Below, piece by piece: positions 1-46,889 of a stretch of DNA of 46,889 nt. Where the stretch lies: positions 1 to 46,889 of IMG/VR virus record IMGVR_UViG_3300047287_000229; one strand, 5' to 3'. The stretch comes from a virus. A model generated the notes under the pieces. That model saw nothing but the letters and a program-made list of their open reading frames with translations, was not told where the DNA came from and did not search any database. Numbering within the stretch: the stretch's first letter is position 1; each line of letters opens with the position of its first letter. The translations under genes and the position numbers were made by a program.

Positions 1-16
1 TATACGATCTAGCCAT
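1..16 (-). CDS. Start of basic head-region protein, continuing from the window end
   Basis: This is the first five codons and one base of the gene whose remainder lies at 46504-46889 minus. Read on the minus strand, ATG at 16-14 is followed by codons for A-R-S-Y. The last base here plus the last two of the window form the next codon (S), and the frame stays open to the stop at 46504. The encoded MARSY start is identical, with different synonymous codons, to the paralogue at 52-876. I infer that the window is a circular genome and that this is one intact 133-residue gene split by linearisation. Confidence 0.85.
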
Positions 17-51
17 GGCAGAAGGAATGCGGCCTGTGCCTTAGCTTTCCG

Positions 52-876
52 TTAGCTCTTCTTCCGAGGCTTCCGCTTTTTCTTCGGTGCTCCCTTGGTG
101 TTGCGTGGTCCAGGCTTGAGGTTGTTCTTGGCCTTGCCCTTGCCCTTGGGTAGCACCGGCGCCAGCTGCCGGTCATAGATTGCGGCAGCCTTAGCAGCAG
201 GCTTGCTGCCACGGGCTGCAGCAGCGGCGGCCCGAGCAGCTCGGCGCTGGATCACTTCGCGTCCGGCCCGAAACGTCTTGCTGCTTTCCTGACGCAGTAT
301 CAGCCGAGCAACATCAGCCTTGACGCCTTTGCCAGTGGCGTCAGCAATATCGCGAGCAGTACCACGAGCAATGCGGGACAAGATGTCACCGGCACGCTTT
401 TTGACTTCACGAATCTTAGGCTGCTGCTGCTTGATGGAATCAACCGCCTTATTCATGCGACGCATGCCGGCATCCATCTGACCCATAGGGGTGCTAGGCG
501 TATAGGTACGAATGGCGTTCATCTTTGCCGCAATCGGCCCACGCCGTGGTCCAGTCGTGCGGCGAATGCTGTTGCCGGCTTTTGGTCGCGCCAGTCCACC
601 GGTAGCCCTGATCCCGCTCCGAGGCTTGGTCTTGCTGCGCTTGGTGCCGGTGCCGGTGGCCTTGTAGAAGTCCCGCGCACGTTGAGCCGTGGCAAGGGAG
701 CGTGCGGCACGGGTGCCACCGCCAGCTTTGACGGCAGCGCGTGCTGTGGCCTCCCGTGTCTTGGCTCTGCCGCGTGCGGTGGTGGTCTTGGGCAGGCTGC
801 CGGGGGCCTTGCGGGTGCCGCCACCTCCACCGCCAGCAAAGCGGCCGCTGGCGTCCCGCTTGTATGACCGTGCCAT
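52..876 (-). CDS. Very basic Lys/Arg/Ala-rich head-module protein
   Basis: 274 residues. It opens MARSYKRDASGRFAGG followed by a glycine run, and is rich in K, R and A throughout with a strongly basic C-terminus. The motif QRARDFYKATGTGTKRS near residue 70 is shared with the gene that crosses the window ends (QRAREFYRLSGTGTKRS), so the two are paralogues. It begins two bases after the portal stop and is therefore probably co-transcribed with it. The position between portal and scaffold, plus the histone-H1-like composition, suggest an internal head protein that binds packaged DNA. That role is inference; no family is recognised. Low-complexity sequence makes distant matches unreliable. Confidence 0.75.
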   Translation of the reverse strand: MARSYKRDASGRFAGGGGGGTRKAPGSLPKTTTARGRAKTREATARAAVKAGGGTRAARSLATAQRARDFYKATGTGTKRSKTKPRSGIRATGGLARPKAGNSIRRTTGPRRGPIAAKMNAIRTYTPSTPMGQMDAGMRRMNKAVDSIKQQQPKIREVKKRAGDILSRIARGTARDIADATGKGVKADVARLILRQESSKTFRAGREVIQRRAARAAAAAARGSKPAAKAAAIYDRQLAPVLPKGKGKAKNNLKPGPRNTKGAPKKKRKPRKKS

Positions 877-878
877 CC

Positions 879-2405
879 CTACTGCCCGACTGCAGGAGGT
901 TGCCCCGGTAGCTGCGCCATGCTTGCCGCCAGCTGATCCTGCTGCGCTTGCAGGCCGTCAGCTTGTGCCTGCATGGTCTGTTCCAGCTCGGCGTCAATGT
1001 CAAAGTCAGAGCCGAGCCATTCACCCTCAGCCAATCGGGTCAGCAGGGTTTCCTGGCTGATCTCGTTATTGAGCCGCAGCTGCAGCAGCTGTTGCACATC
1101 GGCGGGGTCGAGTCGGGCCGAAACGAAGTCGCGGTTGACGGCGCTGCTGCCGCCATCGGGTAGGCCTAGGTAGGCAGCGTGGAAGCTGAGGCATTGATCC
1201 ACTAGGTCTTGCAGGCCGATAGCGACGGCTTGCAGGGCGGCGTCACCCTGCGACCGGTCGATGGCCTTGGCCTCAGCGGCTTGGTTGGTGAGGTTCTGCC
1301 CCAGCACGGCTGCCAGGCCCAGCTCTGCGATCTGGTCTTTGATCCGGTCGAGCTGCTTGAACCTTGCCTCGTAGCTGGTGCCGGTGGGCTCGGCAAACTC
1401 TGCCCGTGCATCGGAGGGAAATGCCGTGGCGCTGTTGGGCCCTGCCTGCAGTTCTTCCACCTCGGCCGGCACGCCGAACAAGTTGTATCTCGGCACGGCT
1501 GCCACGTGCAGCAGGTTCCCCTGATCGCTCTCGCACTGGTAGGCCTGCAGGTTGAGCCAAGCCACCTCCTCCAGCGGCGGGGTGCTCTCCAGCGTGGCGG
1601 AGCGGTTGCTGTAGGCCACCGCAAAGGGGATGTCTTCCATGGTCGTGGTGCCCTCTGAGATGAGCTCCCAGTCGCGGGACTTGCTGGCCTGCAGGCGGTA
1701 GACGCGGAACCGGCCAGGCTCCAGCACCCGCACCTGCTCCACCATTTCCTCGCCCCACTCGCCATAGGGCACCGTGAGCGTCTCGCGCAGGCGCAGCATC
1801 GTTAGCTTCTGCGTGCCGCCCACCACGTCCGTGCGCCAGCCGAGGATGTCCCGTGGGGCATAGGGCAGCCAGTACGGGCGGGAGAAGTCCGTGACTGGGC
1901 TGGCGTCACCCTCATCACCGCGCGGGTAGTCCACCAGCACGCCGACGTGCCCGTAACGGATGCACAGGCGCGCCAGGTGCTGCAGGAACACATCCAGCCC
2001 GCTGCCGGTGAGATCCACGTCATAGAGCTGCTCGACCATCGGATCGGGCACGTTGTCGAGGCGAATCGGCTTGCGCGTGAGCATGCCGGCCAGCATCTGC
2101 TCCAGGCGTAGGTAGTACGGGGGGCAGAAGCTCTTGGCTAGACGGATGGCATAGGAGTCATCGGCCTCCATCGGCTCCTGCGGCAAATACCGACGGCCGG
2201 CCTGCTGCATGCCGAGGGTGCCAAGGCACAGCTGTTCAATCAATCGCCAGCGTGGTTCTTGCTGGCTCCAACTGATGCCAGGCTCGTAAACCTTGAGGGT
2301 GCGGAAGTTAGCGCCACCACCAGCGCCGCCCATCGTCACCGGCTGAAAGCGTGCGTAACGGGTATCACCGTTGCCGGCAGTGATCAGGGTTTCGCCAGGC
2401 TGCAT
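879..2405 (-). CDS. Portal protein, DUF4055 type
   Basis: 508 residues, typical for a portal. The portal is a dodecameric ring at the capsid vertex through which DNA is packaged and ejected. The arrangement of an N-terminal region with a GHVGVLVDYP motif, a central SNRSATLESTPPLEEVAWLNLQ-like block, and a C-terminal Gln/Ala-rich helical tail fits the DUF4055 portal family. It lies downstream of the terminase genes on the same strand. The ATG at 2405 lies 20 nt after the AACCT of the palindrome at 2426-2442, a spacing repeated before other genes here. The gene directly downstream encodes the basic 274-residue protein. Confidence 0.85.
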   Translation of the reverse strand: MQPGETLITAGNGDTRYARFQPVTMGGAGGGANFRTLKVYEPGISWSQQEPRWRLIEQLCLGTLGMQQAGRRYLPQEPMEADDSYAIRLAKSFCPPYYLRLEQMLAGMLTRKPIRLDNVPDPMVEQLYDVDLTGSGLDVFLQHLARLCIRYGHVGVLVDYPRGDEGDASPVTDFSRPYWLPYAPRDILGWRTDVVGGTQKLTMLRLRETLTVPYGEWGEEMVEQVRVLEPGRFRVYRLQASKSRDWELISEGTTTMEDIPFAVAYSNRSATLESTPPLEEVAWLNLQAYQCESDQGNLLHVAAVPRYNLFGVPAEVEELQAGPNSATAFPSDARAEFAEPTGTSYEARFKQLDRIKDQIAELGLAAVLGQNLTNQAAEAKAIDRSQGDAALQAVAIGLQDLVDQCLSFHAAYLGLPDGGSSAVNRDFVSARLDPADVQQLLQLRLNNEISQETLLTRLAEGEWLGSDFDIDAELEQTMQAQADGLQAQQDQLAASMAQLPGQPPAVGQ

Positions 2406-2425
2406 GGCACGTCTACTTGTGCCCT

Positions 2426-2442
2426 AGGTTTCCGGGCAACCT
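2426..2442. promoter_or_regulatory. Palindromic element B in a divergent gap
   Basis: AGGTTTCCGGGCAACCT lies between the portal gene (minus) and the small gene at 2463 (plus). On each strand the AACCT half-site ends exactly 20 nt before the respective start codon. On the minus strand the half-site reads AACCTAGGGCACAAG, 15 nt identical to the one before the gene starting at 33815. The function is unknown: it could be an operator, a promoter part or a 5'-leader element. Confidence 0.6.
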
Positions 2443-2462
2443 ATGACCGCAGCGCTGTAGGG

Positions 2463-2642
2463 ATGGCCAAGAAGAAGACCAAGGCAGAAGCCAAGGTGTC
2501 GAAGGTGATGCGTGAGTTCAAGGTCGGCACCCTCAACAGCGGCACCAAGAAAGGCCCCAAGGTGAAGAGCCGTAAGCAGGCGATCGCCATCGCGCTGAGC
2601 GAGGCCAGCAAGGTCGGCAAAAAGCGCAAGGGCAAGCGCTAG
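2463..2642 (+). CDS. Small basic DUF6496-like protein
   Basis: 59 residues. The core, VMREFKVGTLNSGTKKG followed by PKVKSRKQAIAIALSEA and a Lys-rich end, matches the pattern of the DUF6496 family of small bacterial and phage proteins of unknown role. It is one of a few plus-strand genes inside the minus-strand structural block. ATG 2463 is preferred over an upstream in-frame start because it follows the palindrome by 20 nt and because the conserved part begins there. Its TAG stop overlaps the stop of the convergent HNH gene. Confidence 0.7.
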   Translation: MAKKKTKAEAKVSKVMREFKVGTLNSGTKKGPKVKSRKQAIAIALSEASKVGKKRKGKR

Positions 2643-3322
2643 GCCACCTTCGCTCCCTTGCGGATGTTGTCCACAGCCCACAGCGGCTGCAGGTTGGTGT
2701 AGTGGAAGCAGGCTCGCTGCTGCTCAGGATCGGTCAGGTCGAAGCTCGCGCAGGGGCGGATATGGTCAATGTGCCACACCTTGCCAACGTGGCCCCAGTT
2801 ATCCCACGACATTCCTGGCAAGAAGCGACCTTCCAAATAGCGCTTGAGATATTCCACCGAGCAACCAAGAAGCTCTTGGGTCTTTGCCGACTTGTTACGG
2901 CCCTTGACGGCATCGCACAGTCGATTTCGCAATGCGCCGAGGATTCGCACTTCAAGCACCTCACGCCTCTGACGTGAGCGCAGCCTTTCTTTCTCCCGGG
3001 CTTTTTCCGTGCTGCGCCTCCGCTTGGCGGCTGCATTGATGGCCTTATTGTGCTTAATGTAACGCTGTCGCGCATGCTCTCTGGCTGCTTCCCTGTTTTC
3101 CCTATATAACCGGGACATTCGCTCTCGCGATTGGTCTCTTGCACATTCACTGCATTTGTAGCAGTCAATAAATCGCAAAGCATAATGCCCTCGCTTGCAC
3201 GGCTTTCCAGCGTAGAAGTGACGCAAGCCTTGCCGCATCGCCTCCTTGCGGCTGATGAAGGGTCCGTAGACAATCGCTTCAACCCGTGGCGCAAACAGGT
3301 TGAGCTGTGACACGATGCTCAT
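2639..3322 (-). CDS. HNH endonuclease
   Basis: 227 residues. The N-terminal part has CKRGH and CYKCSEC zinc-ligand pairs, followed by a long Arg/Lys-rich helix. The C-terminal part carries WHIDHIRPCASFDL and HYTNLQPLWAVDNIRKG, the usual His-Asp/Asn-His metal site of HNH nucleases that cut DNA. It lies between large terminase and portal. HNH proteins beside terminases assist cohesive-end packaging in several phages, but free-standing homing nucleases occupy the same place. The sequence is noticeably more AT-rich than its neighbours, which favours recent acquisition. Which role applies cannot be decided from sequence. Confidence 0.85.
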   Translation of the reverse strand: MSIVSQLNLFAPRVEAIVYGPFISRKEAMRQGLRHFYAGKPCKRGHYALRFIDCYKCSECARDQSRERMSRLYRENREAAREHARQRYIKHNKAINAAAKRRRSTEKAREKERLRSRQRREVLEVRILGALRNRLCDAVKGRNKSAKTQELLGCSVEYLKRYLEGRFLPGMSWDNWGHVGKVWHIDHIRPCASFDLTDPEQQRACFHYTNLQPLWAVDNIRKGAKVA

Positions 3323-3346
3323 GTCGCCTGGTAGTGCAGGTGGCCT

Positions 3347-3373
3347 GGAGCAGGGGCTGCAACCCGCTGCTCC
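3347..3373 (-). terminator. Hairpin after large terminase
   Basis: GGAGCAG and CTGCTCC form a perfect 7-bp stem, extended inside the loop by GGG/CCC. It lies in the 66-bp gap between the terminase stop at 3389 and the HNH start at 3322. There is no clear T-tract, so it may attenuate or process the transcript rather than fully terminate it. Confidence 0.45.
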
Positions 3374-3388
3374 ACCCCATTCTAGGGC

Positions 3389-4741
3389 CTAATACAGCCG
3401 AACGCCACGTACTGCGCGGCCAGTAATCGCCCTGCCCACCTCAAAAGTACGGTGACAAATATATCCTAATGCGTCATTCATATGATCGTAATTAGCCGCT
3501 TTATCCGGCTCGCCCTTCTCGTCGTAGCTCTGCAGCTCCAGACACTCAATGAGCCGCTTGCAGCGCGGGTCAATAAACAGCCGGCGCTCACCCTGGCCGT
3601 TCTCCAGCATGGCCTGCACGGCAGCCACCCGGTCACGCACCGGAGGGTTGGCCTTCGGCGCCTGGTTGCTGATGTCATAGCTCTGCAGGATGGCCACGTC
3701 GCTGCGGCTGCTGTTGGTGCTGCGGGCGGTGCCTGAGGCGTCGGGATAGCCAAGGATGCGGGCCTTGGGATAGCGGCGGCGGATCTCCTGGCCCAGCGCG
3801 TCGGTGTCGTGGGCGCCGGCCACCTCGTCGAACACGTGCAGCTCGCGGCCACGACGGACGGAAAGGCATGCGTTGGTGTTGCCCACGTTGAAGTCGCAAC
3901 CCATCAGGATGGTCTCGCCCTCCAGCTCATCCCAGTCACAGGGGATGACGTGATGCTCGCGGTTGAAGCGGTCGTAGACCTGGCCGGTGGTGAGGTTGAC
4001 GAACTCCCCTTCCAGGTAGGCGCGCAGCAGGGACGGGTCGTAGTTGGCCTGCAGGCGCTCGATGAAGTCCGGCGGCAGGTGCGGGTTATCGGCCGTGCGC
4101 ATGCGGATCAGCCGGCGATCTTGGCGCTGCTGCGCATCCTCTGAGCCGAAAGTCTGCCACATCCACCGAAAGCCCTCCGGCGTGCTGGCAGCGCCGAACT
4201 GGCGCACGTTGCCGGAGCGCAAGCGGCCGAGGATCTTCGGGAATGCCTTGTTGGCAATCGTGGGCGTCACCGTGTCGATCTCATCGGCCAGCACCCAGGC
4301 GAGGTTGAGGCCGATGATGCGGGTCCAGTTCTCAAAGGACCGGCACAGGATCTTGGTGTCACCGCCGGGCAGATGCAGCACGTACTCGGGCAGGGGCGAG
4401 GCACGGAAGCTGTAGGGGATGTCGTAGCCCTCCAAGAAGGCCTCAAAGTCGTTCTGCCAGATGTCGCGGATGAGCGGGCCGGTGGGCTCCATGACGCAGC
4501 CGAGGAAGCCCTGATTAGCCAGCGCGAGGCTGACGGCCTTGGCGCAGAGAGCGCGGGTTTTGCCGGCGCCATAGCCGGCTGAGACGCCGATGATCTCAGT
4601 GGTCTGGTCGTGGACGAAAGCGGCCTGGCCGGGGTGCAGGTCGGCGGTGATGCGGGCGAGGGTGTCGGTAGCGGCTTCGGCGGTAGGGGGCTCAAAGCGA
4701 GCCAGCAAAGGCGATGCCTGGAACCGATCCAGGATCGCCAT
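3389..4741 (-). CDS. terL: Terminase large subunit
   Basis: 450 residues. This is the motor ATPase and nuclease that cuts concatemers and pumps DNA into the prohead. Walker A is GVSAGYGAGKT (residues 52-62) and Walker B is VLADEID (150-156). The C-terminal RNase-H-like nuclease domain shows three acidic positions: D283 in GCDFNVG, D334 in YPDASG and D423 in DHMNDALGY. The length is normal. The start overlaps the stop of the small terminase gene (TGATG), as expected for translational coupling. Context and motifs together make this assignment firm. Confidence 0.95.
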   Translation of the reverse strand: MAILDRFQASPLLARFEPPTAEAATDTLARITADLHPGQAAFVHDQTTEIIGVSAGYGAGKTRALCAKAVSLALANQGFLGCVMEPTGPLIRDIWQNDFEAFLEGYDIPYSFRASPLPEYVLHLPGGDTKILCRSFENWTRIIGLNLAWVLADEIDTVTPTIANKAFPKILGRLRSGNVRQFGAASTPEGFRWMWQTFGSEDAQQRQDRRLIRMRTADNPHLPPDFIERLQANYDPSLLRAYLEGEFVNLTTGQVYDRFNREHHVIPCDWDELEGETILMGCDFNVGNTNACLSVRRGRELHVFDEVAGAHDTDALGQEIRRRYPKARILGYPDASGTARSTNSSRSDVAILQSYDISNQAPKANPPVRDRVAAVQAMLENGQGERRLFIDPRCKRLIECLELQSYDEKGEPDKAANYDHMNDALGYICHRTFEVGRAITGRAVRGVRLY

Positions 4742-5079
4742 CAGATCACCTGGATGAACTGAGCTTGGGTGCGGATGTACTGCAGGGCTGCCAGCCGGTT
4801 CCCAGTGGTTGCTCCATCGTCACCACCGATGAGCTCATCACGTGCCATCTGCTCCAGTGTTGCCATTTTCTGCGCGATCCATTCGGACTGATCAACGGCG
4901 CAGTTGGCTTTCAACTTCTGGCGAGCTTCCGCGATGTAGTTGTATGCCTGTGATTTTTCAACCCCCCACTTATTTCCGGCATATTCCAAAATGTCTGCTG
5001 TAGACCAACAGCCAACAAGCTTGTGGTAGACGTCGTGAACACGGAGAATCTTTTCGTGTTCGGTTGCCTTAGCTGCCAT
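4741..5079 (-). CDS. terS: Probable terminase small subunit
   Basis: 112 residues. It precedes and overlaps terL by one base. The helical N-terminus (residues about 10-50, including STADILEYAGNKWGVEKSQAYNYI) resembles a helix-turn-helix DNA-recognition segment, followed by a helical oligomerisation-like region. This is the layout of small terminases that recognise the packaging site. Sequence alone gives a weak family match, so the call rests mainly on position, size and the HTH-like segment. Confidence 0.7.
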   Translation of the reverse strand: MAAKATEHEKILRVHDVYHKLVGCWSTADILEYAGNKWGVEKSQAYNYIAEARQKLKANCAVDQSEWIAQKMATLEQMARDELIGGDDGATTGNRLAALQYIRTQAQFIQVI

Positions 5080-5114
5080 TGCTGAAGGGGCCAGTCACCC
5101 AGCCCCACGGAGGA

Positions 5115-5567
5115 TCAGAACGGCGCCAGCTCCCGCACAGGGGCGGGAACGGGCTCAAGAGCGGCCACAGGGGCCGGGATGGGCGCGGAGGGCGTGACCA
5201 CCACCGGAGCGGCCTCTACGGGCCGTGCAGCGGCCTTAGAGAGCTTGAGGGTGCCGGTAGCGGCATCGTGTGCGATGTCCACCCGGTCGCCGGCCTCCAG
5301 GCCCAGCAGGGCGGAGTAGCCGGCGGAGATGGGGATAACGCCGGTGCGGGAGACGGCGACGTTCCAGGCGAGGGGCTTGCCCTTCTTGGGCTTGCTGCTG
5401 GACACGGGAGCGAGGGTGAGGCCGTGAGCAGCGTTGAGGGCCTCAAAGAACTGGGTGAAGGCAGCTTTGCCGTCCTTGCGGGTGTAACCGCAGGCGATGG
5501 CGATGACATCACGGGGTTGCTGGCCAAGGTCACGGACTTTGGCGAGCAGATCAGCGCCGGTGAGCAT
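5115..5567 (-). CDS. cyAbrB-like transcriptional regulator
   Basis: 150 residues. The N-terminus MLTGADLLAKVRDLGQQ, with IACGYTRKDGKAAFTQFFEAL further on, and the C-terminal AbrB-like domain (about residues 65-112, including AVSRTGVIPISAGYSALLG and LEAGDRVDI) follow the plan of cyanobacterial AbrB (cyAbrB). In the host these proteins bind DNA broadly and affect nitrogen, carbon and cell-division genes. A Pro/Ala-rich tail of about 35 residues is added here. It lies between the terminase genes and the candidate origin, facing the packaging module. A phage copy could modulate host or phage transcription; that is inference. It is also the clearest sign that the host is a cyanobacterium. Confidence 0.8.
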   Translation of the reverse strand: MLTGADLLAKVRDLGQQPRDVIAIACGYTRKDGKAAFTQFFEALNAAHGLTLAPVSSSKPKKGKPLAWNVAVSRTGVIPISAGYSALLGLEAGDRVDIAHDAATGTLKLSKAAARPVEAAPVVVTPSAPIPAPVAALEPVPAPVRELAPF

Positions 5568-5921
5568 GCGGTGTGGCGTGGGGTGCTGTGAGCATAGCTT
5601 GCCGCATTTGCAGCGCTACGGCTGCGCAGTGACAGCGCCTGTCCCGCTTGTCCCGGTGTGTCCCGGTAGGCGGGACAGCCGAAACTCCGCGCTCTGACAG
5701 CGGTTTGCTCCTTTCTGTCCCGTTGTCCCATCTCCAAAGACAGATACACACACACAGACGTGCGCACACACGCGCACGCACGCACGCATGCGCATGTGAG
5801 GGGGTGTCTTTCCGCCAAAAGCGGGACAAGCGGGACAACCGGGACAAAACCAGTATTTGCAGGCGTTCTCAGCGTCCCGGTCAAACATGACCTGTCCCGC
5901 TAAAGCGGGACAAAAGCGGGT
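5568..5921. other. Candidate replication origin with iteron-like repeats
   Basis: This 354-bp gene-free region between the cyAbrB-like and primase genes holds 11 copies of GGGACA or its complement TGTCCC. Three TGTCCC begin at 5640, 5649 and 5659, and further copies at 5716 and 5724. Three GGGACA begin at 5823, 5832 and 5841. Others begin at 5672, 5893 and 5907. The phased triplets sit on the two flanks in opposite orientation. Between them lies an alternating purine-pyrimidine CA/CG tract (about 5745-5795) that could melt or form Z-DNA. Iterons beside a primase-helicase gene suggest an origin; no replication-initiator binding is proven. Confidence 0.55.
5894..5911 (-). terminator. Hairpin downstream of the primase gene
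   Basis: GTCCCGC and GCGGGAC form a perfect 7-bp stem with a 4-nt loop, 11 nt beyond the stop of the minus-strand primase gene. It also contributes two of the GGGACA-type repeats, so it may act as terminator, origin element or both. Confidence 0.5.
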
Positions 5922-8402
5922 TCAGCCCCGATCCAGCGGCAAGGACACGGCTCGACTGTTGCGTTCCATGCCACGAAATCGGACCTTGCCAGGCTTCTCT
6001 GCACCAGGCAGGCGGGACAGAACGGTGGGCCAGCTGTGAGCCCAGGAGGTGTCGTGCAAAATGCGCTGAAGGCCTAAGGCGTTGTTGGCGATCAGCAGGC
6101 GATCAGCCTGTACGCGTACGCCAATGCGGCCCAGGTGGGCCTCAGCAGAGCCGGTGCTGATCTCCATGCTGGTTGCCGTGCCGCGTGCGAGCTCAACCAG
6201 CTCCCAGACGGTGCGCATGTAGCCGTTGCCTCGGTCGCCTTCGACCCGTAGCTGGTGCTGGAGGATGTGCTGCAGGCAGCGTTCCTCATCCGGCAGCTCG
6301 GATGCCTCGCGGTACTGGCTCCAGTCGTTTGCGTCGATGAGCGCGAGCGCGTCGTCTTCGCTGGCGACATGGGCATTCATCAGCGACCAGGCGCCGGCCA
6401 GAAGGGTGCCGTACTGATCGCCATGGCGCTGACTGTCGAAGCGCAGGGCAGCAGCACGACGGAACACGGCGATGCTGTCCTTGATGGCCGGGATGAGCGC
6501 AACAGATCGCAGGGCCATCTGATGACCCAGTTGTGCGGTGACGATGCCGGTCAGGTCGCGGTCAAGGTCTGCCCAGTGGGCTTGCCGTTGCTCTTGCGGC
6601 AGAAATGACGGGTTACGCAAGGTGAGCTGAGCAAAGCGGGACGCATCGGCGCCTTGCTTAAGAGCGGTGCTGATGGAGCACAACAGGAACATTGAGCGAA
6701 TGACGAAACGCTGCGCGGCACCATCGGCGCCACCACGGCCGACAAAGCCGCGACCGGAGCTGCTGGCGACGCGGGCTAGGGCCAGGATGTCTTGAATCCG
6801 CTTACGGTCGGCAGCCTCGTTGGATTCGGCCTCATCCATGATCACCGGGAGGGCATCAGCGCGGAGTTCCTGGCGGATGCTGGCTTCAGATGTGCTGCCT
6901 TCTGGCCAGAGCGCAAGGCTGTCAAGCAAGGTGCCAAGGAAGCGGTTGAGGAGAGCGCTCTTGCCGCTGCCTGCACTTGCCGTCAGCCATATGTGCGGTC
7001 GCCATTCCAGGGCGCCGCAGATCGGTGCCAAGGCAGCCCAGCCGGCAATGAGCAGGCCGGAGGCCGGCACTTCCCAAAGGAACCGGGAAGCAATGTCCAA
7101 GATCTCGGCGCCCTGTTGATCTGTGAGTGGCTGCAGGTTGGTCGGCAGATCAATGGCCGCCAGGCGCTGATAGTTGAAGCGTGATGGTGGCGGGTTGGTG
7201 ATGACGTAGGCAGTGCCGTCCACCAAGAGACGATCGCCAAGGTGAAGGACAGCGCGGCCGTTATCCCACCAAGATCCACGGCCTCTGATGCGATCGGGGC
7301 TGTAGATGCCTACGGCTGCCTGCTGAGCGAATAGGGACGAGGCAGCAGCGGTCCAGTTGGCTCCTGTTTTGCTGGGGTGCAGAGTTTCCCAGTATTCGAC
7401 CGGAGCCAATGCAACCAGATGCGTTCCGGTGTGAGAGCCCCGGCCCAGCCGCAGTACCTGTCCGGTGTTGTTGGGCTGGTAGAAGTAACCGCCATCATCA
7501 AAGCCAAGGCATGTGAACGGCGCCGATGGCAGCGGGTCAGCTGGTGGTGTTGCTGGCGATGGCTCGGGCTGCTGGGGTGCGGCCGGGGGCTCGATTGCCT
7601 TGGCATTGGCGAGTGCCTTGGCGGCCATCGCTGGAGTCCATTTGTCGGCGATGGCATCAGCCAGATCCCATCCGGGTGGCTGTGTTGCCGGCACGGTGAC
7701 GACCCGCACGGTGCAGCCGAGGGCCAGGAGCCGGCTGGCGAGCTTGGCCATGGCCTGCCGGCCTACATCATCGGCATCAGGCCAGAGAACGCAGGCGCGG
7801 CCACGGAGCGGCTGCCAGTCGGCCTTGTCGATGGCCTTGCAGCCTGATGCCCAGGTGCAGACGGCATGTGCGGGAAACAGCTGAGCGGCAGCGTCGGCAG
7901 CCTTCTCACCCTCGGTGATGAGCACCTCGGCGCCGAGCTCGCGGCGTGCCCAGTAGAGAGGCCGTGGTTCTGGTTGTGCTTTCCATCGCCATGCGGTGCC
8001 GTCCCACCAGAGGGGGCGGATGCGCTTCTCGGGAAACCGACAGACGATGAAGGTGTCGGAATAGCGCCAGACGTGCTCTGCACCGGCGGTCGGCGGCGGT
8101 GGGACCGGTGCAGCGAGGCCTAGGTGCCGCTCAACTGCGCTGCAGGCATCCTGGAGGCTCCAGCCGCGCACGCGCATGAGCAGGTCGATGCCGCTGCCGG
8201 CCCCGCCTTGGTGGTTCTTGCCACCGCAGCGATTGCAGTAGAAACCGCCAGGCCCGTCGTCGTTGTCCCAGCGGTAGCGATCGGTGCCGCCGCATGCGGG
8301 GCAAGGCTGGTGCTTGTCGCTTAGCTGCTCGGCTGTAAGGCCGCCAAGTTCCATCAGCAGCTGAGGCCAGCGCCCCGCTGCGGCATCAAGGATGCTGGCC
8401 AT
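5922..8402 (-). CDS. Primase-helicase with zinc ribbon
   Basis: 826 residues. The N-terminal zinc ribbon has C34-P-A-C37 and C56-N-R-C59 around GGTDRYRW, the P4/T7-type primase motif. A TOPRIM-like core follows (LITEGEKAAD 161-170, WPDADD 207-212), then a Pro-rich linker (about 272-295) and a C-terminal ATPase domain with Walker A TASAGSGKS (474-482) and Walker B VIMDEAE (520-526). It probably synthesises primers and unwinds the fork at phage DNA. It lies next to the repeat-rich region at 5568-5921, directly downstream of the small RHH gene on the same strand. Confidence 0.85.
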   Translation of the reverse strand: MASILDAAAGRWPQLLMELGGLTAEQLSDKHQPCPACGGTDRYRWDNDDGPGGFYCNRCGGKNHQGGAGSGIDLLMRVRGWSLQDACSAVERHLGLAAPVPPPPTAGAEHVWRYSDTFIVCRFPEKRIRPLWWDGTAWRWKAQPEPRPLYWARRELGAEVLITEGEKAADAAAQLFPAHAVCTWASGCKAIDKADWQPLRGRACVLWPDADDVGRQAMAKLASRLLALGCTVRVVTVPATQPPGWDLADAIADKWTPAMAAKALANAKAIEPPAAPQQPEPSPATPPADPLPSAPFTCLGFDDGGYFYQPNNTGQVLRLGRGSHTGTHLVALAPVEYWETLHPSKTGANWTAAASSLFAQQAAVGIYSPDRIRGRGSWWDNGRAVLHLGDRLLVDGTAYVITNPPPSRFNYQRLAAIDLPTNLQPLTDQQGAEILDIASRFLWEVPASGLLIAGWAALAPICGALEWRPHIWLTASAGSGKSALLNRFLGTLLDSLALWPEGSTSEASIRQELRADALPVIMDEAESNEAADRKRIQDILALARVASSSGRGFVGRGGADGAAQRFVIRSMFLLCSISTALKQGADASRFAQLTLRNPSFLPQEQRQAHWADLDRDLTGIVTAQLGHQMALRSVALIPAIKDSIAVFRRAAALRFDSQRHGDQYGTLLAGAWSLMNAHVASEDDALALIDANDWSQYREASELPDEERCLQHILQHQLRVEGDRGNGYMRTVWELVELARGTATSMEISTGSAEAHLGRIGVRVQADRLLIANNALGLQRILHDTSWAHSWPTVLSRLPGAEKPGKVRFRGMERNSRAVSLPLDRG

Positions 8403-8405
8403 GCG

Positions 8406-8591
8406 TCAGGCCGCTACCGCTTGGGCCTGCTTGCGCTCGAAGTCTTCAAGGACCAGGCGACGGATGTAGGCCGCGCGGCTGCAGGTTTGGCGTTCTGCCT
8501 GCCGGTCCACGTGCTGGGCGAGGTACTCGGGGAACACCATGGACATAGCCCGGTGGGTGCGGATGGGCGGTTCTGAGGCCTGAGAGGGCAT
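8406..8591 (-). CDS. Small ribbon-helix-helix DNA-binding protein
   Basis: 61 residues. The pattern AMSMVFPEYLAQHVDRQA, then SRAAYIRRLVLEDFERK, is that of CopG/Arc-type ribbon-helix-helix proteins: a short strand, two helices, and SRAAYIR at the start of helix B. These bind operators as dimers. Its stop lies just 3 bases before the primase start, so it likely forms one operon with the primase and may autoregulate it. The upstream gap carries a dyad element on the shared divergent promoter region. Confidence 0.6.
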   Translation of the reverse strand: MPSQASEPPIRTHRAMSMVFPEYLAQHVDRQAERQTCSRAAYIRRLVLEDFERKQAQAVAA

Positions 8592-8628
8592 GGCGTGGGC
8601 GCGTGAACCGTCAGAGCATAGGATCCAC

Positions 8629-8661
8629 AGCGCTGCGAAACCACAGCCACAGCGCTAAGAT
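8629..8661 (+). promoter_or_regulatory. Element A promoter/operator, copy 1
   Basis: AGCGCTG and CAGCGCT form a perfect 7-bp inverted repeat (8629-8656) around a core with CCACAGCC. A TAAGAT box at 8656-8661 begins 24 nt after GCTGCG (8632), the same geometry as copies at 13804 and 19316. It sits between the minus-strand RHH/primase operon and the plus-strand helicase operon, so it could control both. A GAGCGGA/TCCGCTC hairpin follows at 8664-8684. Confidence 0.55.
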
Positions 8662-8691
8662 TTGAGCGGAGCCCGCTTCCGCTCCCTGCTG

Positions 8692-8847
8692 ATGCCTGCC
8701 ACTGCCCGGACCAGGCGGTGGGATCGCCGGGCCTCTCAGCTGTCTGGGTCCCATCGAGGACACGCGTTGGCACCGGGGAGTCGTCCTGCATTGGGCGCGT
8801 GCAAGCGGGAGCAGCTCCACCCATCACAAGACCGCTACAGCGCATGA
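8692..8847 (+). CDS. Possible small leader ORF
   Basis: 51 codons, MPATARTRRWDRRASQLS to QDRYSA, Arg-rich, no recognised family. It follows the element A promoter and the hairpin at 8664-8684. Its stop codon overlaps the start of the helicase gene as ATGA, the coupling used throughout this genome, which is the main reason to list it. It could be a leader peptide or simply an open frame in a GC-rich 5' region. Confidence 0.35.
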   Translation: MPATARTRRWDRRASQLSGSHRGHALAPGSRPALGACKREQLHPSQDRYSA

Positions 8848-10454
8848 CGGCATCAGTCACAACGGATCATCAGCCGCTCTGGCTGGTGATGGAGCGTGCC
8901 GGCACCAAAGCTCTCGGAAAGCCACGCGACGCCATCGCAGCCGAGATCCTGGCGATCAGGGACTGGCTCGACGAGGTTTTTGCCGATGAGATCCCACCGC
9001 AGCTCTACAACGTGCTCACGGCACAATCGCTGGAGGCCGAGCGGGCCGAACCACCTGCGGCAGCAACCAGGCCGGTGGCCCTGCAGCTCACCGCCGATCA
9101 ACAGGCTGCGATCGAGGGGATTCTCAATGACATCACCAAACCCGGTGCAACTCCCGTGCTTTGCGGCTATGCCGGCACCGGCAAGACGGTCACCACTGCA
9201 GCGCTGGTTTCGCGGTTGGCTGACCTTGGAAAGCGGGTCGTGGTGGCCACGCCAACGCACAAGGCCCGATCACAGGTTGAACGCGCTTTGGACAACTGCG
9301 GCGCCCACGGATTTGAGGCTGTCACCGTGGCCAGGCTGCTGGGCTTGAAGCAGGTTCGTGATTGCGACACCGGCAAGGAGACGTTCAGGCCGGATCCAGG
9401 CGGCAAGAACATGCTCAACAAGGAAAGCGAATGGGATGAAGATGCAAAGGAGATGGTCAAGATTCGCCGTATTGATGTTGTCATTGTCGATGAGACATCC
9501 ATGCTCAACAGCGAGCTTTACGACCTTTTGCTGCGCGAGCTCCAGGGTCGCCCTGTGGTGTTCGTGGGCGATGACCGCCAGTTGTTGCCCGTGGGCGAGG
9601 ACCAGGCCTGCCGGGCGTTTACCGAGGGCAGCTCGCTGTACCGGCTGACTGAGGTGCTGCGGCACGATGGCGCGATCCTGAACCTAGCCACCGCCACCAG
9701 GCAGATGCCGGTCGGCAGGGCCCGCTTCGCGACGGCCGAAGGCGGTGGCTCGCGTGTGGTGGGTCACCGCAGCCGCGAGCAGTGGGGCACTGCCCTGCTG
9801 GAGATGGCGGCGTCACAGGAGGCGATGGGCGATCCCGACTTCTGTCGGGCGCTGGCCTTCACCAACAAGGCAGTGGATGAGATGAACCTGCGCATCCACC
9901 AGCGCCGCTATGGACTGAACGCACCGCAGTTCGTGGAAGGCATGACCTGCGTGACCGTGGATGCCATCCCGGATCCACTGGGAACAGGCCCGCTGCTGAA
10001 CAGCACAGTCGATGTGCTGATTGAAGAAGCCAAGCGCGGCCCGCATCGGTTCACGGATGCCGGCGACATGCCGACTGATGAGCCGTGGGACACCTGGGAG
10101 CTGACGGTCACGGGTGATTTCTACATGGCGAAGACGTTTCGCGTCATTGCCAAGGAGCACGAACAGCGCTGGAAGGAATCACTGAAGGAGATCGCCGACC
10201 AGGCAAAGGCCGCCAGCGGCAAAGACCGCAAAGAGTTGTGGGATCTGTATTTCTGGCGCAAGGATTGCGTTGGCAAGTTGCAGCCCGCCAGCGCTCTGAC
10301 GATTCACAAGTCCCAGGGCAGCACATTCCGGCATGTGTTTTTGCACTGGAGCATCGATGGCTGGGGATCGGCGCCGACCGCTCAGCAGAACCAGCTGGCC
10401 TACGTCGGCATTACCAGGGCTGCGGAGAGCCTGCATGTGGTGGCGGATCGATGA
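8844..10454 (+). CDS. RecD2/Dda-like SF1 helicase
   Basis: 536 residues from ATG 8844. Helicase motifs appear in order: Walker A GYAGTGKT (108-115), DETSM (216-220), GDDRQLLP (242-249), and near the C-terminus TIHKSQGSTF and YVGITRA. This is the SF1B RecD2/Dda layout, a 5'-3' helicase acting in phage replication, recombination or restart. The longer upstream in-frame reading has no conserved features, and the chosen ATG overlaps the preceding small frame as ATGA. The stop overlaps the next helicase start, again ATGA, so the genes form one operon. Confidence 0.9.
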   Translation: MTASVTTDHQPLWLVMERAGTKALGKPRDAIAAEILAIRDWLDEVFADEIPPQLYNVLTAQSLEAERAEPPAAATRPVALQLTADQQAAIEGILNDITKPGATPVLCGYAGTGKTVTTAALVSRLADLGKRVVVATPTHKARSQVERALDNCGAHGFEAVTVARLLGLKQVRDCDTGKETFRPDPGGKNMLNKESEWDEDAKEMVKIRRIDVVIVDETSMLNSELYDLLLRELQGRPVVFVGDDRQLLPVGEDQACRAFTEGSSLYRLTEVLRHDGAILNLATATRQMPVGRARFATAEGGGSRVVGHRSREQWGTALLEMAASQEAMGDPDFCRALAFTNKAVDEMNLRIHQRRYGLNAPQFVEGMTCVTVDAIPDPLGTGPLLNSTVDVLIEEAKRGPHRFTDAGDMPTDEPWDTWELTVTGDFYMAKTFRVIAKEHEQRWKESLKEIADQAKAASGKDRKELWDLYFWRKDCVGKLQPASALTIHKSQGSTFRHVFLHWSIDGWGSAPTAQQNQLAYVGITRAAESLHVVADR

Positions 10455-12103
10455 GCCTGCAGCTCCGCCCCTACCAATCCCAGGCCGTCGCCCAGATCCG
10501 CGCCGCCCTGGCCGCCGGCCACCGCTCCGTCCTGTTCGTCCTGCCTACCGGTGGCGGCAAGACCGTCGTGTTCAGCCACATCGCCGAACGTGCCGCCAGC
10601 AAGGGCAACCGCATTTGCATTCTGGTGCACCGTGTCGAGCTGCTGGAGCAAGCCAGCGCCAGCCTGCAGGCCCTGGGGGTGCGCCATGGCCTGATCGCCG
10701 CCAACCGGAGCATGGACCTGTCCGCACCAGTGCAGGTGGCCAGCGTCGCAACCCTGGCTCGGCGCCTCCATCGCCTACCAGCTGATCTGTTTCAGCTGCT
10801 GGTGGTGGATGAAGCGCACCACAGCAATGCCGGCACCTGGGCCAAGGTGCTGCATCACTTCCACCGTGCGCGAGTGCTGGGCGTCACCGCCACGCCGTGC
10901 CGCTGTGATGGCCAAGGCCTCGGCGAGTGGTACGGCGAGATGGTGCTGGGCCCCAGCGCCGCAGAGTTGACCGATGGCGGCCACCTTGCTCCCGCCCGCA
11001 TCCTTGCCCCGCCTGGCATCACCCTCCAGGGCCTGCGCAAGCGGATGGGTGATTTCGACATGCGGCAGGCGGCCGAGATGCTCAGCAGCGGCCAGGCGAT
11101 GGGCAGCCCGCTGGCCCACTACCGGCAGCACCTGGAGGGCCAGACGGCGATCGCGTTCTGCTGCTCCGTGGCACATGCCGAAGCGGTGGCACGGATGTTC
11201 AACGACAACGGCGTAGCAGCGGCCAGCATTGACGGGACGATGGAAGCGGCCACTAGGCGCCGACTGCTCGAGGAGCTGGGCACCGGCGCGCTAAAAGTGC
11301 TGACCAGCTGCTCGCTCATAGGCGAGGGCGTGGACGTGCCCAGCGTGGCCGGCTGCATCCTGCTGCGGCCCACACAGTCGCTGGCGCTGCATCTGCAGAT
11401 GATTGGCCGCTGCCTGCGGCCTGCACCGGGCAAGCGTCATGCGGTGGTGCTGGATCACGTCGGCAACTGCCACCGGCACGGCCTGCCGACCGATGACCGG
11501 GAGTGGACGTTGGAGGGCATCAGCAAGCGGAGCAGGGAGCAGGCGCCATCGGTGCGGGTGTGCCCCAGCTGCTTCTGTGCGATGCCGAGCGGTACGGCTC
11601 AATGCCCGGAATGTGGGCATTTCTTTGCGCCAGAGCGCAGGGAGCTGGAGCATGTGGAGGGGGAGTTGGTGGAATACAAGCGATCAGCAATCCACCAGGC
11701 TTGGCCTGATCTAACAGATAGACAGCGAAAGGCTTATGATATTATCGAGGAAAAATGGAATAGATGCCAGCAAGATACTGCCTACGTAGAGCTTTTGGGC
11801 GAGTCACGTGGTCTTGGTTTAAGCTGTCAATCAAAAGAAGATAATGCTATTGCCCGCAACATTGTGCGCGCATTGGAAAGGGCAGGTGTTGTGCAAGGCA
11901 GGGTGCTGCAGAGCGTTTTGTTTGTCAGGCCCATTGATGCTCCTTCTCCAAGAGGTGAGCAGTCCGGGGCTCAAACCCTCTCCGACCTGGTAGCCATCGG
12001 CAAACGCAGAGGCATGGCCAACCCCCACGGCTGGGCACGGCACGTCATGGCTGCCCGTGAAGCCAAGCGGGCACGCAGCGGACCCGCGCGGGTGGTGGCA
12101 TAG
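10451..12103 (+). CDS. DEAH-type SF2 helicase with zinc finger
   Basis: 550 residues. Motifs: PTGGGKT (32-38), VVDEAHH (118-124), GVTATP, a C-terminal helicase domain with QMIGRCLRP, and a four-Cys zinc finger near residues 371-393 (CPSC, CPEC). The end (NPHGWARHVMAARE) looks like a conserved tail. Between finger and tail, roughly 11690-11960, is a stretch of AT-rich codons encoding a helical segment (DLTDRQRKAYDIIEEKWNR and following), which reads like an inserted winged-helix-like module. Likely role: DNA unwinding or branch processing with the neighbouring nuclease. Confidence 0.85.
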   Translation: MSLQLRPYQSQAVAQIRAALAAGHRSVLFVLPTGGGKTVVFSHIAERAASKGNRICILVHRVELLEQASASLQALGVRHGLIAANRSMDLSAPVQVASVATLARRLHRLPADLFQLLVVDEAHHSNAGTWAKVLHHFHRARVLGVTATPCRCDGQGLGEWYGEMVLGPSAAELTDGGHLAPARILAPPGITLQGLRKRMGDFDMRQAAEMLSSGQAMGSPLAHYRQHLEGQTAIAFCCSVAHAEAVARMFNDNGVAAASIDGTMEAATRRRLLEELGTGALKVLTSCSLIGEGVDVPSVAGCILLRPTQSLALHLQMIGRCLRPAPGKRHAVVLDHVGNCHRHGLPTDDREWTLEGISKRSREQAPSVRVCPSCFCAMPSGTAQCPECGHFFAPERRELEHVEGELVEYKRSAIHQAWPDLTDRQRKAYDIIEEKWNRCQQDTAYVELLGESRGLGLSCQSKEDNAIARNIVRALERAGVVQGRVLQSVLFVRPIDAPSPRGEQSGAQTLSDLVAIGKRRGMANPHGWARHVMAAREAKRARSGPARVVA

Positions 12104-12133
12104 GCGGCAACCTGCGCAAAATGCAGCGATGCG

Positions 12134-12343
12134 ATGGCCTGGGGAGCATGGATGTGCCCAACACGCGGGCCTGAGCACGACCTGGAACTAGAGCGCCAAC
12201 GCCGCAGCATCGCGGCCTACGACCTGCCGCATGCGCAGGACATGTGCTGGCGGCTAGCGCAGCTCTGCATGCATCAGGAACTCATCCTCCGCAGCGCCAC
12301 CAAGCGCATTGCAGAGCTGGAGTGCCGGGAAGCGGTCAGATAA
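12134..12343 (+). CDS. Small hypothetical protein
   Basis: 69 residues, no family recognised. It is mostly helical with alternating charges (DLELERQRRSIAAYD, then LILRSATKRIAELECRE), consistent with a short coiled coil. The start at 12134 lies exactly 20 nt after AACCT (12109-12113), the spacing of element B elsewhere. It ends just before the GC-rich hairpin at 12345-12360, suggesting the end of the transcript that begins with the helicases. Confidence 0.5.
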   Translation: MAWGAWMCPTRGPEHDLELERQRRSIAAYDLPHAQDMCWRLAQLCMHQELILRSATKRIAELECREAVR

Positions 12344-12344
12344 A

Positions 12345-12360
12345 CCCCGCTTGCGCGGGG
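12345..12360 (+). terminator. GC-rich hairpin closing the helicase operon
   Basis: CCCCGC-ttgc-GCGGGG is a perfect 6-bp GC stem two bases after the stop of the 69-residue gene. There is no T-run, so termination may need Rho or be partial. A new transcript could begin at the element A-like site at about 12412. Confidence 0.55.
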
Positions 12361-12411
12361 CGATCTGCCAATCGCCCACCGGGTCTCAACCAGGGGACGG
12401 TGCCACCCTAA

Positions 12412-12433
12412 GCGCTGTGGTTGCACAGTCGCA
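12412..12433 (+). promoter_or_regulatory. Element A-like site, copy 2
   Basis: GCGCTGTGGTTGCACAGTCG shares the GTTNCACAGTCG core with copies at 13804 and 19316. It sits immediately before the VRR-NUC start. The downstream TANNAT box is missing at the usual spacing, so this copy may be an operator only. Confidence 0.4.
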
Positions 12434-12832
12434 ATGAGTGAGCAGCAAATCCAGCAAGCCATCCGCTTGGCCTGCAGCCGTGGGCCGACGAGACTGTGGC
12501 GCAATAATGTCGGCCGCCTGCTGGACCAGCACGGCAGACCCGTCACCTTCGGCCTGTGCCCCGGCAGTGCCGACCTGATCGGCTACACCACGGTCACGGT
12601 CACGCCCGACATGGTGGGACAGCAGCTGGCGGTGTTCGCTGCGGTGGAGGTCAAGGCTGAGCGGGGCCGGCCCACACCAGAGCAGACCGCATGGCTGCAG
12701 CACGTCCAGTCCGCAGGCGGCAGGGCGGGAATCGCCCGCAGCGTGGCGGATGCACAGCGCATCATCTGGGGCAGTATCGAAACAGCACCGTTACGCTGTA
12801 GCAATGACGCAAGCCAGTCCCAGCCGGATTGA
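12434..12832 (+). CDS. VRR-NUC domain nuclease
   Basis: 132 residues. The PD-(D/E)xK-type core is visible as GSADLIG (D47) and FAAVEVKAERG (E72, K74), followed by TPEQTAWL, the standard VRR-NUC pattern. Phage members usually act on branched DNA and sit with helicases, as here. It overlaps the next gene by 29 bases. The start at ATG 12434 is supported by its position directly after the conserved element. Confidence 0.85.
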   Translation: MSEQQIQQAIRLACSRGPTRLWRNNVGRLLDQHGRPVTFGLCPGSADLIGYTTVTVTPDMVGQQLAVFAAVEVKAERGRPTPEQTAWLQHVQSAGGRAGIARSVADAQRIIWGSIETAPLRCSNDASQSQPD

Positions 12833-13565
12833 TACGCAGCTACAGCGCGGTGTGTCCGCCATTGGCGCCGTGCTCACTTACTGGATGGGCCGCAGCGGGC
12901 ACGACGGCGGTCAGCTCGTACGGCTTGCCAGCTGGGCACTAGGGGAGGACGGTTGCCTCGATACCGGGCAGATCAGCCGCATCCGCAATGCCCGCCTGGC
13001 TCGCGGCTGCAACCTGAAGAACTTGCTGGCGTTCGACGCGGTGAACGTCGCGCTCTGGACGTGGCAGATCAAGGGCCAGCAGGCAGCGTGGGAACGCTAC
13101 GGGCCGCATACCCCCCACGGGATCCGTGAGCTCTGGCTGGATGATGGCCACTGGCTGCCGGTGCCAGAGGACACCACGGAGCCCCTCCAGTTCCCGGACT
13201 TTGCAGACATCCTCGCCGGCCGGCTGGAGCTGCCGTACATCGGCGGCGTGGCTCTGGTCAGCGGTGACGCTCAGGTCGTGAGCGAGGCGCTGAGCGACCT
13301 GCTGAATGCGGACCTGCAGGCCACCGGACTGCCGCCCCGCGAGGGCCTGCGGAAGCTGCTGGAGGCTTACCCGATCCAGGATGCAGACCGTCGCAGCCGG
13401 CTGATGGCACTGGTGGTAGGCACCGGGATTATGACCCGCGATGAGCTGGAGACCGAGCTGCATGCGCTGTCGGAAGCGATCAGGGCAGTCCGTGGCCTGA
13501 AGCCGGGCAGCTATGGGCCGGGTCATCTGACAGAAGAGTTGTCACGACGCCTGCCTGCCTCGTAG
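12804..13565 (+). CDS. Hypothetical protein in the recombination operon
   Basis: 253 residues from ATG 12804. No family was recognised. The N-terminal half contains GQISRIRNARLARGCNLKNL, which could be a helix-turn-helix-like segment, followed by FDAVNVALWTWQIKG. The middle is acidic and aromatic. It overlaps the VRR-NUC gene and precedes the annealing protein, so a DNA-transaction role is possible but only by context. The upstream in-frame extension lies within the nuclease gene and has no support. Confidence 0.6.
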   Translation: MTQASPSRIDTQLQRGVSAIGAVLTYWMGRSGHDGGQLVRLASWALGEDGCLDTGQISRIRNARLARGCNLKNLLAFDAVNVALWTWQIKGQQAAWERYGPHTPHGIRELWLDDGHWLPVPEDTTEPLQFPDFADILAGRLELPYIGGVALVSGDAQVVSEALSDLLNADLQATGLPPREGLRKLLEAYPIQDADRRSRLMALVVGTGIMTRDELETELHALSEAIRAVRGLKPGSYGPGHLTEELSRRLPAS

Positions 13566-13689
13566 CCGTCCACCAGCGCTCGCCAGCCAGCCAGAGCTCA
13601 ACCGGGAACAGGTCGTCGCTGGCGTGCTGCAGCAGCTGCCAGGCGGCATCGGCCTGATCGTGGTCTGCAACGTGGATACGGATTGGCAT
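13480..13689 (-). CDS. Possible small antisense gene
   Basis: 69 residues, MPIRIHVADHDQADAAWQ to GHGLP. It is convergent with, and overlaps by 86 bases, the 3' end of the 253-residue gene. The first 45 residues have a believable mix of helix and aromatic residues (FPVELWLAGERWW) and codon use like real genes here, while the last 20 lie antisense to coding sequence. No family is known. It may be a genuine small protein in an otherwise empty 294-bp gap. Confidence 0.4.
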   Translation of the reverse strand: MPIRIHVADHDQADAAWQLLQHASDDLFPVELWLAGERWWTATRQAGVVTTLLSDDPAHSCPASGHGLP

Positions 13690-13803
13690 TTACGCAGCGC
13701 GCTCAACGGACTGTTCTAGTACGGATGTTCTGCTGCCGCTCAAAATGCAGAAACTGCATATGGGCAGCAGGCACCCCGGACCGCTCGCATCATGCCCCAT
13801 TGC

Positions 13804-13833
13804 GCTGCGGTTTCACAGTCGCCGCGCTAGCAT
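13804..13833 (+). promoter_or_regulatory. Element A promoter/operator, copy 3
   Basis: GCTGCGG at 13804-13810 is followed by TTTCACAGTCG and a TAGCAT box at 13828-13833, 24 nt downstream of the GCTGCG start. It lies 26 bases before the start of the annealing-protein gene and probably drives the recombination and replication operon. Confidence 0.55.
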
Positions 13834-13859
13834 TTCAGCAAGCCACCACACCACACCAC

Positions 13860-14582
13860 ATGGCTTCCACCAACCTGCCCCCTCCGGGGCCGCCCAATCT
13901 GGGCAACGTCATCACCACGGCTGACATCAGCCGTAAGGGAAACGGCAGTTATGCCGCTGACTACGTCAACTGGTGCCGCGTCGGGCACCTCCTGCGCGAG
14001 CACGCCCCCGGCTGGCAGTTCCACCTCCGCCCCACCCCTGAAGGCCACCACGTGTGGGCTGCACCCAACGGCACCGGCTACGTGGTTGGCTACTTCATCG
14101 GGCCTGATGGGCAGGAAACTCCCAGCTTCCCGCAAGCGGTGATGGACAACCGCAATGCGCCGGTTGCCATGGATCGGATCAGCGCTCGGGACGTGACCGA
14201 CACTCACCGCCGGTGCCTCTGCACTGCTGCCGCTGCGGCCTTTGGGCTGGCCTGGCAGCTGTGGGCACGCGAGCCGATCGAGGATCCCCACCGCGAGCCA
14301 GCGCCCGCACCCCGCACGCTGAACACCGTGGACGAGCTGGCACCTGCTGCACAGGCGGCAGCTTTCGCCCGTGGCCTCACGCCCAAGGGCCTCACTGCCC
14401 TGGTGGTGGAGCTCAGCAAGGGTGAAGCCACAGAGCTGACCCAGCTTCCGCGCAACATCCTCGCCCGCCTCGCCAAGAGCGGCGTCAGCCCTGAGACCGT
14501 CGCCCGCTGCAACGCTGCCGCTGAGGTAGAGCCTGCGGACGATGCCGATGACCTACCCGCAACCTGGGCCGCTACGGCATGA
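13860..14582 (+). CDS. Single-strand annealing protein, Sak/DUF1071 type
   Basis: 240 residues. The block from SYAADYVNWCRVGHLL through TGYVVGYF, then VMDNRNAPV, then SARDVTDTHRRCLCTAAAAAFGLAWQLW follows the DUF1071/Sak-like annealing-protein pattern, in particular MDNRN and the R-C...A..GL..LW helix. Such proteins anneal complementary single strands during phage recombination. The gene directly precedes SSB, the usual partner. The C-terminal third is Ala-rich and variable. ATG 13860 was chosen because it follows the promoter element and begins the conserved region. Confidence 0.75.
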   Translation: MASTNLPPPGPPNLGNVITTADISRKGNGSYAADYVNWCRVGHLLREHAPGWQFHLRPTPEGHHVWAAPNGTGYVVGYFIGPDGQETPSFPQAVMDNRNAPVAMDRISARDVTDTHRRCLCTAAAAAFGLAWQLWAREPIEDPHREPAPAPRTLNTVDELAPAAQAAAFARGLTPKGLTALVVELSKGEATELTQLPRNILARLAKSGVSPETVARCNAAAEVEPADDADDLPATWAATA

Positions 14583-14627
14583 CCCAGACTGCTGTAACTG
14601 CACAACCTCAGCCCTGCACAACACACC

Positions 14628-15071
14628 ATGTCTGAACTTGTCGCCGCTGTCCTCCGCGCTTCTCAGCACCGTTTCATCGGTCGCCTGACCCGTGACCCCG
14701 AACTTCGCACCCTCGACAGCGGCAAGTCCGTCTGCAATGTCCGCATCCTGATCAACCGCCCCGGGGCCAAACGTGACGACGGGCAGGAGCCTGATGGCTT
14801 CAAGCTGGAATTGTGGAACGATCTGGCACTGTCCTTTGTTGATGCCCACCAAAAGGGTTCGCTCTGCGACGTGACCGGTCGGGTCAAATCGGAAAGCTGG
14901 CAAGACCGTTCCACCGGTGAAACCCGCACCGGTCTGGTGGTAATGGTCGAGAGCTGGCAGCCCGTAGGCCAGCCCCAGCCAGCTGCACCACAGGCCCGCC
15001 CTGCGGCAAAGGCTGCACCGGCTGCATGGGGCAGCAATGCCGGCCCTGACGTGGACGAGGTGCCCTTCTGA
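14628..15071 (+). CDS. ssb: Single-stranded DNA-binding protein
   Basis: 147 residues. The OB-fold begins at about residue 14 (RFIGRLTRDPELRTL), with KLELWNDLA and LCDVTGRVKSESW. It is followed by a Pro/Ala-rich linker and the acidic tip DVDEVPF, which in SSBs recruits partner enzymes. It coats single strands at the fork and during annealing. It lies between the annealing protein and a small coiled-coil gene whose start overlaps its stop. AACCT ends 19 nt before its start, close to the element B spacing. Confidence 0.92.
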   Translation: MSELVAAVLRASQHRFIGRLTRDPELRTLDSGKSVCNVRILINRPGAKRDDGQEPDGFKLELWNDLALSFVDAHQKGSLCDVTGRVKSESWQDRSTGETRTGLVVMVESWQPVGQPQPAAPQARPAAKAAPAAWGSNAGPDVDEVPF

Positions 15072-15355
15072 TGGACAGCCTCAATCAGATCAAAAAGACG
15101 CTGGAGCGCATCGTTGCCGACACCACGGCCGATCGTCAGCGCCAGCTGGACATGCGCGAGCAGGAACTAGCTGCCGCGATGGAGCTGCTCTCAATCGATA
15201 GCCGCGCCGTGAGTGCCTATGAGCAGGGCCAGTCGGATGCGTACCGCAGGGTGCAGCAACTGATCCAGCTGCAGCTGCAGCACCTGCCCCGCACCAGCGG
15301 GGCGCGGACTGTGCTGCACACCCTTAGCCGGATGGTGGAGGAGCGGCGTGATTAG
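15071..15355 (+). CDS. Small coiled-coil protein
   Basis: 94 residues, unknown family. Residues about 5-45 are charged and heptad-like (IKKTLERIVADTTADRQRQLDMREQELAAAMELL) and the rest is helical. It overlaps ssb by one base (TGATG) and the SNF2-type helicase start by 8 bases, so all three are translated as a unit. An accessory role in replication or recombination is inferred from position only. Confidence 0.6.
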   Translation: MDSLNQIKKTLERIVADTTADRQRQLDMREQELAAAMELLSIDSRAVSAYEQGQSDAYRRVQQLIQLQLQHLPRTSGARTVLHTLSRMVEERRD

Positions 15356-16727
15356 TGCTACCACCGAGTACCGCGCCTTCCTGGAGCGCAAGCTGCACAC
15401 CGGTGCCGATCACGGTTTTGATCCGGTGTTCATGCCGTCTCAGCTGTTTGATTTTCAGCAGGCCCTAGTTCAATGGGCCGTGCGCAAGGGTCGCGCTGCG
15501 ATCTTTGCGGACTGCGGACTGGGCAAGACCGCCATGCAACTCGCCTGGGCAGAAAACGTCGCCCGTCACACCGGCCGTCCGGTCTTGATCTTGACGCCGC
15601 TGGCGGTTGCTGCTCAGACGATCCGCGAGGGCGAGAAGTTTGGGATTGAATGCCACCGCTCTGGCGATGGCAGCGTGCCGGGTCGGGTGGTGATCACAAA
15701 CTACGAGCGACTGGCAGCGTTCAACCCTGCCGACTTTGCAGGTGTTGTCTGTGACGAGTCCAGCATCCTTAAGGGGTTTGATGGTGCTCGTCGGCAAGAG
15801 ATCACGATCTTCATGCGCAAGATGCCCTACCGGTTGCTAGCCACTGCCACCGCTGCACCGAACGACTACATCGAGCTAGGCACCAGCAGTGAAGCGCTTG
15901 GCTACATGGGCCATATGGACATGCTGGCCAAGTTCTTCAAGAACGATCAGAACAACTGCGCAACCCGTCGCCTGTATGGCGAGGCGCCAAAGTGGCGTTT
16001 CAAGGGTCACGCTGAGCTGCCATTCTGGCGCTGGGTCGCCAGCTGGGCCAGAGCATGTCGCAAGCCGTCGGACCTTGGCTTTGAGGATGGCCGCTTCATC
16101 TTGCCGGAGCTGCGCGAGCGCGATCACCTGATTGACGTGTCGGCGCCGCCTGAGGGCATGCTGTTCGCCATCCCTGCCACCAACCTCAGGGAGCAGCGGA
16201 TTGAGCGCAAACGGACCGTGCAGGACCGCTGTGAGCAGGTGGCCGCCATGGTCAACGGCACTGGTCAGCCGGCGCTGGTGTGGTGCCACCTGAACGAAGA
16301 AGGCGACCTACTGGAAGAGCTGATCCCCGATGCCGTACAGGTCTCAGGGTCCGACAGCGATCAGCAGAAAGAGGATCGATTCCTGCAGTTCATCGACGGC
16401 AAAGCGCGCGTGCTGATCACGAAGCCAAAGATCGGCGCGTGGGGCTTGAATTTTCAGCACTGCAATCACATCACTTATTTCCCGTCTCACAGCTTTGAGC
16501 AGTATTACCAGTCTGTTCGCCGCTGCTGGCGGTTTGGCCAGAAACGTCCCGTGACTGTTGACGTGGTGCTGACTGAAGGCGAACGGCGAATCATGGAGAA
16601 CCTCACGCGCAAGGCCCACGCTGCTGAGTCCATGTTCTCCAACCTGGTCAACGAGATGGGCCAAGCCACAGGCATCAACCGCATCAACCCCTACACCAAG
16701 AAAGAGAGGCTTCCTCAATGGCTGTGA
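15348..16727 (+). CDS. SNF2-type helicase/ATPase
   Basis: 459 residues from a GTG start. Motifs: DCGLGKT (55-61), CDESSILKGFDG (135-146) in place of DEAH, ATATAAPND, and near the end SVRRCWRFGQKRPV, the arginine-finger motif VI of SNF2/Rad54-like ATPases. These translocate on duplex DNA. Phages often pair this gene with a DNA methyltransferase, as here: the methyltransferase start overlaps its stop by 10 bases. A role in replication or DNA modification is likely. Confidence 0.85.
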   Translation: MISATTEYRAFLERKLHTGADHGFDPVFMPSQLFDFQQALVQWAVRKGRAAIFADCGLGKTAMQLAWAENVARHTGRPVLILTPLAVAAQTIREGEKFGIECHRSGDGSVPGRVVITNYERLAAFNPADFAGVVCDESSILKGFDGARRQEITIFMRKMPYRLLATATAAPNDYIELGTSSEALGYMGHMDMLAKFFKNDQNNCATRRLYGEAPKWRFKGHAELPFWRWVASWARACRKPSDLGFEDGRFILPELRERDHLIDVSAPPEGMLFAIPATNLREQRIERKRTVQDRCEQVAAMVNGTGQPALVWCHLNEEGDLLEELIPDAVQVSGSDSDQQKEDRFLQFIDGKARVLITKPKIGAWGLNFQHCNHITYFPSHSFEQYYQSVRRCWRFGQKRPVTVDVVLTEGERRIMENLTRKAHAAESMFSNLVNEMGQATGINRINPYTKKERLPQWL

Positions 16728-17689
16728 CTGATCAAGTCATCACGGACCAGTACGCGGTCTACAACGGCGACTGCGTCGAAGTCATGCAGTCCATGCCGGA
16801 TGCAAAAGTGCATTTCAGCATTTACAGCCCACCATTTGGCGGGTTGTATCACTACAGCTCTAACGAGCGGGACATCAGCAACAACGACGATTATTCCGGA
16901 TTCTTTGATCACTACGGTTACGTGGTGCAAGAGCTGGCGCGGCTGACCATGCCGGGCCGCTGCACTGCAGTGCACTGCACCGACATCCCCAGCAGTAACA
17001 GCGGCCAGGATTACCTGATCGACCTGCCTGGAGACATCATCAAGCTCCACCAGCAGCACGGTTGGCAGATGGTGGCGCGTCACACGATCTGGAAGGAACC
17101 GCTCTGGGTGCGGAACCGGACGCTCACTAAGAACCTGGCGCACAAGACCATCGTTGACGATTCGGCCTATGCCGGTGTGGCCAGCGCTGATTACTTGCTG
17201 ATTTTCCGCAGGGCAGGCGCCAATCCTGTCCCGATCGCTCACCCGACAGGGCTGGATACATACGCCGGAGAGGCTCCAGTTCCGGCTGATCTGCACCAGT
17301 TCAAGGGGTACAAGGGCAAACAGACCGGCAATCGCTATAGCCATTGGATCTGGCGCCAGTACGCCTCCAGCATCTGGGACGACGTACGGATGGGTCGCGT
17401 GCTGCCCTTTCGGGATTGCAAGGATCCCGAGGATGAAAAGCACGTCCACCCTCTGCAGCTGGACGTAATTGATCGCGCCATTGCCTTGCGTAGTAATCCT
17501 GGCGAGACCGTGCTTACCCCATTTATGGGCGTTGGCAGTGAGGTCTACGGAGCAGTGATGGCAGGCCGACGTGGGATCGGAATGGAGCTGAAGCCCAGCT
17601 ACTACCGGCAAGCGGTGCGGAACCTTGAGCTGGCTGGCAGCGTCGAAAGTGACGCTGAGCAGGCAGAGCTGTTTGCAGAGGCCGTCTGA
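16718..17689 (+). CDS. DNA methyltransferase, N4-cytosine or N6-adenine
   Basis: 323 residues. The catalytic motif SPPF (37-40) comes first and the SAM-binding motif FMGVGSE (269-275) last, the circularly permuted beta-class order. Beta-class enzymes modify exocyclic amino groups (N6-adenine or N4-cytosine); the SPPF variant does not decide between them. No restriction enzyme is nearby, so it is an orphan enzyme, probably protecting phage DNA or marking it for replication. It overlaps the SNF2-type gene and is followed without a gap by a small gene. Confidence 0.88.
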   Translation: MAVTDQVITDQYAVYNGDCVEVMQSMPDAKVHFSIYSPPFGGLYHYSSNERDISNNDDYSGFFDHYGYVVQELARLTMPGRCTAVHCTDIPSSNSGQDYLIDLPGDIIKLHQQHGWQMVARHTIWKEPLWVRNRTLTKNLAHKTIVDDSAYAGVASADYLLIFRRAGANPVPIAHPTGLDTYAGEAPVPADLHQFKGYKGKQTGNRYSHWIWRQYASSIWDDVRMGRVLPFRDCKDPEDEKHVHPLQLDVIDRAIALRSNPGETVLTPFMGVGSEVYGAVMAGRRGIGMELKPSYYRQAVRNLELAGSVESDAEQAELFAEAV

Positions 17690-17898
17690 TGGACAACACC
17701 CTGACCGGCCGCTGCATGGTGGCTTACACCGACGCTGCCCCCAGCACCGTCTGCAACCGCTTTGGCATCCGTGGCGTGATCGAGCACCTAGCCGCAGAGC
17801 TCACCCTGCTAGGTCACACCGACGCCGCCCGCTGCCTGCTGGCCCAGCTGCAGGCCACCGTCGTTCCGTTCAGGCGTGGGCCGGAGGATGCCGCATGA
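17689..17898 (+). CDS. Small hypothetical protein
   Basis: 69 residues, no recognised family. Helical, with the segment GVIEHLAAELTLLGHTDAARCLLAQLQATVVPF in the middle. It overlaps the methyltransferase stop (TGATG) and the next gene start (ATGA-type), so it is part of the same operon. Its codon use resembles that of the neighbouring real genes. Confidence 0.55.
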   Translation: MDNTLTGRCMVAYTDAAPSTVCNRFGIRGVIEHLAAELTLLGHTDAARCLLAQLQATVVPFRRGPEDAA

Positions 17899-18137
17899 TC
17901 GACGGCCCCACCCTCGCGCAGCTCTGGAATGCTGCGCACGTCTGCGACGACTGCGGCACGGCATGGGGCACACCACGGCCTGACCCTGAGCACGTCACCC
18001 GCTGGCATGGCACCTGTCATCTCTGCGGGCTGGAGCTGGGCGTCAGCCACGTCCGGCACTACGGCTACCTGCGCCGTGGGCTGGCGATCGTGCAAGGGCG
18101 GGACCGGCAACCTGCACCAGCAGCGTCCAACGCATGA
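17895..18137 (+). CDS. Small zinc-ribbon protein
   Basis: 80 residues from ATG 17895. Two CxxC pairs, C-D-D-C near residue 17 and C-H-L-C near residue 41, with His between them, form a likely zinc ribbon. The C-terminus is basic. It could bind nucleic acid or a protein partner; no specific role is known. It overlaps both neighbours by four bases (ATGA junctions). Confidence 0.6.
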   Translation: MIDGPTLAQLWNAAHVCDDCGTAWGTPRPDPEHVTRWHGTCHLCGLELGVSHVRHYGYLRRGLAIVQGRDRQPAPAASNA

Positions 18138-18280
18138 CGCCCTGGTGGGTCACGGTCCGCATCGACGCGACCCGCACGCGCGATGACCTGATCCAGGCCC
18201 GCAGCCAGTGGTCCGCCGGCTGGCTCTACCGCACCTTGCATCCCACTGCAGACGTGCTCCTTGTCCGGCCGGCGCGGTGA
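18134..18280 (+). CDS. Small hypothetical protein
   Basis: 48 residues, MTPWWVTVRIDATRTRD to LLVRPAR. It overlaps the zinc-ribbon gene by four bases and ends two bases before a strong hairpin, so it closes this operon. The pattern of alternating strands with QWSAGWLYRTLHPTADVLLVRPA looks like a small alpha/beta domain. No family is recognised. Confidence 0.5.
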   Translation: MTPWWVTVRIDATRTRDDLIQARSQWSAGWLYRTLHPTADVLLVRPAR

Positions 18281-18282
18281 GT

Positions 18283-18300
18283 GGGGCCTCGAAAGGCCCC
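18283..18300 (+). terminator. Hairpin ending the methyltransferase operon
   Basis: GGGGCCT-cgaa-AGGCCCC is a perfect 7-bp stem with a 4-nt loop immediately after the stop of the 48-residue gene. It lacks a T-run. Confidence 0.65.
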
Positions 18301-18450
18301 TACCACCACACCGCGACGCGGGGTCACGGCGTCAGCTGCAGAGGCACCACACCCCTGCGCTGGCAGCACCCTACTGTCTGATGTAATATGTGGTGAGTCA
18401 CCCGGAGAGCCCTGAGAGGCCCGGCTGACACCCACCAGCATTTACAACCA

Positions 18451-18636
18451 ATGACCACCACCTGCCTCATGGCATGGGCCGTTGCCCTGCTGCTCCTGCC
18501 CGCGCTCATCATTGCCTGGGCCTTGGAAACCAAGCCTGAGCGTGCCCGCCGCTGGCGCCGCGATGGCTGGACCCAGCAACGCATCGCTGATCGGCTCGGC
18601 GTCAGCCGCACCACCGTGCGCCGGATGCTTGCCTGA
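18451..18636 (+). CDS. Membrane-anchored helix-turn-helix protein
   Basis: 61 residues. The N-terminus has one hydrophobic helix (CLMAWAVALLLLPALIIAW, about residues 5-23). The C-terminus is a clear helix-turn-helix, QQRIADRLGVSRTTVRRML (about 41-59). The combination suggests a DNA-binding module tied to the membrane, or a very small regulator with a hydrophobic tail. The gene stands alone between two hairpins. A TAATAT box lies about 70 bases upstream in the 150-bp gap (18301-18450), which otherwise shows no gene. Confidence 0.6.
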   Translation: MTTTCLMAWAVALLLLPALIIAWALETKPERARRWRRDGWTQQRIADRLGVSRTTVRRMLA

Positions 18637-18647
18637 CCGCAGAAAAG

Positions 18648-18671
18648 CCCCTCCAGCGCTGCCTGGAGGGG
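18648..18671. terminator. Strong bidirectional hairpin
   Basis: CCCCTCCAG-cgctgc-CTGGAGGGG is a perfect 9-bp stem between two convergent genes (stops at 18636 plus and 18685 minus). On the plus strand it is preceded by AAAA, which gives a T-run when read on the minus strand, so it resembles a normal intrinsic terminator for the minus-strand gene. Confidence 0.75.
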
Positions 18672-18684
18672 TGGCACCCACCTT

Positions 18685-19314
18685 CTAAGGCTGCCGGAAC
18701 CGCCAGCCGCACACCGGTCGATCCAGCAACACACCCCTACGGATCGCCTTTGGGCAGATGAAGGCCGCACGACCTGCTGCCGCATAGCTGGGGAACACCA
18801 GCCCGCGCTCTACCCACAGCACGCGCCGACCGTTCAGGCTGCTCTGATGCCGCTTCGGGCATTGCTCCAGCACCGCATCCGCTAGGGCCTCGTCTTCCAG
18901 CAACTGCACCAGTGCCGTGCGCTCACAGCCGCCGAACAGCTGGGGCTTATGACGGGCTAGCCGCCTGAGGTCAACCCGTGGCACTGCTGAGGCATGGCCG
19001 GCGCCGTGCTGGCTCACCAGCCCATCGGCAATCCACTTGTGGATGGTGCTGCGGTGCTTCCCCAGCAGCAGCGCGATCTCCCCAACCCGCACCCAAGCGC
19101 CATAGCTGCGGACGGTCTCGCCCATGCCCTGCGCTTTCTTCCGCAGGCTCTGCTGGCTGCGTGGTTCGATGCCCGCCTTGCTGGCCCAGCGGTTCCACTC
19201 CCGTACCACAGCCTCAAACGGCATGTTGCCCACCAGCTGGAGCAGCTTGTCGGTCTCCTCCTTGGTCCAGTACCGGTAGGCGACTTGCGCGCCCCTAGGT
19301 TTCTGCTGCTGCAT
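18685..19314 (-). CDS. Putative DNA-binding regulator, Myb/SANT-like plus HTH
   Basis: 209 residues. Residues about 13-60 (YWTKEETDKLLQLVGN, then WNRWASKAG and SQQSLRKKAQ) look like a SANT/Myb-type domain. Residues about 76-100 (VRVGEIALLLGKHRSTIHKWIADGLV) form a MerR-like helix-turn-helix. It is divergent from the early operon, with an element A copy beginning 2 bases beyond its start, the classic place for a phage repressor or switch gene. No CI-like repressor is seen elsewhere, so it is the best candidate. The start may lie a little downstream, since the first codons overlap repeat-like sequence. Confidence 0.6.
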   Translation of the reverse strand: MQQQKPRGAQVAYRYWTKEETDKLLQLVGNMPFEAVVREWNRWASKAGIEPRSQQSLRKKAQGMGETVRSYGAWVRVGEIALLLGKHRSTIHKWIADGLVSQHGAGHASAVPRVDLRRLARHKPQLFGGCERTALVQLLEDEALADAVLEQCPKRHQSSLNGRRVLWVERGLVFPSYAAAGRAAFICPKAIRRGVLLDRPVCGWRFRQP

Positions 19315-19315
19315 T

Positions 19316-19345
19316 GCTGCGGTTTCACAGTCGCAGCGCTATGAT
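19316..19345 (+). promoter_or_regulatory. Element A promoter/operator, copy 4
   Basis: GCTGCGGTTTCACAGTCGC is followed by a TATGAT box at 19340-19345, 24 nt after GCTGCG. GCTGCG and CGCAGC form a dyad around the CACAG core. It lies between the putative regulator (minus) and the acidic-peptide/Gp157 operon (plus). It matches the copy at 13804 nearly base for base. Confidence 0.6.
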
Positions 19346-19387
19346 CGTCGCAAGCGGGGCGATCCCGCAACCACCACACCACCCACC

Positions 19388-19525
19388 ATGTACCTCTCGC
19401 CCGTGGATGACTGGGAGCCGAACGACGACCCCCAGCCCGATCCCGACACCGACAGCGACGCCGCCGACTGGGATGACCACGAATCGCTGTCGCCCGCTGA
19501 CCGCAACCCATCGCTCTGCCGCTGA
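19388..19525 (+). CDS. Very acidic small protein
   Basis: 45 residues, MYLSPVDDWEPNDDP to NPSLCR, with about one third Asp/Glu. It follows promoter element A and its stop overlaps the Gp157 start by one base (TGATG). Phage proteins of this size and charge sometimes act as DNA mimics that inhibit host enzymes. That is only a possibility; no family is recognised. Confidence 0.55.
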   Translation: MYLSPVDDWEPNDDPQPDPDTDSDAADWDDHESLSPADRNPSLCR

Positions 19526-20079
19526 TGACCGCCACATCCCTCTACGCCCTCACCTCCGACGCGGTGCTGCTTCAGGCCCGCATCGACACCCTCGCCGAGG
19601 ATCTGTTCTCTGAGGACCCTGCGGCCGTTGCTGCTGCGACTGAGCAGCTGGAGCGGCTCATCACCGCAGAAGCCGACAACCGCCATGCCGTTGAGGTCAA
19701 GGCCGATGCCTGGTGCTGGGTGATCGACCACCTGCGCAGTCAGGCCACCACCCGCCGCGAGCATGCCCGCCGCTTGGCAGAGCTTGCCGACGAGGCCGAG
19801 CATCGCGCTGCAGCATTGCAGGACCAGCTGGTAGCAGCACTGTCACGCGTGGACCCTGACGCGACCCGCTGGGAGCTGCCAGAGCACAAGCTCAGCAGCC
19901 GCCGCAGCACTGCCGTTGAGCTGGACCCTGACGTAGCCCCCGAGGATCTGCCCGAGCAGTTTCGCCGCGTCAAGACCACCACCAGCGCCGATCGCACCGC
20001 CCTCGCCGCTGCCCTCAAAACCGGTGCCACCGTGCCCGGCGCACACCTCGTCGAGCGCCGGTCCTGGCGTATCGCTTGA
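19525..20079 (+). CDS. Gp157-like (Siphovirus Gp157 family) protein
   Basis: 184 residues. Long helices (residues about 15-110) rich in Ala, Glu and Arg are followed by a segment with ELPEHKLSSRRST, LPEQFRRVKTTTSADRTALAAALKTGATVPGAHLVERRSWRI. This is the Gp157 signature: a P-x-x-F/Y-R block, then D...A..LK.G..VPGA.L. The family was named from streptococcal phage and linked to superinfection resistance; it usually sits beside annealing proteins and SSB. It is translationally coupled to the acidic peptide. Confidence 0.75.
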   Translation: MTATSLYALTSDAVLLQARIDTLAEDLFSEDPAAVAAATEQLERLITAEADNRHAVEVKADAWCWVIDHLRSQATTRREHARRLAELADEAEHRAAALQDQLVAALSRVDPDATRWELPEHKLSSRRSTAVELDPDVAPEDLPEQFRRVKTTTSADRTALAAALKTGATVPGAHLVERRSWRIA

Positions 20080-20087
20080 TCTCATTG

Positions 20088-20117
20088 GCTGCGGTTCCAC
20101 AGCCGCAGCGCCTCAGA
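20088..20117 (+). promoter_or_regulatory. Element A-like site, copy 5
   Basis: GCTGCGGTTCCACAGCCGCAGC is a near-perfect dyad of the same family. The TANNAT box at +24 is degraded (CTCAGA). It sits directly before the gene at 20118, 9 bases after the Gp157 stop. Confidence 0.45.
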
Positions 20118-20537
20118 ATGCCAACCATCACCACACCTGCCATGACCACCACGCTTCCCACCACCACTGTTGCCGCTGAAGGCGCCTTGTCGGACAAGAT
20201 CCTGCAGGCCGCTCGCGCCATCGTCGAACGCGACATGGCCAACCCCGGCCGCTATTCCTGCAGCCCCTACGCCTACGGCTGCAATCCTTGGAAAGACTGC
20301 GGCATCAAGAATCCGCCGCTGCTGACGTTGCTGGACATGCTGCTCGGCGCTGTTGAGCCGGTGGCAAATGCCATTGCGGACAACGCCTGGGACGAGAAGC
20401 GCCCTGTGTCTTCCGCTGCGGCCAAAGACCTGGCGGAACACCTGCACCGCATTGCTGACACCCTTACCGCTGCTGCATCGGCGCCGGATTCCACCGGTTG
20501 GAGTCTGCCGAGCTGCAGCGGCAAAGAACTGGTTTGA
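20118..20537 (+). CDS. Hypothetical protein
   Basis: 139 residues, starting MPTITTPAMTTTLPTTT. The Thr-rich N-terminus suggests the true start may be the internal ATG at 20142. The core has CSPYAYGCNPWKDCG (possible metal or disulfide cysteines) and a long helix ending DLAEHLHRIADTL. No family is recognised. It follows element A copy 5 and leads a run of small genes. Confidence 0.55.
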   Translation: MPTITTPAMTTTLPTTTVAAEGALSDKILQAARAIVERDMANPGRYSCSPYAYGCNPWKDCGIKNPPLLTLLDMLLGAVEPVANAIADNAWDEKRPVSSAAAKDLAEHLHRIADTLTAAASAPDSTGWSLPSCSGKELV

Positions 20538-20540
20538 GTC

Positions 20541-20708
20541 ATGTGTTTTCGCATCATCTACACCTCTTCCCATCAAGGTCATGCCATCACCCACAGAACC
20601 GACTGGATCTGCCCCAGTGGCTACACCGCAGAAAAAGCCCGCAGATCATTCCAAGAGCGTTACCCCACGGCTTCCATTGTTCAACTCCGCGAATGGCAGC
20701 TTTCGTAG
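20541..20708 (+). CDS. Small hypothetical protein
   Basis: 55 residues, MCFRIIYTSSHQGHAI to LREWQLS. The end, YTAEKARRSFQERYPTASIVQL, has the helix-strand look of small picocyanobacterial and phage proteins, and codon use fits. It begins 3 bases after the previous stop. Its 3' half overlaps, in another frame, the start of the membrane protein annotated at 20581. Confidence 0.55.
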   Translation: MCFRIIYTSSHQGHAITHRTDWICPSGYTAEKARRSFQERYPTASIVQLREWQLS

Positions 20709-20931
20709 GCCTGTTGCTCTGGGCATTGATGCCCAGCACACAGCGCGGCAACATCGGCGGCTTGATGCCCGGTATCGGATCGAGCGGCACGCTAAAGCTG
20801 TTGCCGAGGCCGAGACCCGTCGCCGAGCCATAGGCAATCTGCTTGTCACGCTGGTGGTGGTTGCTGCCATCGGGCTTGGCACCTACACCCTCCACCGTGA
20901 GGCCGAGATGCAGCGGCAGGAGATCCATTGA
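20581..20931 (+). CDS. Small single-pass membrane protein
   Basis: Up to 116 residues. The C-terminal half is well supported: a charged helix (LDARYRIERHAKAVAEAETRRR), one membrane helix (AIGNLLVTLVVVAAIGLGTYTL) and a short charged tail. The start is uncertain. ATG 20581 gives a Pro/Thr-rich N-terminus but overlaps the 55-residue gene by 128 bases; a TTG at 20677 is the alternative. The stop overlaps the next ATG. Topology suggests an inner-membrane anchor; function unknown. Confidence 0.5.
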   Translation: MPSPTEPTGSAPVATPQKKPADHSKSVTPRLPLFNSANGSFRRPVALGIDAQHTARQHRRLDARYRIERHAKAVAEAETRRRAIGNLLVTLVVVAAIGLGTYTLHREAEMQRQEIH

Positions 20932-21161
20932 TGGCCACTCGTTACAGCACCCCGCAGGAGGAACCGATCCACTGCGGGGAAGGCATCAGCCGCACTTCAG
21001 ACCCCAGCGCCAGGCTCTGGCCGGTGACGGTGACCTTCACCACCGGCAGCCGGCCGATGAGCACCACCATCCGCGCGCTCAGCGCCGGCCAGGCAGAGGA
21101 GTTCGCAAGGAATCGCCACCCTGCCGCACGCACCGTCACGGTTGGGAGGAAGCCTGAATGA
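20931..21161 (+). CDS. Small hypothetical protein
   Basis: 76 residues from ATG 20931, the base shared with the previous stop. The segment TVTFTTGSRPMSTTIRALSAGQAEEFARNRHPAARTV suggests a small beta-alpha fold. No family is recognised. It is part of a tightly overlapping early cassette. Confidence 0.5.
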   Translation: MATRYSTPQEEPIHCGEGISRTSDPSARLWPVTVTFTTGSRPMSTTIRALSAGQAEEFARNRHPAARTVTVGRKPE

Positions 21162-21319
21162 ACCCCACCGATAGCGAGCTCGAGGTTCTGTTCCGCAGCT
21201 GGTGGTCTCTGAGCTACGGCACCCCACCAGGTCCGCATGCGTTGATGACGCATCTGGGCTGGGCGCGGTTCCTGTTGGAGCAGGTGCAGGAGCAGCAGCA
21301 CCGGGAGGTGCAGCGATGA
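21158..21319 (+). CDS. Small hypothetical protein
   Basis: 53 residues, MNPTDSELEVLFRSWWS to QHREVQR. It is tryptophan- and leucine-rich with a Gln/Glu-rich helix at the end. It overlaps both neighbours with four-base ATGA junctions, and a GGAGG-like site lies upstream. No function is recognised. Confidence 0.5.
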   Translation: MNPTDSELEVLFRSWWSLSYGTPPGPHALMTHLGWARFLLEQVQEQQHREVQR

Positions 21320-21486
21320 CACCATTGATGCAGGCCCTGGCCCAGAACACCACCGCCAGGGCGCACCTGTACGGGGCAGAGCCTGGTGCTGCTGCCCGCC
21401 GCCGTTACTGGCGCGAGATCGCCAGCGCGGAAGCCTTGATGGGCAGGCCGTCACCCGAGGCCGAGCGGCTGGGAGGTGCGGAATGA
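21316..21486 (+). CDS. Small hypothetical protein
   Basis: 56 residues from ATG 21316, MTPLMQALAQNTTARAH to RLGGAE. It is helical and Ala/Arg-rich, and overlaps both neighbours by four bases. No family is recognised. Confidence 0.45.
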   Translation: MTPLMQALAQNTTARAHLYGAEPGAAARRRYWREIASAEALMGRPSPEAERLGGAE

Positions 21487-21770
21487 GCCCCAGACGCAGC
21501 CAGGAGCCGAGCGACTATCCCTCCGGCCCGCGATCCATCACCCTGGACCTGAGCGAACTGGGATGGGAGTCGCTCCATTCCGCCATCGCCGTGCGGATTC
21601 AGTGGTTTGAGCACCGCATTGCAGAAGTCCTGCGCGATGGCGACCCAGACATGCTGGCCAGGCAGCTGCCCTGGTACGAGGAAAGCCTGAGCACACTGCA
21701 GGCCACGCTTCAGTCCCTGGAAGATCAGATCGACCGTGATTACTACGCCAAACGGAGGGCGAAGGCATGA
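21483..21770 (+). CDS. Hypothetical helical protein
   Basis: 95 residues. After a basic N-terminus it has two long helices (SLHSAIAVRIQWFEHRIAEVL; ARQLPWYEESLSTLQATLQSLEDQIDRDY), an antiparallel coiled-coil-like layout. Four-base overlaps on both sides place it in the early cassette. No family is recognised. Confidence 0.55.
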   Translation: MSPRRSQEPSDYPSGPRSITLDLSELGWESLHSAIAVRIQWFEHRIAEVLRDGDPDMLARQLPWYEESLSTLQATLQSLEDQIDRDYYAKRRAKA

Positions 21771-22207
21771 CCACCGACTTCCGCGCCCTGTGCGCTGAGC
21801 TTGTAGCCGCCTGGCTGAAGGGTGACGACATCTTCGGCCCCATGGCCCGCGCCCGTCTCGCCCTGGCCCAGCCGAAGCCGGTGAGGCCGACGGATGACGA
21901 CTTGCTCCACATTTTCTATCTGCACTGTGACAGCAACAACTCTTCCTTGGGTATTGACCATTGGCTTGACGAGCAGGCGTTTCTGATGGCTGCTCGCGAC
22001 GCTCTGCAAACATGGGGCCGCCCCGCCATTGCCCACATCCCGGTGGCCGAACGCCTGCCGGGGCCGGAGGATCTTGATGATCAAGGTACGTGTTGGATGT
22101 GGAATCCGATCTGTCTGTACTACTGCCTCTGCCGTCCCGATCCGTCCGTCCACACCCACTGGCTCCCCTTTCACGCCCTGCCTCTGCCCGAGGGAGGTGC
22201 GGCATGA
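21767..22207 (+). CDS. DUF551-like hypothetical protein
   Basis: 146 residues. The C-terminal half has IPVAERLPGPEDLDDQGTCW and HTHWLPFHALPLPEG, the pattern of DUF551-like domains widespread in phages (V..RLP, then HW.P). The N-terminal half is helical, with an LLHIFYLHCDS motif. The role is unknown. It overlaps neighbours at both ends by four bases. Confidence 0.6.
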   Translation: MTTDFRALCAELVAAWLKGDDIFGPMARARLALAQPKPVRPTDDDLLHIFYLHCDSNNSSLGIDHWLDEQAFLMAARDALQTWGRPAIAHIPVAERLPGPEDLDDQGTCWMWNPICLYYCLCRPDPSVHTHWLPFHALPLPEGGAA

Positions 22208-22461
22208 CAACGCCACAGATCACGCCGGAGCAGGTCGAAGCATTTCAGGAGACGCATTCCATCATCTGCAACGCTGCAAATGCTTTACGTTCCATGGCTG
22301 GTGCGCTTGAAATACGCATCAACGAAGGCCATGACTATGACGTTTATCGGTTTGAAGATCTCTCAGGAGACATCTATGCCATACGTCATGCGCTGCAGGC
22401 GTTTGAGCGTGTCGTGATCAGTTGCGGCATCAAAGCCGACCCTATTCAGTGGAGGATTTAA
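22204..22461 (+). CDS. Hypothetical protein
   Basis: 85 residues from ATG 22204. Composition is less GC-biased than the neighbours (HDYDVYRFEDLSGDIYAI), suggesting recent acquisition. It is helical with Cys and Tyr residues and no clear motif. It overlaps the DUF551-like gene by four bases and ends two bases before the next start. Confidence 0.5.
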   Translation: MTTPQITPEQVEAFQETHSIICNAANALRSMAGALEIRINEGHDYDVYRFEDLSGDIYAIRHALQAFERVVISCGIKADPIQWRI

Positions 22462-22463
22462 CC

Positions 22464-22916
22464 ATGATTGAACGCGACAAAGCATGGGCAGAGTATTGCG
22501 AGGCCAGCGCGGACTTAGCGGGCATACAGCATCGGGCAACGCCGGATCAGTGGCAAACCATTGAGAACTACGCAAAACTCGGCATAGTTCTTAATTCCTG
22601 CATCGTCGAACTCCGCGACCGCATCGCCGCCCTGGAGGAGCCACCACAGCCCGAGCCGACCATCTGGAGCGCGATCAACGCCTTGGCTGACCGACTTGCA
22701 GCTTTGGAGTCGGCAGCCAACCCTCGGCCGCAGGCCCCCGCCCCGGCCGGCGGGCTGGTGGAGCGGGTGGCGGGGATCATCATCAACGGCCAAGCCTGCG
22801 ACCACCCCGAGGAGCGCACCGCCCGCGCCGCAATCCTGGCGGTGGCGGAGTGGTTCAGCGGCAAAGAGTGGCATGTGACGGCCCACTGGCTGCGGGAGGA
22901 GGTGGAGCGTGGCTGA
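22464..22916 (+). CDS. Hypothetical protein
   Basis: 150 residues from ATG 22464, preceded by GGAGG at a good distance. The N-terminal half is helical with an LRDRIAALEEP end. The C-terminal half, GLVERVAGIIINGQACDHP to AEWFSGKEWHVTAHWLREEVERG, looks like a separate module. I recall similar segments from picocyanobacterial phages, but cannot verify this here. The function is unknown. Confidence 0.55.
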   Translation: MIERDKAWAEYCEASADLAGIQHRATPDQWQTIENYAKLGIVLNSCIVELRDRIAALEEPPQPEPTIWSAINALADRLAALESAANPRPQAPAPAGGLVERVAGIIINGQACDHPEERTARAAILAVAEWFSGKEWHVTAHWLREEVERG

Positions 22917-23109
22917 ACCTCTGAGCCCTGCGGCGCAGGCGGTGCTGGATGCTGTCATCGCTGTTTGTCCAGCTCCTGCTGATGAGATCGCAGCGGTTGC
23001 CCTCCGCGCTGCCGCTGATCAGGTGGAGCACAAGTTGCGCGGCTTCAGTCGGGAGACTTGCCAAGAGATACGCGCCATCGCCGCCGAGCTGGAGGGGAGC
23101 GATGGGTAG
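22909..23109 (+). CDS. Small hypothetical protein
   Basis: 66 residues with a GTG start preceded by a strong GGAGGAGG site. It is helical and Ala-rich (EIAAVALRAAADQVEH, then EIRAIAAELEGS). It overlaps both neighbours by eight bases. No function is recognised. Confidence 0.5.
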   Translation: MAEPLSPAAQAVLDAVIAVCPAPADEIAAVALRAAADQVEHKLRGFSRETCQEIRAIAAELEGSDG

Positions 23110-23389
23110 GCCCACCATTCCCGAGTCCACCATCCGCGAGATCCTTACCAGCACGGAATCGCACGGCGTCCTAGCCCGCAGGCACAGCATCCACCGCTCA
23201 GCTGTCAGTTCCATCAGGCTGGGCAAGATCCACCGCCAGGTGGCACCAGAGCTGCCCCGCTGGCAGCCCGAGCACGTCTGCGGCCATTGCATCCACTGGG
23301 AAGGCGAATGCTGCGGGCTGGATTTCCCGGATCCGTTGGTGGAAGGCCAGAGGTTTGCTGCTTCCTGCTCGGTCTTCACGAGGCGGTGA
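23102..23389 (+). CDS. Putative HTH and zinc-binding protein
   Basis: 95 residues from ATG 23102. Residues 5-40 resemble a helix-turn-helix (STIREILTSTESHGVLARRHSIHRSAVSSIRLGK). The C-terminal part has CGHC, then a CC pair and a later C, which may bind zinc. This is the layout of small HTH-plus-zinc phage proteins. It overlaps the excisionase-like gene by one base. A regulatory role in early expression is possible. Confidence 0.55.
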   Translation: MGRPTIPESTIREILTSTESHGVLARRHSIHRSAVSSIRLGKIHRQVAPELPRWQPEHVCGHCIHWEGECCGLDFPDPLVEGQRFAASCSVFTRR

Positions 23390-23682
23390 TGGCGCGTTAC
23401 CTCCTCACCGTTGCCGAAGCCGCCGAAGCCCTTGGGGTGTCCAAGCGGCATGTTGAGCGGCTGATTGCCGACGCCGACGCCAACCGGAAGTCACGCTGGC
23501 GCTGGGGCCGTGAGCTGATCGACCTGGCGCCGCTGGGCTCCAGCCGCCGCACCGTCAGGGTCAACCTGGCAGCGGTGGTGCCGGATCTCCCATCAACGCC
23601 CGCTCAGCCGCCTCCGCCACCGCATGCGGCTGGATATGCGCCCGGTACGTCCGGGCATGCTGCTGCGGGCTGTGCCCCATGA
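23389..23682 (+). CDS. Excisionase-like winged-helix protein
   Basis: 97 residues. LLTVAEAAEALGVSKRHVERLIADADANRKSRWRWG is a MerR/excisionase-type HTH, and the rest is Pro- and Ala-rich. It is convergent with the integrase and overlaps it by 122 bases. Excisionases bend DNA at attL/attR and bias integrase towards excision, so the pairing is logical. The low-complexity C-terminus, antisense to the integrase end, may be non-essential. Confidence 0.65.
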   Translation: MARYLLTVAEAAEALGVSKRHVERLIADADANRKSRWRWGRELIDLAPLGSSRRTVRVNLAAVVPDLPSTPAQPPPPPHAAGYAPGTSGHAAAGCAP

Positions 23683-24589
23683 GCCGGCTGGCGGTGTAGA
23701 TGTCCAGCCGGCTGCCACCAGTCCTCCACAGTCTGCCGGCATAGGCGTGCCGCAGGGCGTAGGGCCGCCACGGCAGGCCCAGCCGCTTGAGCTCCTTGCT
23801 CAGCCACTTAGCCACTTGATCAGGCCGTTCATGCCCGCCGCGACTCTCCATGGTGGGCCGCAGCCGGCGGTCATGTAGTCGGAACCGCTCGACCCACTCG
23901 CGGGGCACCGGCACCACCGTGCGAAAGCCGGTCTTGCTCTGCTCTTGGACTTGGCAGTAATCCTTGTCAATCAGCTGCGCCCCCTCAATCTCATGGGGCC
24001 GCAGGCCGTAGGTGGCCATCATCCCGAAATACCAGCTGGCTGGGCCTGCGCCCTCCACCCAGGCCATGATCTCGTCATCGGTCGGCACAGACACCGGCGC
24101 CGCTTCTCGGTAGGTCGGTTGCGGCACCTCCGGGAACGGCACCGCCACCAGCTTGGCTAAGTGCTTGAGCAGGTAGAAGAGCTCCTTGTAGCTGCACGAC
24201 GCCCTGTCGTAGCGCTGCAGGGCTGCCGCCATGCTTGCCGTATCGCATCGACTACCGGCCGGCAGCTGGCGGAGTCGGCCCATGTAATTGATCTCCCACG
24301 TGCTCTGGCTGGTTTTGCCGAGGATCACCCGTGAGCGATGGAGCCGGCTGATCGCCTCCCTCCATGTGATGCCCTCCGTCTCGTCGTCGCTCCAGTAGGC
24401 CCAGCTGAACGACCCATCTGCCAGCTGCCGTTCAAGCGTGGCCAGCTGCTTGGCAGCGACCCGCCGATTGACCGGCGAGTCATCCATCCGCAGGGCGATC
24501 CGGCACTGCTGCAGGGCTGGCTGGCCGTCTCTCCTAGGCACCTTGGCGAGCAGGTACAGCCTGCCCCGATGGACATTCACGGAGGGCAT
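23561..24589 (-). CDS. int: Tyrosine integrase
   Basis: 342 residues, normal length. The catalytic set is present: R197 in YGLRPHE, K219 in QSKTGFR, R280 in YALRHAY (tyrosine replaces the usual first His of HxLR), H306 in LMGHS and nucleophile Y315 in ARTYRAH. The N-terminal 100 residues form the arm- and core-binding region. It integrates phage DNA at attP and makes this a temperate phage. It faces the excisionase gene, and the repeat-rich gap upstream (24590-24883) is the likely attP. Confidence 0.9.
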   Translation of the reverse strand: MPSVNVHRGRLYLLAKVPRRDGQPALQQCRIALRMDDSPVNRRVAAKQLATLERQLADGSFSWAYWSDDETEGITWREAISRLHRSRVILGKTSQSTWEINYMGRLRQLPAGSRCDTASMAAALQRYDRASCSYKELFYLLKHLAKLVAVPFPEVPQPTYREAAPVSVPTDDEIMAWVEGAGPASWYFGMMATYGLRPHEIEGAQLIDKDYCQVQEQSKTGFRTVVPVPREWVERFRLHDRRLRPTMESRGGHERPDQVAKWLSKELKRLGLPWRPYALRHAYAGRLWRTGGSRLDIYTASRLMGHSPQQHARTYRAHIQPHAVAEAAERALMGDPAPPLPG

Positions 24590-24870
24590 GAGCGAATACG
24601 ACTTTGACGGGCGGTGCAGTGGTGGCCGATGGACGGCCGGTACATACCTAGCCCATTTCAGGCCGTTTCCGGTCGGTTGCTGACGGTTGCCCTGCTGTTG
24701 CCTCGTCGCTCAGACCCGCTGCCCTGCAGCCACTCTCGGCTCTACGACTGGCCAGCACTGCCAGATACAAGTCCTCTGGAATTTCCCTGATGTCGTAGTT
24801 CCAGCCCAGTTACCGCAGGCACTCTCGGCAGACGTACATAGAGTGTCCATCGGCAGGGCCTGCCGGTACT
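24590..24870. other. Candidate attP region
   Basis: This gene-free stretch between the integrase start and the next gene carries 15-bp direct repeats GCAGNCACTCTCGGC at 24726-24740 and 24825-24839 (14 of 15 identical). Three GTTGC copies lie at 24676, 24686 and 24697 (10-11 bp apart), and two GCCGGTAC copies near 24635 and 24863. Phased short repeats beside an integrase are typical arm-binding sites. No tRNA-like sequence and no obvious att core were recognised. Confidence 0.45.
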
Positions 24871-24878
24871 GGAAACCT
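24871..24878 (+). promoter_or_regulatory. Element B half-site
   Basis: GGAAACCT is followed by AGGAG and then ATG at 24884. The AACCT ends 5 nt before the start codon, the second recurring spacing. Here AGGAG also serves as a ribosome-binding site. Confidence 0.5.
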
Positions 24879-24883
24879 AGGAG

Positions 24884-25096
24884 ATGAGCGACCTGCCGAC
24901 CTGGGAAGTGGTGGTCCGTGGCGACCAGCTGCGGTGGCGCGTCTGCGGCGGTGGTCTGTGCGTAGAAGAGGCCAGCGGCAGCAAGGCGCTAGCCGAGTTT
25001 GAGGCCCTGTGCCGCGCCCATGGCATCGAACCGCCTCGTGGTGGACCAGCGCTGCCGGAGCGTGGGCCAAGCGAGGTGGATGAACCCGGCGTCTAA
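24884..25096 (+). CDS. Small hypothetical protein
   Basis: 70 residues, MSDLPTWEVVVRGDQLRW to EVDEPGV. An N-terminal beta-rich part (VVVRGDQLRWRVCGGGLCVEE) and a helix suggest a small compact domain. It is followed 5 bases later by the dCTP deaminase gene, so the two are probably co-transcribed. No family is recognised. Confidence 0.55.
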   Translation: MSDLPTWEVVVRGDQLRWRVCGGGLCVEEASGSKALAEFEALCRAHGIEPPRGGPALPERGPSEVDEPGV

Positions 25097-25101
25097 CCCC
25101 T

Positions 25102-25614
25102 GTGATCCTTCCCGACCACCAGATCCATGCCCTCTGCGAGCAGGGCATGGTGACCCCCTTTGATCCTGCCCTTGTCAACCCCGCCAGCTTGGACGTACGC
25201 CTAGGCGGCACCCTGCTGATTGAGTCCGCCCAAGGGCCAGAGCTGGTGCCCTACCCGCTGGAAGGCCACAGCCAAGAGCAGCCCTACTGGCTGGCGCCCG
25301 GTCAGTTCGTGCTAGCCCAGACGGTGGAGGTGTTCAGCCTGCCGCCGACCATTGCTGCCCAGTTCATGCTCAAGAGCTCCCGCGCGCGCGAGGGGCTGGA
25401 GCATCTCATGGCCGGCTACTGCGACCCCGGCTGGTCCGGTTCGGTCTTGACCCTAGAGCTCCACAACTCCCGCCAGCTTCACTCGGTCGCCCTTTGGCCG
25501 GGCATGCGGATCGGACAGATGGTGTTTCACCGCATGGCCAGCACGCCGGAGCGGGACTACCGCGAGACGGGCAGGTATTGCAACGACACCACCGTGCAGG
25601 CCAGCAAGGGCTAG
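25102..25614 (+). CDS. dcd: dCTP deaminase / dUTPase-family protein
   Basis: 170 residues from a GTG start. Dcd motifs: NPASLDVRLG (26-35), FMLKSSRAREGL (88-99) with the phosphate-binding Ser/Arg residues, CDPGWSGSVLTLELHN (107-122) with the catalytic Glu at 119, and PGMRIGQMVF (133-142). It converts dCTP to dUTP (and possibly further to dUMP), feeding thymidine synthesis for phage DNA. Its stop overlaps the stop of the convergent peptidase gene. Confidence 0.88.
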   Translation: MILPDHQIHALCEQGMVTPFDPALVNPASLDVRLGGTLLIESAQGPELVPYPLEGHSQEQPYWLAPGQFVLAQTVEVFSLPPTIAAQFMLKSSRAREGLEHLMAGYCDPGWSGSVLTLELHNSRQLHSVALWPGMRIGQMVFHRMASTPERDYRETGRYCNDTTVQASKG

Positions 25615-26312
25615 GAGAAGCACCATCCCCAGCCGCTGCCGGAGCCCTCAGGCATCCAGCGTGGGTTCATGTTGCGGAAGCTGTAGCGCTGCGACTGGCC
25701 CGACAGCCCTCCCTGCTGAACCCACGTCCCGCTCACCAAGTCCAGTTCCCCGTAGGGGTCATGAACGATCCAAGCGTCAGCCTCGTATCCGATGGCCGTG
25801 ATGTAGTGCCCCCCTCCAGTGGGGGCCGATACCGGGCCGTGGTGCAGGATTCCGATGGCACAGGGCATGCCGGCCTTCAACTCTGCCATCAAGTCACCTG
25901 CGGTCATGTTCTGTCGGAACCGTGCCCGCACTCCCAGATGAGCCAGAGCCTGCCGATGGGCGTCCTGGCTGGTGGTGTCGCCGTATTGCTGCACCATCCG
26001 CAGGTAGTCCACGTCATCGCGAATGCCCTTGACGCCAAGGAACGCCACGCACATGGCGATTGAGGAGGTCTGGCACTGCCGCCACCCGGTCGGGCCATTG
26101 TCCAGCTGGGGGAAGTACGGCACCTTGAGCGGATTGGTGACGCGCCCCGGACTTGGGCTGGGCTCCTTGGCCGGCGGATCCGCCCGCCACATCTCCGCAA
26201 ACTCGCGCAGCACGTCGGGCGACTGGCGCTCCTGCAGCCAGTTCAGGGCCGCCGTCTGATGGCTCAGCGCCTTGTACGCCTTGGCCACGTCCACCAGCCG
26301 GATGTCAGCCAC
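25611..26312 (-). CDS. C39-type peptidase, possible endolysin
   Basis: 233 residues. The papain-like domain starts at about residue 62: PYFPQLDNG, WRQCQTSSIAM with catalytic C80, GGGHYITAIGY with H169, and WIVHDPYGE with D185. The N-terminal 55 residues are helical and could bind cell wall. C39-like peptidases cleave peptide bonds. Together with the two upstream membrane proteins on the same strand, this one is likely the lysis enzyme attacking peptidoglycan cross-links. A virion protease is the alternative. The GTG start follows element B by 23 nt. Confidence 0.7.
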   Translation of the reverse strand: MADIRLVDVAKAYKALSHQTAALNWLQERQSPDVLREFAEMWRADPPAKEPSPSPGRVTNPLKVPYFPQLDNGPTGWRQCQTSSIAMCVAFLGVKGIRDDVDYLRMVQQYGDTTSQDAHRQALAHLGVRARFRQNMTAGDLMAELKAGMPCAIGILHHGPVSAPTGGGHYITAIGYEADAWIVHDPYGELDLVSGTWVQQGGLSGQSQRYSFRNMNPRWMPEGSGSGWGWCFS

Positions 26313-26335
26313 TGCGCTTGCACAATGCTCCTTCT

Positions 26336-26352
26336 AGGTTTCCCGGCAACCT
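26336..26352. promoter_or_regulatory. Palindromic element B in a divergent gap
   Basis: AGGTTTCCCGGCAACCT lies between the peptidase gene (minus, start 23 nt away) and the 100-residue gene (plus, GTG exactly 20 nt after AACCT). It is identical to the palindrome at 40118 read on the other strand. Confidence 0.6.
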
Positions 26353-26372
26353 GAGGCAGCTGCAGGCCTGCC

Positions 26373-26675
26373 GTGGCTGCTCCGACGCTGGCCTGGGGTA
26401 AGGCGCATTTGTTCCAGCTGCCGGATGACTCGCACCTTTACGGCCGCGAGTTTGAGCTGTTGCCGGCCGGCACGATGTTTGCCGCTGCGGTGCTTCTCCA
26501 CGGCCTTGTAGGCGTCCCGGCCAGCATTGGCAGCGACAACCTCGCCCGTGTTGCTGCGGATGCCATGCCGGAGGTGTACCCCACGCGGAACACGGACTCC
26601 GATGAGCTGGAGCTGTACGTCAGGGACGTGCTGGAGGGCTTCCGGTTGCAGCAGCTGCAGGACGTTCAGGATTGA
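26373..26675 (+). CDS. Hypothetical protein
   Basis: 100 residues from a GTG start chosen by the 20-nt spacing to element B. The middle has GTMFAAAVLLHGLVGVPASIG, a short hydrophobic stretch, and the end DELELYVRDVLEGFRLQQLQ is helical. It stands alone on the plus strand in the lysis region and overlaps the end of the convergent membrane gene by 10 bases. No family is recognised. Confidence 0.55.
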   Translation: MAAPTLAWGKAHLFQLPDDSHLYGREFELLPAGTMFAAAVLLHGLVGVPASIGSDNLARVAADAMPEVYPTRNTDSDELELYVRDVLEGFRLQQLQDVQD

Positions 26676-26962
26676 CGGCGCTTGAACCGCCCGGACTCGT
26701 CGCGTTCGGCGCTGGGCTGATCTTCGGGCCGGAGGGCTGGGTTGTAGGTGTTGAAGCCAATGCCAAACCCACCCCGGCCGGCTGCACCGATTCCCATGAT
26801 CGGCAGCGCTGTCATCCAACAGCGATCCATGCTCTCGGGGCCACGGTTGCTGGTGCGGCAGTCAATCAGGTAGATGGTGCCGACAAAGACGGCAAGGCTT
26901 GAGGCTGTCTTGAACACCGCCGCAGCAGTGCCGATCGTGCCAAGGATGGGCCGCAGGTTCAT
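26666..26962 (-). CDS. Small membrane protein, holin candidate
   Basis: 98 residues from ATG 26962. The first helix (about residues 8-32, ILGTIGTAAAVFKTASSLAVFVGTI) is hydrophobic, and a second weaker one follows (MTALPIMGIGAAGRGGFGIGF). The C-terminus is charged and ends ESGRFKRRQS. Position in the lysis cassette, size and topology fit a holin or an inner spanin-like protein; which one is not known. It overlaps the upstream gene by four bases. Confidence 0.6.
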   Translation of the reverse strand: MNLRPILGTIGTAAAVFKTASSLAVFVGTIYLIDCRTSNRGPESMDRCWMTALPIMGIGAAGRGGFGIGFNTYNPALRPEDQPSAERDESGRFKRRQS

Positions 26963-27360
26963 GGCCGTTGCTCCAGTTGCTGGCGGTTCTGGTGAATGCC
27001 TTCTCGGTTGATGCCGACGCCCACCAGGGCCAGCAGGGCGATGATCACGGCAGCCCACGATGCGGCGGTGCCGAACGACCACGTAGCCATGGCGGTGCCG
27101 CCTTTGCGGGAAGCGTCGGAGCTCACGAGCTGATCCACCTTTGCGGTGAGGCCAGCAATGTCGGCACTGGTGACCATGTGGCGTTCCAACTCCACTTGCC
27201 GCTGCTCCAGCCGTTCGATACGGGATAGGAATGCAGCGGTGCTGGCTTGGCTCTGGCTGATGCTGGCCTGCAGGCCGGTGATGAGCCCCTCCAGCCGACC
27301 CAACCGGTCCACGATGGCGAGCAAGTTGGATTCGCTCTCGGTCACGATGCTCTGGGCCAC
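26959..27360 (-). CDS. Coiled-coil protein with C-terminal membrane helix
   Basis: 133 residues with a GTG start located 5 nt after AACCT. Residues 1-85 form a coiled coil (DRLGRLEGLITGLQASISQ; RIERLEQRQVELERH). Residues about 96-118 (WAAVIIALLALVGVGI) form one membrane helix. The pattern resembles phage lysis or tail-tip membrane proteins. It is coupled to the holin candidate by an ATGA overlap. Confidence 0.6.
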   Translation of the reverse strand: MAQSIVTESESNLLAIVDRLGRLEGLITGLQASISQSQASTAAFLSRIERLEQRQVELERHMVTSADIAGLTAKVDQLVSSDASRKGGTAMATWSFGTAASWAAVIIALLALVGVGINREGIHQNRQQLEQRP

Positions 27361-27363
27361 GGT

Positions 27364-29469
27364 CTAGGTTTCCGGCAGGGCCAGCGCTCCCTCAACGATG
27401 TCTCCCACCTCCTGGGTGGTGGCGGCATTGGCGACGCGCGCCAGCTCAGGGGTGAGCTCGGTGCGCACAGCCTCCGCGATCTCGGTGGCATCGACGGGCG
27501 TGGAGTTGGTGACGTTGTCCACAGTGCCGCCAGTTACCTCGCGGACTGTGGTGGTCCACACCTCGGCTGCGATCTCCTCCGGTGTTGGCACGTCCGGCGC
27601 ATTGGTGAGGTTGGTAACGGTGGTCAGGGTGCCGTCTGGTGCCAGCCTGCTGCTGATAGCAGCGTCGATCCGGCCCAGTTCGATGCTGAGTTCAGTCCTG
27701 ACAGCGCTTGCGTTGGTGGCAGCGCTGGGCGGTGCGGTGTAGCCGGAAGCCGCCAGCCTGCTGCTCACTGCCGCGTCCAGGTTGTCCAGCCCGCTGGCCC
27801 GGCCGCTAGTGAGCCGGCCCAGCAGCGTCGTCGTTCCGCTGGTGTCGCTGCCGTCATAGGTCGAGCGGCTGCTGATCGTGGCGTTGATGTTGTCCACCAG
27901 CAGCTTTCCAATCGTGCCGGCGCTGGACAACGCACTCGTTCCCACGGCCCACACTGCGGTGGCCACGTCCGACGCGCTGGGGATGGTGGTTGTCAGCGTG
28001 CGGGTAGCAGCGGCCCAGACCGTGGAGGCGATCGTGGCAGCGGAGGGCGCCGCGCTGCTGAGGTTGTCGAGATACCCGGCCCTGGTGCTGGTCAGGCGGC
28101 CCAGCAGGGTGGTGGTGCCGGAGGTGTCGCCACCGGCGTAGGTGCTGCGGCTGCTGATGGTGGCGTCCAGGTTGGCCAGTTTCGTCGAGTTGGCGTCCAT
28201 CTCCGTCCTGATTGCCGCTGCCGTGGGCGCTGATGAGGTTGGAAGAGCCGCCAGCTGCGTATCCAGGTTTGCCGAGGCCAGGCCAACCGCTGCCCTGATC
28301 GTTGCCGCCGTGACGGCTGCGGTGCCGGTGGTGTTGTCCACTGCCACGCCCACCACCACAGAAGCAGCGCCAGGAACCGCGCAGGTTCCGGTCAGACTGC
28401 CACCAGCGCCGTAAGTCGTGCCGCTGCGAACGTTGGCGGCGGAGGGGTAACCGGCGGCGTAGGCGTCGGTGAGATACAAGGTGCGGGCGGGCCTTGATGA
28501 TGGCGAACCCGATACCGTGGCGCCTCTCATCGTCATGCTGAATGTGGTTAGTGCTGTGTCGGCTGGATACCAGCGCACCGAAGTGACCGGATTCACCCCG
28601 CACGTTGAGGCGCCTGCTCCAGTGGCATCAGTTGAAACAAGAGGGCCGGTGAGAATACAAGCAACAGTGTTAGGCGTTGAAAGCGCTGGTGAAGAGCTGC
28701 TTGAATAGCATCCGCCTACAACAGTTACAGTCGAGGCCGCTGTAGTGCCGTAACTTATTGTTGATGTGGTTGCACCATAAAGATTTCCGGTGACATTGAT
28801 GTTTAGAACTCCCGAGTTAGCAGCAGCCCCAATCGCCGCACTTGTTGATCCGCCGGTAACGTCGCCAGTAACGTTGATCGTGGTTGTACTAGAGATACCG
28901 GTGGTAATAGAGTTTGCACCTGAAGAGTTGCCAGCTACGCTTCCTGTGATGTTTATAATCGTGTTGATTATGCTTGATGCAACATAAATTGCATAAGTAG
29001 CATTTCCTCCTAGGGTTCCACCTGCGACAGACCCCACTATATTGACCGTGCCATTGCTGTAAACAATGTTTAGCAGTATTTGGCTGCTTCCTATTCCGGC
29101 AGCGTTCAAGTTTCCGTTAATATTGAGCTGACTGTAGGAGGATATTGAGATTGCCGACGCACTGCTAGTAGATAGAGAGCCGTTAATTGTAAGCGTGTTT
29201 AGTCCAATGTTTACGGTTAGGGTTGTGGTAGCGCTGCCGTTGACAATGTTTGCGTTGATTGTCAGCCCAGCAGCGGTAACAGTAAAGCTGCCGCCGGCAG
29301 ATATTCCACTAGCCGCTGAATTGCGAATTGATAGAACTGTTACCGATTGGTTAATGGTTACGGCAAAGCCATTGCTATAAACATCATCCGCGCTTGTTGG
29401 TAACGCCCCCGTGTTCCAGACCGTCGTGTCCGACCAGTTTCCTGTTTTTGTTGCGTAGACGTTTGCCAT
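27364..29469 (-). CDS. Tail fibre / adhesin with internal repeats
   Basis: 701 residues. The N-terminus (MANVYATKTGNWSDTTVWNTG) is a common phage fibre start and is followed by about 230 residues of Ser/Thr/Asn/Gly beta-strands like a beta-solenoid. Residues about 430-640 contain two 39-residue repeats (ISSRSTYxGxDTSGTTTLLG) and degenerate copies; their DNA is repeated at about 27775-27893 and 28057-28173. The N-terminal part is AT-rich, the C-terminal GC-rich, so the gene is mosaic. It probably binds the host surface. The stop codon sits in an element B site. Confidence 0.7.
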   Translation of the reverse strand: MANVYATKTGNWSDTTVWNTGALPTSADDVYSNGFAVTINQSVTVLSIRNSAASGISAGGSFTVTAAGLTINANIVNGSATTTLTVNIGLNTLTINGSLSTSSASAISISSYSQLNINGNLNAAGIGSSQILLNIVYSNGTVNIVGSVAGGTLGGNATYAIYVASSIINTIINITGSVAGNSSGANSITTGISSTTTINVTGDVTGGSTSAAIGAAANSGVLNINVTGNLYGATTSTISYGTTAASTVTVVGGCYSSSSSPALSTPNTVACILTGPLVSTDATGAGASTCGVNPVTSVRWYPADTALTTFSMTMRGATVSGSPSSRPARTLYLTDAYAAGYPSAANVRSGTTYGAGGSLTGTCAVPGAASVVVGVAVDNTTGTAAVTAATIRAAVGLASANLDTQLAALPTSSAPTAAAIRTEMDANSTKLANLDATISSRSTYAGGDTSGTTTLLGRLTSTRAGYLDNLSSAAPSAATIASTVWAAATRTLTTTIPSASDVATAVWAVGTSALSSAGTIGKLLVDNINATISSRSTYDGSDTSGTTTLLGRLTSGRASGLDNLDAAVSSRLAASGYTAPPSAATNASAVRTELSIELGRIDAAISSRLAPDGTLTTVTNLTNAPDVPTPEEIAAEVWTTTVREVTGGTVDNVTNSTPVDATEIAEAVRTELTPELARVANAATTQEVGDIVEGALALPET
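27366..27374 (-). promoter_or_regulatory. Element B half-site
   Basis: On the minus strand CCGGAAACCT ends 5 nt before the GTG start at 27360, and the TAG of CCTAG is the stop codon of the tail-fibre gene. Confidence 0.45.
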
Positions 29470-29472
29470 CTA

Positions 29473-29766
29473 TTAAAGCCCCTTCGCGTCAATGAACGCC
29501 TGAGCCGCTGCCTCCAGCGCCGTCAAGAATGCCGCTACTACCGGATCCGTCTGCGCGTCTACCGTGGCGTCTCCGTACACCACCGCCTTGACGGCATCCT
29601 CCAGCCGCTCCGGCCCATCAGCACCCACCAGATAGGGCGTCAGGCGCACTGCAATCGAAGCCCCAAACCCGTCCGCATGCGGCATCGGGCTGAGCGCCAG
29701 GTTGGCCGCCAGTTTGTCGTAGACCTTGCCGTCGCGGGTGATCGGTTGCGTGGTGATCAAGGCCAT
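29473..29766 (-). CDS. Small tail-region protein
   Basis: 97 residues, MALITTQPITRDGKVYDKLA onward. It is an alpha/beta protein with a C-terminal helix (DPVVAAFLTALEAAAQAFIDA). It lies between the fibre gene and a 206-residue gene with tight spacing, so it may be a fibre-assembly or baseplate accessory factor. No family is recognised. Confidence 0.55.
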   Translation of the reverse strand: MALITTQPITRDGKVYDKLAANLALSPMPHADGFGASIAVRLTPYLVGADGPERLEDAVKAVVYGDATVDAQTDPVVAAFLTALEAAAQAFIDAKGL

Positions 29767-29769
29767 GGC

Positions 29770-30390
29770 TCAGGAATAGGTGTGGGAAGCGCGGCCGGTC
29801 CAGGTGACGCCAGCCGCTGTGCCTTTGCTGGTGCGGATGCCGGCTGCGTCGTAGATGCTGCGGGTGACGGTCCACCGTGCTGCCGATTCCGCTACGCCTT
29901 GCGGCGCCTTGCCGACGTAGATCGATCCAGCAGTGTCGGCATCCACCAGCACCTGATACTTCACCGACTCCTGCGGGTAGTTCGTGTCTACGTCAAAGGT
30001 TGCCGCGTTCGGCCTTGTCTGCAGGTCCACCCGCATCTGCGCACCAGGCCCCACACCACGCGGCACATTGATCAGCACCGCATTGCTGCCGGGATACGCC
30101 CAGATCAGCCGACCCGCCACCGTTTGCAGCGGTGTATCTCCTGACCAGTCCACCAGGTACAGGGTCCAGCGGTCGCCGGCCGTCTCCTGCCGGTACTGCA
30201 CAACCGGCACCGGCTCGGGATCCCGCACGATTACCACCTCCAACCCCTCAACCGTCGTACCCGGCGGCAGGCTCTCGCCTGCAGCGCGCACCGCAATGGC
30301 TGGCGTGGTGGCACCGTTCGCCAGCCGGTACGTGCCGAGCACATCCGTTAGCACGGTCTCCAGTTGAACCCTGATGTCGCGGATGTTCAT
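29770..30390 (-). CDS. Tail-region structural protein
   Basis: 206 residues. The N-terminus is helical (IRDIRVQLETVLTDVLG), then beta-rich with WTLYLVDWSG and IYVGKAPQGVAESAARWTVTR, ending in a beta segment. It is likely a virion component at the tail tip, judged from its place between the chaperone-like gene and the fibre. The start ATG is 5 nt after AACCT and overlaps the upstream stop. Confidence 0.55.
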   Translation of the reverse strand: MNIRDIRVQLETVLTDVLGTYRLANGATTPAIAVRAAGESLPPGTTVEGLEVVIVRDPEPVPVVQYRQETAGDRWTLYLVDWSGDTPLQTVAGRLIWAYPGSNAVLINVPRGVGPGAQMRVDLQTRPNAATFDVDTNYPQESVKYQVLVDADTAGSIYVGKAPQGVAESAARWTVTRSIYDAAGIRTSKGTAAGVTWTGRASHTYS

Positions 30391-31034
30391 GGCGTAGGTT
30401 CCCCGGCCAGCAAGAGGTCAGCTTCCAACCATCCAAACCCCTCCCGCTTGGGAAGCCGTACCTCATGCCGGCATAACGGCCGGTCCAGCTCCCGCACCGT
30501 GACCGGTCCGCTGATCTGCCCGCGCACCACCACCAGGCCGCCGCGTACGTTCCGCCCCTCCCATCGGGGCGCCAGCACCCATACTGCGTCGTCATCGCTG
30601 CGTAGGGCCCGCACAGCCGGCACCGTGGCGCCTGGCTTGCTGGCAGCCAGCACGTCAGGCCAAATGCTGATCACCAGCGGCGGGCAGTGGTCCTCGTGCC
30701 GTAGGGCGAGTGCCACAGCCGCCACCTCAGCGCTGAGCCCATCGGGCTGCTCTTGCTCGCGGAAGAAGCAGAACTGCTCGGTGGTGAAGGCTGCGCTCTT
30801 GGCCGGGTCGAGGTGGACGTTGGCCATCAGGGCCGTCAGCTGCGCCACGGGCAGCTCCCCAATGCTGGCCTGCTGCCGCTGGATCTGCTGCAGCTCCTCG
30901 TATGCCGCCAGTACCACTGCCCTCAGCTCGCTGCCGTAGGTGCCTCGATGGAAGGCTCCGGGATAGGCATGGCACAGGCGCCAGAAGAGCTGCCCCCAGT
31001 CGGTCGCCTGCCTCTCCCATTGTCCGGCTGCTGC
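30387..31034 (-). CDS. Minus-one-frame part of the tail assembly chaperone
   Basis: This open frame has no ATG before its conserved-looking sequence. Reading from the A AAA AAG site it runs AAGQWERQATDWGQLFW, then LCHAYPGAFHRGTYG and AVVLAAYEELQ, to the stop at 30387 (215 codons). It gives a roughly 390-residue fusion with the upstream frame. A GTG at 30917 could start a shorter product but would drop the first 39 codons, which clearly read as protein. This is the GT-type extension of a tail chaperone that loads the tube protein on the tape measure. Confidence 0.65.
   Translation of the reverse strand, partial: AAAGQWERQATDWGQLFWRLCHAYPGAFHRGTYGSELRAVVLAAYEELQQIQRQQASIGELPVAQLTALMANVHLDPAKSAAFTTEQFCFFREQEQPDGLSAEVAAVALALRHEDHCPPLVISIWPDVLAASKPGATVPAVRALRSDDDAVWVLAPRWEGRNVRGGLVVVRGQISGPVTVRELDRPLCRHEVRLPKREGFGWLEADLLLAGEPTP
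30396..30404 (-). promoter_or_regulatory. Element B half-site
   Basis: On the minus strand CCGGGGAACCTACGCC precedes ATG 30390; AACCT ends exactly 5 nt before the start. It also encodes the last codons of the upstream gene. Confidence 0.4.
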
Positions 31035-31558
31035 TTTTTTAGCTCTTCCTCGCTGGGGCGGTTATCCGGCAGATTCTCGGCTGCCTGCTCGTCCTGGATC
31101 AGCTGCCAGATGTCCGTCAGCAGCACGCGCGCCAGCGTGCCCGTATCGGCCATGGACCAGCTAGGTCGGGCCAGCCGGTGGCGGATGATAGCCGTGATGC
31201 TGGCCTCCATCGTGCGCTGGCCGGCGACCGAGTAGCAGCGGACAACCTGCTCGATGCGGCTGGCATGACGGATGCGGATCGCTTCTGCCGCTGGTTCCAG
31301 TGTGGCGCCATTGATGGCCTGCTCCACGATGGCGAACGCTTCGGAGATGGAGATGCTTTCCTCAGTGGCGATAGCGTCTGCCAGCTGCGCACCCTTGACG
31401 AACGCAGACTGATCGTTGGCCAGCAGTTCCGAGATGGTGTCCGACTCGTTGACCGTCAGGCCCCCCAGTACTGGAATCTCAAGGATGCCGGAGTCAAGAG
31501 TGCCGACGCGACGCGGCGGATGCTGCCGTGGTGCGACAACAAAAGGCAGGCTGGACAT
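30923..31558 (-). CDS. Tail assembly chaperone, zero-frame product (G-like)
   Basis: 211 residues. The N-terminal region (VGTLDSGILEIPVLGGLTV, then ESDTISELL) and the helical middle resemble tail assembly chaperones. Near the end, after SEEELKK, the zero frame turns into a low-complexity tail (GRGRRPTGGSSSGACAMP), while the minus-one frame stays protein-like. Codons CTA AAA AAG (31042-31034) form the canonical slippery heptamer. In most siphoviruses this gene lies between tube and tape measure; here it is about 6 kb beyond the tape measure, which is unusual. Confidence 0.65.
   Translation of the reverse strand: MSSLPFVVAPRQHPPRRVGTLDSGILEIPVLGGLTVNESDTISELLANDQSAFVKGAQLADAIATEESISISEAFAIVEQAINGATLEPAAEAIRIRHASRIEQVVRCYSVAGQRTMEASITAIIRHRLARPSWSMADTGTLARVLLTDIWQLIQDEQAAENLPDNRPSEEELKKQQPDNGRGRRPTGGSSSGACAMPIPEPSIEAPTAAS
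31034..31040 (-). promoter_or_regulatory. A AAA AAG ribosomal slippery site
   Basis: The heptamer is in phase as ctA AAA AAG within the 211-residue frame, and a minus-one shift enters the frame ending at 30387. A GC-rich sequence follows that could form a stimulating structure. The heptamer type is one of the most efficient in bacteria. Confidence 0.7.
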
Positions 31559-31568
31559 GTGGGTGGGA

Positions 31569-31694
31569 TCAGGCGGTTGCCTGTTGCTTGAGCTTTCCCA
31601 GCTGCACCTGTTTGAGATAGAGGTACCGGTTGACTTGGGTTTGCTGCTGAGCGGCCAGGAGCAGTGCAGCAGGGTTGGGCGGTGGTTGGGTCAT
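31569..31694 (-). CDS. Tiny tail-module protein
   Basis: 41 residues, MTQPPPNPAALLLAAQQ to QQATA, a Pro-rich start and a Gln/Lys/Leu helix. It begins with an ATGA overlap on the 427-residue gene and ends 10 bases before the chaperone-like start. Tight coupling on both sides and helix-compatible sequence support a real gene. Function unknown. Confidence 0.5.
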   Translation of the reverse strand: MTQPPPNPAALLLAAQQQTQVNRYLYLKQVQLGKLKQQATA

Positions 31695-32974
31695 GGCGTC
31701 AGGTCGGCGGAGCTGAACCCAAGAGCAAGCGCCATCGCCTGGCAATAGGCAGCGCTGGCGCCAAGGGTGGAATAATCCAGCTTGCGCCGGCGAGCTGAAT
31801 AGATGGTGGTGTGATCTGCTGGCTCGGTGACGCCACGAGCGACGCTGTAGTCATAACGAGGCGCCGATACGGAAGTCTCGTAGTCGTCGGTGCGGTTGGT
31901 GTAGTAGGCGTAGAGCCAGGTGGCCTCGGTTACATCAGTGTTGGTGCGTGAGCCGTCGTCATAGAAGAACAGCTTGTAGGCAGGAGAGCCGGGGGTGAGC
32001 AACGCGTCTACACCGTTGTCGGTGGCAAACGTGTTGAGCGTGGCATAAATGCGCGGGTCGCAGAACGACTCGGCAAGACTTGGAATGGTGCCGTACTCGT
32101 AGTAATACGGGTTATAGGGCACCGTATAGGATCCGGTATAGTCTGGCCAATTGGGATATACGGTGAACACGCCAGTCGCTTCTGATGGCTCGGGATTCAG
32201 CAGCGCCAGCAGAGGCTGGAGCTTGGCAGGAACTGACACCTCACGCACAGCGGTCTGCGTGCAAACGTAGGCATTGAAGAAGCGCTGCTTTGACCGTGAT
32301 GTTGAGGCAACATCTGTGACGCGAAACGCTTCAGGATGCTGGTCTGCATAGATGCGCATCTCCACCTCTGACCACGCATCATCATTGCTGGCTACCACCA
32401 GCTTGCTTGTAAGCTCATAGTTGAAGGTGAACCGATAACCCATCGTCACCAGCAGAAACGCTCCAGGGCCCAGCGGTAGGGCGATGTAACGGGGATCAAA
32501 CGATACGGCGCTGCGGTCTCGGTAGTTGGCTCGAAGCTGAGTGACCACGCCGCCATTGGCTGAGAGCACCTCCTTAATGATGGACTCATTAACGTTCTCG
32601 CCTATTACCGTCCGAGTGATGGCAGCATACGGGCCGCCTCCAGCACTGGGAGGAAGGTAGCCAGTGCTATAGACGCCGTCGTAATAGCCAGTGCCTTGGA
32701 TTGAATCGCTATCCGTTACCCAGTTGTCGTACCAGACATGGCCTAGGGTCACCAGATCATCCAGTCTTGAGGCCGCTGGCTCATCGCGACGCGACTGGCC
32801 AAGCCGGCGCGTTGATGGCTCCTCAGGCTTGGCCGCTTGTGCCTTCCGGATCTCTGCTGCCGTTCGGCGCTGCTCGTCGCCCTCCACTTTCTGCAGCCGG
32901 TTGCCTTGCACCTGATCACGGTTGCGGCGCAGTAGCTCTGACTCAGCAGGGGTGACTTTGATGAACGTGGCCAT
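31691..32974 (-). CDS. Virion protein, tail module, unknown
   Basis: 427 residues. The first about 75 are charged and helical (ESELLRRNRDQVQGNRL, EQRRTAAEIRKAQ). The rest is rich in Tyr, Thr and Asp (YDNWVTDSDSIQGTGYYDG, PYNPYYYEYGTIP), typical of a beta-rich surface or receptor-contacting virion protein. It overlaps the upstream gene by one base. No family is recognised. Confidence 0.6.
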   Translation of the reverse strand: MATFIKVTPAESELLRRNRDQVQGNRLQKVEGDEQRRTAAEIRKAQAAKPEEPSTRRLGQSRRDEPAASRLDDLVTLGHVWYDNWVTDSDSIQGTGYYDGVYSTGYLPPSAGGGPYAAITRTVIGENVNESIIKEVLSANGGVVTQLRANYRDRSAVSFDPRYIALPLGPGAFLLVTMGYRFTFNYELTSKLVVASNDDAWSEVEMRIYADQHPEAFRVTDVASTSRSKQRFFNAYVCTQTAVREVSVPAKLQPLLALLNPEPSEATGVFTVYPNWPDYTGSYTVPYNPYYYEYGTIPSLAESFCDPRIYATLNTFATDNGVDALLTPGSPAYKLFFYDDGSRTNTDVTEATWLYAYYTNRTDDYETSVSAPRYDYSVARGVTEPADHTTIYSARRRKLDYSTLGASAAYCQAMALALGFSSADLTP

Positions 32975-33381
32975 CAGTCATCCGTGTTGAGGCTGATGCG
33001 ATACGTCTGCGTTTGACCAGCCACAAGGACAATGTTGGGTGACTCGGTGATGACGCTATGCGGATACGTTGCGCCATTGATGTAGACGACCACCGTGTCA
33101 TAGGTGAAACCGCTGCCGCTGGCGGTAAAGATAGCGTCATAGTCAGGCAGCTCATAGCGTGCCGTAGACGAGTTGTAGGAGCCAACGCCTACGGTGGTTG
33201 AAGCTCTGACGTAGCCATTACTGGAGGCAAGCTCCACGCTTTGCCAGTTGCTGACGGTGCTGCTGCTGGTGTAGCCAGTCGCGCCGACATTGCACAGCAT
33301 CACCTTAAGGGTTTCGCCCTCATAGGCCAGCTCTGCAACGCGCTGCAGCTCCTTGATGCTCAGCGATACGGTGAGCGCCAT
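32974..33381 (-). CDS. Small tail-associated structural protein
   Basis: 135 residues. After a short helix (SIKELQRVAELAYEGETL) it is beta-rich (VMLCNVGATGYTSSSTV, then YDTVVVYINGATYP). It pairs with the 143-residue gene upstream, which has the same length and style. Probably a tail or decoration protein; no precise family. Confidence 0.55.
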   Translation of the reverse strand: MALTVSLSIKELQRVAELAYEGETLKVMLCNVGATGYTSSSTVSNWQSVELASSNGYVRASTTVGVGSYNSSTARYELPDYDAIFTASGSGFTYDTVVVYINGATYPHSVITESPNIVLVAGQTQTYRISLNTDD

Positions 33382-33383
33382 GA

Positions 33384-33815
33384 TCAGGCCACCGTAAACG
33401 TGAAGATGCCGGAAGCATTCCAGACAATTTTGAAGTCGGTGCCGTCCCCAGCCGTCTCGGTAGCGCCGAAGTCGATGAAGGCAAGCGGTGGGCTGTTCGT
33501 GTCCGTGGAGTTGTAGAGAATGCCGTAGGCCGCTGCAATGCTGCCGCCACTGGCCGTCCAGGTCACGTCGCTGGCGTCAAACATGGCGTCATTGGTGGTG
33601 ACAGTCGTCACCGACACGCCAGAGAGCGTTGCGCCCCCCGTCGTGTAGCCGTAGGCGTTGGCCACCTCAGTGCCGCCGGTTGCGGCCAAAGTGGTGTGAG
33701 CTGCCGAGAACGTCGCCGCCGTCAGCAGCTTCACTTTGTACGTGTCAGCAGCGGCGTTGCTTCCATCGGCAAACAGCTTTGCTGTGTGGTTGTAAACGCT
33801 GATCGTGACGGCCAT
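33384..33815 (-). CDS. Small virion protein of a widespread phage type
   Basis: 143 residues. MAVTISVYNHTAKLFADG, YKVKLLTAATFSAAHTTL, GYTTGGATLSG and GDGTDFKIVWNASGIFTF form a pattern seen in many tailed-phage structural genomes (small beta-rich protein of unknown role). The ATG is exactly 20 nt after AACCT of the element at 33836. It lies directly downstream of the tail-tip gene. Confidence 0.6.
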   Translation of the reverse strand: MAVTISVYNHTAKLFADGSNAAADTYKVKLLTAATFSAAHTTLAATGGTEVANAYGYTTGGATLSGVSVTTVTTNDAMFDASDVTWTASGGSIAAAYGILYNSTDTNSPPLAFIDFGATETAGDGTDFKIVWNASGIFTFTVA

Positions 33816-33835
33816 TGCCTTTGGGCTTGTGCCCT

Positions 33836-33844
33836 AGGTTGCCG
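33836..33844 (-). promoter_or_regulatory. Element B half-site
   Basis: On the minus strand GGCAACCTAGGGCACAAG precedes ATG 33815, with AACCT ending 20 nt upstream. The 15 nt AACCTAGGGCACAAG are identical to those before the portal gene. Confidence 0.55.
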
Positions 33845-33847
33845 CCA

Positions 33848-36800
33848 TCATTGGTTAGGGAACGCTGCAACCGGAACCGCAATAGAGCGGGCAACCTTTG
33901 TAATTCGCAGGTCATCAATGTATCCATTGATAGATTTGCTATCACAGCTGCCGATTGACAGCGCAACAGAGGACGACGATTGCGGCGTCACGGTTACTGC
34001 GCTAGTGCCGCCTGATGCTGTGCCGTTAATGTAGAGCGTGACACCGCTGCTGTTTTTCTTCATTGAAATAAATACCCATTGATTCGTTGGCAATGTTGCC
34101 GATGTAGCGACATGGTTTTCTGCGCCACTCCAATAGAAGAAGCGAAGTTTTGCATCTTCGCAAGGCCCAAAGGCCCAATAGGCGGTATTGCCGGTTGGAG
34201 CCATATTGCCAATTAGGCAAGAGAATGGATTGCTGCCATTGGCTCGAGACCATCCAGACCACGATGCCGCATAAACCCAGGCTTCAATGGTGAAGTCGGT
34301 AGCCCACCAGTCAAAGGCTGAAGTTGAATAGGATGCTGTGAGATAATCACCAGTTCCATCAAACGCAGCGGATGCACCGCCAAACTTGCTTTGTGCGGTA
34401 CTGATTTTGGCATTACCTGCAGCGGTCAGCGTCCTGACGGCATTGCTGCTATCGGTGAAGGTTGTACTGTTGTTAGTGCCATCACAATGCAATAGCAACG
34501 ACACGCTAGAGAAGCTGGGATCATTGATGCTGACGGTTGGTGCAGACCCAGCAACGGCAATGTCGGCAACTGGAATGATGACCTGCGTTTTTTGGCGGCC
34601 GACCAGATCGGGTGCCACACCTGCCACGGCGATCGTGGCTGCAGGCACCGACACCATTCGCTGCAGCCGTACGGCAGGCGTCAGCCCTGCAATGGCAATA
34701 GCCGCAGCTGGTGCCTGCACAGTTGCGCCAATGGCAACCCTCGGCGCTACGGCAGAAACGCCAACGGCTGCAGCAGGAGCCTGAACGCTGCGGATCCTTG
34801 ATGCCGTAACGCCCACCTTCAACCGCATGGCCGGCACTTCAGTCAGCAGCTCCAGCGGGTAGCTGTAGCCCGTCACTGCAATGCCAAGCCGTAGCCGGCC
34901 GGATGCCAGCACCGTCTCATTGGCCACCGGCACCACGTTGGTGACCGTCATCTGGCCATCAACTACCGCAGGCGTGGTTGGCAGGCTGGTGATGCCAGGC
35001 GCTACGGGGAACCATCTGGAGGCGAACGTGCCACCGACACCACCCCAGAAGAGTGCGTCTGTGGACACCACCATGCCAGAGGCGTCAAAAGTCCAGCTTG
35101 TCCCATTAGCCCTGTACTGCGCCGTTACACCCTTGGCAGTGATTGTGAACGGTGCGAAGGGCCGCGTTGGCATCAGCTCCGGTGCCAGCTGAATGTTCAT
35201 GCCGTTACGGTTGCCAAGCAGCAGCCGGTTCTGCACGCGCCCGTAGAGCTGCGCCTTCTGCGGCGCGTCGCTGGCGGTGCTGCCGTAGGTGCTGCCGACC
35301 TTGTAGAACCGATCATCCGGCGCATGGGGCAGGCTGAATTCAATGCGCCGCTGTGCTGTGGCACTGCCGACCGCTAGGGCCAGCTGTGATGTGCTTTCTG
35401 CCCTGTACCCACTGTTGGGATTGCCGCCCTTGGCAGCGGCCTGATTGTTGACTTCGGCAGTGGTCGGAGCCGAGACAGGCTTGACGGTGGCGACCGTCTC
35501 AACGCGAGTATCCAGCAGATACAGTCCCGCATTGGCCACCTTGTCGATGTAGGCCGAGACGGCGAAAGCGCTGGTCAATGACACTCGACCGGCAGCAATG
35601 GCCTGCTGACCGGTGATTGACTTAAACCATGATCCGTAGGTGCTGGTCGTGACCTGCTGCACCTGGCCAACGGTGATGGTCTCTCTGACTTCGCGCTCTA
35701 GGTTGACCTGTGAATCAAAGTTGACAGAAACGTAGGTGTCATCATCAAAGGTCACCGGCACTGACATTGAGCCGACCAGATAGCCAAGGCCACCGGTAAC
35801 GACTTTCTCAACGCGGGCTTCGTTTCCTTCCTCGTCGTATTCGTAGGTTTCTACGGTTGTCTTTGTGATGTTCTGATAGGAGACGCCAATGCCCTTGGTC
35901 AGATACTCGCTGTAAAGGTTCCCAACCTGCGCCGGGGCACCGCTGGTCAGTGTGCGGATGCGCTGCGACGGCAGTCGCAACACCTCGCCATCTGGTTTGG
36001 TCAGGTTGGTGTAGGTGGTCAGCGTCTCATCGTTCTCCAGGATGTTGTACGTCCTAGTGACACCCGTCGTGCCCCCTGGCGGCGTGTAATTGATGTTGGC
36101 TTCGTACGTGGCCGTTCTGACCTGCCGGTCCCACTTCTCAGGCCGCGTCTGCTGCACCTCGCCTTTGAGCTTGAGGGTGCTGTAGCTGACGGTGACAGCT
36201 TCGCCAGGCAGCTGGCCAACACCGATCTTGCTGATGTCCACCAGTTGAGTGGCATCAAAAGCCGGGCCGGTGCCGCCGCTAGGGTTGAGCGAGAAGACCT
36301 GCAGTTCCTCATCCTCGTCCAGATAGCCGCACTTGCATTCAGACACCAGCAGATCGCTGAGCACGCTGACGTAGCCGGCGCTGAGGTCAAACCGTGGGAT
36401 GCTGAACTGATTGGACAGGGTCAGACTGCTGGTTATGTCCAGTTCATAAAGGCACTTATCCGCGACTGACTGCGCCGTGATCGGAATGGTGATGATCTCG
36501 GCATCGCTTTCCGTCAGCGTGTTGTCGGGATCATCGAAGGCCGTCCAGTTGATTCGGTCCCGCTTGTCCTGCAGATACGTCAGCTTGCAGCCCAGCTCCA
36601 CGCTGGTCGTTGCCCGGAACGGATCAGCGAAGCTGCTCAACACCCGCAGCTTGCGCGGGATCGTCCGCGTCGTGCCGCCTTTGGTGTAGCTGATGGTGAC
36701 AGCCGTCCCGATAGCAGGGGTGATGACAGCTGCGATGATCACGCTGCCAGTGCATTTCACCAGCCCCGTGCCTTGCACATACTCATCAGAGACGCTGCCG

Positions 36801-36853
36801 CTGATGACGGTGCCAAGCGAGCAGGAAACGGTGCAGCGGATATCAACAGCCAT
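33848..36853 (-). CDS. Tail tip / baseplate protein with LamG-like domain
   Basis: 1001 residues. Residues 1 to about 500 form a hub-like part with FDLSAGYVSVLSDLL and YEYDEEGNEARVEKVV. Residues about 670-765 hold four imperfect 22-24-residue repeats (VQAPAAAIAIAGLTPAV and variants). Residues about 780-995 form a concanavalin/LamG-like module (SLLLHCDGTNNSTTFTDSS, FTIEAWVYA, DDLRITKVARS) that commonly binds sugars. The DNA of that module is AT-rich, so it was probably acquired. It overlaps the upstream gene by one base. Tail-tip adhesion is the likely role. Confidence 0.7.
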   Translation of the reverse strand: MAVDIRCTVSCSLGTVISGSVSDEYVQGTGLVKCTGSVIIAAVITPAIGTAVTISYTKGGTTRTIPRKLRVLSSFADPFRATTSVELGCKLTYLQDKRDRINWTAFDDPDNTLTESDAEIITIPITAQSVADKCLYELDITSSLTLSNQFSIPRFDLSAGYVSVLSDLLVSECKCGYLDEDEELQVFSLNPSGGTGPAFDATQLVDISKIGVGQLPGEAVTVSYSTLKLKGEVQQTRPEKWDRQVRTATYEANINYTPPGGTTGVTRTYNILENDETLTTYTNLTKPDGEVLRLPSQRIRTLTSGAPAQVGNLYSEYLTKGIGVSYQNITKTTVETYEYDEEGNEARVEKVVTGGLGYLVGSMSVPVTFDDDTYVSVNFDSQVNLEREVRETITVGQVQQVTTSTYGSWFKSITGQQAIAAGRVSLTSAFAVSAYIDKVANAGLYLLDTRVETVATVKPVSAPTTAEVNNQAAAKGGNPNSGYRAESTSQLALAVGSATAQRRIEFSLPHAPDDRFYKVGSTYGSTASDAPQKAQLYGRVQNRLLLGNRNGMNIQLAPELMPTRPFAPFTITAKGVTAQYRANGTSWTFDASGMVVSTDALFWGGVGGTFASRWFPVAPGITSLPTTPAVVDGQMTVTNVVPVANETVLASGRLRLGIAVTGYSYPLELLTEVPAMRLKVGVTASRIRSVQAPAAAVGVSAVAPRVAIGATVQAPAAAIAIAGLTPAVRLQRMVSVPAATIAVAGVAPDLVGRQKTQVIIPVADIAVAGSAPTVSINDPSFSSVSLLLHCDGTNNSTTFTDSSNAVRTLTAAGNAKISTAQSKFGGASAAFDGTGDYLTASYSTSAFDWWATDFTIEAWVYAASWSGWSRANGSNPFSCLIGNMAPTGNTAYWAFGPCEDAKLRFFYWSGAENHVATSATLPTNQWVFISMKKNSSGVTLYINGTASGGTSAVTVTPQSSSSVALSIGSCDSKSINGYIDDLRITKVARSIAVPVAAFPNQ

Positions 36854-37599
36854 CAGATGATCTGCAGCGCCGTGATCTGGACGTTGTAGCGGGTTGCCTT
36901 GGCACCACCGGAAACACTGATCTCTGCTGATGCCGTTGGCTCAGACACCGGGAACCAGCTGGAGGACGCAGGCGTGCTGGCGATGGTGGTGTCGTACCAG
37001 CTCAGGAGGTCCGCATAGGTTCCCGAGCTGATGTAGCCCTCAATGCTGCGGATCTTGTGCGCCGCCAGCGGGCCAGTGATGTAGGACGTGCCGGCTGCTG
37101 TGAGGGCCACACTGGGCCCATCGCGGCGGGTCTCCATCGGCTTGGTCAGGGTGACGGTGCAGCTGCCGAGGGTGACGGTGCCGAGGGATGGCTTGTCGCG
37201 GTCCTGGTCCTTCTCTTTGCCCCGCAGCAGCACCGCCAGCGCTTGTGCTGCATCAACAAGGGTCGTGGTGACGTTGACGTAAGCGCCGACCTGCTCACCG
37301 CTGGGAGGATCAGCAAACCAGCAGGCCAGGCTGGTGACCGTGAGGCCGTTGCAGCTGGCAAGCGTGAGGCTGACGGTGGTGCCGACGGCTGCAGACTGGA
37401 GGGTGTCGGCATCGGTGATGCGTGTTGCCCGCCAGGTGTCGTACACACCCACCAGCGTGGCCCACTGGGTTGGGGTCAGCAGACCGGTGATGCGGAACGT
37501 GCGGGCCGTGAGACCACTGCGGGCCTCGCCCTCGTAGCCGAACGGCTGAGCGGTGAGGGTGCTGCAGGAGAAGCTGCCGATAGTGACGGTGGCAGTCAT
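36853..37599 (-). CDS. Distal-tail-like protein
   Basis: 248 residues, directly downstream of the tape measure, the usual place for the distal tail protein. It appears to be two related beta-rich halves, each beginning with a TVTxGSxxxT pattern (MTATVTIGSFSCSTLTAQ; LGTVTLGSCTVTLTKP), as in duplicated beta-sandwich tail proteins. It contains a charged loop RGKEKDQDRDKP between the halves. Its stop overlaps the start of the tail-tip gene. Confidence 0.6.
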   Translation of the reverse strand: MTATVTIGSFSCSTLTAQPFGYEGEARSGLTARTFRITGLLTPTQWATLVGVYDTWRATRITDADTLQSAAVGTTVSLTLASCNGLTVTSLACWFADPPSGEQVGAYVNVTTTLVDAAQALAVLLRGKEKDQDRDKPSLGTVTLGSCTVTLTKPMETRRDGPSVALTAAGTSYITGPLAAHKIRSIEGYISSGTYADLLSWYDTTIASTPASSSWFPVSEPTASAEISVSGGAKATRYNVQITALQII

Positions 37600-37601
37600 G
37601 G

Positions 37602-40097
37602 TCAGACGACGGGGAGGGGAATGGGCGTGGCTTGGCCGCCACTACTGAGATTGACGGTCCAGTCCTTTCCTGTTAACGCTTCTGTAGCCGAAATGTTTTT
37701 GTCTATTGCCGTTTTTAGTGCTTGCTGACTACCGCTAAGACTTTCCGCAAATCCTGCAACTCTAAATAGTTTCTCGGGAGTGCTGATGTCAATTCCTGTC
37801 TTGATGATGCCATTGTCAACAAGCGGTTGTATTGCCGCTCGTGCTTTGCTGGTTTGCTCGCGCTGCAGTTGAGGCGTTAAAAGCTCAAAGCCACCTCGCA
37901 ACGTCTGGTCTAACGACTTTGCAGCTTTATCAAGTCCGTCAGAAGCATCCAATAAATTTGAGCCTGCCTCTTTTAATTTTGCAGCGGCTTCGTCGTTTTT
38001 TGATTTCATTGCTGCGGCTATAGAGTTTTTGCCTTCAGCGCGAGCCACGTCCACATTGATAACTGCAACATCTACAGCGGTTTGCAGTTGCCGCAGCTTA
38101 ATGGGGTCACGTTTGGAGTTTTCTTCTTTCCTAAGCGCTGCCCTCGCTTCTTCCACTGCTCGTATTTTTTCATTAACACTGAACTCTCTTTCAAGTCGTG
38201 CAATGCCAACTTCATCAAGAACGCCTTTAGCAGTTGCTAGCTTAAGGCGATCCTGCAGGTTGCGAAGCTCCGATGCAGACAGCTGATTGGCAAGCGCAAT
38301 GTTGGCGGCTTGATTTGGGTCAACAGGGGTTGGCGTAGTTACGGGTGCAACTTTTGGTTTTGCCGGCGGCATTTCTTGAGGTGCAGGTCCATACCATCCA
38401 AATAGATTCTTTGATTGTAGTGGCGGCAATTCACGGGGCGCTGGTCCATACCATGCACCCTTTGAAAGATCGGGCTTTGCTGATATTGCAGGCTTTATTC
38501 CCGACTGCTTCGGTTGCGCCGAAGTTGCTGCGGGTGTTGGCACATTTACCGATGCTTTAACTGGCTTGTTAATTGCTTCCAAGTCTTTCTGAAGCAGATA
38601 CTTCACCAGCTCATTCCTGACGCCGGTGATGGTGCCCTTAAAAGTCTTGCCATCAACCACAATCTCAGTGTACGGCGACACCAACGGCGTGCCGTAAAAC
38701 GCTCTGGTGTTGTAGTTGGGTGAATTCTGCTTGACGGTATCAATGATCCGTGTGGCCTGCTCCTCGCGCGCCTTTACTTTTTCTGGCGACAGCGCCGACA
38801 CTTGTTGCAGCTTGGTAAGAATGTCATTCAAGCCGCCAATCAAGTCGGCAAACACCGGCTTTAGCGTCTTGTCCAGCGTGGTCGCCAGGTTGGAGAAGCC
38901 ATTGCCGATCTGCGTCAATCCGCCGCTGATTGTTTCGGAGTTGATCTTGGCAGCCGCTGCCGCTGCTCCAGACGACTGGGCTTGCTTACCCAAAAGCTCG
39001 TTGTACTTGACGAGTTTGTCATTCAGTAACGGCTGCACAGCGGCCTGAGCTTCAACGCTGCCAAGCAACACCGCCAACTTATCGGTAGCGCCGCCAGTCT
39101 TTGCCTGCACATCTGAAAGTACACCGGCGAAGCCTTTGGATTGAAGTGCAGCCACGCTGTAATCCAGCCCCAGCGAACGCGCCAGATCCTTGGCCTGCTC
39201 GCTTGGCTTGATGATGCTGCTGAGTGCCTGGCGTATGCCTGTAAAGGTCTGCGCAACTGGCACACCGCGCAGGGTGGCCGTGGCGATGGCCGCATTCAAC
39301 TCCTGCAAGCTGACACCACTAGCTGCCGCAATGCTGGCGACGTTGCCGATCTCGGCGGCGTACTGGCGCACCGTGATCACACCATCATTTTGCGTTTGCA
39401 GGAAAGTGTCAACGATATTGGTTGCTTGATCAGCGGAAAGCCCGTAGGCGTTCAGCACGCCGGTAACAGCTTGCACTACGTCATTTAGTTCCGCAAATCC
39501 GCCTTTGGCTCCTAACGATGCCGCTCGCAGCACTTGCGTGGCATCGCCAGCGCTAGCAAAGCCGGAGCTGGCCACGTCGTAGGCGGCCTTTGTCAGCTCA
39601 ATCACGCTGACACTGCCGCCTAGCTCTGTTGATAATGCCCGCAGCCTAGTCGTCAGCTCGTCGCTGTTCACCCCCAGCGTGCGCACTGCTGCAGATGCAG
39701 AATCAAGGTCTTGTGTTTGCTGAGCGGCAAAGACTACAACTCGTCTAATCGTCTCAAATAATGCAATCTGCGCGCCAAGTTTGCCAAGCGCAATCCCCAA
39801 ACGATCAAAACCACCAACCGATTCACCCGCCGCAGCTCCAACACCCTTAAGCCCCGCCTCCTGCAGCTGAAGGCTGGTTACAAACTTGCCCGACGCATCC
39901 CGCGCCCTGCCCTGCGCGTCGATGTAATATTGCAGGCCGTTGGCGGCTGTTTGCAGCTCTTTCCCGCCCTTGGAAAAAGCTTGGCCAACTGACTGACCCG
40001 TTTGCTCTGCCTGCTGCTTAGCTCGCTGCAGCCCTGCATTCAGCGCCTGATCATCTACCGATAGCTTGAGTACGGCTTCCCCGAGCTGTTCCGCCAC
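37602..40097 (-). CDS. Tail tape measure protein
   Basis: 831 residues. Residues 1-60 are coiled coil. About 80-370 match the TP901-type tape-measure domain (AYDVASSGFASAGDATQVL, LNAYGLSADQATNIVDTFL, TGIRQALSSIIKPSEQAKDLA). A Pro-rich middle contains the repeated motif WYGPAPxExPP twice, and the C-terminus is helical. It sets tail length; at about 0.15 nm per residue this suggests a tail near 125 nm. The C-terminal DNA (37640-38580) is AT-rich. The ATG lies exactly 20 nt after AACCT of the palindrome at 40118. No sheath gene is seen, so the tail is non-contractile. Confidence 0.9.
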   Translation of the reverse strand: MAEQLGEAVLKLSVDDQALNAGLQRAKQQAEQTGQSVGQAFSKGGKELQTAANGLQYYIDAQGRARDASGKFVTSLQLQEAGLKGVGAAAGESVGGFDRLGIALGKLGAQIALFETIRRVVVFAAQQTQDLDSASAAVRTLGVNSDELTTRLRALSTELGGSVSVIELTKAAYDVASSGFASAGDATQVLRAASLGAKGGFAELNDVVQAVTGVLNAYGLSADQATNIVDTFLQTQNDGVITVRQYAAEIGNVASIAAASGVSLQELNAAIATATLRGVPVAQTFTGIRQALSSIIKPSEQAKDLARSLGLDYSVAALQSKGFAGVLSDVQAKTGGATDKLAVLLGSVEAQAAVQPLLNDKLVKYNELLGKQAQSSGAAAAAAKINSETISGGLTQIGNGFSNLATTLDKTLKPVFADLIGGLNDILTKLQQVSALSPEKVKAREEQATRIIDTVKQNSPNYNTRAFYGTPLVSPYTEIVVDGKTFKGTITGVRNELVKYLLQKDLEAINKPVKASVNVPTPAATSAQPKQSGIKPAISAKPDLSKGAWYGPAPRELPPLQSKNLFGWYGPAPQEMPPAKPKVAPVTTPTPVDPNQAANIALANQLSASELRNLQDRLKLATAKGVLDEVGIARLEREFSVNEKIRAVEEARAALRKEENSKRDPIKLRQLQTAVDVAVINVDVARAEGKNSIAAAMKSKNDEAAAKLKEAGSNLLDASDGLDKAAKSLDQTLRGGFELLTPQLQREQTSKARAAIQPLVDNGIIKTGIDISTPEKLFRVAGFAESLSGSQQALKTAIDKNISATEALTGKDWTVNLSSGGQATPIPLPVV

Positions 40098-40117
40098 TGC
40101 TACATCCTCAGTGGCAT

Positions 40118-40134
40118 AGGTTGCCGGGAAACCT
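40118..40134. promoter_or_regulatory. Palindromic element B in a divergent gap
   Basis: AGGTTGCCGGGAAACCT lies between the tape-measure gene (minus, 20 nt from AACCT to ATG) and the connector gene at 40140 (plus, 5 nt). Both recurring spacings thus occur around one site. It is identical to the palindrome at 26336 on the other strand. Confidence 0.65.
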
Positions 40135-40139
40135 AGGGC

Positions 40140-40532
40140 ATGACATCAGCCCTTGCTGCACTGGCCAATGCGACGGCCGTGTTCACCCTGCCGACCGTTG
40201 GCACTACCACCGATGCCGTGACCGGGAACGTCCTGCCGGCGGAAGAGACGGCCACGGTGACGTTGTACCTCCGCCAAGGCTCGCCCCAGTCGGCCGGCCT
40301 GGAGGGCGTGGATGCGGACACTATCGTCTGCGAGGGGTATGCGGTGGAGCCTCAGGCCCTTGATGCCCGCATCAGGCCCGGCACCCGTGGGACGGTGACG
40401 ATGAGCGGTCGGGAGATGACCTGCGAGGTGCTGCAGGAACGCTTCCCGTACGGCAACACCGGCCTGCTGGGGACCACCCTGCAAAACATCCTGGGCGATC
40501 GGATCCGGCTGGCGGCGTACCTCCATGGCTGA
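40140..40532 (+). CDS. Putative head-closure / connector protein
   Basis: 130 residues. A beta-rich small protein (TVTLYLRQGSPQS, GTRGTVTMSGREMTCEVLQERFPYGNTG) with N-terminal helix, of the size and position of siphovirus head-completion proteins. It lies on the plus strand inside the minus-strand tail block, which is unusual, and overlaps the next gene by 8 bases. ATG 40140 is right after the palindrome. Homology was not verified. Confidence 0.5.
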   Translation: MTSALAALANATAVFTLPTVGTTTDAVTGNVLPAEETATVTLYLRQGSPQSAGLEGVDADTIVCEGYAVEPQALDARIRPGTRGTVTMSGREMTCEVLQERFPYGNTGLLGTTLQNILGDRIRLAAYLHG

Positions 40533-40971
40533 GATCAGCGCCAGCCTCAGCCTCAAGGGCTGGAATGCCCAACAACTGGCCCTGCGGATCCCCACCATCA
40601 TCCGCCGCTATGGCGACGTGATGGACAAGCAGCTCAAAGAAGAGATCAAGACGGTCCAGTTCCCATGGCCGCGCGAGACACGCCGCCGCAATGGCACCAC
40701 TGTGGGCAGCCCTCGGGACATTGTGGACCTTGGCACCTTCCTGCGATCCCAGCGACGGGACTACCCATCGGCTACCCAGCTGGTGTTCACATGGGATGCC
40801 AAAAGCAAGAAAGGCGGCTTTATGTATGCCGGCCTCATCCTGACCGGCTACACCACCAAGCGGGGCACCGTCGTCCCGGGCCGAAACTGGATCAAGTCAG
40901 CCCTCGACAAGCACCCCCTCGATAGCTTCTTTGTCCGTGAGTGGAAGAAGCTAGCCCGCAATGAGCTCTGA
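40525..40971 (+). CDS. Putative tail-completion / neck protein (gp10-like)
   Basis: 148 residues. It has the look of HK97-gp10-type neck proteins: an N-terminal helix (LALRIPTIIRRYGDVMDKQLKEEIK), a Pro/Arg loop, then a beta core with MYAGLILTGY and a WIKSALDKHPLDSFFVREWKKLA helix. The stop abuts the stop of the convergent tail-tube gene without a gap. It is coupled to the connector-like gene. Confidence 0.55.
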   Translation: MAEISASLSLKGWNAQQLALRIPTIIRRYGDVMDKQLKEEIKTVQFPWPRETRRRNGTTVGSPRDIVDLGTFLRSQRRDYPSATQLVFTWDAKSKKGGFMYAGLILTGYTTKRGTVVPGRNWIKSALDKHPLDSFFVREWKKLARNEL

Positions 40972-41442
40972 TCAGGAGTCAGTCTCGGCGGTCCAGGTGT
41001 AGGCGCCGTAGCCGTTGAGGGTGAAGCTCACCTTCGCCACGTTGCCGGCCTGAATGTCCTCCTGAAAGTTGGTCACGAAGGCGACGCCAGCGCACTTTTC
41101 AGGATTGCCGGTAGAAGTCATCTCAGGAGACTCCCGGTACCACTGCACGGTCACGCCATTGGTCGAATCAAGGCTGGCCTGCCGCAGGGTCTTGTAGCCC
41201 GCATCCCGCAGGTCAAGATTCATGCTCATCGGGATGGTGTAGCTCTGCTGCGTCGCCAGCGAAGACTTGAACCCGAAGGTGCTGCCGTAGTCCAGTACAT
41301 CCTGCGTATCGGTCTGGGCTTGGATGCCAGCGTTGGACAGGTTCAGCACCTCATCCATCCCAGTGCTGCTGCTCGGAGCAGAGCTGCTGGTGGTGCCAGC
41401 CTTGACGTAGAACTTGTAGCCAAGGGCGTTGAAGTAACCCAC
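40972..41442 (-). CDS. Tail tube (major tail) protein candidate
   Basis: 156 residues from GTG 41442, MGYFNALGYKFYVKAG onward. The part DVLDYGSTFGFKSSLATQQS, then SYTIPMSMNLDLRDAGYKTL and a beta-rich end (VAKVSFTLNGYGAYTWTA), fits major tail-tube proteins. A longer reading from 41511 would overlap the sigma-like gene and has no support. The start is 22 nt from AACCT at 41465. It lies on the tape-measure strand but is separated from that gene by the two opposite-strand genes. Confidence 0.65.
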   Translation of the reverse strand: MGYFNALGYKFYVKAGTTSSSAPSSSTGMDEVLNLSNAGIQAQTDTQDVLDYGSTFGFKSSLATQQSYTIPMSMNLDLRDAGYKTLRQASLDSTNGVTVQWYRESPEMTSTGNPEKCAGVAFVTNFQEDIQAGNVAKVSFTLNGYGAYTWTAETDS

Positions 41443-41462
41443 AACCTGAGGCGCGATGTGCC

Positions 41463-42011
41463 CTAGGTTTCCGAGGCCTCCAGCACCTCCCACGGTGTCG
41501 CCCGTGGGCACACGTGCAGGTCGAAGCCCATGGTGTCGTGGCTCATGCCACTGGTGGCCACCAGGCAGTCCCGCAGGTCATCGGCGCTGATGCTCAGCTC
41601 CTGGCACACCGCCTCAGCTGCCCAGCCCAGATCCATCAGCTTGCGTGCCCGCAGGCCCAGCTCTCGTGCGCGATGCGTGGCACCGATCGCCCAGTTGTGC
41701 GAGCGCAAGTAATGCAGCACCTCGCCCTGCGCGAACCGCCAGTAGATGGTGCTCAGCTTGCCCTTCTCCGGGTCCCAGGCACGGCACGCCTTCAGGAACG
41801 CGAAGTCGCAGCAGCTGTTGATGTCCTCCCGCGCCAGGCAGTGTCCGTACTGCTGGCTCAGCCGGTGGCTGAACTTGCGCACCAGGCCGATGTTCTGCGC
41901 ATACATCCGCCCGAACCGGCGCCGTTCCTCACGGCTCAGCGGGTCCGCAAGGTGCGGCTTGGGCTTCGCTGCCTCGTACTCACCAAAGAGAAGGAGTTGC
42001 AGCGCTGCCAT
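41463..42011 (-). CDS. Sigma-70-like RNA polymerase sigma factor
   Basis: 182 residues. Region 2 is recognisable: NIGLVRKFSHRLSQQYGH, then the REDINSCCDFAFLKACRAWD block and PEKGKLSTIYWRFAQGEVLHYLR (80-103), corresponding to the core-binding and -10-recognition helices. A weaker helical segment follows (GWAAEAVCQELSISADDLRDCL, about 129-150) in the place of region 3/4. It lies between connector and tail-tube genes, not in an early region. It could direct the host polymerase to phage promoters. The stop codon sits in an element B site. Confidence 0.75.
   Translation of the reverse strand: MAALQLLLFGEYEAAKPKPHLADPLSREERRRFGRMYAQNIGLVRKFSHRLSQQYGHCLAREDINSCCDFAFLKACRAWDPEKGKLSTIYWRFAQGEVLHYLRSHNWAIGATHRARELGLRARKLMDLGWAAEAVCQELSISADDLRDCLVATSGMSHDTMGFDLHVCPRATPWEVLEASET
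41465..41473 (-). promoter_or_regulatory. Element B half-site
   Basis: On the minus strand CGGAAACCTAGGGCACA lies 22 nt before the GTG of the tail-tube candidate, and the TAG in CCTAG is the stop of the sigma-like gene. Confidence 0.5.
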
Positions 42012-42020
42012 TGCGCAACC

Positions 42021-42578
42021 TCAGCACCGCAGAACGCGAACAGATCCCGTTGAGCCTACTGCCCGTGACAGGCAAAGGCAGCCGAGCACCTGCCGCAGAT
42101 GCGGCACCACGTTGAGGGCGTTCTGGCTCTGGGGCACACCGCCGTCCTTGAAGTCCACCGCGATCACGTCCACGCGGGCACTCTTGAGCGAGGCGTTAGG
42201 GATGCCGGGGATCAGCTCCGCATTGCCGGGGCCGCTGCCACCCAGCAGGGTCGCATCCCCGAGCAAGGCCTCGGCAAGGTCAAAGGTGGCCTGCTTGATC
42301 GGCTGCGGAATCACAGCGTTTGTGAATGACCAGTCGCCGCATTCGGCATCGGTGCGAGGCCAGGCCAGCGCTTGCGTCGTGGAGGCACGCTCACCGATCC
42401 AGCTCAGCTCGTCGAGATACCGGGTCGCCATGATCAGCGCCCGGCCTTTGTTGTCGGTGCTGGCAGAGCTCCAGGCCAGTGTGCCAAGGTAGACGTTGGC
42501 CAGATCATCCGCCTGCGCCACCGTCAGGTAGCTATTGGCGCTGCTGGACCCTGCGGTAGCGGTGACGGTAACAGTCAT
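42021..42578 (-). CDS. Head-tail connector, DnaT-like fold type
   Basis: 185 residues. ANSYLTVAQADDLANVYLG, ALIMATRYLDELSW, QALAWPRTD and IPQPIKQATFDLAEALL follow the phage DnaT-like/head-tail connector pattern (Y-x-T-x-x-E/Q-A, then A...ATR..D, ALAWPR). It probably joins the portal to the tail. The ATG overlaps the head-morphogenesis stop and is 5 nt from AACCT. The C-terminal end (LCLSRAVGSTGSVRVL) is unusual and may be non-conserved. Confidence 0.65.
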   Translation of the reverse strand: MTVTVTATAGSSSANSYLTVAQADDLANVYLGTLAWSSASTDNKGRALIMATRYLDELSWIGERASTTQALAWPRTDAECGDWSFTNAVIPQPIKQATFDLAEALLGDATLLGGSGPGNAELIPGIPNASLKSARVDVIAVDFKDGGVPQSQNALNVVPHLRQVLGCLCLSRAVGSTGSVRVLRC

Positions 42579-43612
42579 GCCTTAGGTTGCCGCCAGCGCT
42601 TGACGGCCTGGTCAAAGCTGACCTTGCCGTCAATCAAGTCCTGCCCCAGCTTCTTGCCAAAGATGGCCTGTGCCGTCTCGGGGTTGTCCTTGACCCACGT
42701 CTTAGCGGCCACCTTGAAGCTGAGCGCTTCCTCTGCACCGTCGCCATTGGCGGGACGCTTTGGTGGCACCTTCTCCCCAACCGGGTTGGTCATGTCCTGG
42801 TTGCGCCACTTCCACGGGACGAGATAGCAGCGGCACTGGGCGTGAGGCGAGACCTTCTGATAGTCCGGTGGGAACCGCTTGCCATCCAGCCGCAGGCACA
42901 CCGGACACGTGCGCGAGTCGAGCACCGCCGTCCACACCAGGCCTTCCTGCCCCAGCCATGCAGGGTCTGTCTCGAACTGGTAGATCAACTGCTGCGCTGC
43001 ACTGCCGGCTTCATGCGTGCCGGTGCGGATGATGGCTTCCACGTTGTTCTCTGTGATCCGCACCACCGCGTCCTGATAGGTGGCGAACGTCTCACCGCCC
43101 ACATCCGATAGGCCTAGCCGGATGAAGCGCTCCACTCGATCGGCTACTGCAGCAGGCAGCACCGTGGTCAACTGGGCCTCCAGTGTCTTGCCGGCCACGA
43201 CCTGCTGATTGACCAGCCGGGAGGCCTGCATGGGGGTCAGCTGCACCGCACCTTCGGCCGTCAGGCTGCCACCGGCGCGCTGCACCATCTGCCGTGCAAA
43301 GTCCAGTTGCTGCTGCACGAAAGGCGTCAAGGCTTCCTCTAGTGCTGCCAGCTGCGGAGCGCTGAAGCTCTCCTGCACGCTGCGCGACACCGCTGCTACC
43401 AGCCTGCGGATGTTTTCCTCCCGAGCAGGGCCCACCGCCAGCACGCCTGAGCCACCTACAACCCGCTCGATGCCGGCCAACGTCAGCCGCAGATTCCGCA
43501 GCGCCTGGCGCACGAGGCGGTCCTCGAGCTTGCGTTGCCGGAGGGCATTACGCAGGAACTCCTCAACCTGCAATGACAGGTCTGGCTCCACGTCAGCTGA
43601 TGTAGGCGACAA
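42575..43612 (-). CDS. MuF-like head morphogenesis protein
   Basis: 345 residues. The C-terminal half holds the MuF-type signature: WTAVLDSRTCPVCLRLDGK, then HAQCRCYLVPWKW (the CPxC...HxxCRC metal site). The N-terminal half is helical. Such proteins bind the portal or DNA inside the head and aid ejection. Usually the gene lies between portal and scaffold; here it follows the major capsid gene. It overlaps both neighbours (20 bases upstream, 4 downstream). Confidence 0.8.
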   Translation of the reverse strand: MSPTSADVEPDLSLQVEEFLRNALRQRKLEDRLVRQALRNLRLTLAGIERVVGGSGVLAVGPAREENIRRLVAAVSRSVQESFSAPQLAALEEALTPFVQQQLDFARQMVQRAGGSLTAEGAVQLTPMQASRLVNQQVVAGKTLEAQLTTVLPAAVADRVERFIRLGLSDVGGETFATYQDAVVRITENNVEAIIRTGTHEAGSAAQQLIYQFETDPAWLGQEGLVWTAVLDSRTCPVCLRLDGKRFPPDYQKVSPHAQCRCYLVPWKWRNQDMTNPVGEKVPPKRPANGDGAEEALSFKVAAKTWVKDNPETAQAIFGKKLGQDLIDGKVSFDQAVKRWRQPKA

Positions 43613-43829
43613 CCTTGCCGCTGGTCAGCTTGATGGTGGTGAACAGACCCGAGATCGTGGCTCCTGCCGGGATCGGCATGCTGGCCAGGCTGTCGGGACT
43701 GCTGCGGCACACGGTCTCAGTGGCCAGCACCGTGGCTTCTAGCGCGCGGATCGCAACGAAGCGACCATCCACTGCTGTCGTGCCGCTGATGTAGCGGAAA
43801 TTGCTGTATTCGGGGAAGTAGTCGCTCAT
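43593..43829 (-). CDS. Small head-module protein
   Basis: 78 residues. Beta-rich (YISGTTAVDGRFVAIRALEATVLA; ATISGLFTTIKLTSGKVVAYI), like a small capsid-associated or decoration protein. It overlaps the MuF-like gene by 20 bases and the 52-residue gene by 4 bases. No specific family is recognised. Confidence 0.6.
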   Translation of the reverse strand: MSDYFPEYSNFRYISGTTAVDGRFVAIRALEATVLATETVCRSSPDSLASMPIPAGATISGLFTTIKLTSGKVVAYIS

Positions 43830-43984
43830 CCCTGCTGCATCACGATGTGGCGTAGCTTGCCGGTCCGCCTTGTTGGCACCGGCTCAGGCTCCTGCGCCTG
43901 CTCTGGCTGCTGCACATGCAAAGAGGCCACCTCCGTAGAGGCAGCCTCCCGCAGTGCTCGCCAGCGATTGGCGAACAGACCCAT
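43826..43984 (-). CDS. Small head-module protein
   Basis: 52 residues, MGLFANRWRALREAAST to IVMQQG. A basic N-terminal helix, then a Gln/Glu/Pro linker, then a basic end (RRTGKLRHIVM). ATGA overlaps on both sides put it firmly in the head operon. Function unknown. Confidence 0.6.
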   Translation of the reverse strand: MGLFANRWRALREAASTEVASLHVQQPEQAQEPEPVPTRRTGKLRHIVMQQG

Positions 43985-44382
43985 CAGCCGCCCTTGCGGT
44001 AGTAGGTGACTGCCGGCGTGCCGATTGCCGTGACCCGACCCACGTAGGTGGCCGAGGTGGCAGCGGCAATGGTGGCCGAAGCCGTGGCACCGGCGAGGGT
44101 GACGCCAGAACCGGCTGCCAGGGTCAGCGCACGGGTGGCGCTGGCCACGTTGACGATGGTCAGCTCAAAGCAGGATCCGACCTGAACACCATCACCCAGC
44201 AGCGACACGATGGCCGAGGCAGAGGCGGTAGTGATGGTCTTGTCAGTCGAGGCCGGCGTCATGGTGACGATGGCCTCAGCCGACTGGGCAGCCGTCAGAG
44301 TGGTGTCGGCGTTGCTGGCGTCCAGCACAGTGCGGACGCGGGTGGTGCGTCCGAAGTTGGGCGCATCAAGATGGAACTTCAT
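43984..44382 (-). CDS. Putative capsid decoration protein
   Basis: 132 residues. After a short basic start (MKFHLDAPNFGRTTRVRT) it is a Ser/Thr/Ala-rich beta protein (CFELTIVNVASATRALTLAAGSGVTLAG) ending AVTYYRKGG. It lies directly after the major capsid gene, the usual place for a decoration or stabilising protein. Its ATG is preceded by TGAGGTTGAGCC. Confidence 0.6.
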   Translation of the reverse strand: MKFHLDAPNFGRTTRVRTVLDASNADTTLTAAQSAEAIVTMTPASTDKTITTASASAIVSLLGDGVQVGSCFELTIVNVASATRALTLAAGSGVTLAGATASATIAAATSATYVGRVTAIGTPAVTYYRKGG

Positions 44383-44391
44383 GGCTCAACC

Positions 44392-45468
44392 TCAGACGTA
44401 GTAGGGGCAGGTGCAGGTGACGCGGGCGACGCCAATGTTCTTCTTGTCGAAGACCTTGGACCAGTTGCCGGCCGTCGCGAGATCCGCTGCAGTCGGGTTG
44501 GTGCTGCCGCCCCAGCTGGCGCCGAGGGGGTGGTAGCACATGTCCCACTGCACTTTCAGCACATCTTCACCACCGGAGGTGAGGATGTCGCGGTCGGACT
44601 CGGTACGCACGGGAGCCTGGAAGGCTTGACCGAGAGCGCCGGTCTTGAACACGTACACGCCGTACTTGTAGGAGCCAGCGCTGCCGGTACGGGGTGCAGC
44701 ATCGGAGACGATGACGGCTTTAGAGCCGAACATCGGGACCATGCCGCTGGAGCCAAAGGCACCGGAGAAGTCACCACCGATGGCGTTGCTGGCAGTGATG
44801 CTGCCGGCCGCAATGGTGCTGGCGGTGATGCCAGGGAGCTCCTTGGCGTTGACGTAGTTCACCATCTCCCGGACGCGCAGGTAGGCGTACAGGTCGGGGT
44901 GAATGACGATGCTGCCGAAGGTGTCGGCGTCCTCGCCCAGGATGGCGTCAGCCAAGACCAGATGACGGGGCGAAAGGTCGGTTTCACCCGAGCCGGTCGC
45001 ATCCACGCACATGGTCTCGAACGCAGCACCAGAGTTGCTGGAGCCGAGAGCACCGAACACACCGGACAGGACCGCCAGGAGGTCGGTCTGCTGTGCATTC
45101 AGCACGTAGTCGGTGACGCGGCGACCGATGGCGGCCATCGGGTCGTTCTCAGCACCTACTGCCAGCTTGGCCAGCTCGGAGCTGCCCCAGACGTTGGCGC
45201 GGTGCATGATCACACCCACCTGCTCGGCGGAGGTGAGCTTGTTGACCGACAGCGGCACACCCTCGGCCGGCACCTGAATGGAGCCGGAGAGGTTCGGTGC
45301 CCAGTTGGGGATCTTGAACTTGTCACCCTTGGTGACGTTCTGGGCAATCACCGGATTGGCGGTGACAATGCCAGTGGCCAAGAATTTGGAGCGGAGAGTC
45401 GACTGCTCGTCGATGTAAGACGAGAACGGGTCGTAGATCTTGGTATCCGCCCGGTAAAGGAAAGACAT
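44392..45468 (-). CDS. Major capsid protein
   Basis: 358 residues. The order and features fit a phage coat protein: N-terminal arm (MSFLYRADTKIYDPFSSYID), a central SSELAKLAVGAENDPMAAIGRR helix, LRVREMVNYVNA, and a C-terminal HPLGASWGGSTNP region that is shared by coat proteins of this kind. It follows the scaffold gene. An AAGAGG ribosome-binding site precedes the ATG, and AACCT lies 14 nt upstream. This is the main shell protein. Confidence 0.85.
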   Translation of the reverse strand: MSFLYRADTKIYDPFSSYIDEQSTLRSKFLATGIVTANPVIAQNVTKGDKFKIPNWAPNLSGSIQVPAEGVPLSVNKLTSAEQVGVIMHRANVWGSSELAKLAVGAENDPMAAIGRRVTDYVLNAQQTDLLAVLSGVFGALGSSNSGAAFETMCVDATGSGETDLSPRHLVLADAILGEDADTFGSIVIHPDLYAYLRVREMVNYVNAKELPGITASTIAAGSITASNAIGGDFSGAFGSSGMVPMFGSKAVIVSDAAPRTGSAGSYKYGVYVFKTGALGQAFQAPVRTESDRDILTSGGEDVLKVQWDMCYHPLGASWGGSTNPTAADLATAGNWSKVFDKKNIGVARVTCTCPYYV

Positions 45469-45515
45469 CCTCTTATGGGGTCAGGTTGACGGTGCGGCCA
45501 CAGGCCAGCGGGTCG

Positions 45516-45533
45516 GCACAGCTTCCCCTGTGC
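45516..45533. other. Hairpin upstream of the capsid gene
   Basis: GCACAG-cttccc-CTGTGC is a 6-bp stem in the 83-bp gap between scaffold stop and capsid start. It may attenuate or stabilise the capsid mRNA. Confidence 0.35.
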
Positions 45534-45551
45534 AATCAGTTTGCCACAGGA

Positions 45552-46247
45552 TTAGCGCACTGCTGCTTTGAGCTTTTGGTAGAGCTCTGGATCGGTGCGG
45601 AACAGACGGGCTTGTTCGGTGAGGTTGAATGATTCCGGCGCGAAGGGGTTGGTCACGCCTGCTGGAATGTCACCACCAGCGGAGCGGCCAACGGGAGCGC
45701 CGGAACCGGAGGGCTTGGGAGCCTTGAGTCGGTACTGGGGCAATGCCTGCCGCGCCCAGTCGAGGATGGGCGTGCGCTGGTAGCCATCAATCACCACGAC
45801 GGTGCCATCGGGCTCGCGGTCAATCTGCTCAGGCTTGAGCTTGAGCTTCACCACCTCGTCGGGGTCATGCACGGCATCGGCCAAGGCGGCGACAGCAGGG
45901 CCGATGATCCGCAGTTCCTTGACTTCCGCCTCCAGGGTGTCAATGCGGGCTTGCAGGGTGGCTTCACGGTCGCGGAACTGGGCTTCCAGCTGCTGGCGCG
46001 CCTGCTGGTAGTTGCCTTCGGCCTCAAGCTTCTGCTGTTCGGTCTGCTGCTTGAAGCTCAGCAGCTCGCGCACGTCGGTGCCTTCGGGCAGTTCCGCCAG
46101 GGTGCGCTCTGCCTTGGCAAGGCGTTTCTTCTCGGTGAGCAGCTCGGCGTTCTTGCGCCGTAGCGCTTCAATCTCGGCCGTCAGCGCCGACGGATCAGGG
46201 GTGGTGGGGGTGAGTGCCTCATCCACCGGAGTGAGGTCTTCGGACAT
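45552..46247 (-). CDS. Capsid scaffold protein
   Basis: 231 residues. A long coiled coil (about residues 20-115, ALTAEIEALRRKNAELLTEKK, then QQLEAQFRDREATLQARIDTLEAEVKEL), followed by a flexible Pro/Gly/Ala part and a short C-terminal helix (LFRTDPELYQKLKAAVR). Coiled-coil plus flexible end directly before the capsid gene is the standard scaffold layout. It guides shell assembly and leaves the mature head. A protease domain was not seen. Confidence 0.8.
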   Translation of the reverse strand: MSEDLTPVDEALTPTTPDPSALTAEIEALRRKNAELLTEKKRLAKAERTLAELPEGTDVRELLSFKQQTEQQKLEAEGNYQQARQQLEAQFRDREATLQARIDTLEAEVKELRIIGPAVAALADAVHDPDEVVKLKLKPEQIDREPDGTVVVIDGYQRTPILDWARQALPQYRLKAPKPSGSGAPVGRSAGGDIPAGVTNPFAPESFNLTEQARLFRTDPELYQKLKAAVR

Positions 46248-46273
46248 GGAGCCACAGGCTCAGGGTGCTCAGG

Positions 46274-46290
46274 AGGTTGCCGGGTAAGCT
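46274..46290. promoter_or_regulatory. Degenerate palindromic element B
   Basis: AGGTTGCCGGGTAAGCT lies between the scaffold gene (minus, 26 nt away) and the acidic gene (plus, ATG 46312 at 21 nt, or ATG 46291 at 0). It is the least conserved of the four palindromes but has the same divergent position. Confidence 0.45.
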
Positions 46291-46311
46291 ATGGCTCCCC
46301 ACCCACGTGCC

Positions 46312-46503
46312 ATGTCCGCTGAAGCCGTCTACGACGCCATCCGCGCCACCATTGCCGAGCAGACCGAACAGGACGATGAGCTGTCGATGTTTGAGCTGAT
46401 TGGTGTGGTGGAACTGATCAAGGCAGAGCTCACCGCCGCCGCAATGGATAGCGACGACGATGAGGAAGAGGAGGAAGAGGAGGAGGGGGAAGGCGAGGGC
46501 TGA
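46312..46503 (+). CDS. Small protein with acidic C-terminal tail
   Basis: 63 residues from ATG 46312 (or 70 from 46291), MSAEAVYDAIRATIAEQ, a helical body and a run of Asp/Glu (MDSDDDEEEEE, then GEGEG). It is on the plus strand, convergent with the basic gene at 46504; their stop codons abut. An acidic tail next to two very basic proteins suggests charge-based binding, perhaps a chaperone for the basic head proteins. That is inference. Confidence 0.6.
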   Translation: MSAEAVYDAIRATIAEQTEQDDELSMFELIGVVELIKAELTAAAMDSDDDEEEEEEEEGEGEG

Positions 46504-46889
46504 TCAGGCTTTGCGCTTGCGGGGCTTGCTAGCGCCTCGCGATTTTTCCATCCGCTTCACCTTGGCGGCAGCAGCTTTCACGGTTGCGTCGGTCCTGCCG
46601 CCTCGGTACATCTTCAGCTCCCGAACAGCCGAGGTGGCGGCCTTGTAGGCCTGCTTGGCCTTGCTGACGGGAGCTTTGCTCATCTTGGCGGGTTTGGCTG
46701 CAGTCTTTGCAGGCTTGCTACCACCGCTGGCCTTGGTTGTGCTGCGCTTGGTGCCGGTGCCACTGAGACGGTAGAACTCGCGGGCCCTCTGGGCCACCAG
46801 CATTGATTTCGCTTCTCTGCGGCCCACCTGGCCGGCTTTGGTTGCAGCCTTGACGGCCTTAGTGGCCTTGCGCTCATTGGCCTGAGCAC
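46504..46889 (-). CDS. Basic head-region protein, continuing at base 1
   Basis: 128 in-frame codons plus two bases in this window, and five codons plus one base at 16-1, give 133 residues: MARSYS, AQANERKATKAVKAATKAG, then QRAREFYRLSGTGTKRS and a Lys/Ala-rich end (KSRGASKPRKRKA). It is a paralogue of the 274-residue protein at 52-876, sharing N-terminus and the TGTGTKRS-type motif; 22 bases of DNA are identical (634-655 and 46741-46762). Likely DNA-binding head component. The frame is uninterrupted across the joined ends. Confidence 0.8.
   Translation of the reverse strand, partial: AQANERKATKAVKAATKAGQVGRREAKSMLVAQRAREFYRLSGTGTKRSTTKASGGSKPAKTAAKPAKMSKAPVSKAKQAYKAATSAVRELKMYRGGRTDATVKAAAAKVKRMEKSRGASKPRKRKA

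Follow-up and report, generated by a model that had tools for sequence, protein, structure and literature searches.

The window analyzed here is an entire virus record of 46,889 bases, obtained as a single metagenomic contig. On the minus strand it opens with the genes of a terminase large subunit (3389–4741; phrog_2, E 1.1e-34), a portal protein (879–2405; phrog_145, E 3.3e-107), and the first of two members of a family that we call MARSY (52–876), whose product of 274 aa and pI 12 carries an intact start tag, MARSYKRDASGRFAGGGG, and falls in no PHROG or Pfam family at E ≤ 0.001. It closes, on the same strand, with the genes of a head scaffolding protein (45552–46247; phrog_206, E 3.1e-26) and a major head protein (44392–45468; phrog_247, E 2.5e-57). 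The minus strand also encodes a head morphogenesis protein (42575–43612; phrog_241, E 6.8e-24), a head–tail adaptor (42021–42578; phrog_477, E 1.1e-32), a tail protein of the major tail protein type (40972–41511; phrog_38654, E 1.1e-14, and phrog_1407, E 2.4e-9), a tape measure protein (37602–40097; phrog_991, E 1.2e-44), a peptidase C39-like endolysin (25611–26312; phrog_10051, E 3e-58; PF13529, 41.4 bits against a cut-off of 24), a tyrosine-type integrase (23561–24589; phrog_1, E 1.3e-12; PF00589 at 19.9 bits, below the curated cut-off of 27.1), and a DNA primase (5922–8402; phrog_35358, E 3.1e-131), and a DNA helicase lies on the plus strand (10238–12103; phrog_16, E 8.6e-104). The PHROGs scan further returned a single-strand binding protein and other helicases. 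The sequence-only reading had held that each phage module is present once. Among the 40 window ORFs compared with PHROGs, this is true of the terminase large subunit, portal, major head protein, tape measure, integrase, and endolysin, but not of the three helicase-type ORFs, the two MARSY genes, or the scaffold family, which has a second match at 43984–44382. The window holds no tRNA gene and no Rfam family at gathering score, and megablast gave no near match to the phage collection for positions 1–20000, the part searched.

Homologous terminase, portal, scaffold, and major head proteins occur in this same order in Synechococcus phage S-H1 (MK105819; 75%, 53%, 56%, and 42% identity, respectively), in cyanophage KBS-S-2A (HQ634187; 70%, 55%, 56%, and 40%), and, more distantly, in Prochlorococcus phage P-HS2 (66%, 46%, 46%, and 34%), that is, in all three records compared; Prochlorococcus phages MED4-184 and MED4-117 likewise have a terminase 66% identical to that of the window. 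These genomes are smaller than the 46.9 kb of the window (39–41 kb for S-H1 and KBS-S-2A, 38–39 kb for the three Prochlorococcus phages). The window encodes an integrase, whereas the authors of KBS2A report none (PMC3751600). In this respect it can be likened, from the literature alone, to the freshwater cyanosiphovirus S-LBS1, an integrase-bearing Synechococcus siphovirus (PMC6157547); S-LBS1 was not among the matches listed for the head protein (best 20 of 193), the integrase (3 of 3), or the terminase (best 20 of 979). Much closer are two IMG/VR contigs, 3300043446_001906 (hereafter G001, the closest relative) and 3300043446_002076 (G002), with 97% and 93% identity in the portal and 99% and 96% in the head protein, although neither matches the helicase/methyltransferase ORFs of the window at 15348–17689, and only G001 has a MARSY gene, a single intact one; in G002 the portal–scaffold interval contains none, and MAR[STR]Y starts are absent from the whole contig. 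The integrase recurs in G001, G002, and a 44 kb relative, G012C45. It was found in none of seven other related records searched, six of which are fragments of 8.5–17.6 kb; the seventh, G005, measures 45.8 kb and has an end repeat, so that the integrase is not universal in the group. G012C45, which ends in a 141-base repeat, sits in the metagenome-assembled genome (MAG) of an uncultured cyanobacterium and was the only contig returned by one genome scan with the head protein; it gives only a hint at the host, and the window is probably a cyanobacterial virus.

The sequence-only reading had further proposed that the window ends join into a complete circular, or circularly permuted, genome. Indeed, a minus-strand frame (46887–46504, 127 codons) was confirmed to stay in phase via base 1 up to an ATG at 16–14, and joining the ends directly gives a product of 133 aa starting MARSYSAQANERK. 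This product was said to be homologous along its N-terminal half to that of 52–876. Both do begin with MARSY, through different synonymous codons, so that the homology is one of proteins, and the stretch from AQANERK to GTGTKRS is homologous as well (48% identity over query residues 8–76), but the homology is interrupted: in the 52–876 product, MARSY is followed by KRDASGRFAGGGGGGTRKAPGSLPKTTTARGR before the homologous residues resume, and in the joined product a single hybrid codon (A|GT, Ser) takes this place. In addition, no exact direct or inverted repeat of 8–399 bases was found at the window ends. CheckV regards a viral contig as closed if it carries a terminal repeat, direct or inverted, of 20 bases or more, or if host DNA flanks it on either side (PMC8116208, both flanks being required); the window has no such repeat, and since both of its ends lie inside one phage gene, there is no host DNA there.

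Comparison with G001 suggests what is absent between the ends. The MARSY gene of G001 is intact and encodes 170 aa (MARSYKRDSHGRFSGSGGGGGSRGGGKGSGKSSGPKTTTARGRAQANERK...). Its start is identical at 15 of 16 bases to window positions 16–1 (minus strand), which hold the 5′ end of the second MARSY gene (M-A-R-S-Y plus the first base of codon 6; truncated at the contig start) and share the codons GCT AGA TCG with it. The body and stop of the second MARSY gene (46504–46889, minus strand, cut by the contig end) have 95% protein identity to the G001 product after its linker, and the first 60 nt inward from 46889 match at 59 positions. In G001, exactly 111 nt, encoding KRDSHGRFSGSGG...TTTARGR, separate these two matching segments. 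The first and last bases of the window thus flank the linker of G001's MARSY gene, and a direct join would delete precisely the tag (RDxxGRF), which the joined product lacks, and the linker. The frame is kept at the direct join because 111 is a multiple of three, and MARSY is matched because base 16 is the start of that gene. The argument that a chance in-frame join would hardly reproduce the first five residues of the paralog applies to the match itself (15 random bases would spell MARSY with a probability of 288/64^5, about 3e-7, by arithmetic assuming equal base frequencies), but the in-frame join is no evidence of an exact junction: base 16 is the true start of the gene, and the frame was kept by a 1-in-3 coincidence. 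No same-strain contig bridging the ends turned up in an exact search, in which a 21-mer close to the right end matched only G001 and one from the left end matched nothing. G001 is itself partial, without an end repeat and without the first MARSY gene, the latter indicating that the content of the region is not conserved. The window ends probably lie on either side of an assembly gap that measures about 0.1 kb, a length taken from a relative, and this strain presumably has the 111-nt stretch, to judge from its relatives.

The RDxxGRF tag follows all 12 of the distinct MAR[STR]Y starts other than that at base 16 in 14 whole contigs and 7 further loci, a count in which two rows repeating the same DNA (G012C45 and L043) were taken once and GTG starts were excluded; a GTG start outside the count (L042, at 2748) also has it. 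Four ORFs with a MARSY core in L023 and G005 instead start MAKKGG, MARKGG, MARRKGG, and MARKRS, lack the tag, and have a long lead before the core, which indicates that not every copy needs the tag.

That the two ends are neighbors in the genome is shown by the arrangement of related sequences. Among 12 related contigs collected via the major head protein, the portal gene lies just upstream of the scaffold gene, on one strand and with zero to two genes between (same-strand ORFs of at least 60 aa, excluding those merely overlapping a longer ORF), in all 10 that reach both; the other two (L024 and L029) start inside the head gene. The interval is empty in four contigs (L021, L022, L025, and L026), holds one gene in four others (L018, L023, L027, and L028, that of L027 looking unrelated), a single 68-aa ORF in L019, and two genes in L020. 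Strand and order are the same in G012C45, with one inverted homolog of 5115–5567 between, as well as in S-H1 and KBS-S-2A (about 2.4–2.5 kb of other genes between, including a minor head homolog) and in P-HS2 (about 3.8 kb). On a circular map of the window, this interval is occupied by the two tandem MARSY genes.

The gene order of four relatives agrees better with a circular map than with a linear one. When the genes matched among 52 chosen window ORFs were compared, 43 of 43 fitted a circular order in G001, 37 of 37 in G002, 37 of 37 in G005, and 28 of 30 in G012C45, against 41, 23, 19, and 27 for a linear order that keeps the window ends apart, and the best of 300 shuffles reached 14–16. 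Moreover, three of these relatives carry repeats at their ends (126 bases with an offset of 14 in G002; 70 in G005; 141 in G012C45) and open at different places, namely at about window 23.1 kb (G002), between 26.8 and 29.8 kb (G005), and between terminase and portal (G012C45), as expected of circular or permuted molecules. The relatives are therefore circularly collinear with the window, and the claim of a complete circular genome stands for the adjacency of the ends and the circular map, which rest on the portal–scaffold arrangement and gene order of relatives, while the record itself is not closed, given the 111 further nucleotides in G001 and the tag at 12 of 12 other starts. The maximum k of metaSPAdes is 127 and that of MEGAHIT 141. 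The 141-base repeat of G012C45 could reflect closure or a genuine two-copy repeat, and the opening of G002 near 23.1 kb was rejected as an attachment site, its 126-base repeat resembling an assembly overlap and thus being no evidence of integration; no att site was identified.

Taken together, the contig probably represents a tailed, integrase-bearing cyanophage genome that is complete except for roughly 0.1 kb, its ends facing each other inside the second of two tandem MARSY genes of the portal–scaffold interval without joining directly, in a phage that would circularize and package by a headful-type mechanism. The contig would stop on both sides of a G-rich stretch coding for a glycine linker (111 nt in G001). 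Such a gap accounts for both window ends at once, whereas a real deletion would need to coincide with the opening of the contig. Indeed, if the strain truly carried an in-frame deletion of the linker and its exact circle had been opened there, the opening would have fallen exactly on one deletion, a coincidence of about 1 in 46,889 by arithmetic, in a genome whose ends do not overlap and with a product devoid of the tag found at every one of the 12 other distinct MAR[STR]Y starts; this reading is favored by the in-frame join, which keeps a gene of 133 codons open, but we nonetheless judge it very unlikely, and an exactly closed circle is accordingly unlikely whereas completeness to within about 0.1 kb is likely.

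The gap could also be larger and contain the rest of one MARSY gene, at least one further gene, and the start of another. Tandem MARSY copies do exist in G003, G012C45, L021, L042, and L044, and the 16 bases at the left end are too few to establish that one and the same copy reaches both ends. Yet the start codons GCT AGA TCG and the body both match one intact G001 gene, and the window, at 46.9 kb, already exceeds the three relatives with end repeats (44.3–45.8 kb), which makes a larger gap unlikely. Contigs from linear phages may stop at genuine termini, and the missing end repeat would suit a linear genome whose physical virion ends, produced by a cos or pac cut, are those of the window; but the cut would then split a gene between portal and scaffold, where all 10 relatives reaching the site are unbroken, and the three end-repeat relatives open elsewhere, so that this last reading seems highly improbable.

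With regard to the cause of the break within the favored small gap, missing reads or population variation at the linker would be the most likely explanation. The 111-nt stretch of G001 has a GC content of 0.694 and 40% G, but 12.6% of sampled window 111-mers are equally GC-rich and the linker of the 52–876 paralog was assembled despite its higher GC content (0.75); GC or G-richness as the sole cause was thus rejected. A repeat between the two MARSY genes is unsupported as well, the longest exact stretch that they share being 22 nt and away from the ends. According to the authors of COBRA, contigs broken by repeats usually retain sequences of maximum k at their ends (PMC10914622); the two window ends share no such sequence, which favors a lack of reads over a plain repeat. 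The G012C45 contig likewise ends at a MAR[STR]Y start. An apparent enrichment of contig ends near MARSY starts (3 of 28 ends, from 14 whole contigs, were no more than 200 bases away, compared with 1.3% of positions) was set aside: it was post hoc, two of the three belong to a repeat within a single contig, and the last is the window itself.

As for the circular map, it would most likely arise from circularization after injection followed by headful-type packaging of a concatemer, as reported for S-LBS1, whose authors infer headful packaging from reads (PMC6157547). By analogy with S-LBS1 and given the circular map, the phage of the window may package its DNA in this way.

Only the MARSY family may be new here, judged from PHROGs, Pfam, and the phage collection. 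None of the five members scanned matched PHROGs at E 1; in Pfam, the only matches among members at E ≤ 1 were two sub-cutoff ones, both to the 52–876 product and both taken as chance; and a search of the phage collection with this first MARSY protein (E 0.01, low-complexity filter on) gave no match. We tentatively raise the idea, which we consider rather doubtful, that the MARSY proteins form a modular phage family not described before, strongly basic and histone-like, with a common start tag (MAR[STR]Y-x-RDxxGRF-Gly linker). Its members would undergo duplication, loss, and shuffling around the portal gene, and the tag would direct them into the head, there to bind or condense the packaged DNA. 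If this were true, it would mean that a portable tag for loading exists in phage heads.

Overall, the finding is ordinary but useful. It exposes a trap, in that an in-frame join of contig ends can mimic closure while a small stretch is missing, and it supplies the almost complete genome of an integrase-bearing cyanosiphovirus relative: a near-complete, circularly mapping, KBS-S-2A/S-H1-like cyanophage with an integrase, that is, an ordinary, almost finished genome of a known kind of phage.

The MARSY family, whose members typically begin MAR[STR]Y, consists of proteins that are rich in Ala, Lys, Arg and Gly, that share a start tag while their bodies differ, and that have a computed pI of 11.7-12.0 in the four sequences for which it was calculated. 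Their genes lie either in the terminase/portal interval or in the portal/scaffold interval, with zero to two copies per place. In the window, these places are 52-876 and 46504-46889 joined with 1-16, and in relatives they are 34740-35252 in the closest one (G001), 8964-10331 in G003, 4718-5434 in L021, 4001-5717 in L044 and 98-2321 in G012C45. Minus-strand ORFs carrying the family core (TTARGRA...GTGTKR), at 1984-3165 in L023 and 24874-25371 in G005, are inverted and placed between terminase and portal, and each of these two relatives also has a direct MARSY copy after portal. As for G012C45 (L031), this 44 kb relative comes from a MAG whose title reads uncultured cyanobacterium, and its two ends (1-141 and 44124-44264) share an exact repeat of 141 bases that stops within the start of a MARSY gene.

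Several other genes of the window were located, namely a Sak-like annealing gene (13683-14582), a Mu Gam-like end-protection gene (19525-20079) and a dCTP deaminase gene (25102-25614), the last overlapped by an opposite-strand ORF (24810-25211). When G001, G002, G005 and G012C45 were compared, the helicase and methyltransferase ORFs at 15348-17689 had no match in any of them, and the sole match to the Dda-like helicase ORF (8718-10454) was one of 29 residues in G001. Amid the head-tail adaptor and tail genes sits a gene (41463-42011) matching phage sigma-factor families (E 8e-9), a match that may be a false friend, and directly following the head gene is a second scaffold-family match (43984-44382), to the last part only of the phrog_673 profile.

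Between terminase and portal, the window encodes an endonuclease VII-like gene (2639-3322). In G002 and G003 it is missing from this place, where terminase adjoins portal directly, and most of the corresponding stretch is missing from G004. In the latter (L006/L017), about 0.96 kb unmatched by the window (~7423-8385) splits the terminase match near the terminase 3' end (window 3479/3475), and this insert is perhaps an intron or a homing gene.

Follow-up and report, generated by a model that had tools for sequence, protein, structure and literature searches.

Two reading frames on the minus strand raise the question of whether they form one gene expressed by programmed −1 frameshifting, and whether that gene is a tail assembly chaperone located away from its usual place. 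They lie in a viral contig (IMG/VR record IMGVR_UViG_3300047287_000229), the whole analyzed stretch of which, 46,889 nucleotides, is here called the window. The zero-frame ORF A (G-like; 30923-31558, minus strand) appears in the ORF listing with 211 aa, and has homologues at 86 loci and a profile match to gp032 of the Synechococcus phage S-CBS4. Its codons CTA AAA AAG at 31042-31034 set the slippery heptamer A AAA AAG (31034-31040, minus strand) in the phase needed for slipping into the −1 frame. That frame stays open from 31034 until a stop at 30389-30387, giving an extension B (T-like; 30387-31034, minus strand) of 215 codons plus the stop. Computed from the sequence, the A-B fusion comprises 175 + 215 = 390 aa and ends at 30387. 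ATG, GTG and TTG are all absent from the first 39 codons of the −1 frame, and the first possible independent start is a GTG at 30915-30917 (minus strand). The initial annotation had described the in-phase heptamer, the 39 start-free codons ending at GTG 30917 and predicted products of 211 and about 390 residues, all of which agree with the sequence. Its junction peptide, KKAAGQWER, was wrong; the junction reads LKKAAAGQWER, and the peptide should be KKAAAGQWER with three alanines. A total of 17 in-phase heptamers occurred in the 31 likely ORFs of the window, and only the A AAA AAG described here leads out of its gene, by 177 codons.

Relatives were collected by scanning viral contigs with A and B and, for cultured cyanophages, by tblastn; scans of Genome_contigs found none. 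Both frames were present at 86 distinct loci, comprising 84 metagenomic loci, the Prochlorococcus phage P-SS2 and the Synechococcus phage S-CRES1. B stood in the −1 relation to A at all 86, and each carried an in-phase heptamer at the same junction. Only two words were represented, G GGA AAG (57 loci) and A AAA AAG (29 loci), and the distant homologue from S-CBS4 has A AAA AAA in phase. The last base of the preceding codon matched the heptamer at every one of the 86 loci. The codon preceding the A-type word was CTA at every metagenomic locus and GAA in S-CRES1, while the G-type word was always preceded by CTG, TTG or GTG. Therefore, the wobble base and the codon after it change in concert. Two of the codons involved are rare in these genes, GGA accounting for 7% of Gly and CTA for 6% of Leu. 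Codon choice alone gave a nominal value of 10^-52, which counts 36 non-redundant loci as independent although they are not. In a tree of 76 A+B sequences with the slip codons removed, no fewer than nine replacements of one word by the other were inferred, three of them forced by well-supported branches. The near copy of the window's locus (L001, A type) and a G-type locus (L003) were sisters with support of 100/99. The initial annotation would have regarded the frameshift as refuted by relatives in which the heptamer is lost and the two frames are kept apart, and no such case was detected among the 86 loci.

The selection acting on the −1 frame was analyzed at 12 loci whose zero-frame stop lies 19 codons past the heptamer. 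At these loci, −1 codons 21-35 are located beyond the zero-frame stop and ahead of any possible start. The pN/pS of this start-free stretch was 0.51 in the −1 frame, compared with 1.22 and 1.36 in the other frames. The pattern indicates purifying selection in the −1 frame and is a hallmark of its translation. Because no other frame or start can reach the stretch, its translation implies frameshifting.

The result also bears on the possibility that A and B are separate genes, with B starting at GTG 30917 or nearby and the heptamer being incidental. A weak GAGG is located three bases upstream of this GTG, and separate expression of two chaperone ORFs is apparent in some Microbacterium phages (PMC7302621). 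However, conservation of the start-free stretch in the −1 frame, the variable position of the first start among relatives (36, 39, 40, 47, 55 and 58 codons) and the presence of the heptamer at 86 of 86 loci make this arrangement very improbable. Transcriptional slippage on the A run, instead of ribosomal slippage, would also join the frames, and the window's version does have six A in a row. Two thirds of the relatives, however, have GGGAAAG, with runs of only three, and the X XXY YYZ pattern holds in phase for both words. Since the G-type site has no long single-base run, transcriptional slippage is not the shared mechanism, and we consider it the least probable of the alternatives. Programmed −1 frameshifting, rather than chance or two separate genes, is strongly supported by the comparison of relatives, and with the heptamer at 86 of 86 loci the original proposal of such a frameshift has held. 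Ribosomes that do not slip would read ORF A to its own stop, yielding the 211-aa product. In some ribosomes, the tRNAs would slip back in tandem by one base, on A AAA AAG here and on G GGA AAG in many relatives, and reading would go on in the −1 frame to give the 390-aa A-B fusion.

Elements that might stimulate the slip were sought on both sides of the heptamer. A purine-rich stretch just 5' of it (31041-31050, minus strand) is a weak candidate for an internal Shine-Dalgarno stimulator. In most relatives a GAGG ends 7 nt 5' of the heptamer, and the first Glu codon was GAG in 27 of 30 sequences against a background of 67%, a weak bias. The same GAGG also encodes conserved Glu residues. It may act as an internal Shine-Dalgarno element. 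RNAalifold detected no conserved downstream RNA structure (6 pairs, −2.7 kcal/mol), and single-fold z-scores were mostly near zero. Hairpins just 3' of the heptamer were slightly stronger at G-type than at A-type sites (medians of −9.4 and −6.7; nominal p 0.004, with relatedness ignored), a difference on which we do not rely. In two cultured cyanophages a zero-frame TAA follows the heptamer directly, namely in S-CRES1 (L021:14561-14570) and in KBS-S-2A (L151:9093-9102). Neither site is annotated as a frameshift, and the TAA could raise the slip frequency there.

The position of A/B is unusual for a chaperone gene. The tape measure protein gene (37602-40097, minus strand; PhageMin_Tail, E 6e-26; phrog_991, E 1e-44) lies transcriptionally upstream of A/B, and the major tail (tube) protein gene is found at 40972-41511 (minus strand; phrog_38654, E 1e-14; phrog_1407). 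A/B is not located between these two, the usual position, which serves annotators as a hallmark and is no prerequisite for function, and which among the homologues is occupied only in S-CBS4; it sits among tail-tip and fibre-like genes. The distance from the end of the tape measure ORF to the start of the A/B gene is 6.0 kb, as the approximate 6 kb of the initial annotation indicated. This order is clade-wide, with the tape measure upstream of A/B in all 52 metagenomic relatives that had a tape measure match and downstream in none. The displaced position of A/B, beyond the tape measure, is thus fixed throughout the clade of the window.

Two oppositely oriented genes (40140-40532 and 40525-40971, plus strand) occupy the usual chaperone slot, and 42 bases remain before the tape measure gene. 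The two genes were also inverted in 37 and 30 relatives, respectively. The second matches a protein that S-CBS4 encodes upstream of its chaperone, and a direct comparison of the pair with the neck proteins of KBS-S-2A gave no match. From their position and the weak S-CBS4 match, they presumably encode neck or connector proteins. As the inverted pair is kept in dozens of relatives inside the tail operon, it would need its own transcription. On the other side of the tape measure, the gene next to A/B (29770-30390, minus strand) travels with it at 76 loci and in P-SS2 and S-CRES1, and its P-SS2 homologue gp066 is a virion protein (PMC2784084). A tail terminator role was considered for this neighbour and rejected, as no family or structure match supported it. 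Two small proteins, paralogous and encoded next to each other (32974-33381 and 33384-33815, minus strand) upstream of the chaperone gene, both match phrog_644 (unknown function) and are conserved there in most relatives. A gene between those of the head-tail adaptor and the tube, with its end overlapping the latter, codes for a small sigma-factor-like protein (41463-42011, minus strand; Sigma70_r2, E 1.7e-4; phrog sigma factor, 8e-9). This protein is possibly a phage late-gene regulator. Both A/B and the tape measure have cultured relatives that suggest a picocyanobacterium as the probable host.

The identity of A and B was analyzed by profile and structure comparisons. B matched the Pfam family Phage_tail_T (PF06223) in 13 of 15 members, with a best score of 25.7 bits, below the curated cut-off of 25.9, and phrog_337 'tail protein' in eight members (8.9e-6). 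A had no family match. In profile comparisons with hhalign, A matched S-CBS4 gp032 (97.7%) and B the −1 extension of gp032 (92.9%), compared with 0.15% for a control, the chaperone-like ORF of KBS-S-2A. The hhalign comparison with lambda G and T, for which single lambda sequences were used, showed no similarity, and a PDB sequence search with the A and B profiles returned nothing. Structure prediction of both products had been suggested by the initial annotation as a check. AlphaFold2 models from 15-16 sequences were poor (pLDDT 58 and 51), had no fold match in the PDB and were uninformative. A matched one unnamed viral predicted structure (E 8e-5). In S-CRES1, gp73 is annotated as 'tail assembly protein'. 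The window contains no other chaperone candidate in the slot between tube and tape measure.

A tail-chaperone role of A/B is likely, given the similarity to PF06223, the S-CBS4 homologues before the tape measure and the lack of a rival in the usual slot. The chaperone assignment of the initial annotation is thus supported, indirectly, by the same three observations. Virion proteomics of P-SS2 listed ORFs 061-063 and 066-069 and not 064/065, the A/B homologues (PMC2784084). Such an absence is expected of chaperones that leave the virion and is weak support on its own. Lambda gpG and gpGT are likewise missing from virions (PMC5009743). By analogy with these two proteins, the A part would bind the tape measure protein, the B part would recruit tube subunits, and it would matter in tail assembly how much A-B is made relative to A.

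The frameshift could be real and its products still act in the assembly of the tail tip or fibres, or in some other way, instead of chaperoning tape measure and tube. The location of A/B among tail-tip and fibre-like genes, beside a gene with a virion-protein homologue in P-SS2, would fit such a role, and so would the weakness of the similarity to the lambda T family. However, the S-CBS4 homologues directly precede the tape measure gene, the stretch between tube and tape measure holds no other chaperone candidate, and the P-SS2 homologues were undetected in virions. We therefore regard another role as unlikely. The main reading, to which we assign a probability of about 0.87, is that a displaced tail assembly chaperone pair of the lambda G/GT type, made by −1 frameshifting, is encoded by ORF A together with its −1 extension B.

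A bolder interpretation is that the clade has permanently uncoupled its chaperone from the tube and tape measure block and relocated it to the region of the tail tip, where its assembly role may be new or widened, and that the product ratio is kept by repeated swaps between two slippery words whose strength is expected to differ. We consider this version doubtful. The displaced chaperone pair has practical consequences. Tail chaperones are usually found by their position between tube and tape measure and by a slippery site; the A/B family breaks the position rule across the clade, and such genes are therefore missed in annotation. No joined gene is present in the records of P-SS2, S-CRES1 and S-CBS4. 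In P-SS2, two hypothetical proteins, gp064 and gp065 (L020:14001-15223), are linked through a −1 frameshift at G GGA AAG that has gone unannotated, and this cultured and proteomically studied phage is a good experimental model for the frameshift. Because G GGA AAG and A AAA AAG have repeatedly replaced each other at a single homologous site, these phages provide a natural series for studying how the ratio of short to long chaperone is kept on cyanobacterial ribosomes. Whether tail assembly requires chaperone, tube and tape measure to be made side by side is a further question that the arrangement puts to the test.

Tail chaperones made by programmed −1 frameshifting are well known (Xu et al., 2004, as cited in PMC5009743). 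The lambda word, G GGA AAG, which was recovered in a lambda control, is the commonest among the relatives studied here (57/86), and, as in lambda G/GT, one short product and a longer one made by frameshifting are expected for A/B. The lambda parts are shorter, with 140 and 144 aa compared with 211 and 215 here, and lambda G/T has no detectable sequence match to A/B. The lambda chaperone is encoded between tube and tape measure, whereas A/B follows the tape measure by 6 kb.

Closer counterparts were identified in cultured cyanophages. The gp032/gp033 pair of S-CBS4 is homologous to A and B, with its A AAA AAA in phase and the frameshift unannotated; unlike that of the window, it is located immediately before the tape measure gene, the canonical place. 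P-SS2 gp064/gp065 and S-CRES1 gp72/gp73 are homologous pairs with in-phase G GGA AAG and A AAA AAG, respectively, and in both the neighbour gene is kept and the frameshift is unannotated. In contrast to the window, both pairs precede the tape measure gene, by about 18 kb in P-SS2, and that of S-CRES1 also precedes the tube gene. These differing positions in S-CBS4, P-SS2, S-CRES1 and the window's clade suggest that the A/B family is positionally mobile. KBS-S-2A and MED4-184, cyanophages whose tape measures are related to the window's, encode short chaperone-like ORFs in the canonical slot before the tape measure, which belong to a different, shorter family. That of KBS-S-2A carries an in-phase A AAA AAC with TAA directly after it, and has no profile match to the A/B family. 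In the openly accessible literature, we found neither a description of a gene of this kind beyond the tape measure nor one of frameshifting in this cyanophage family. Thus, A/B represents a known device, in an unannotated divergent family and in a new genomic arrangement.
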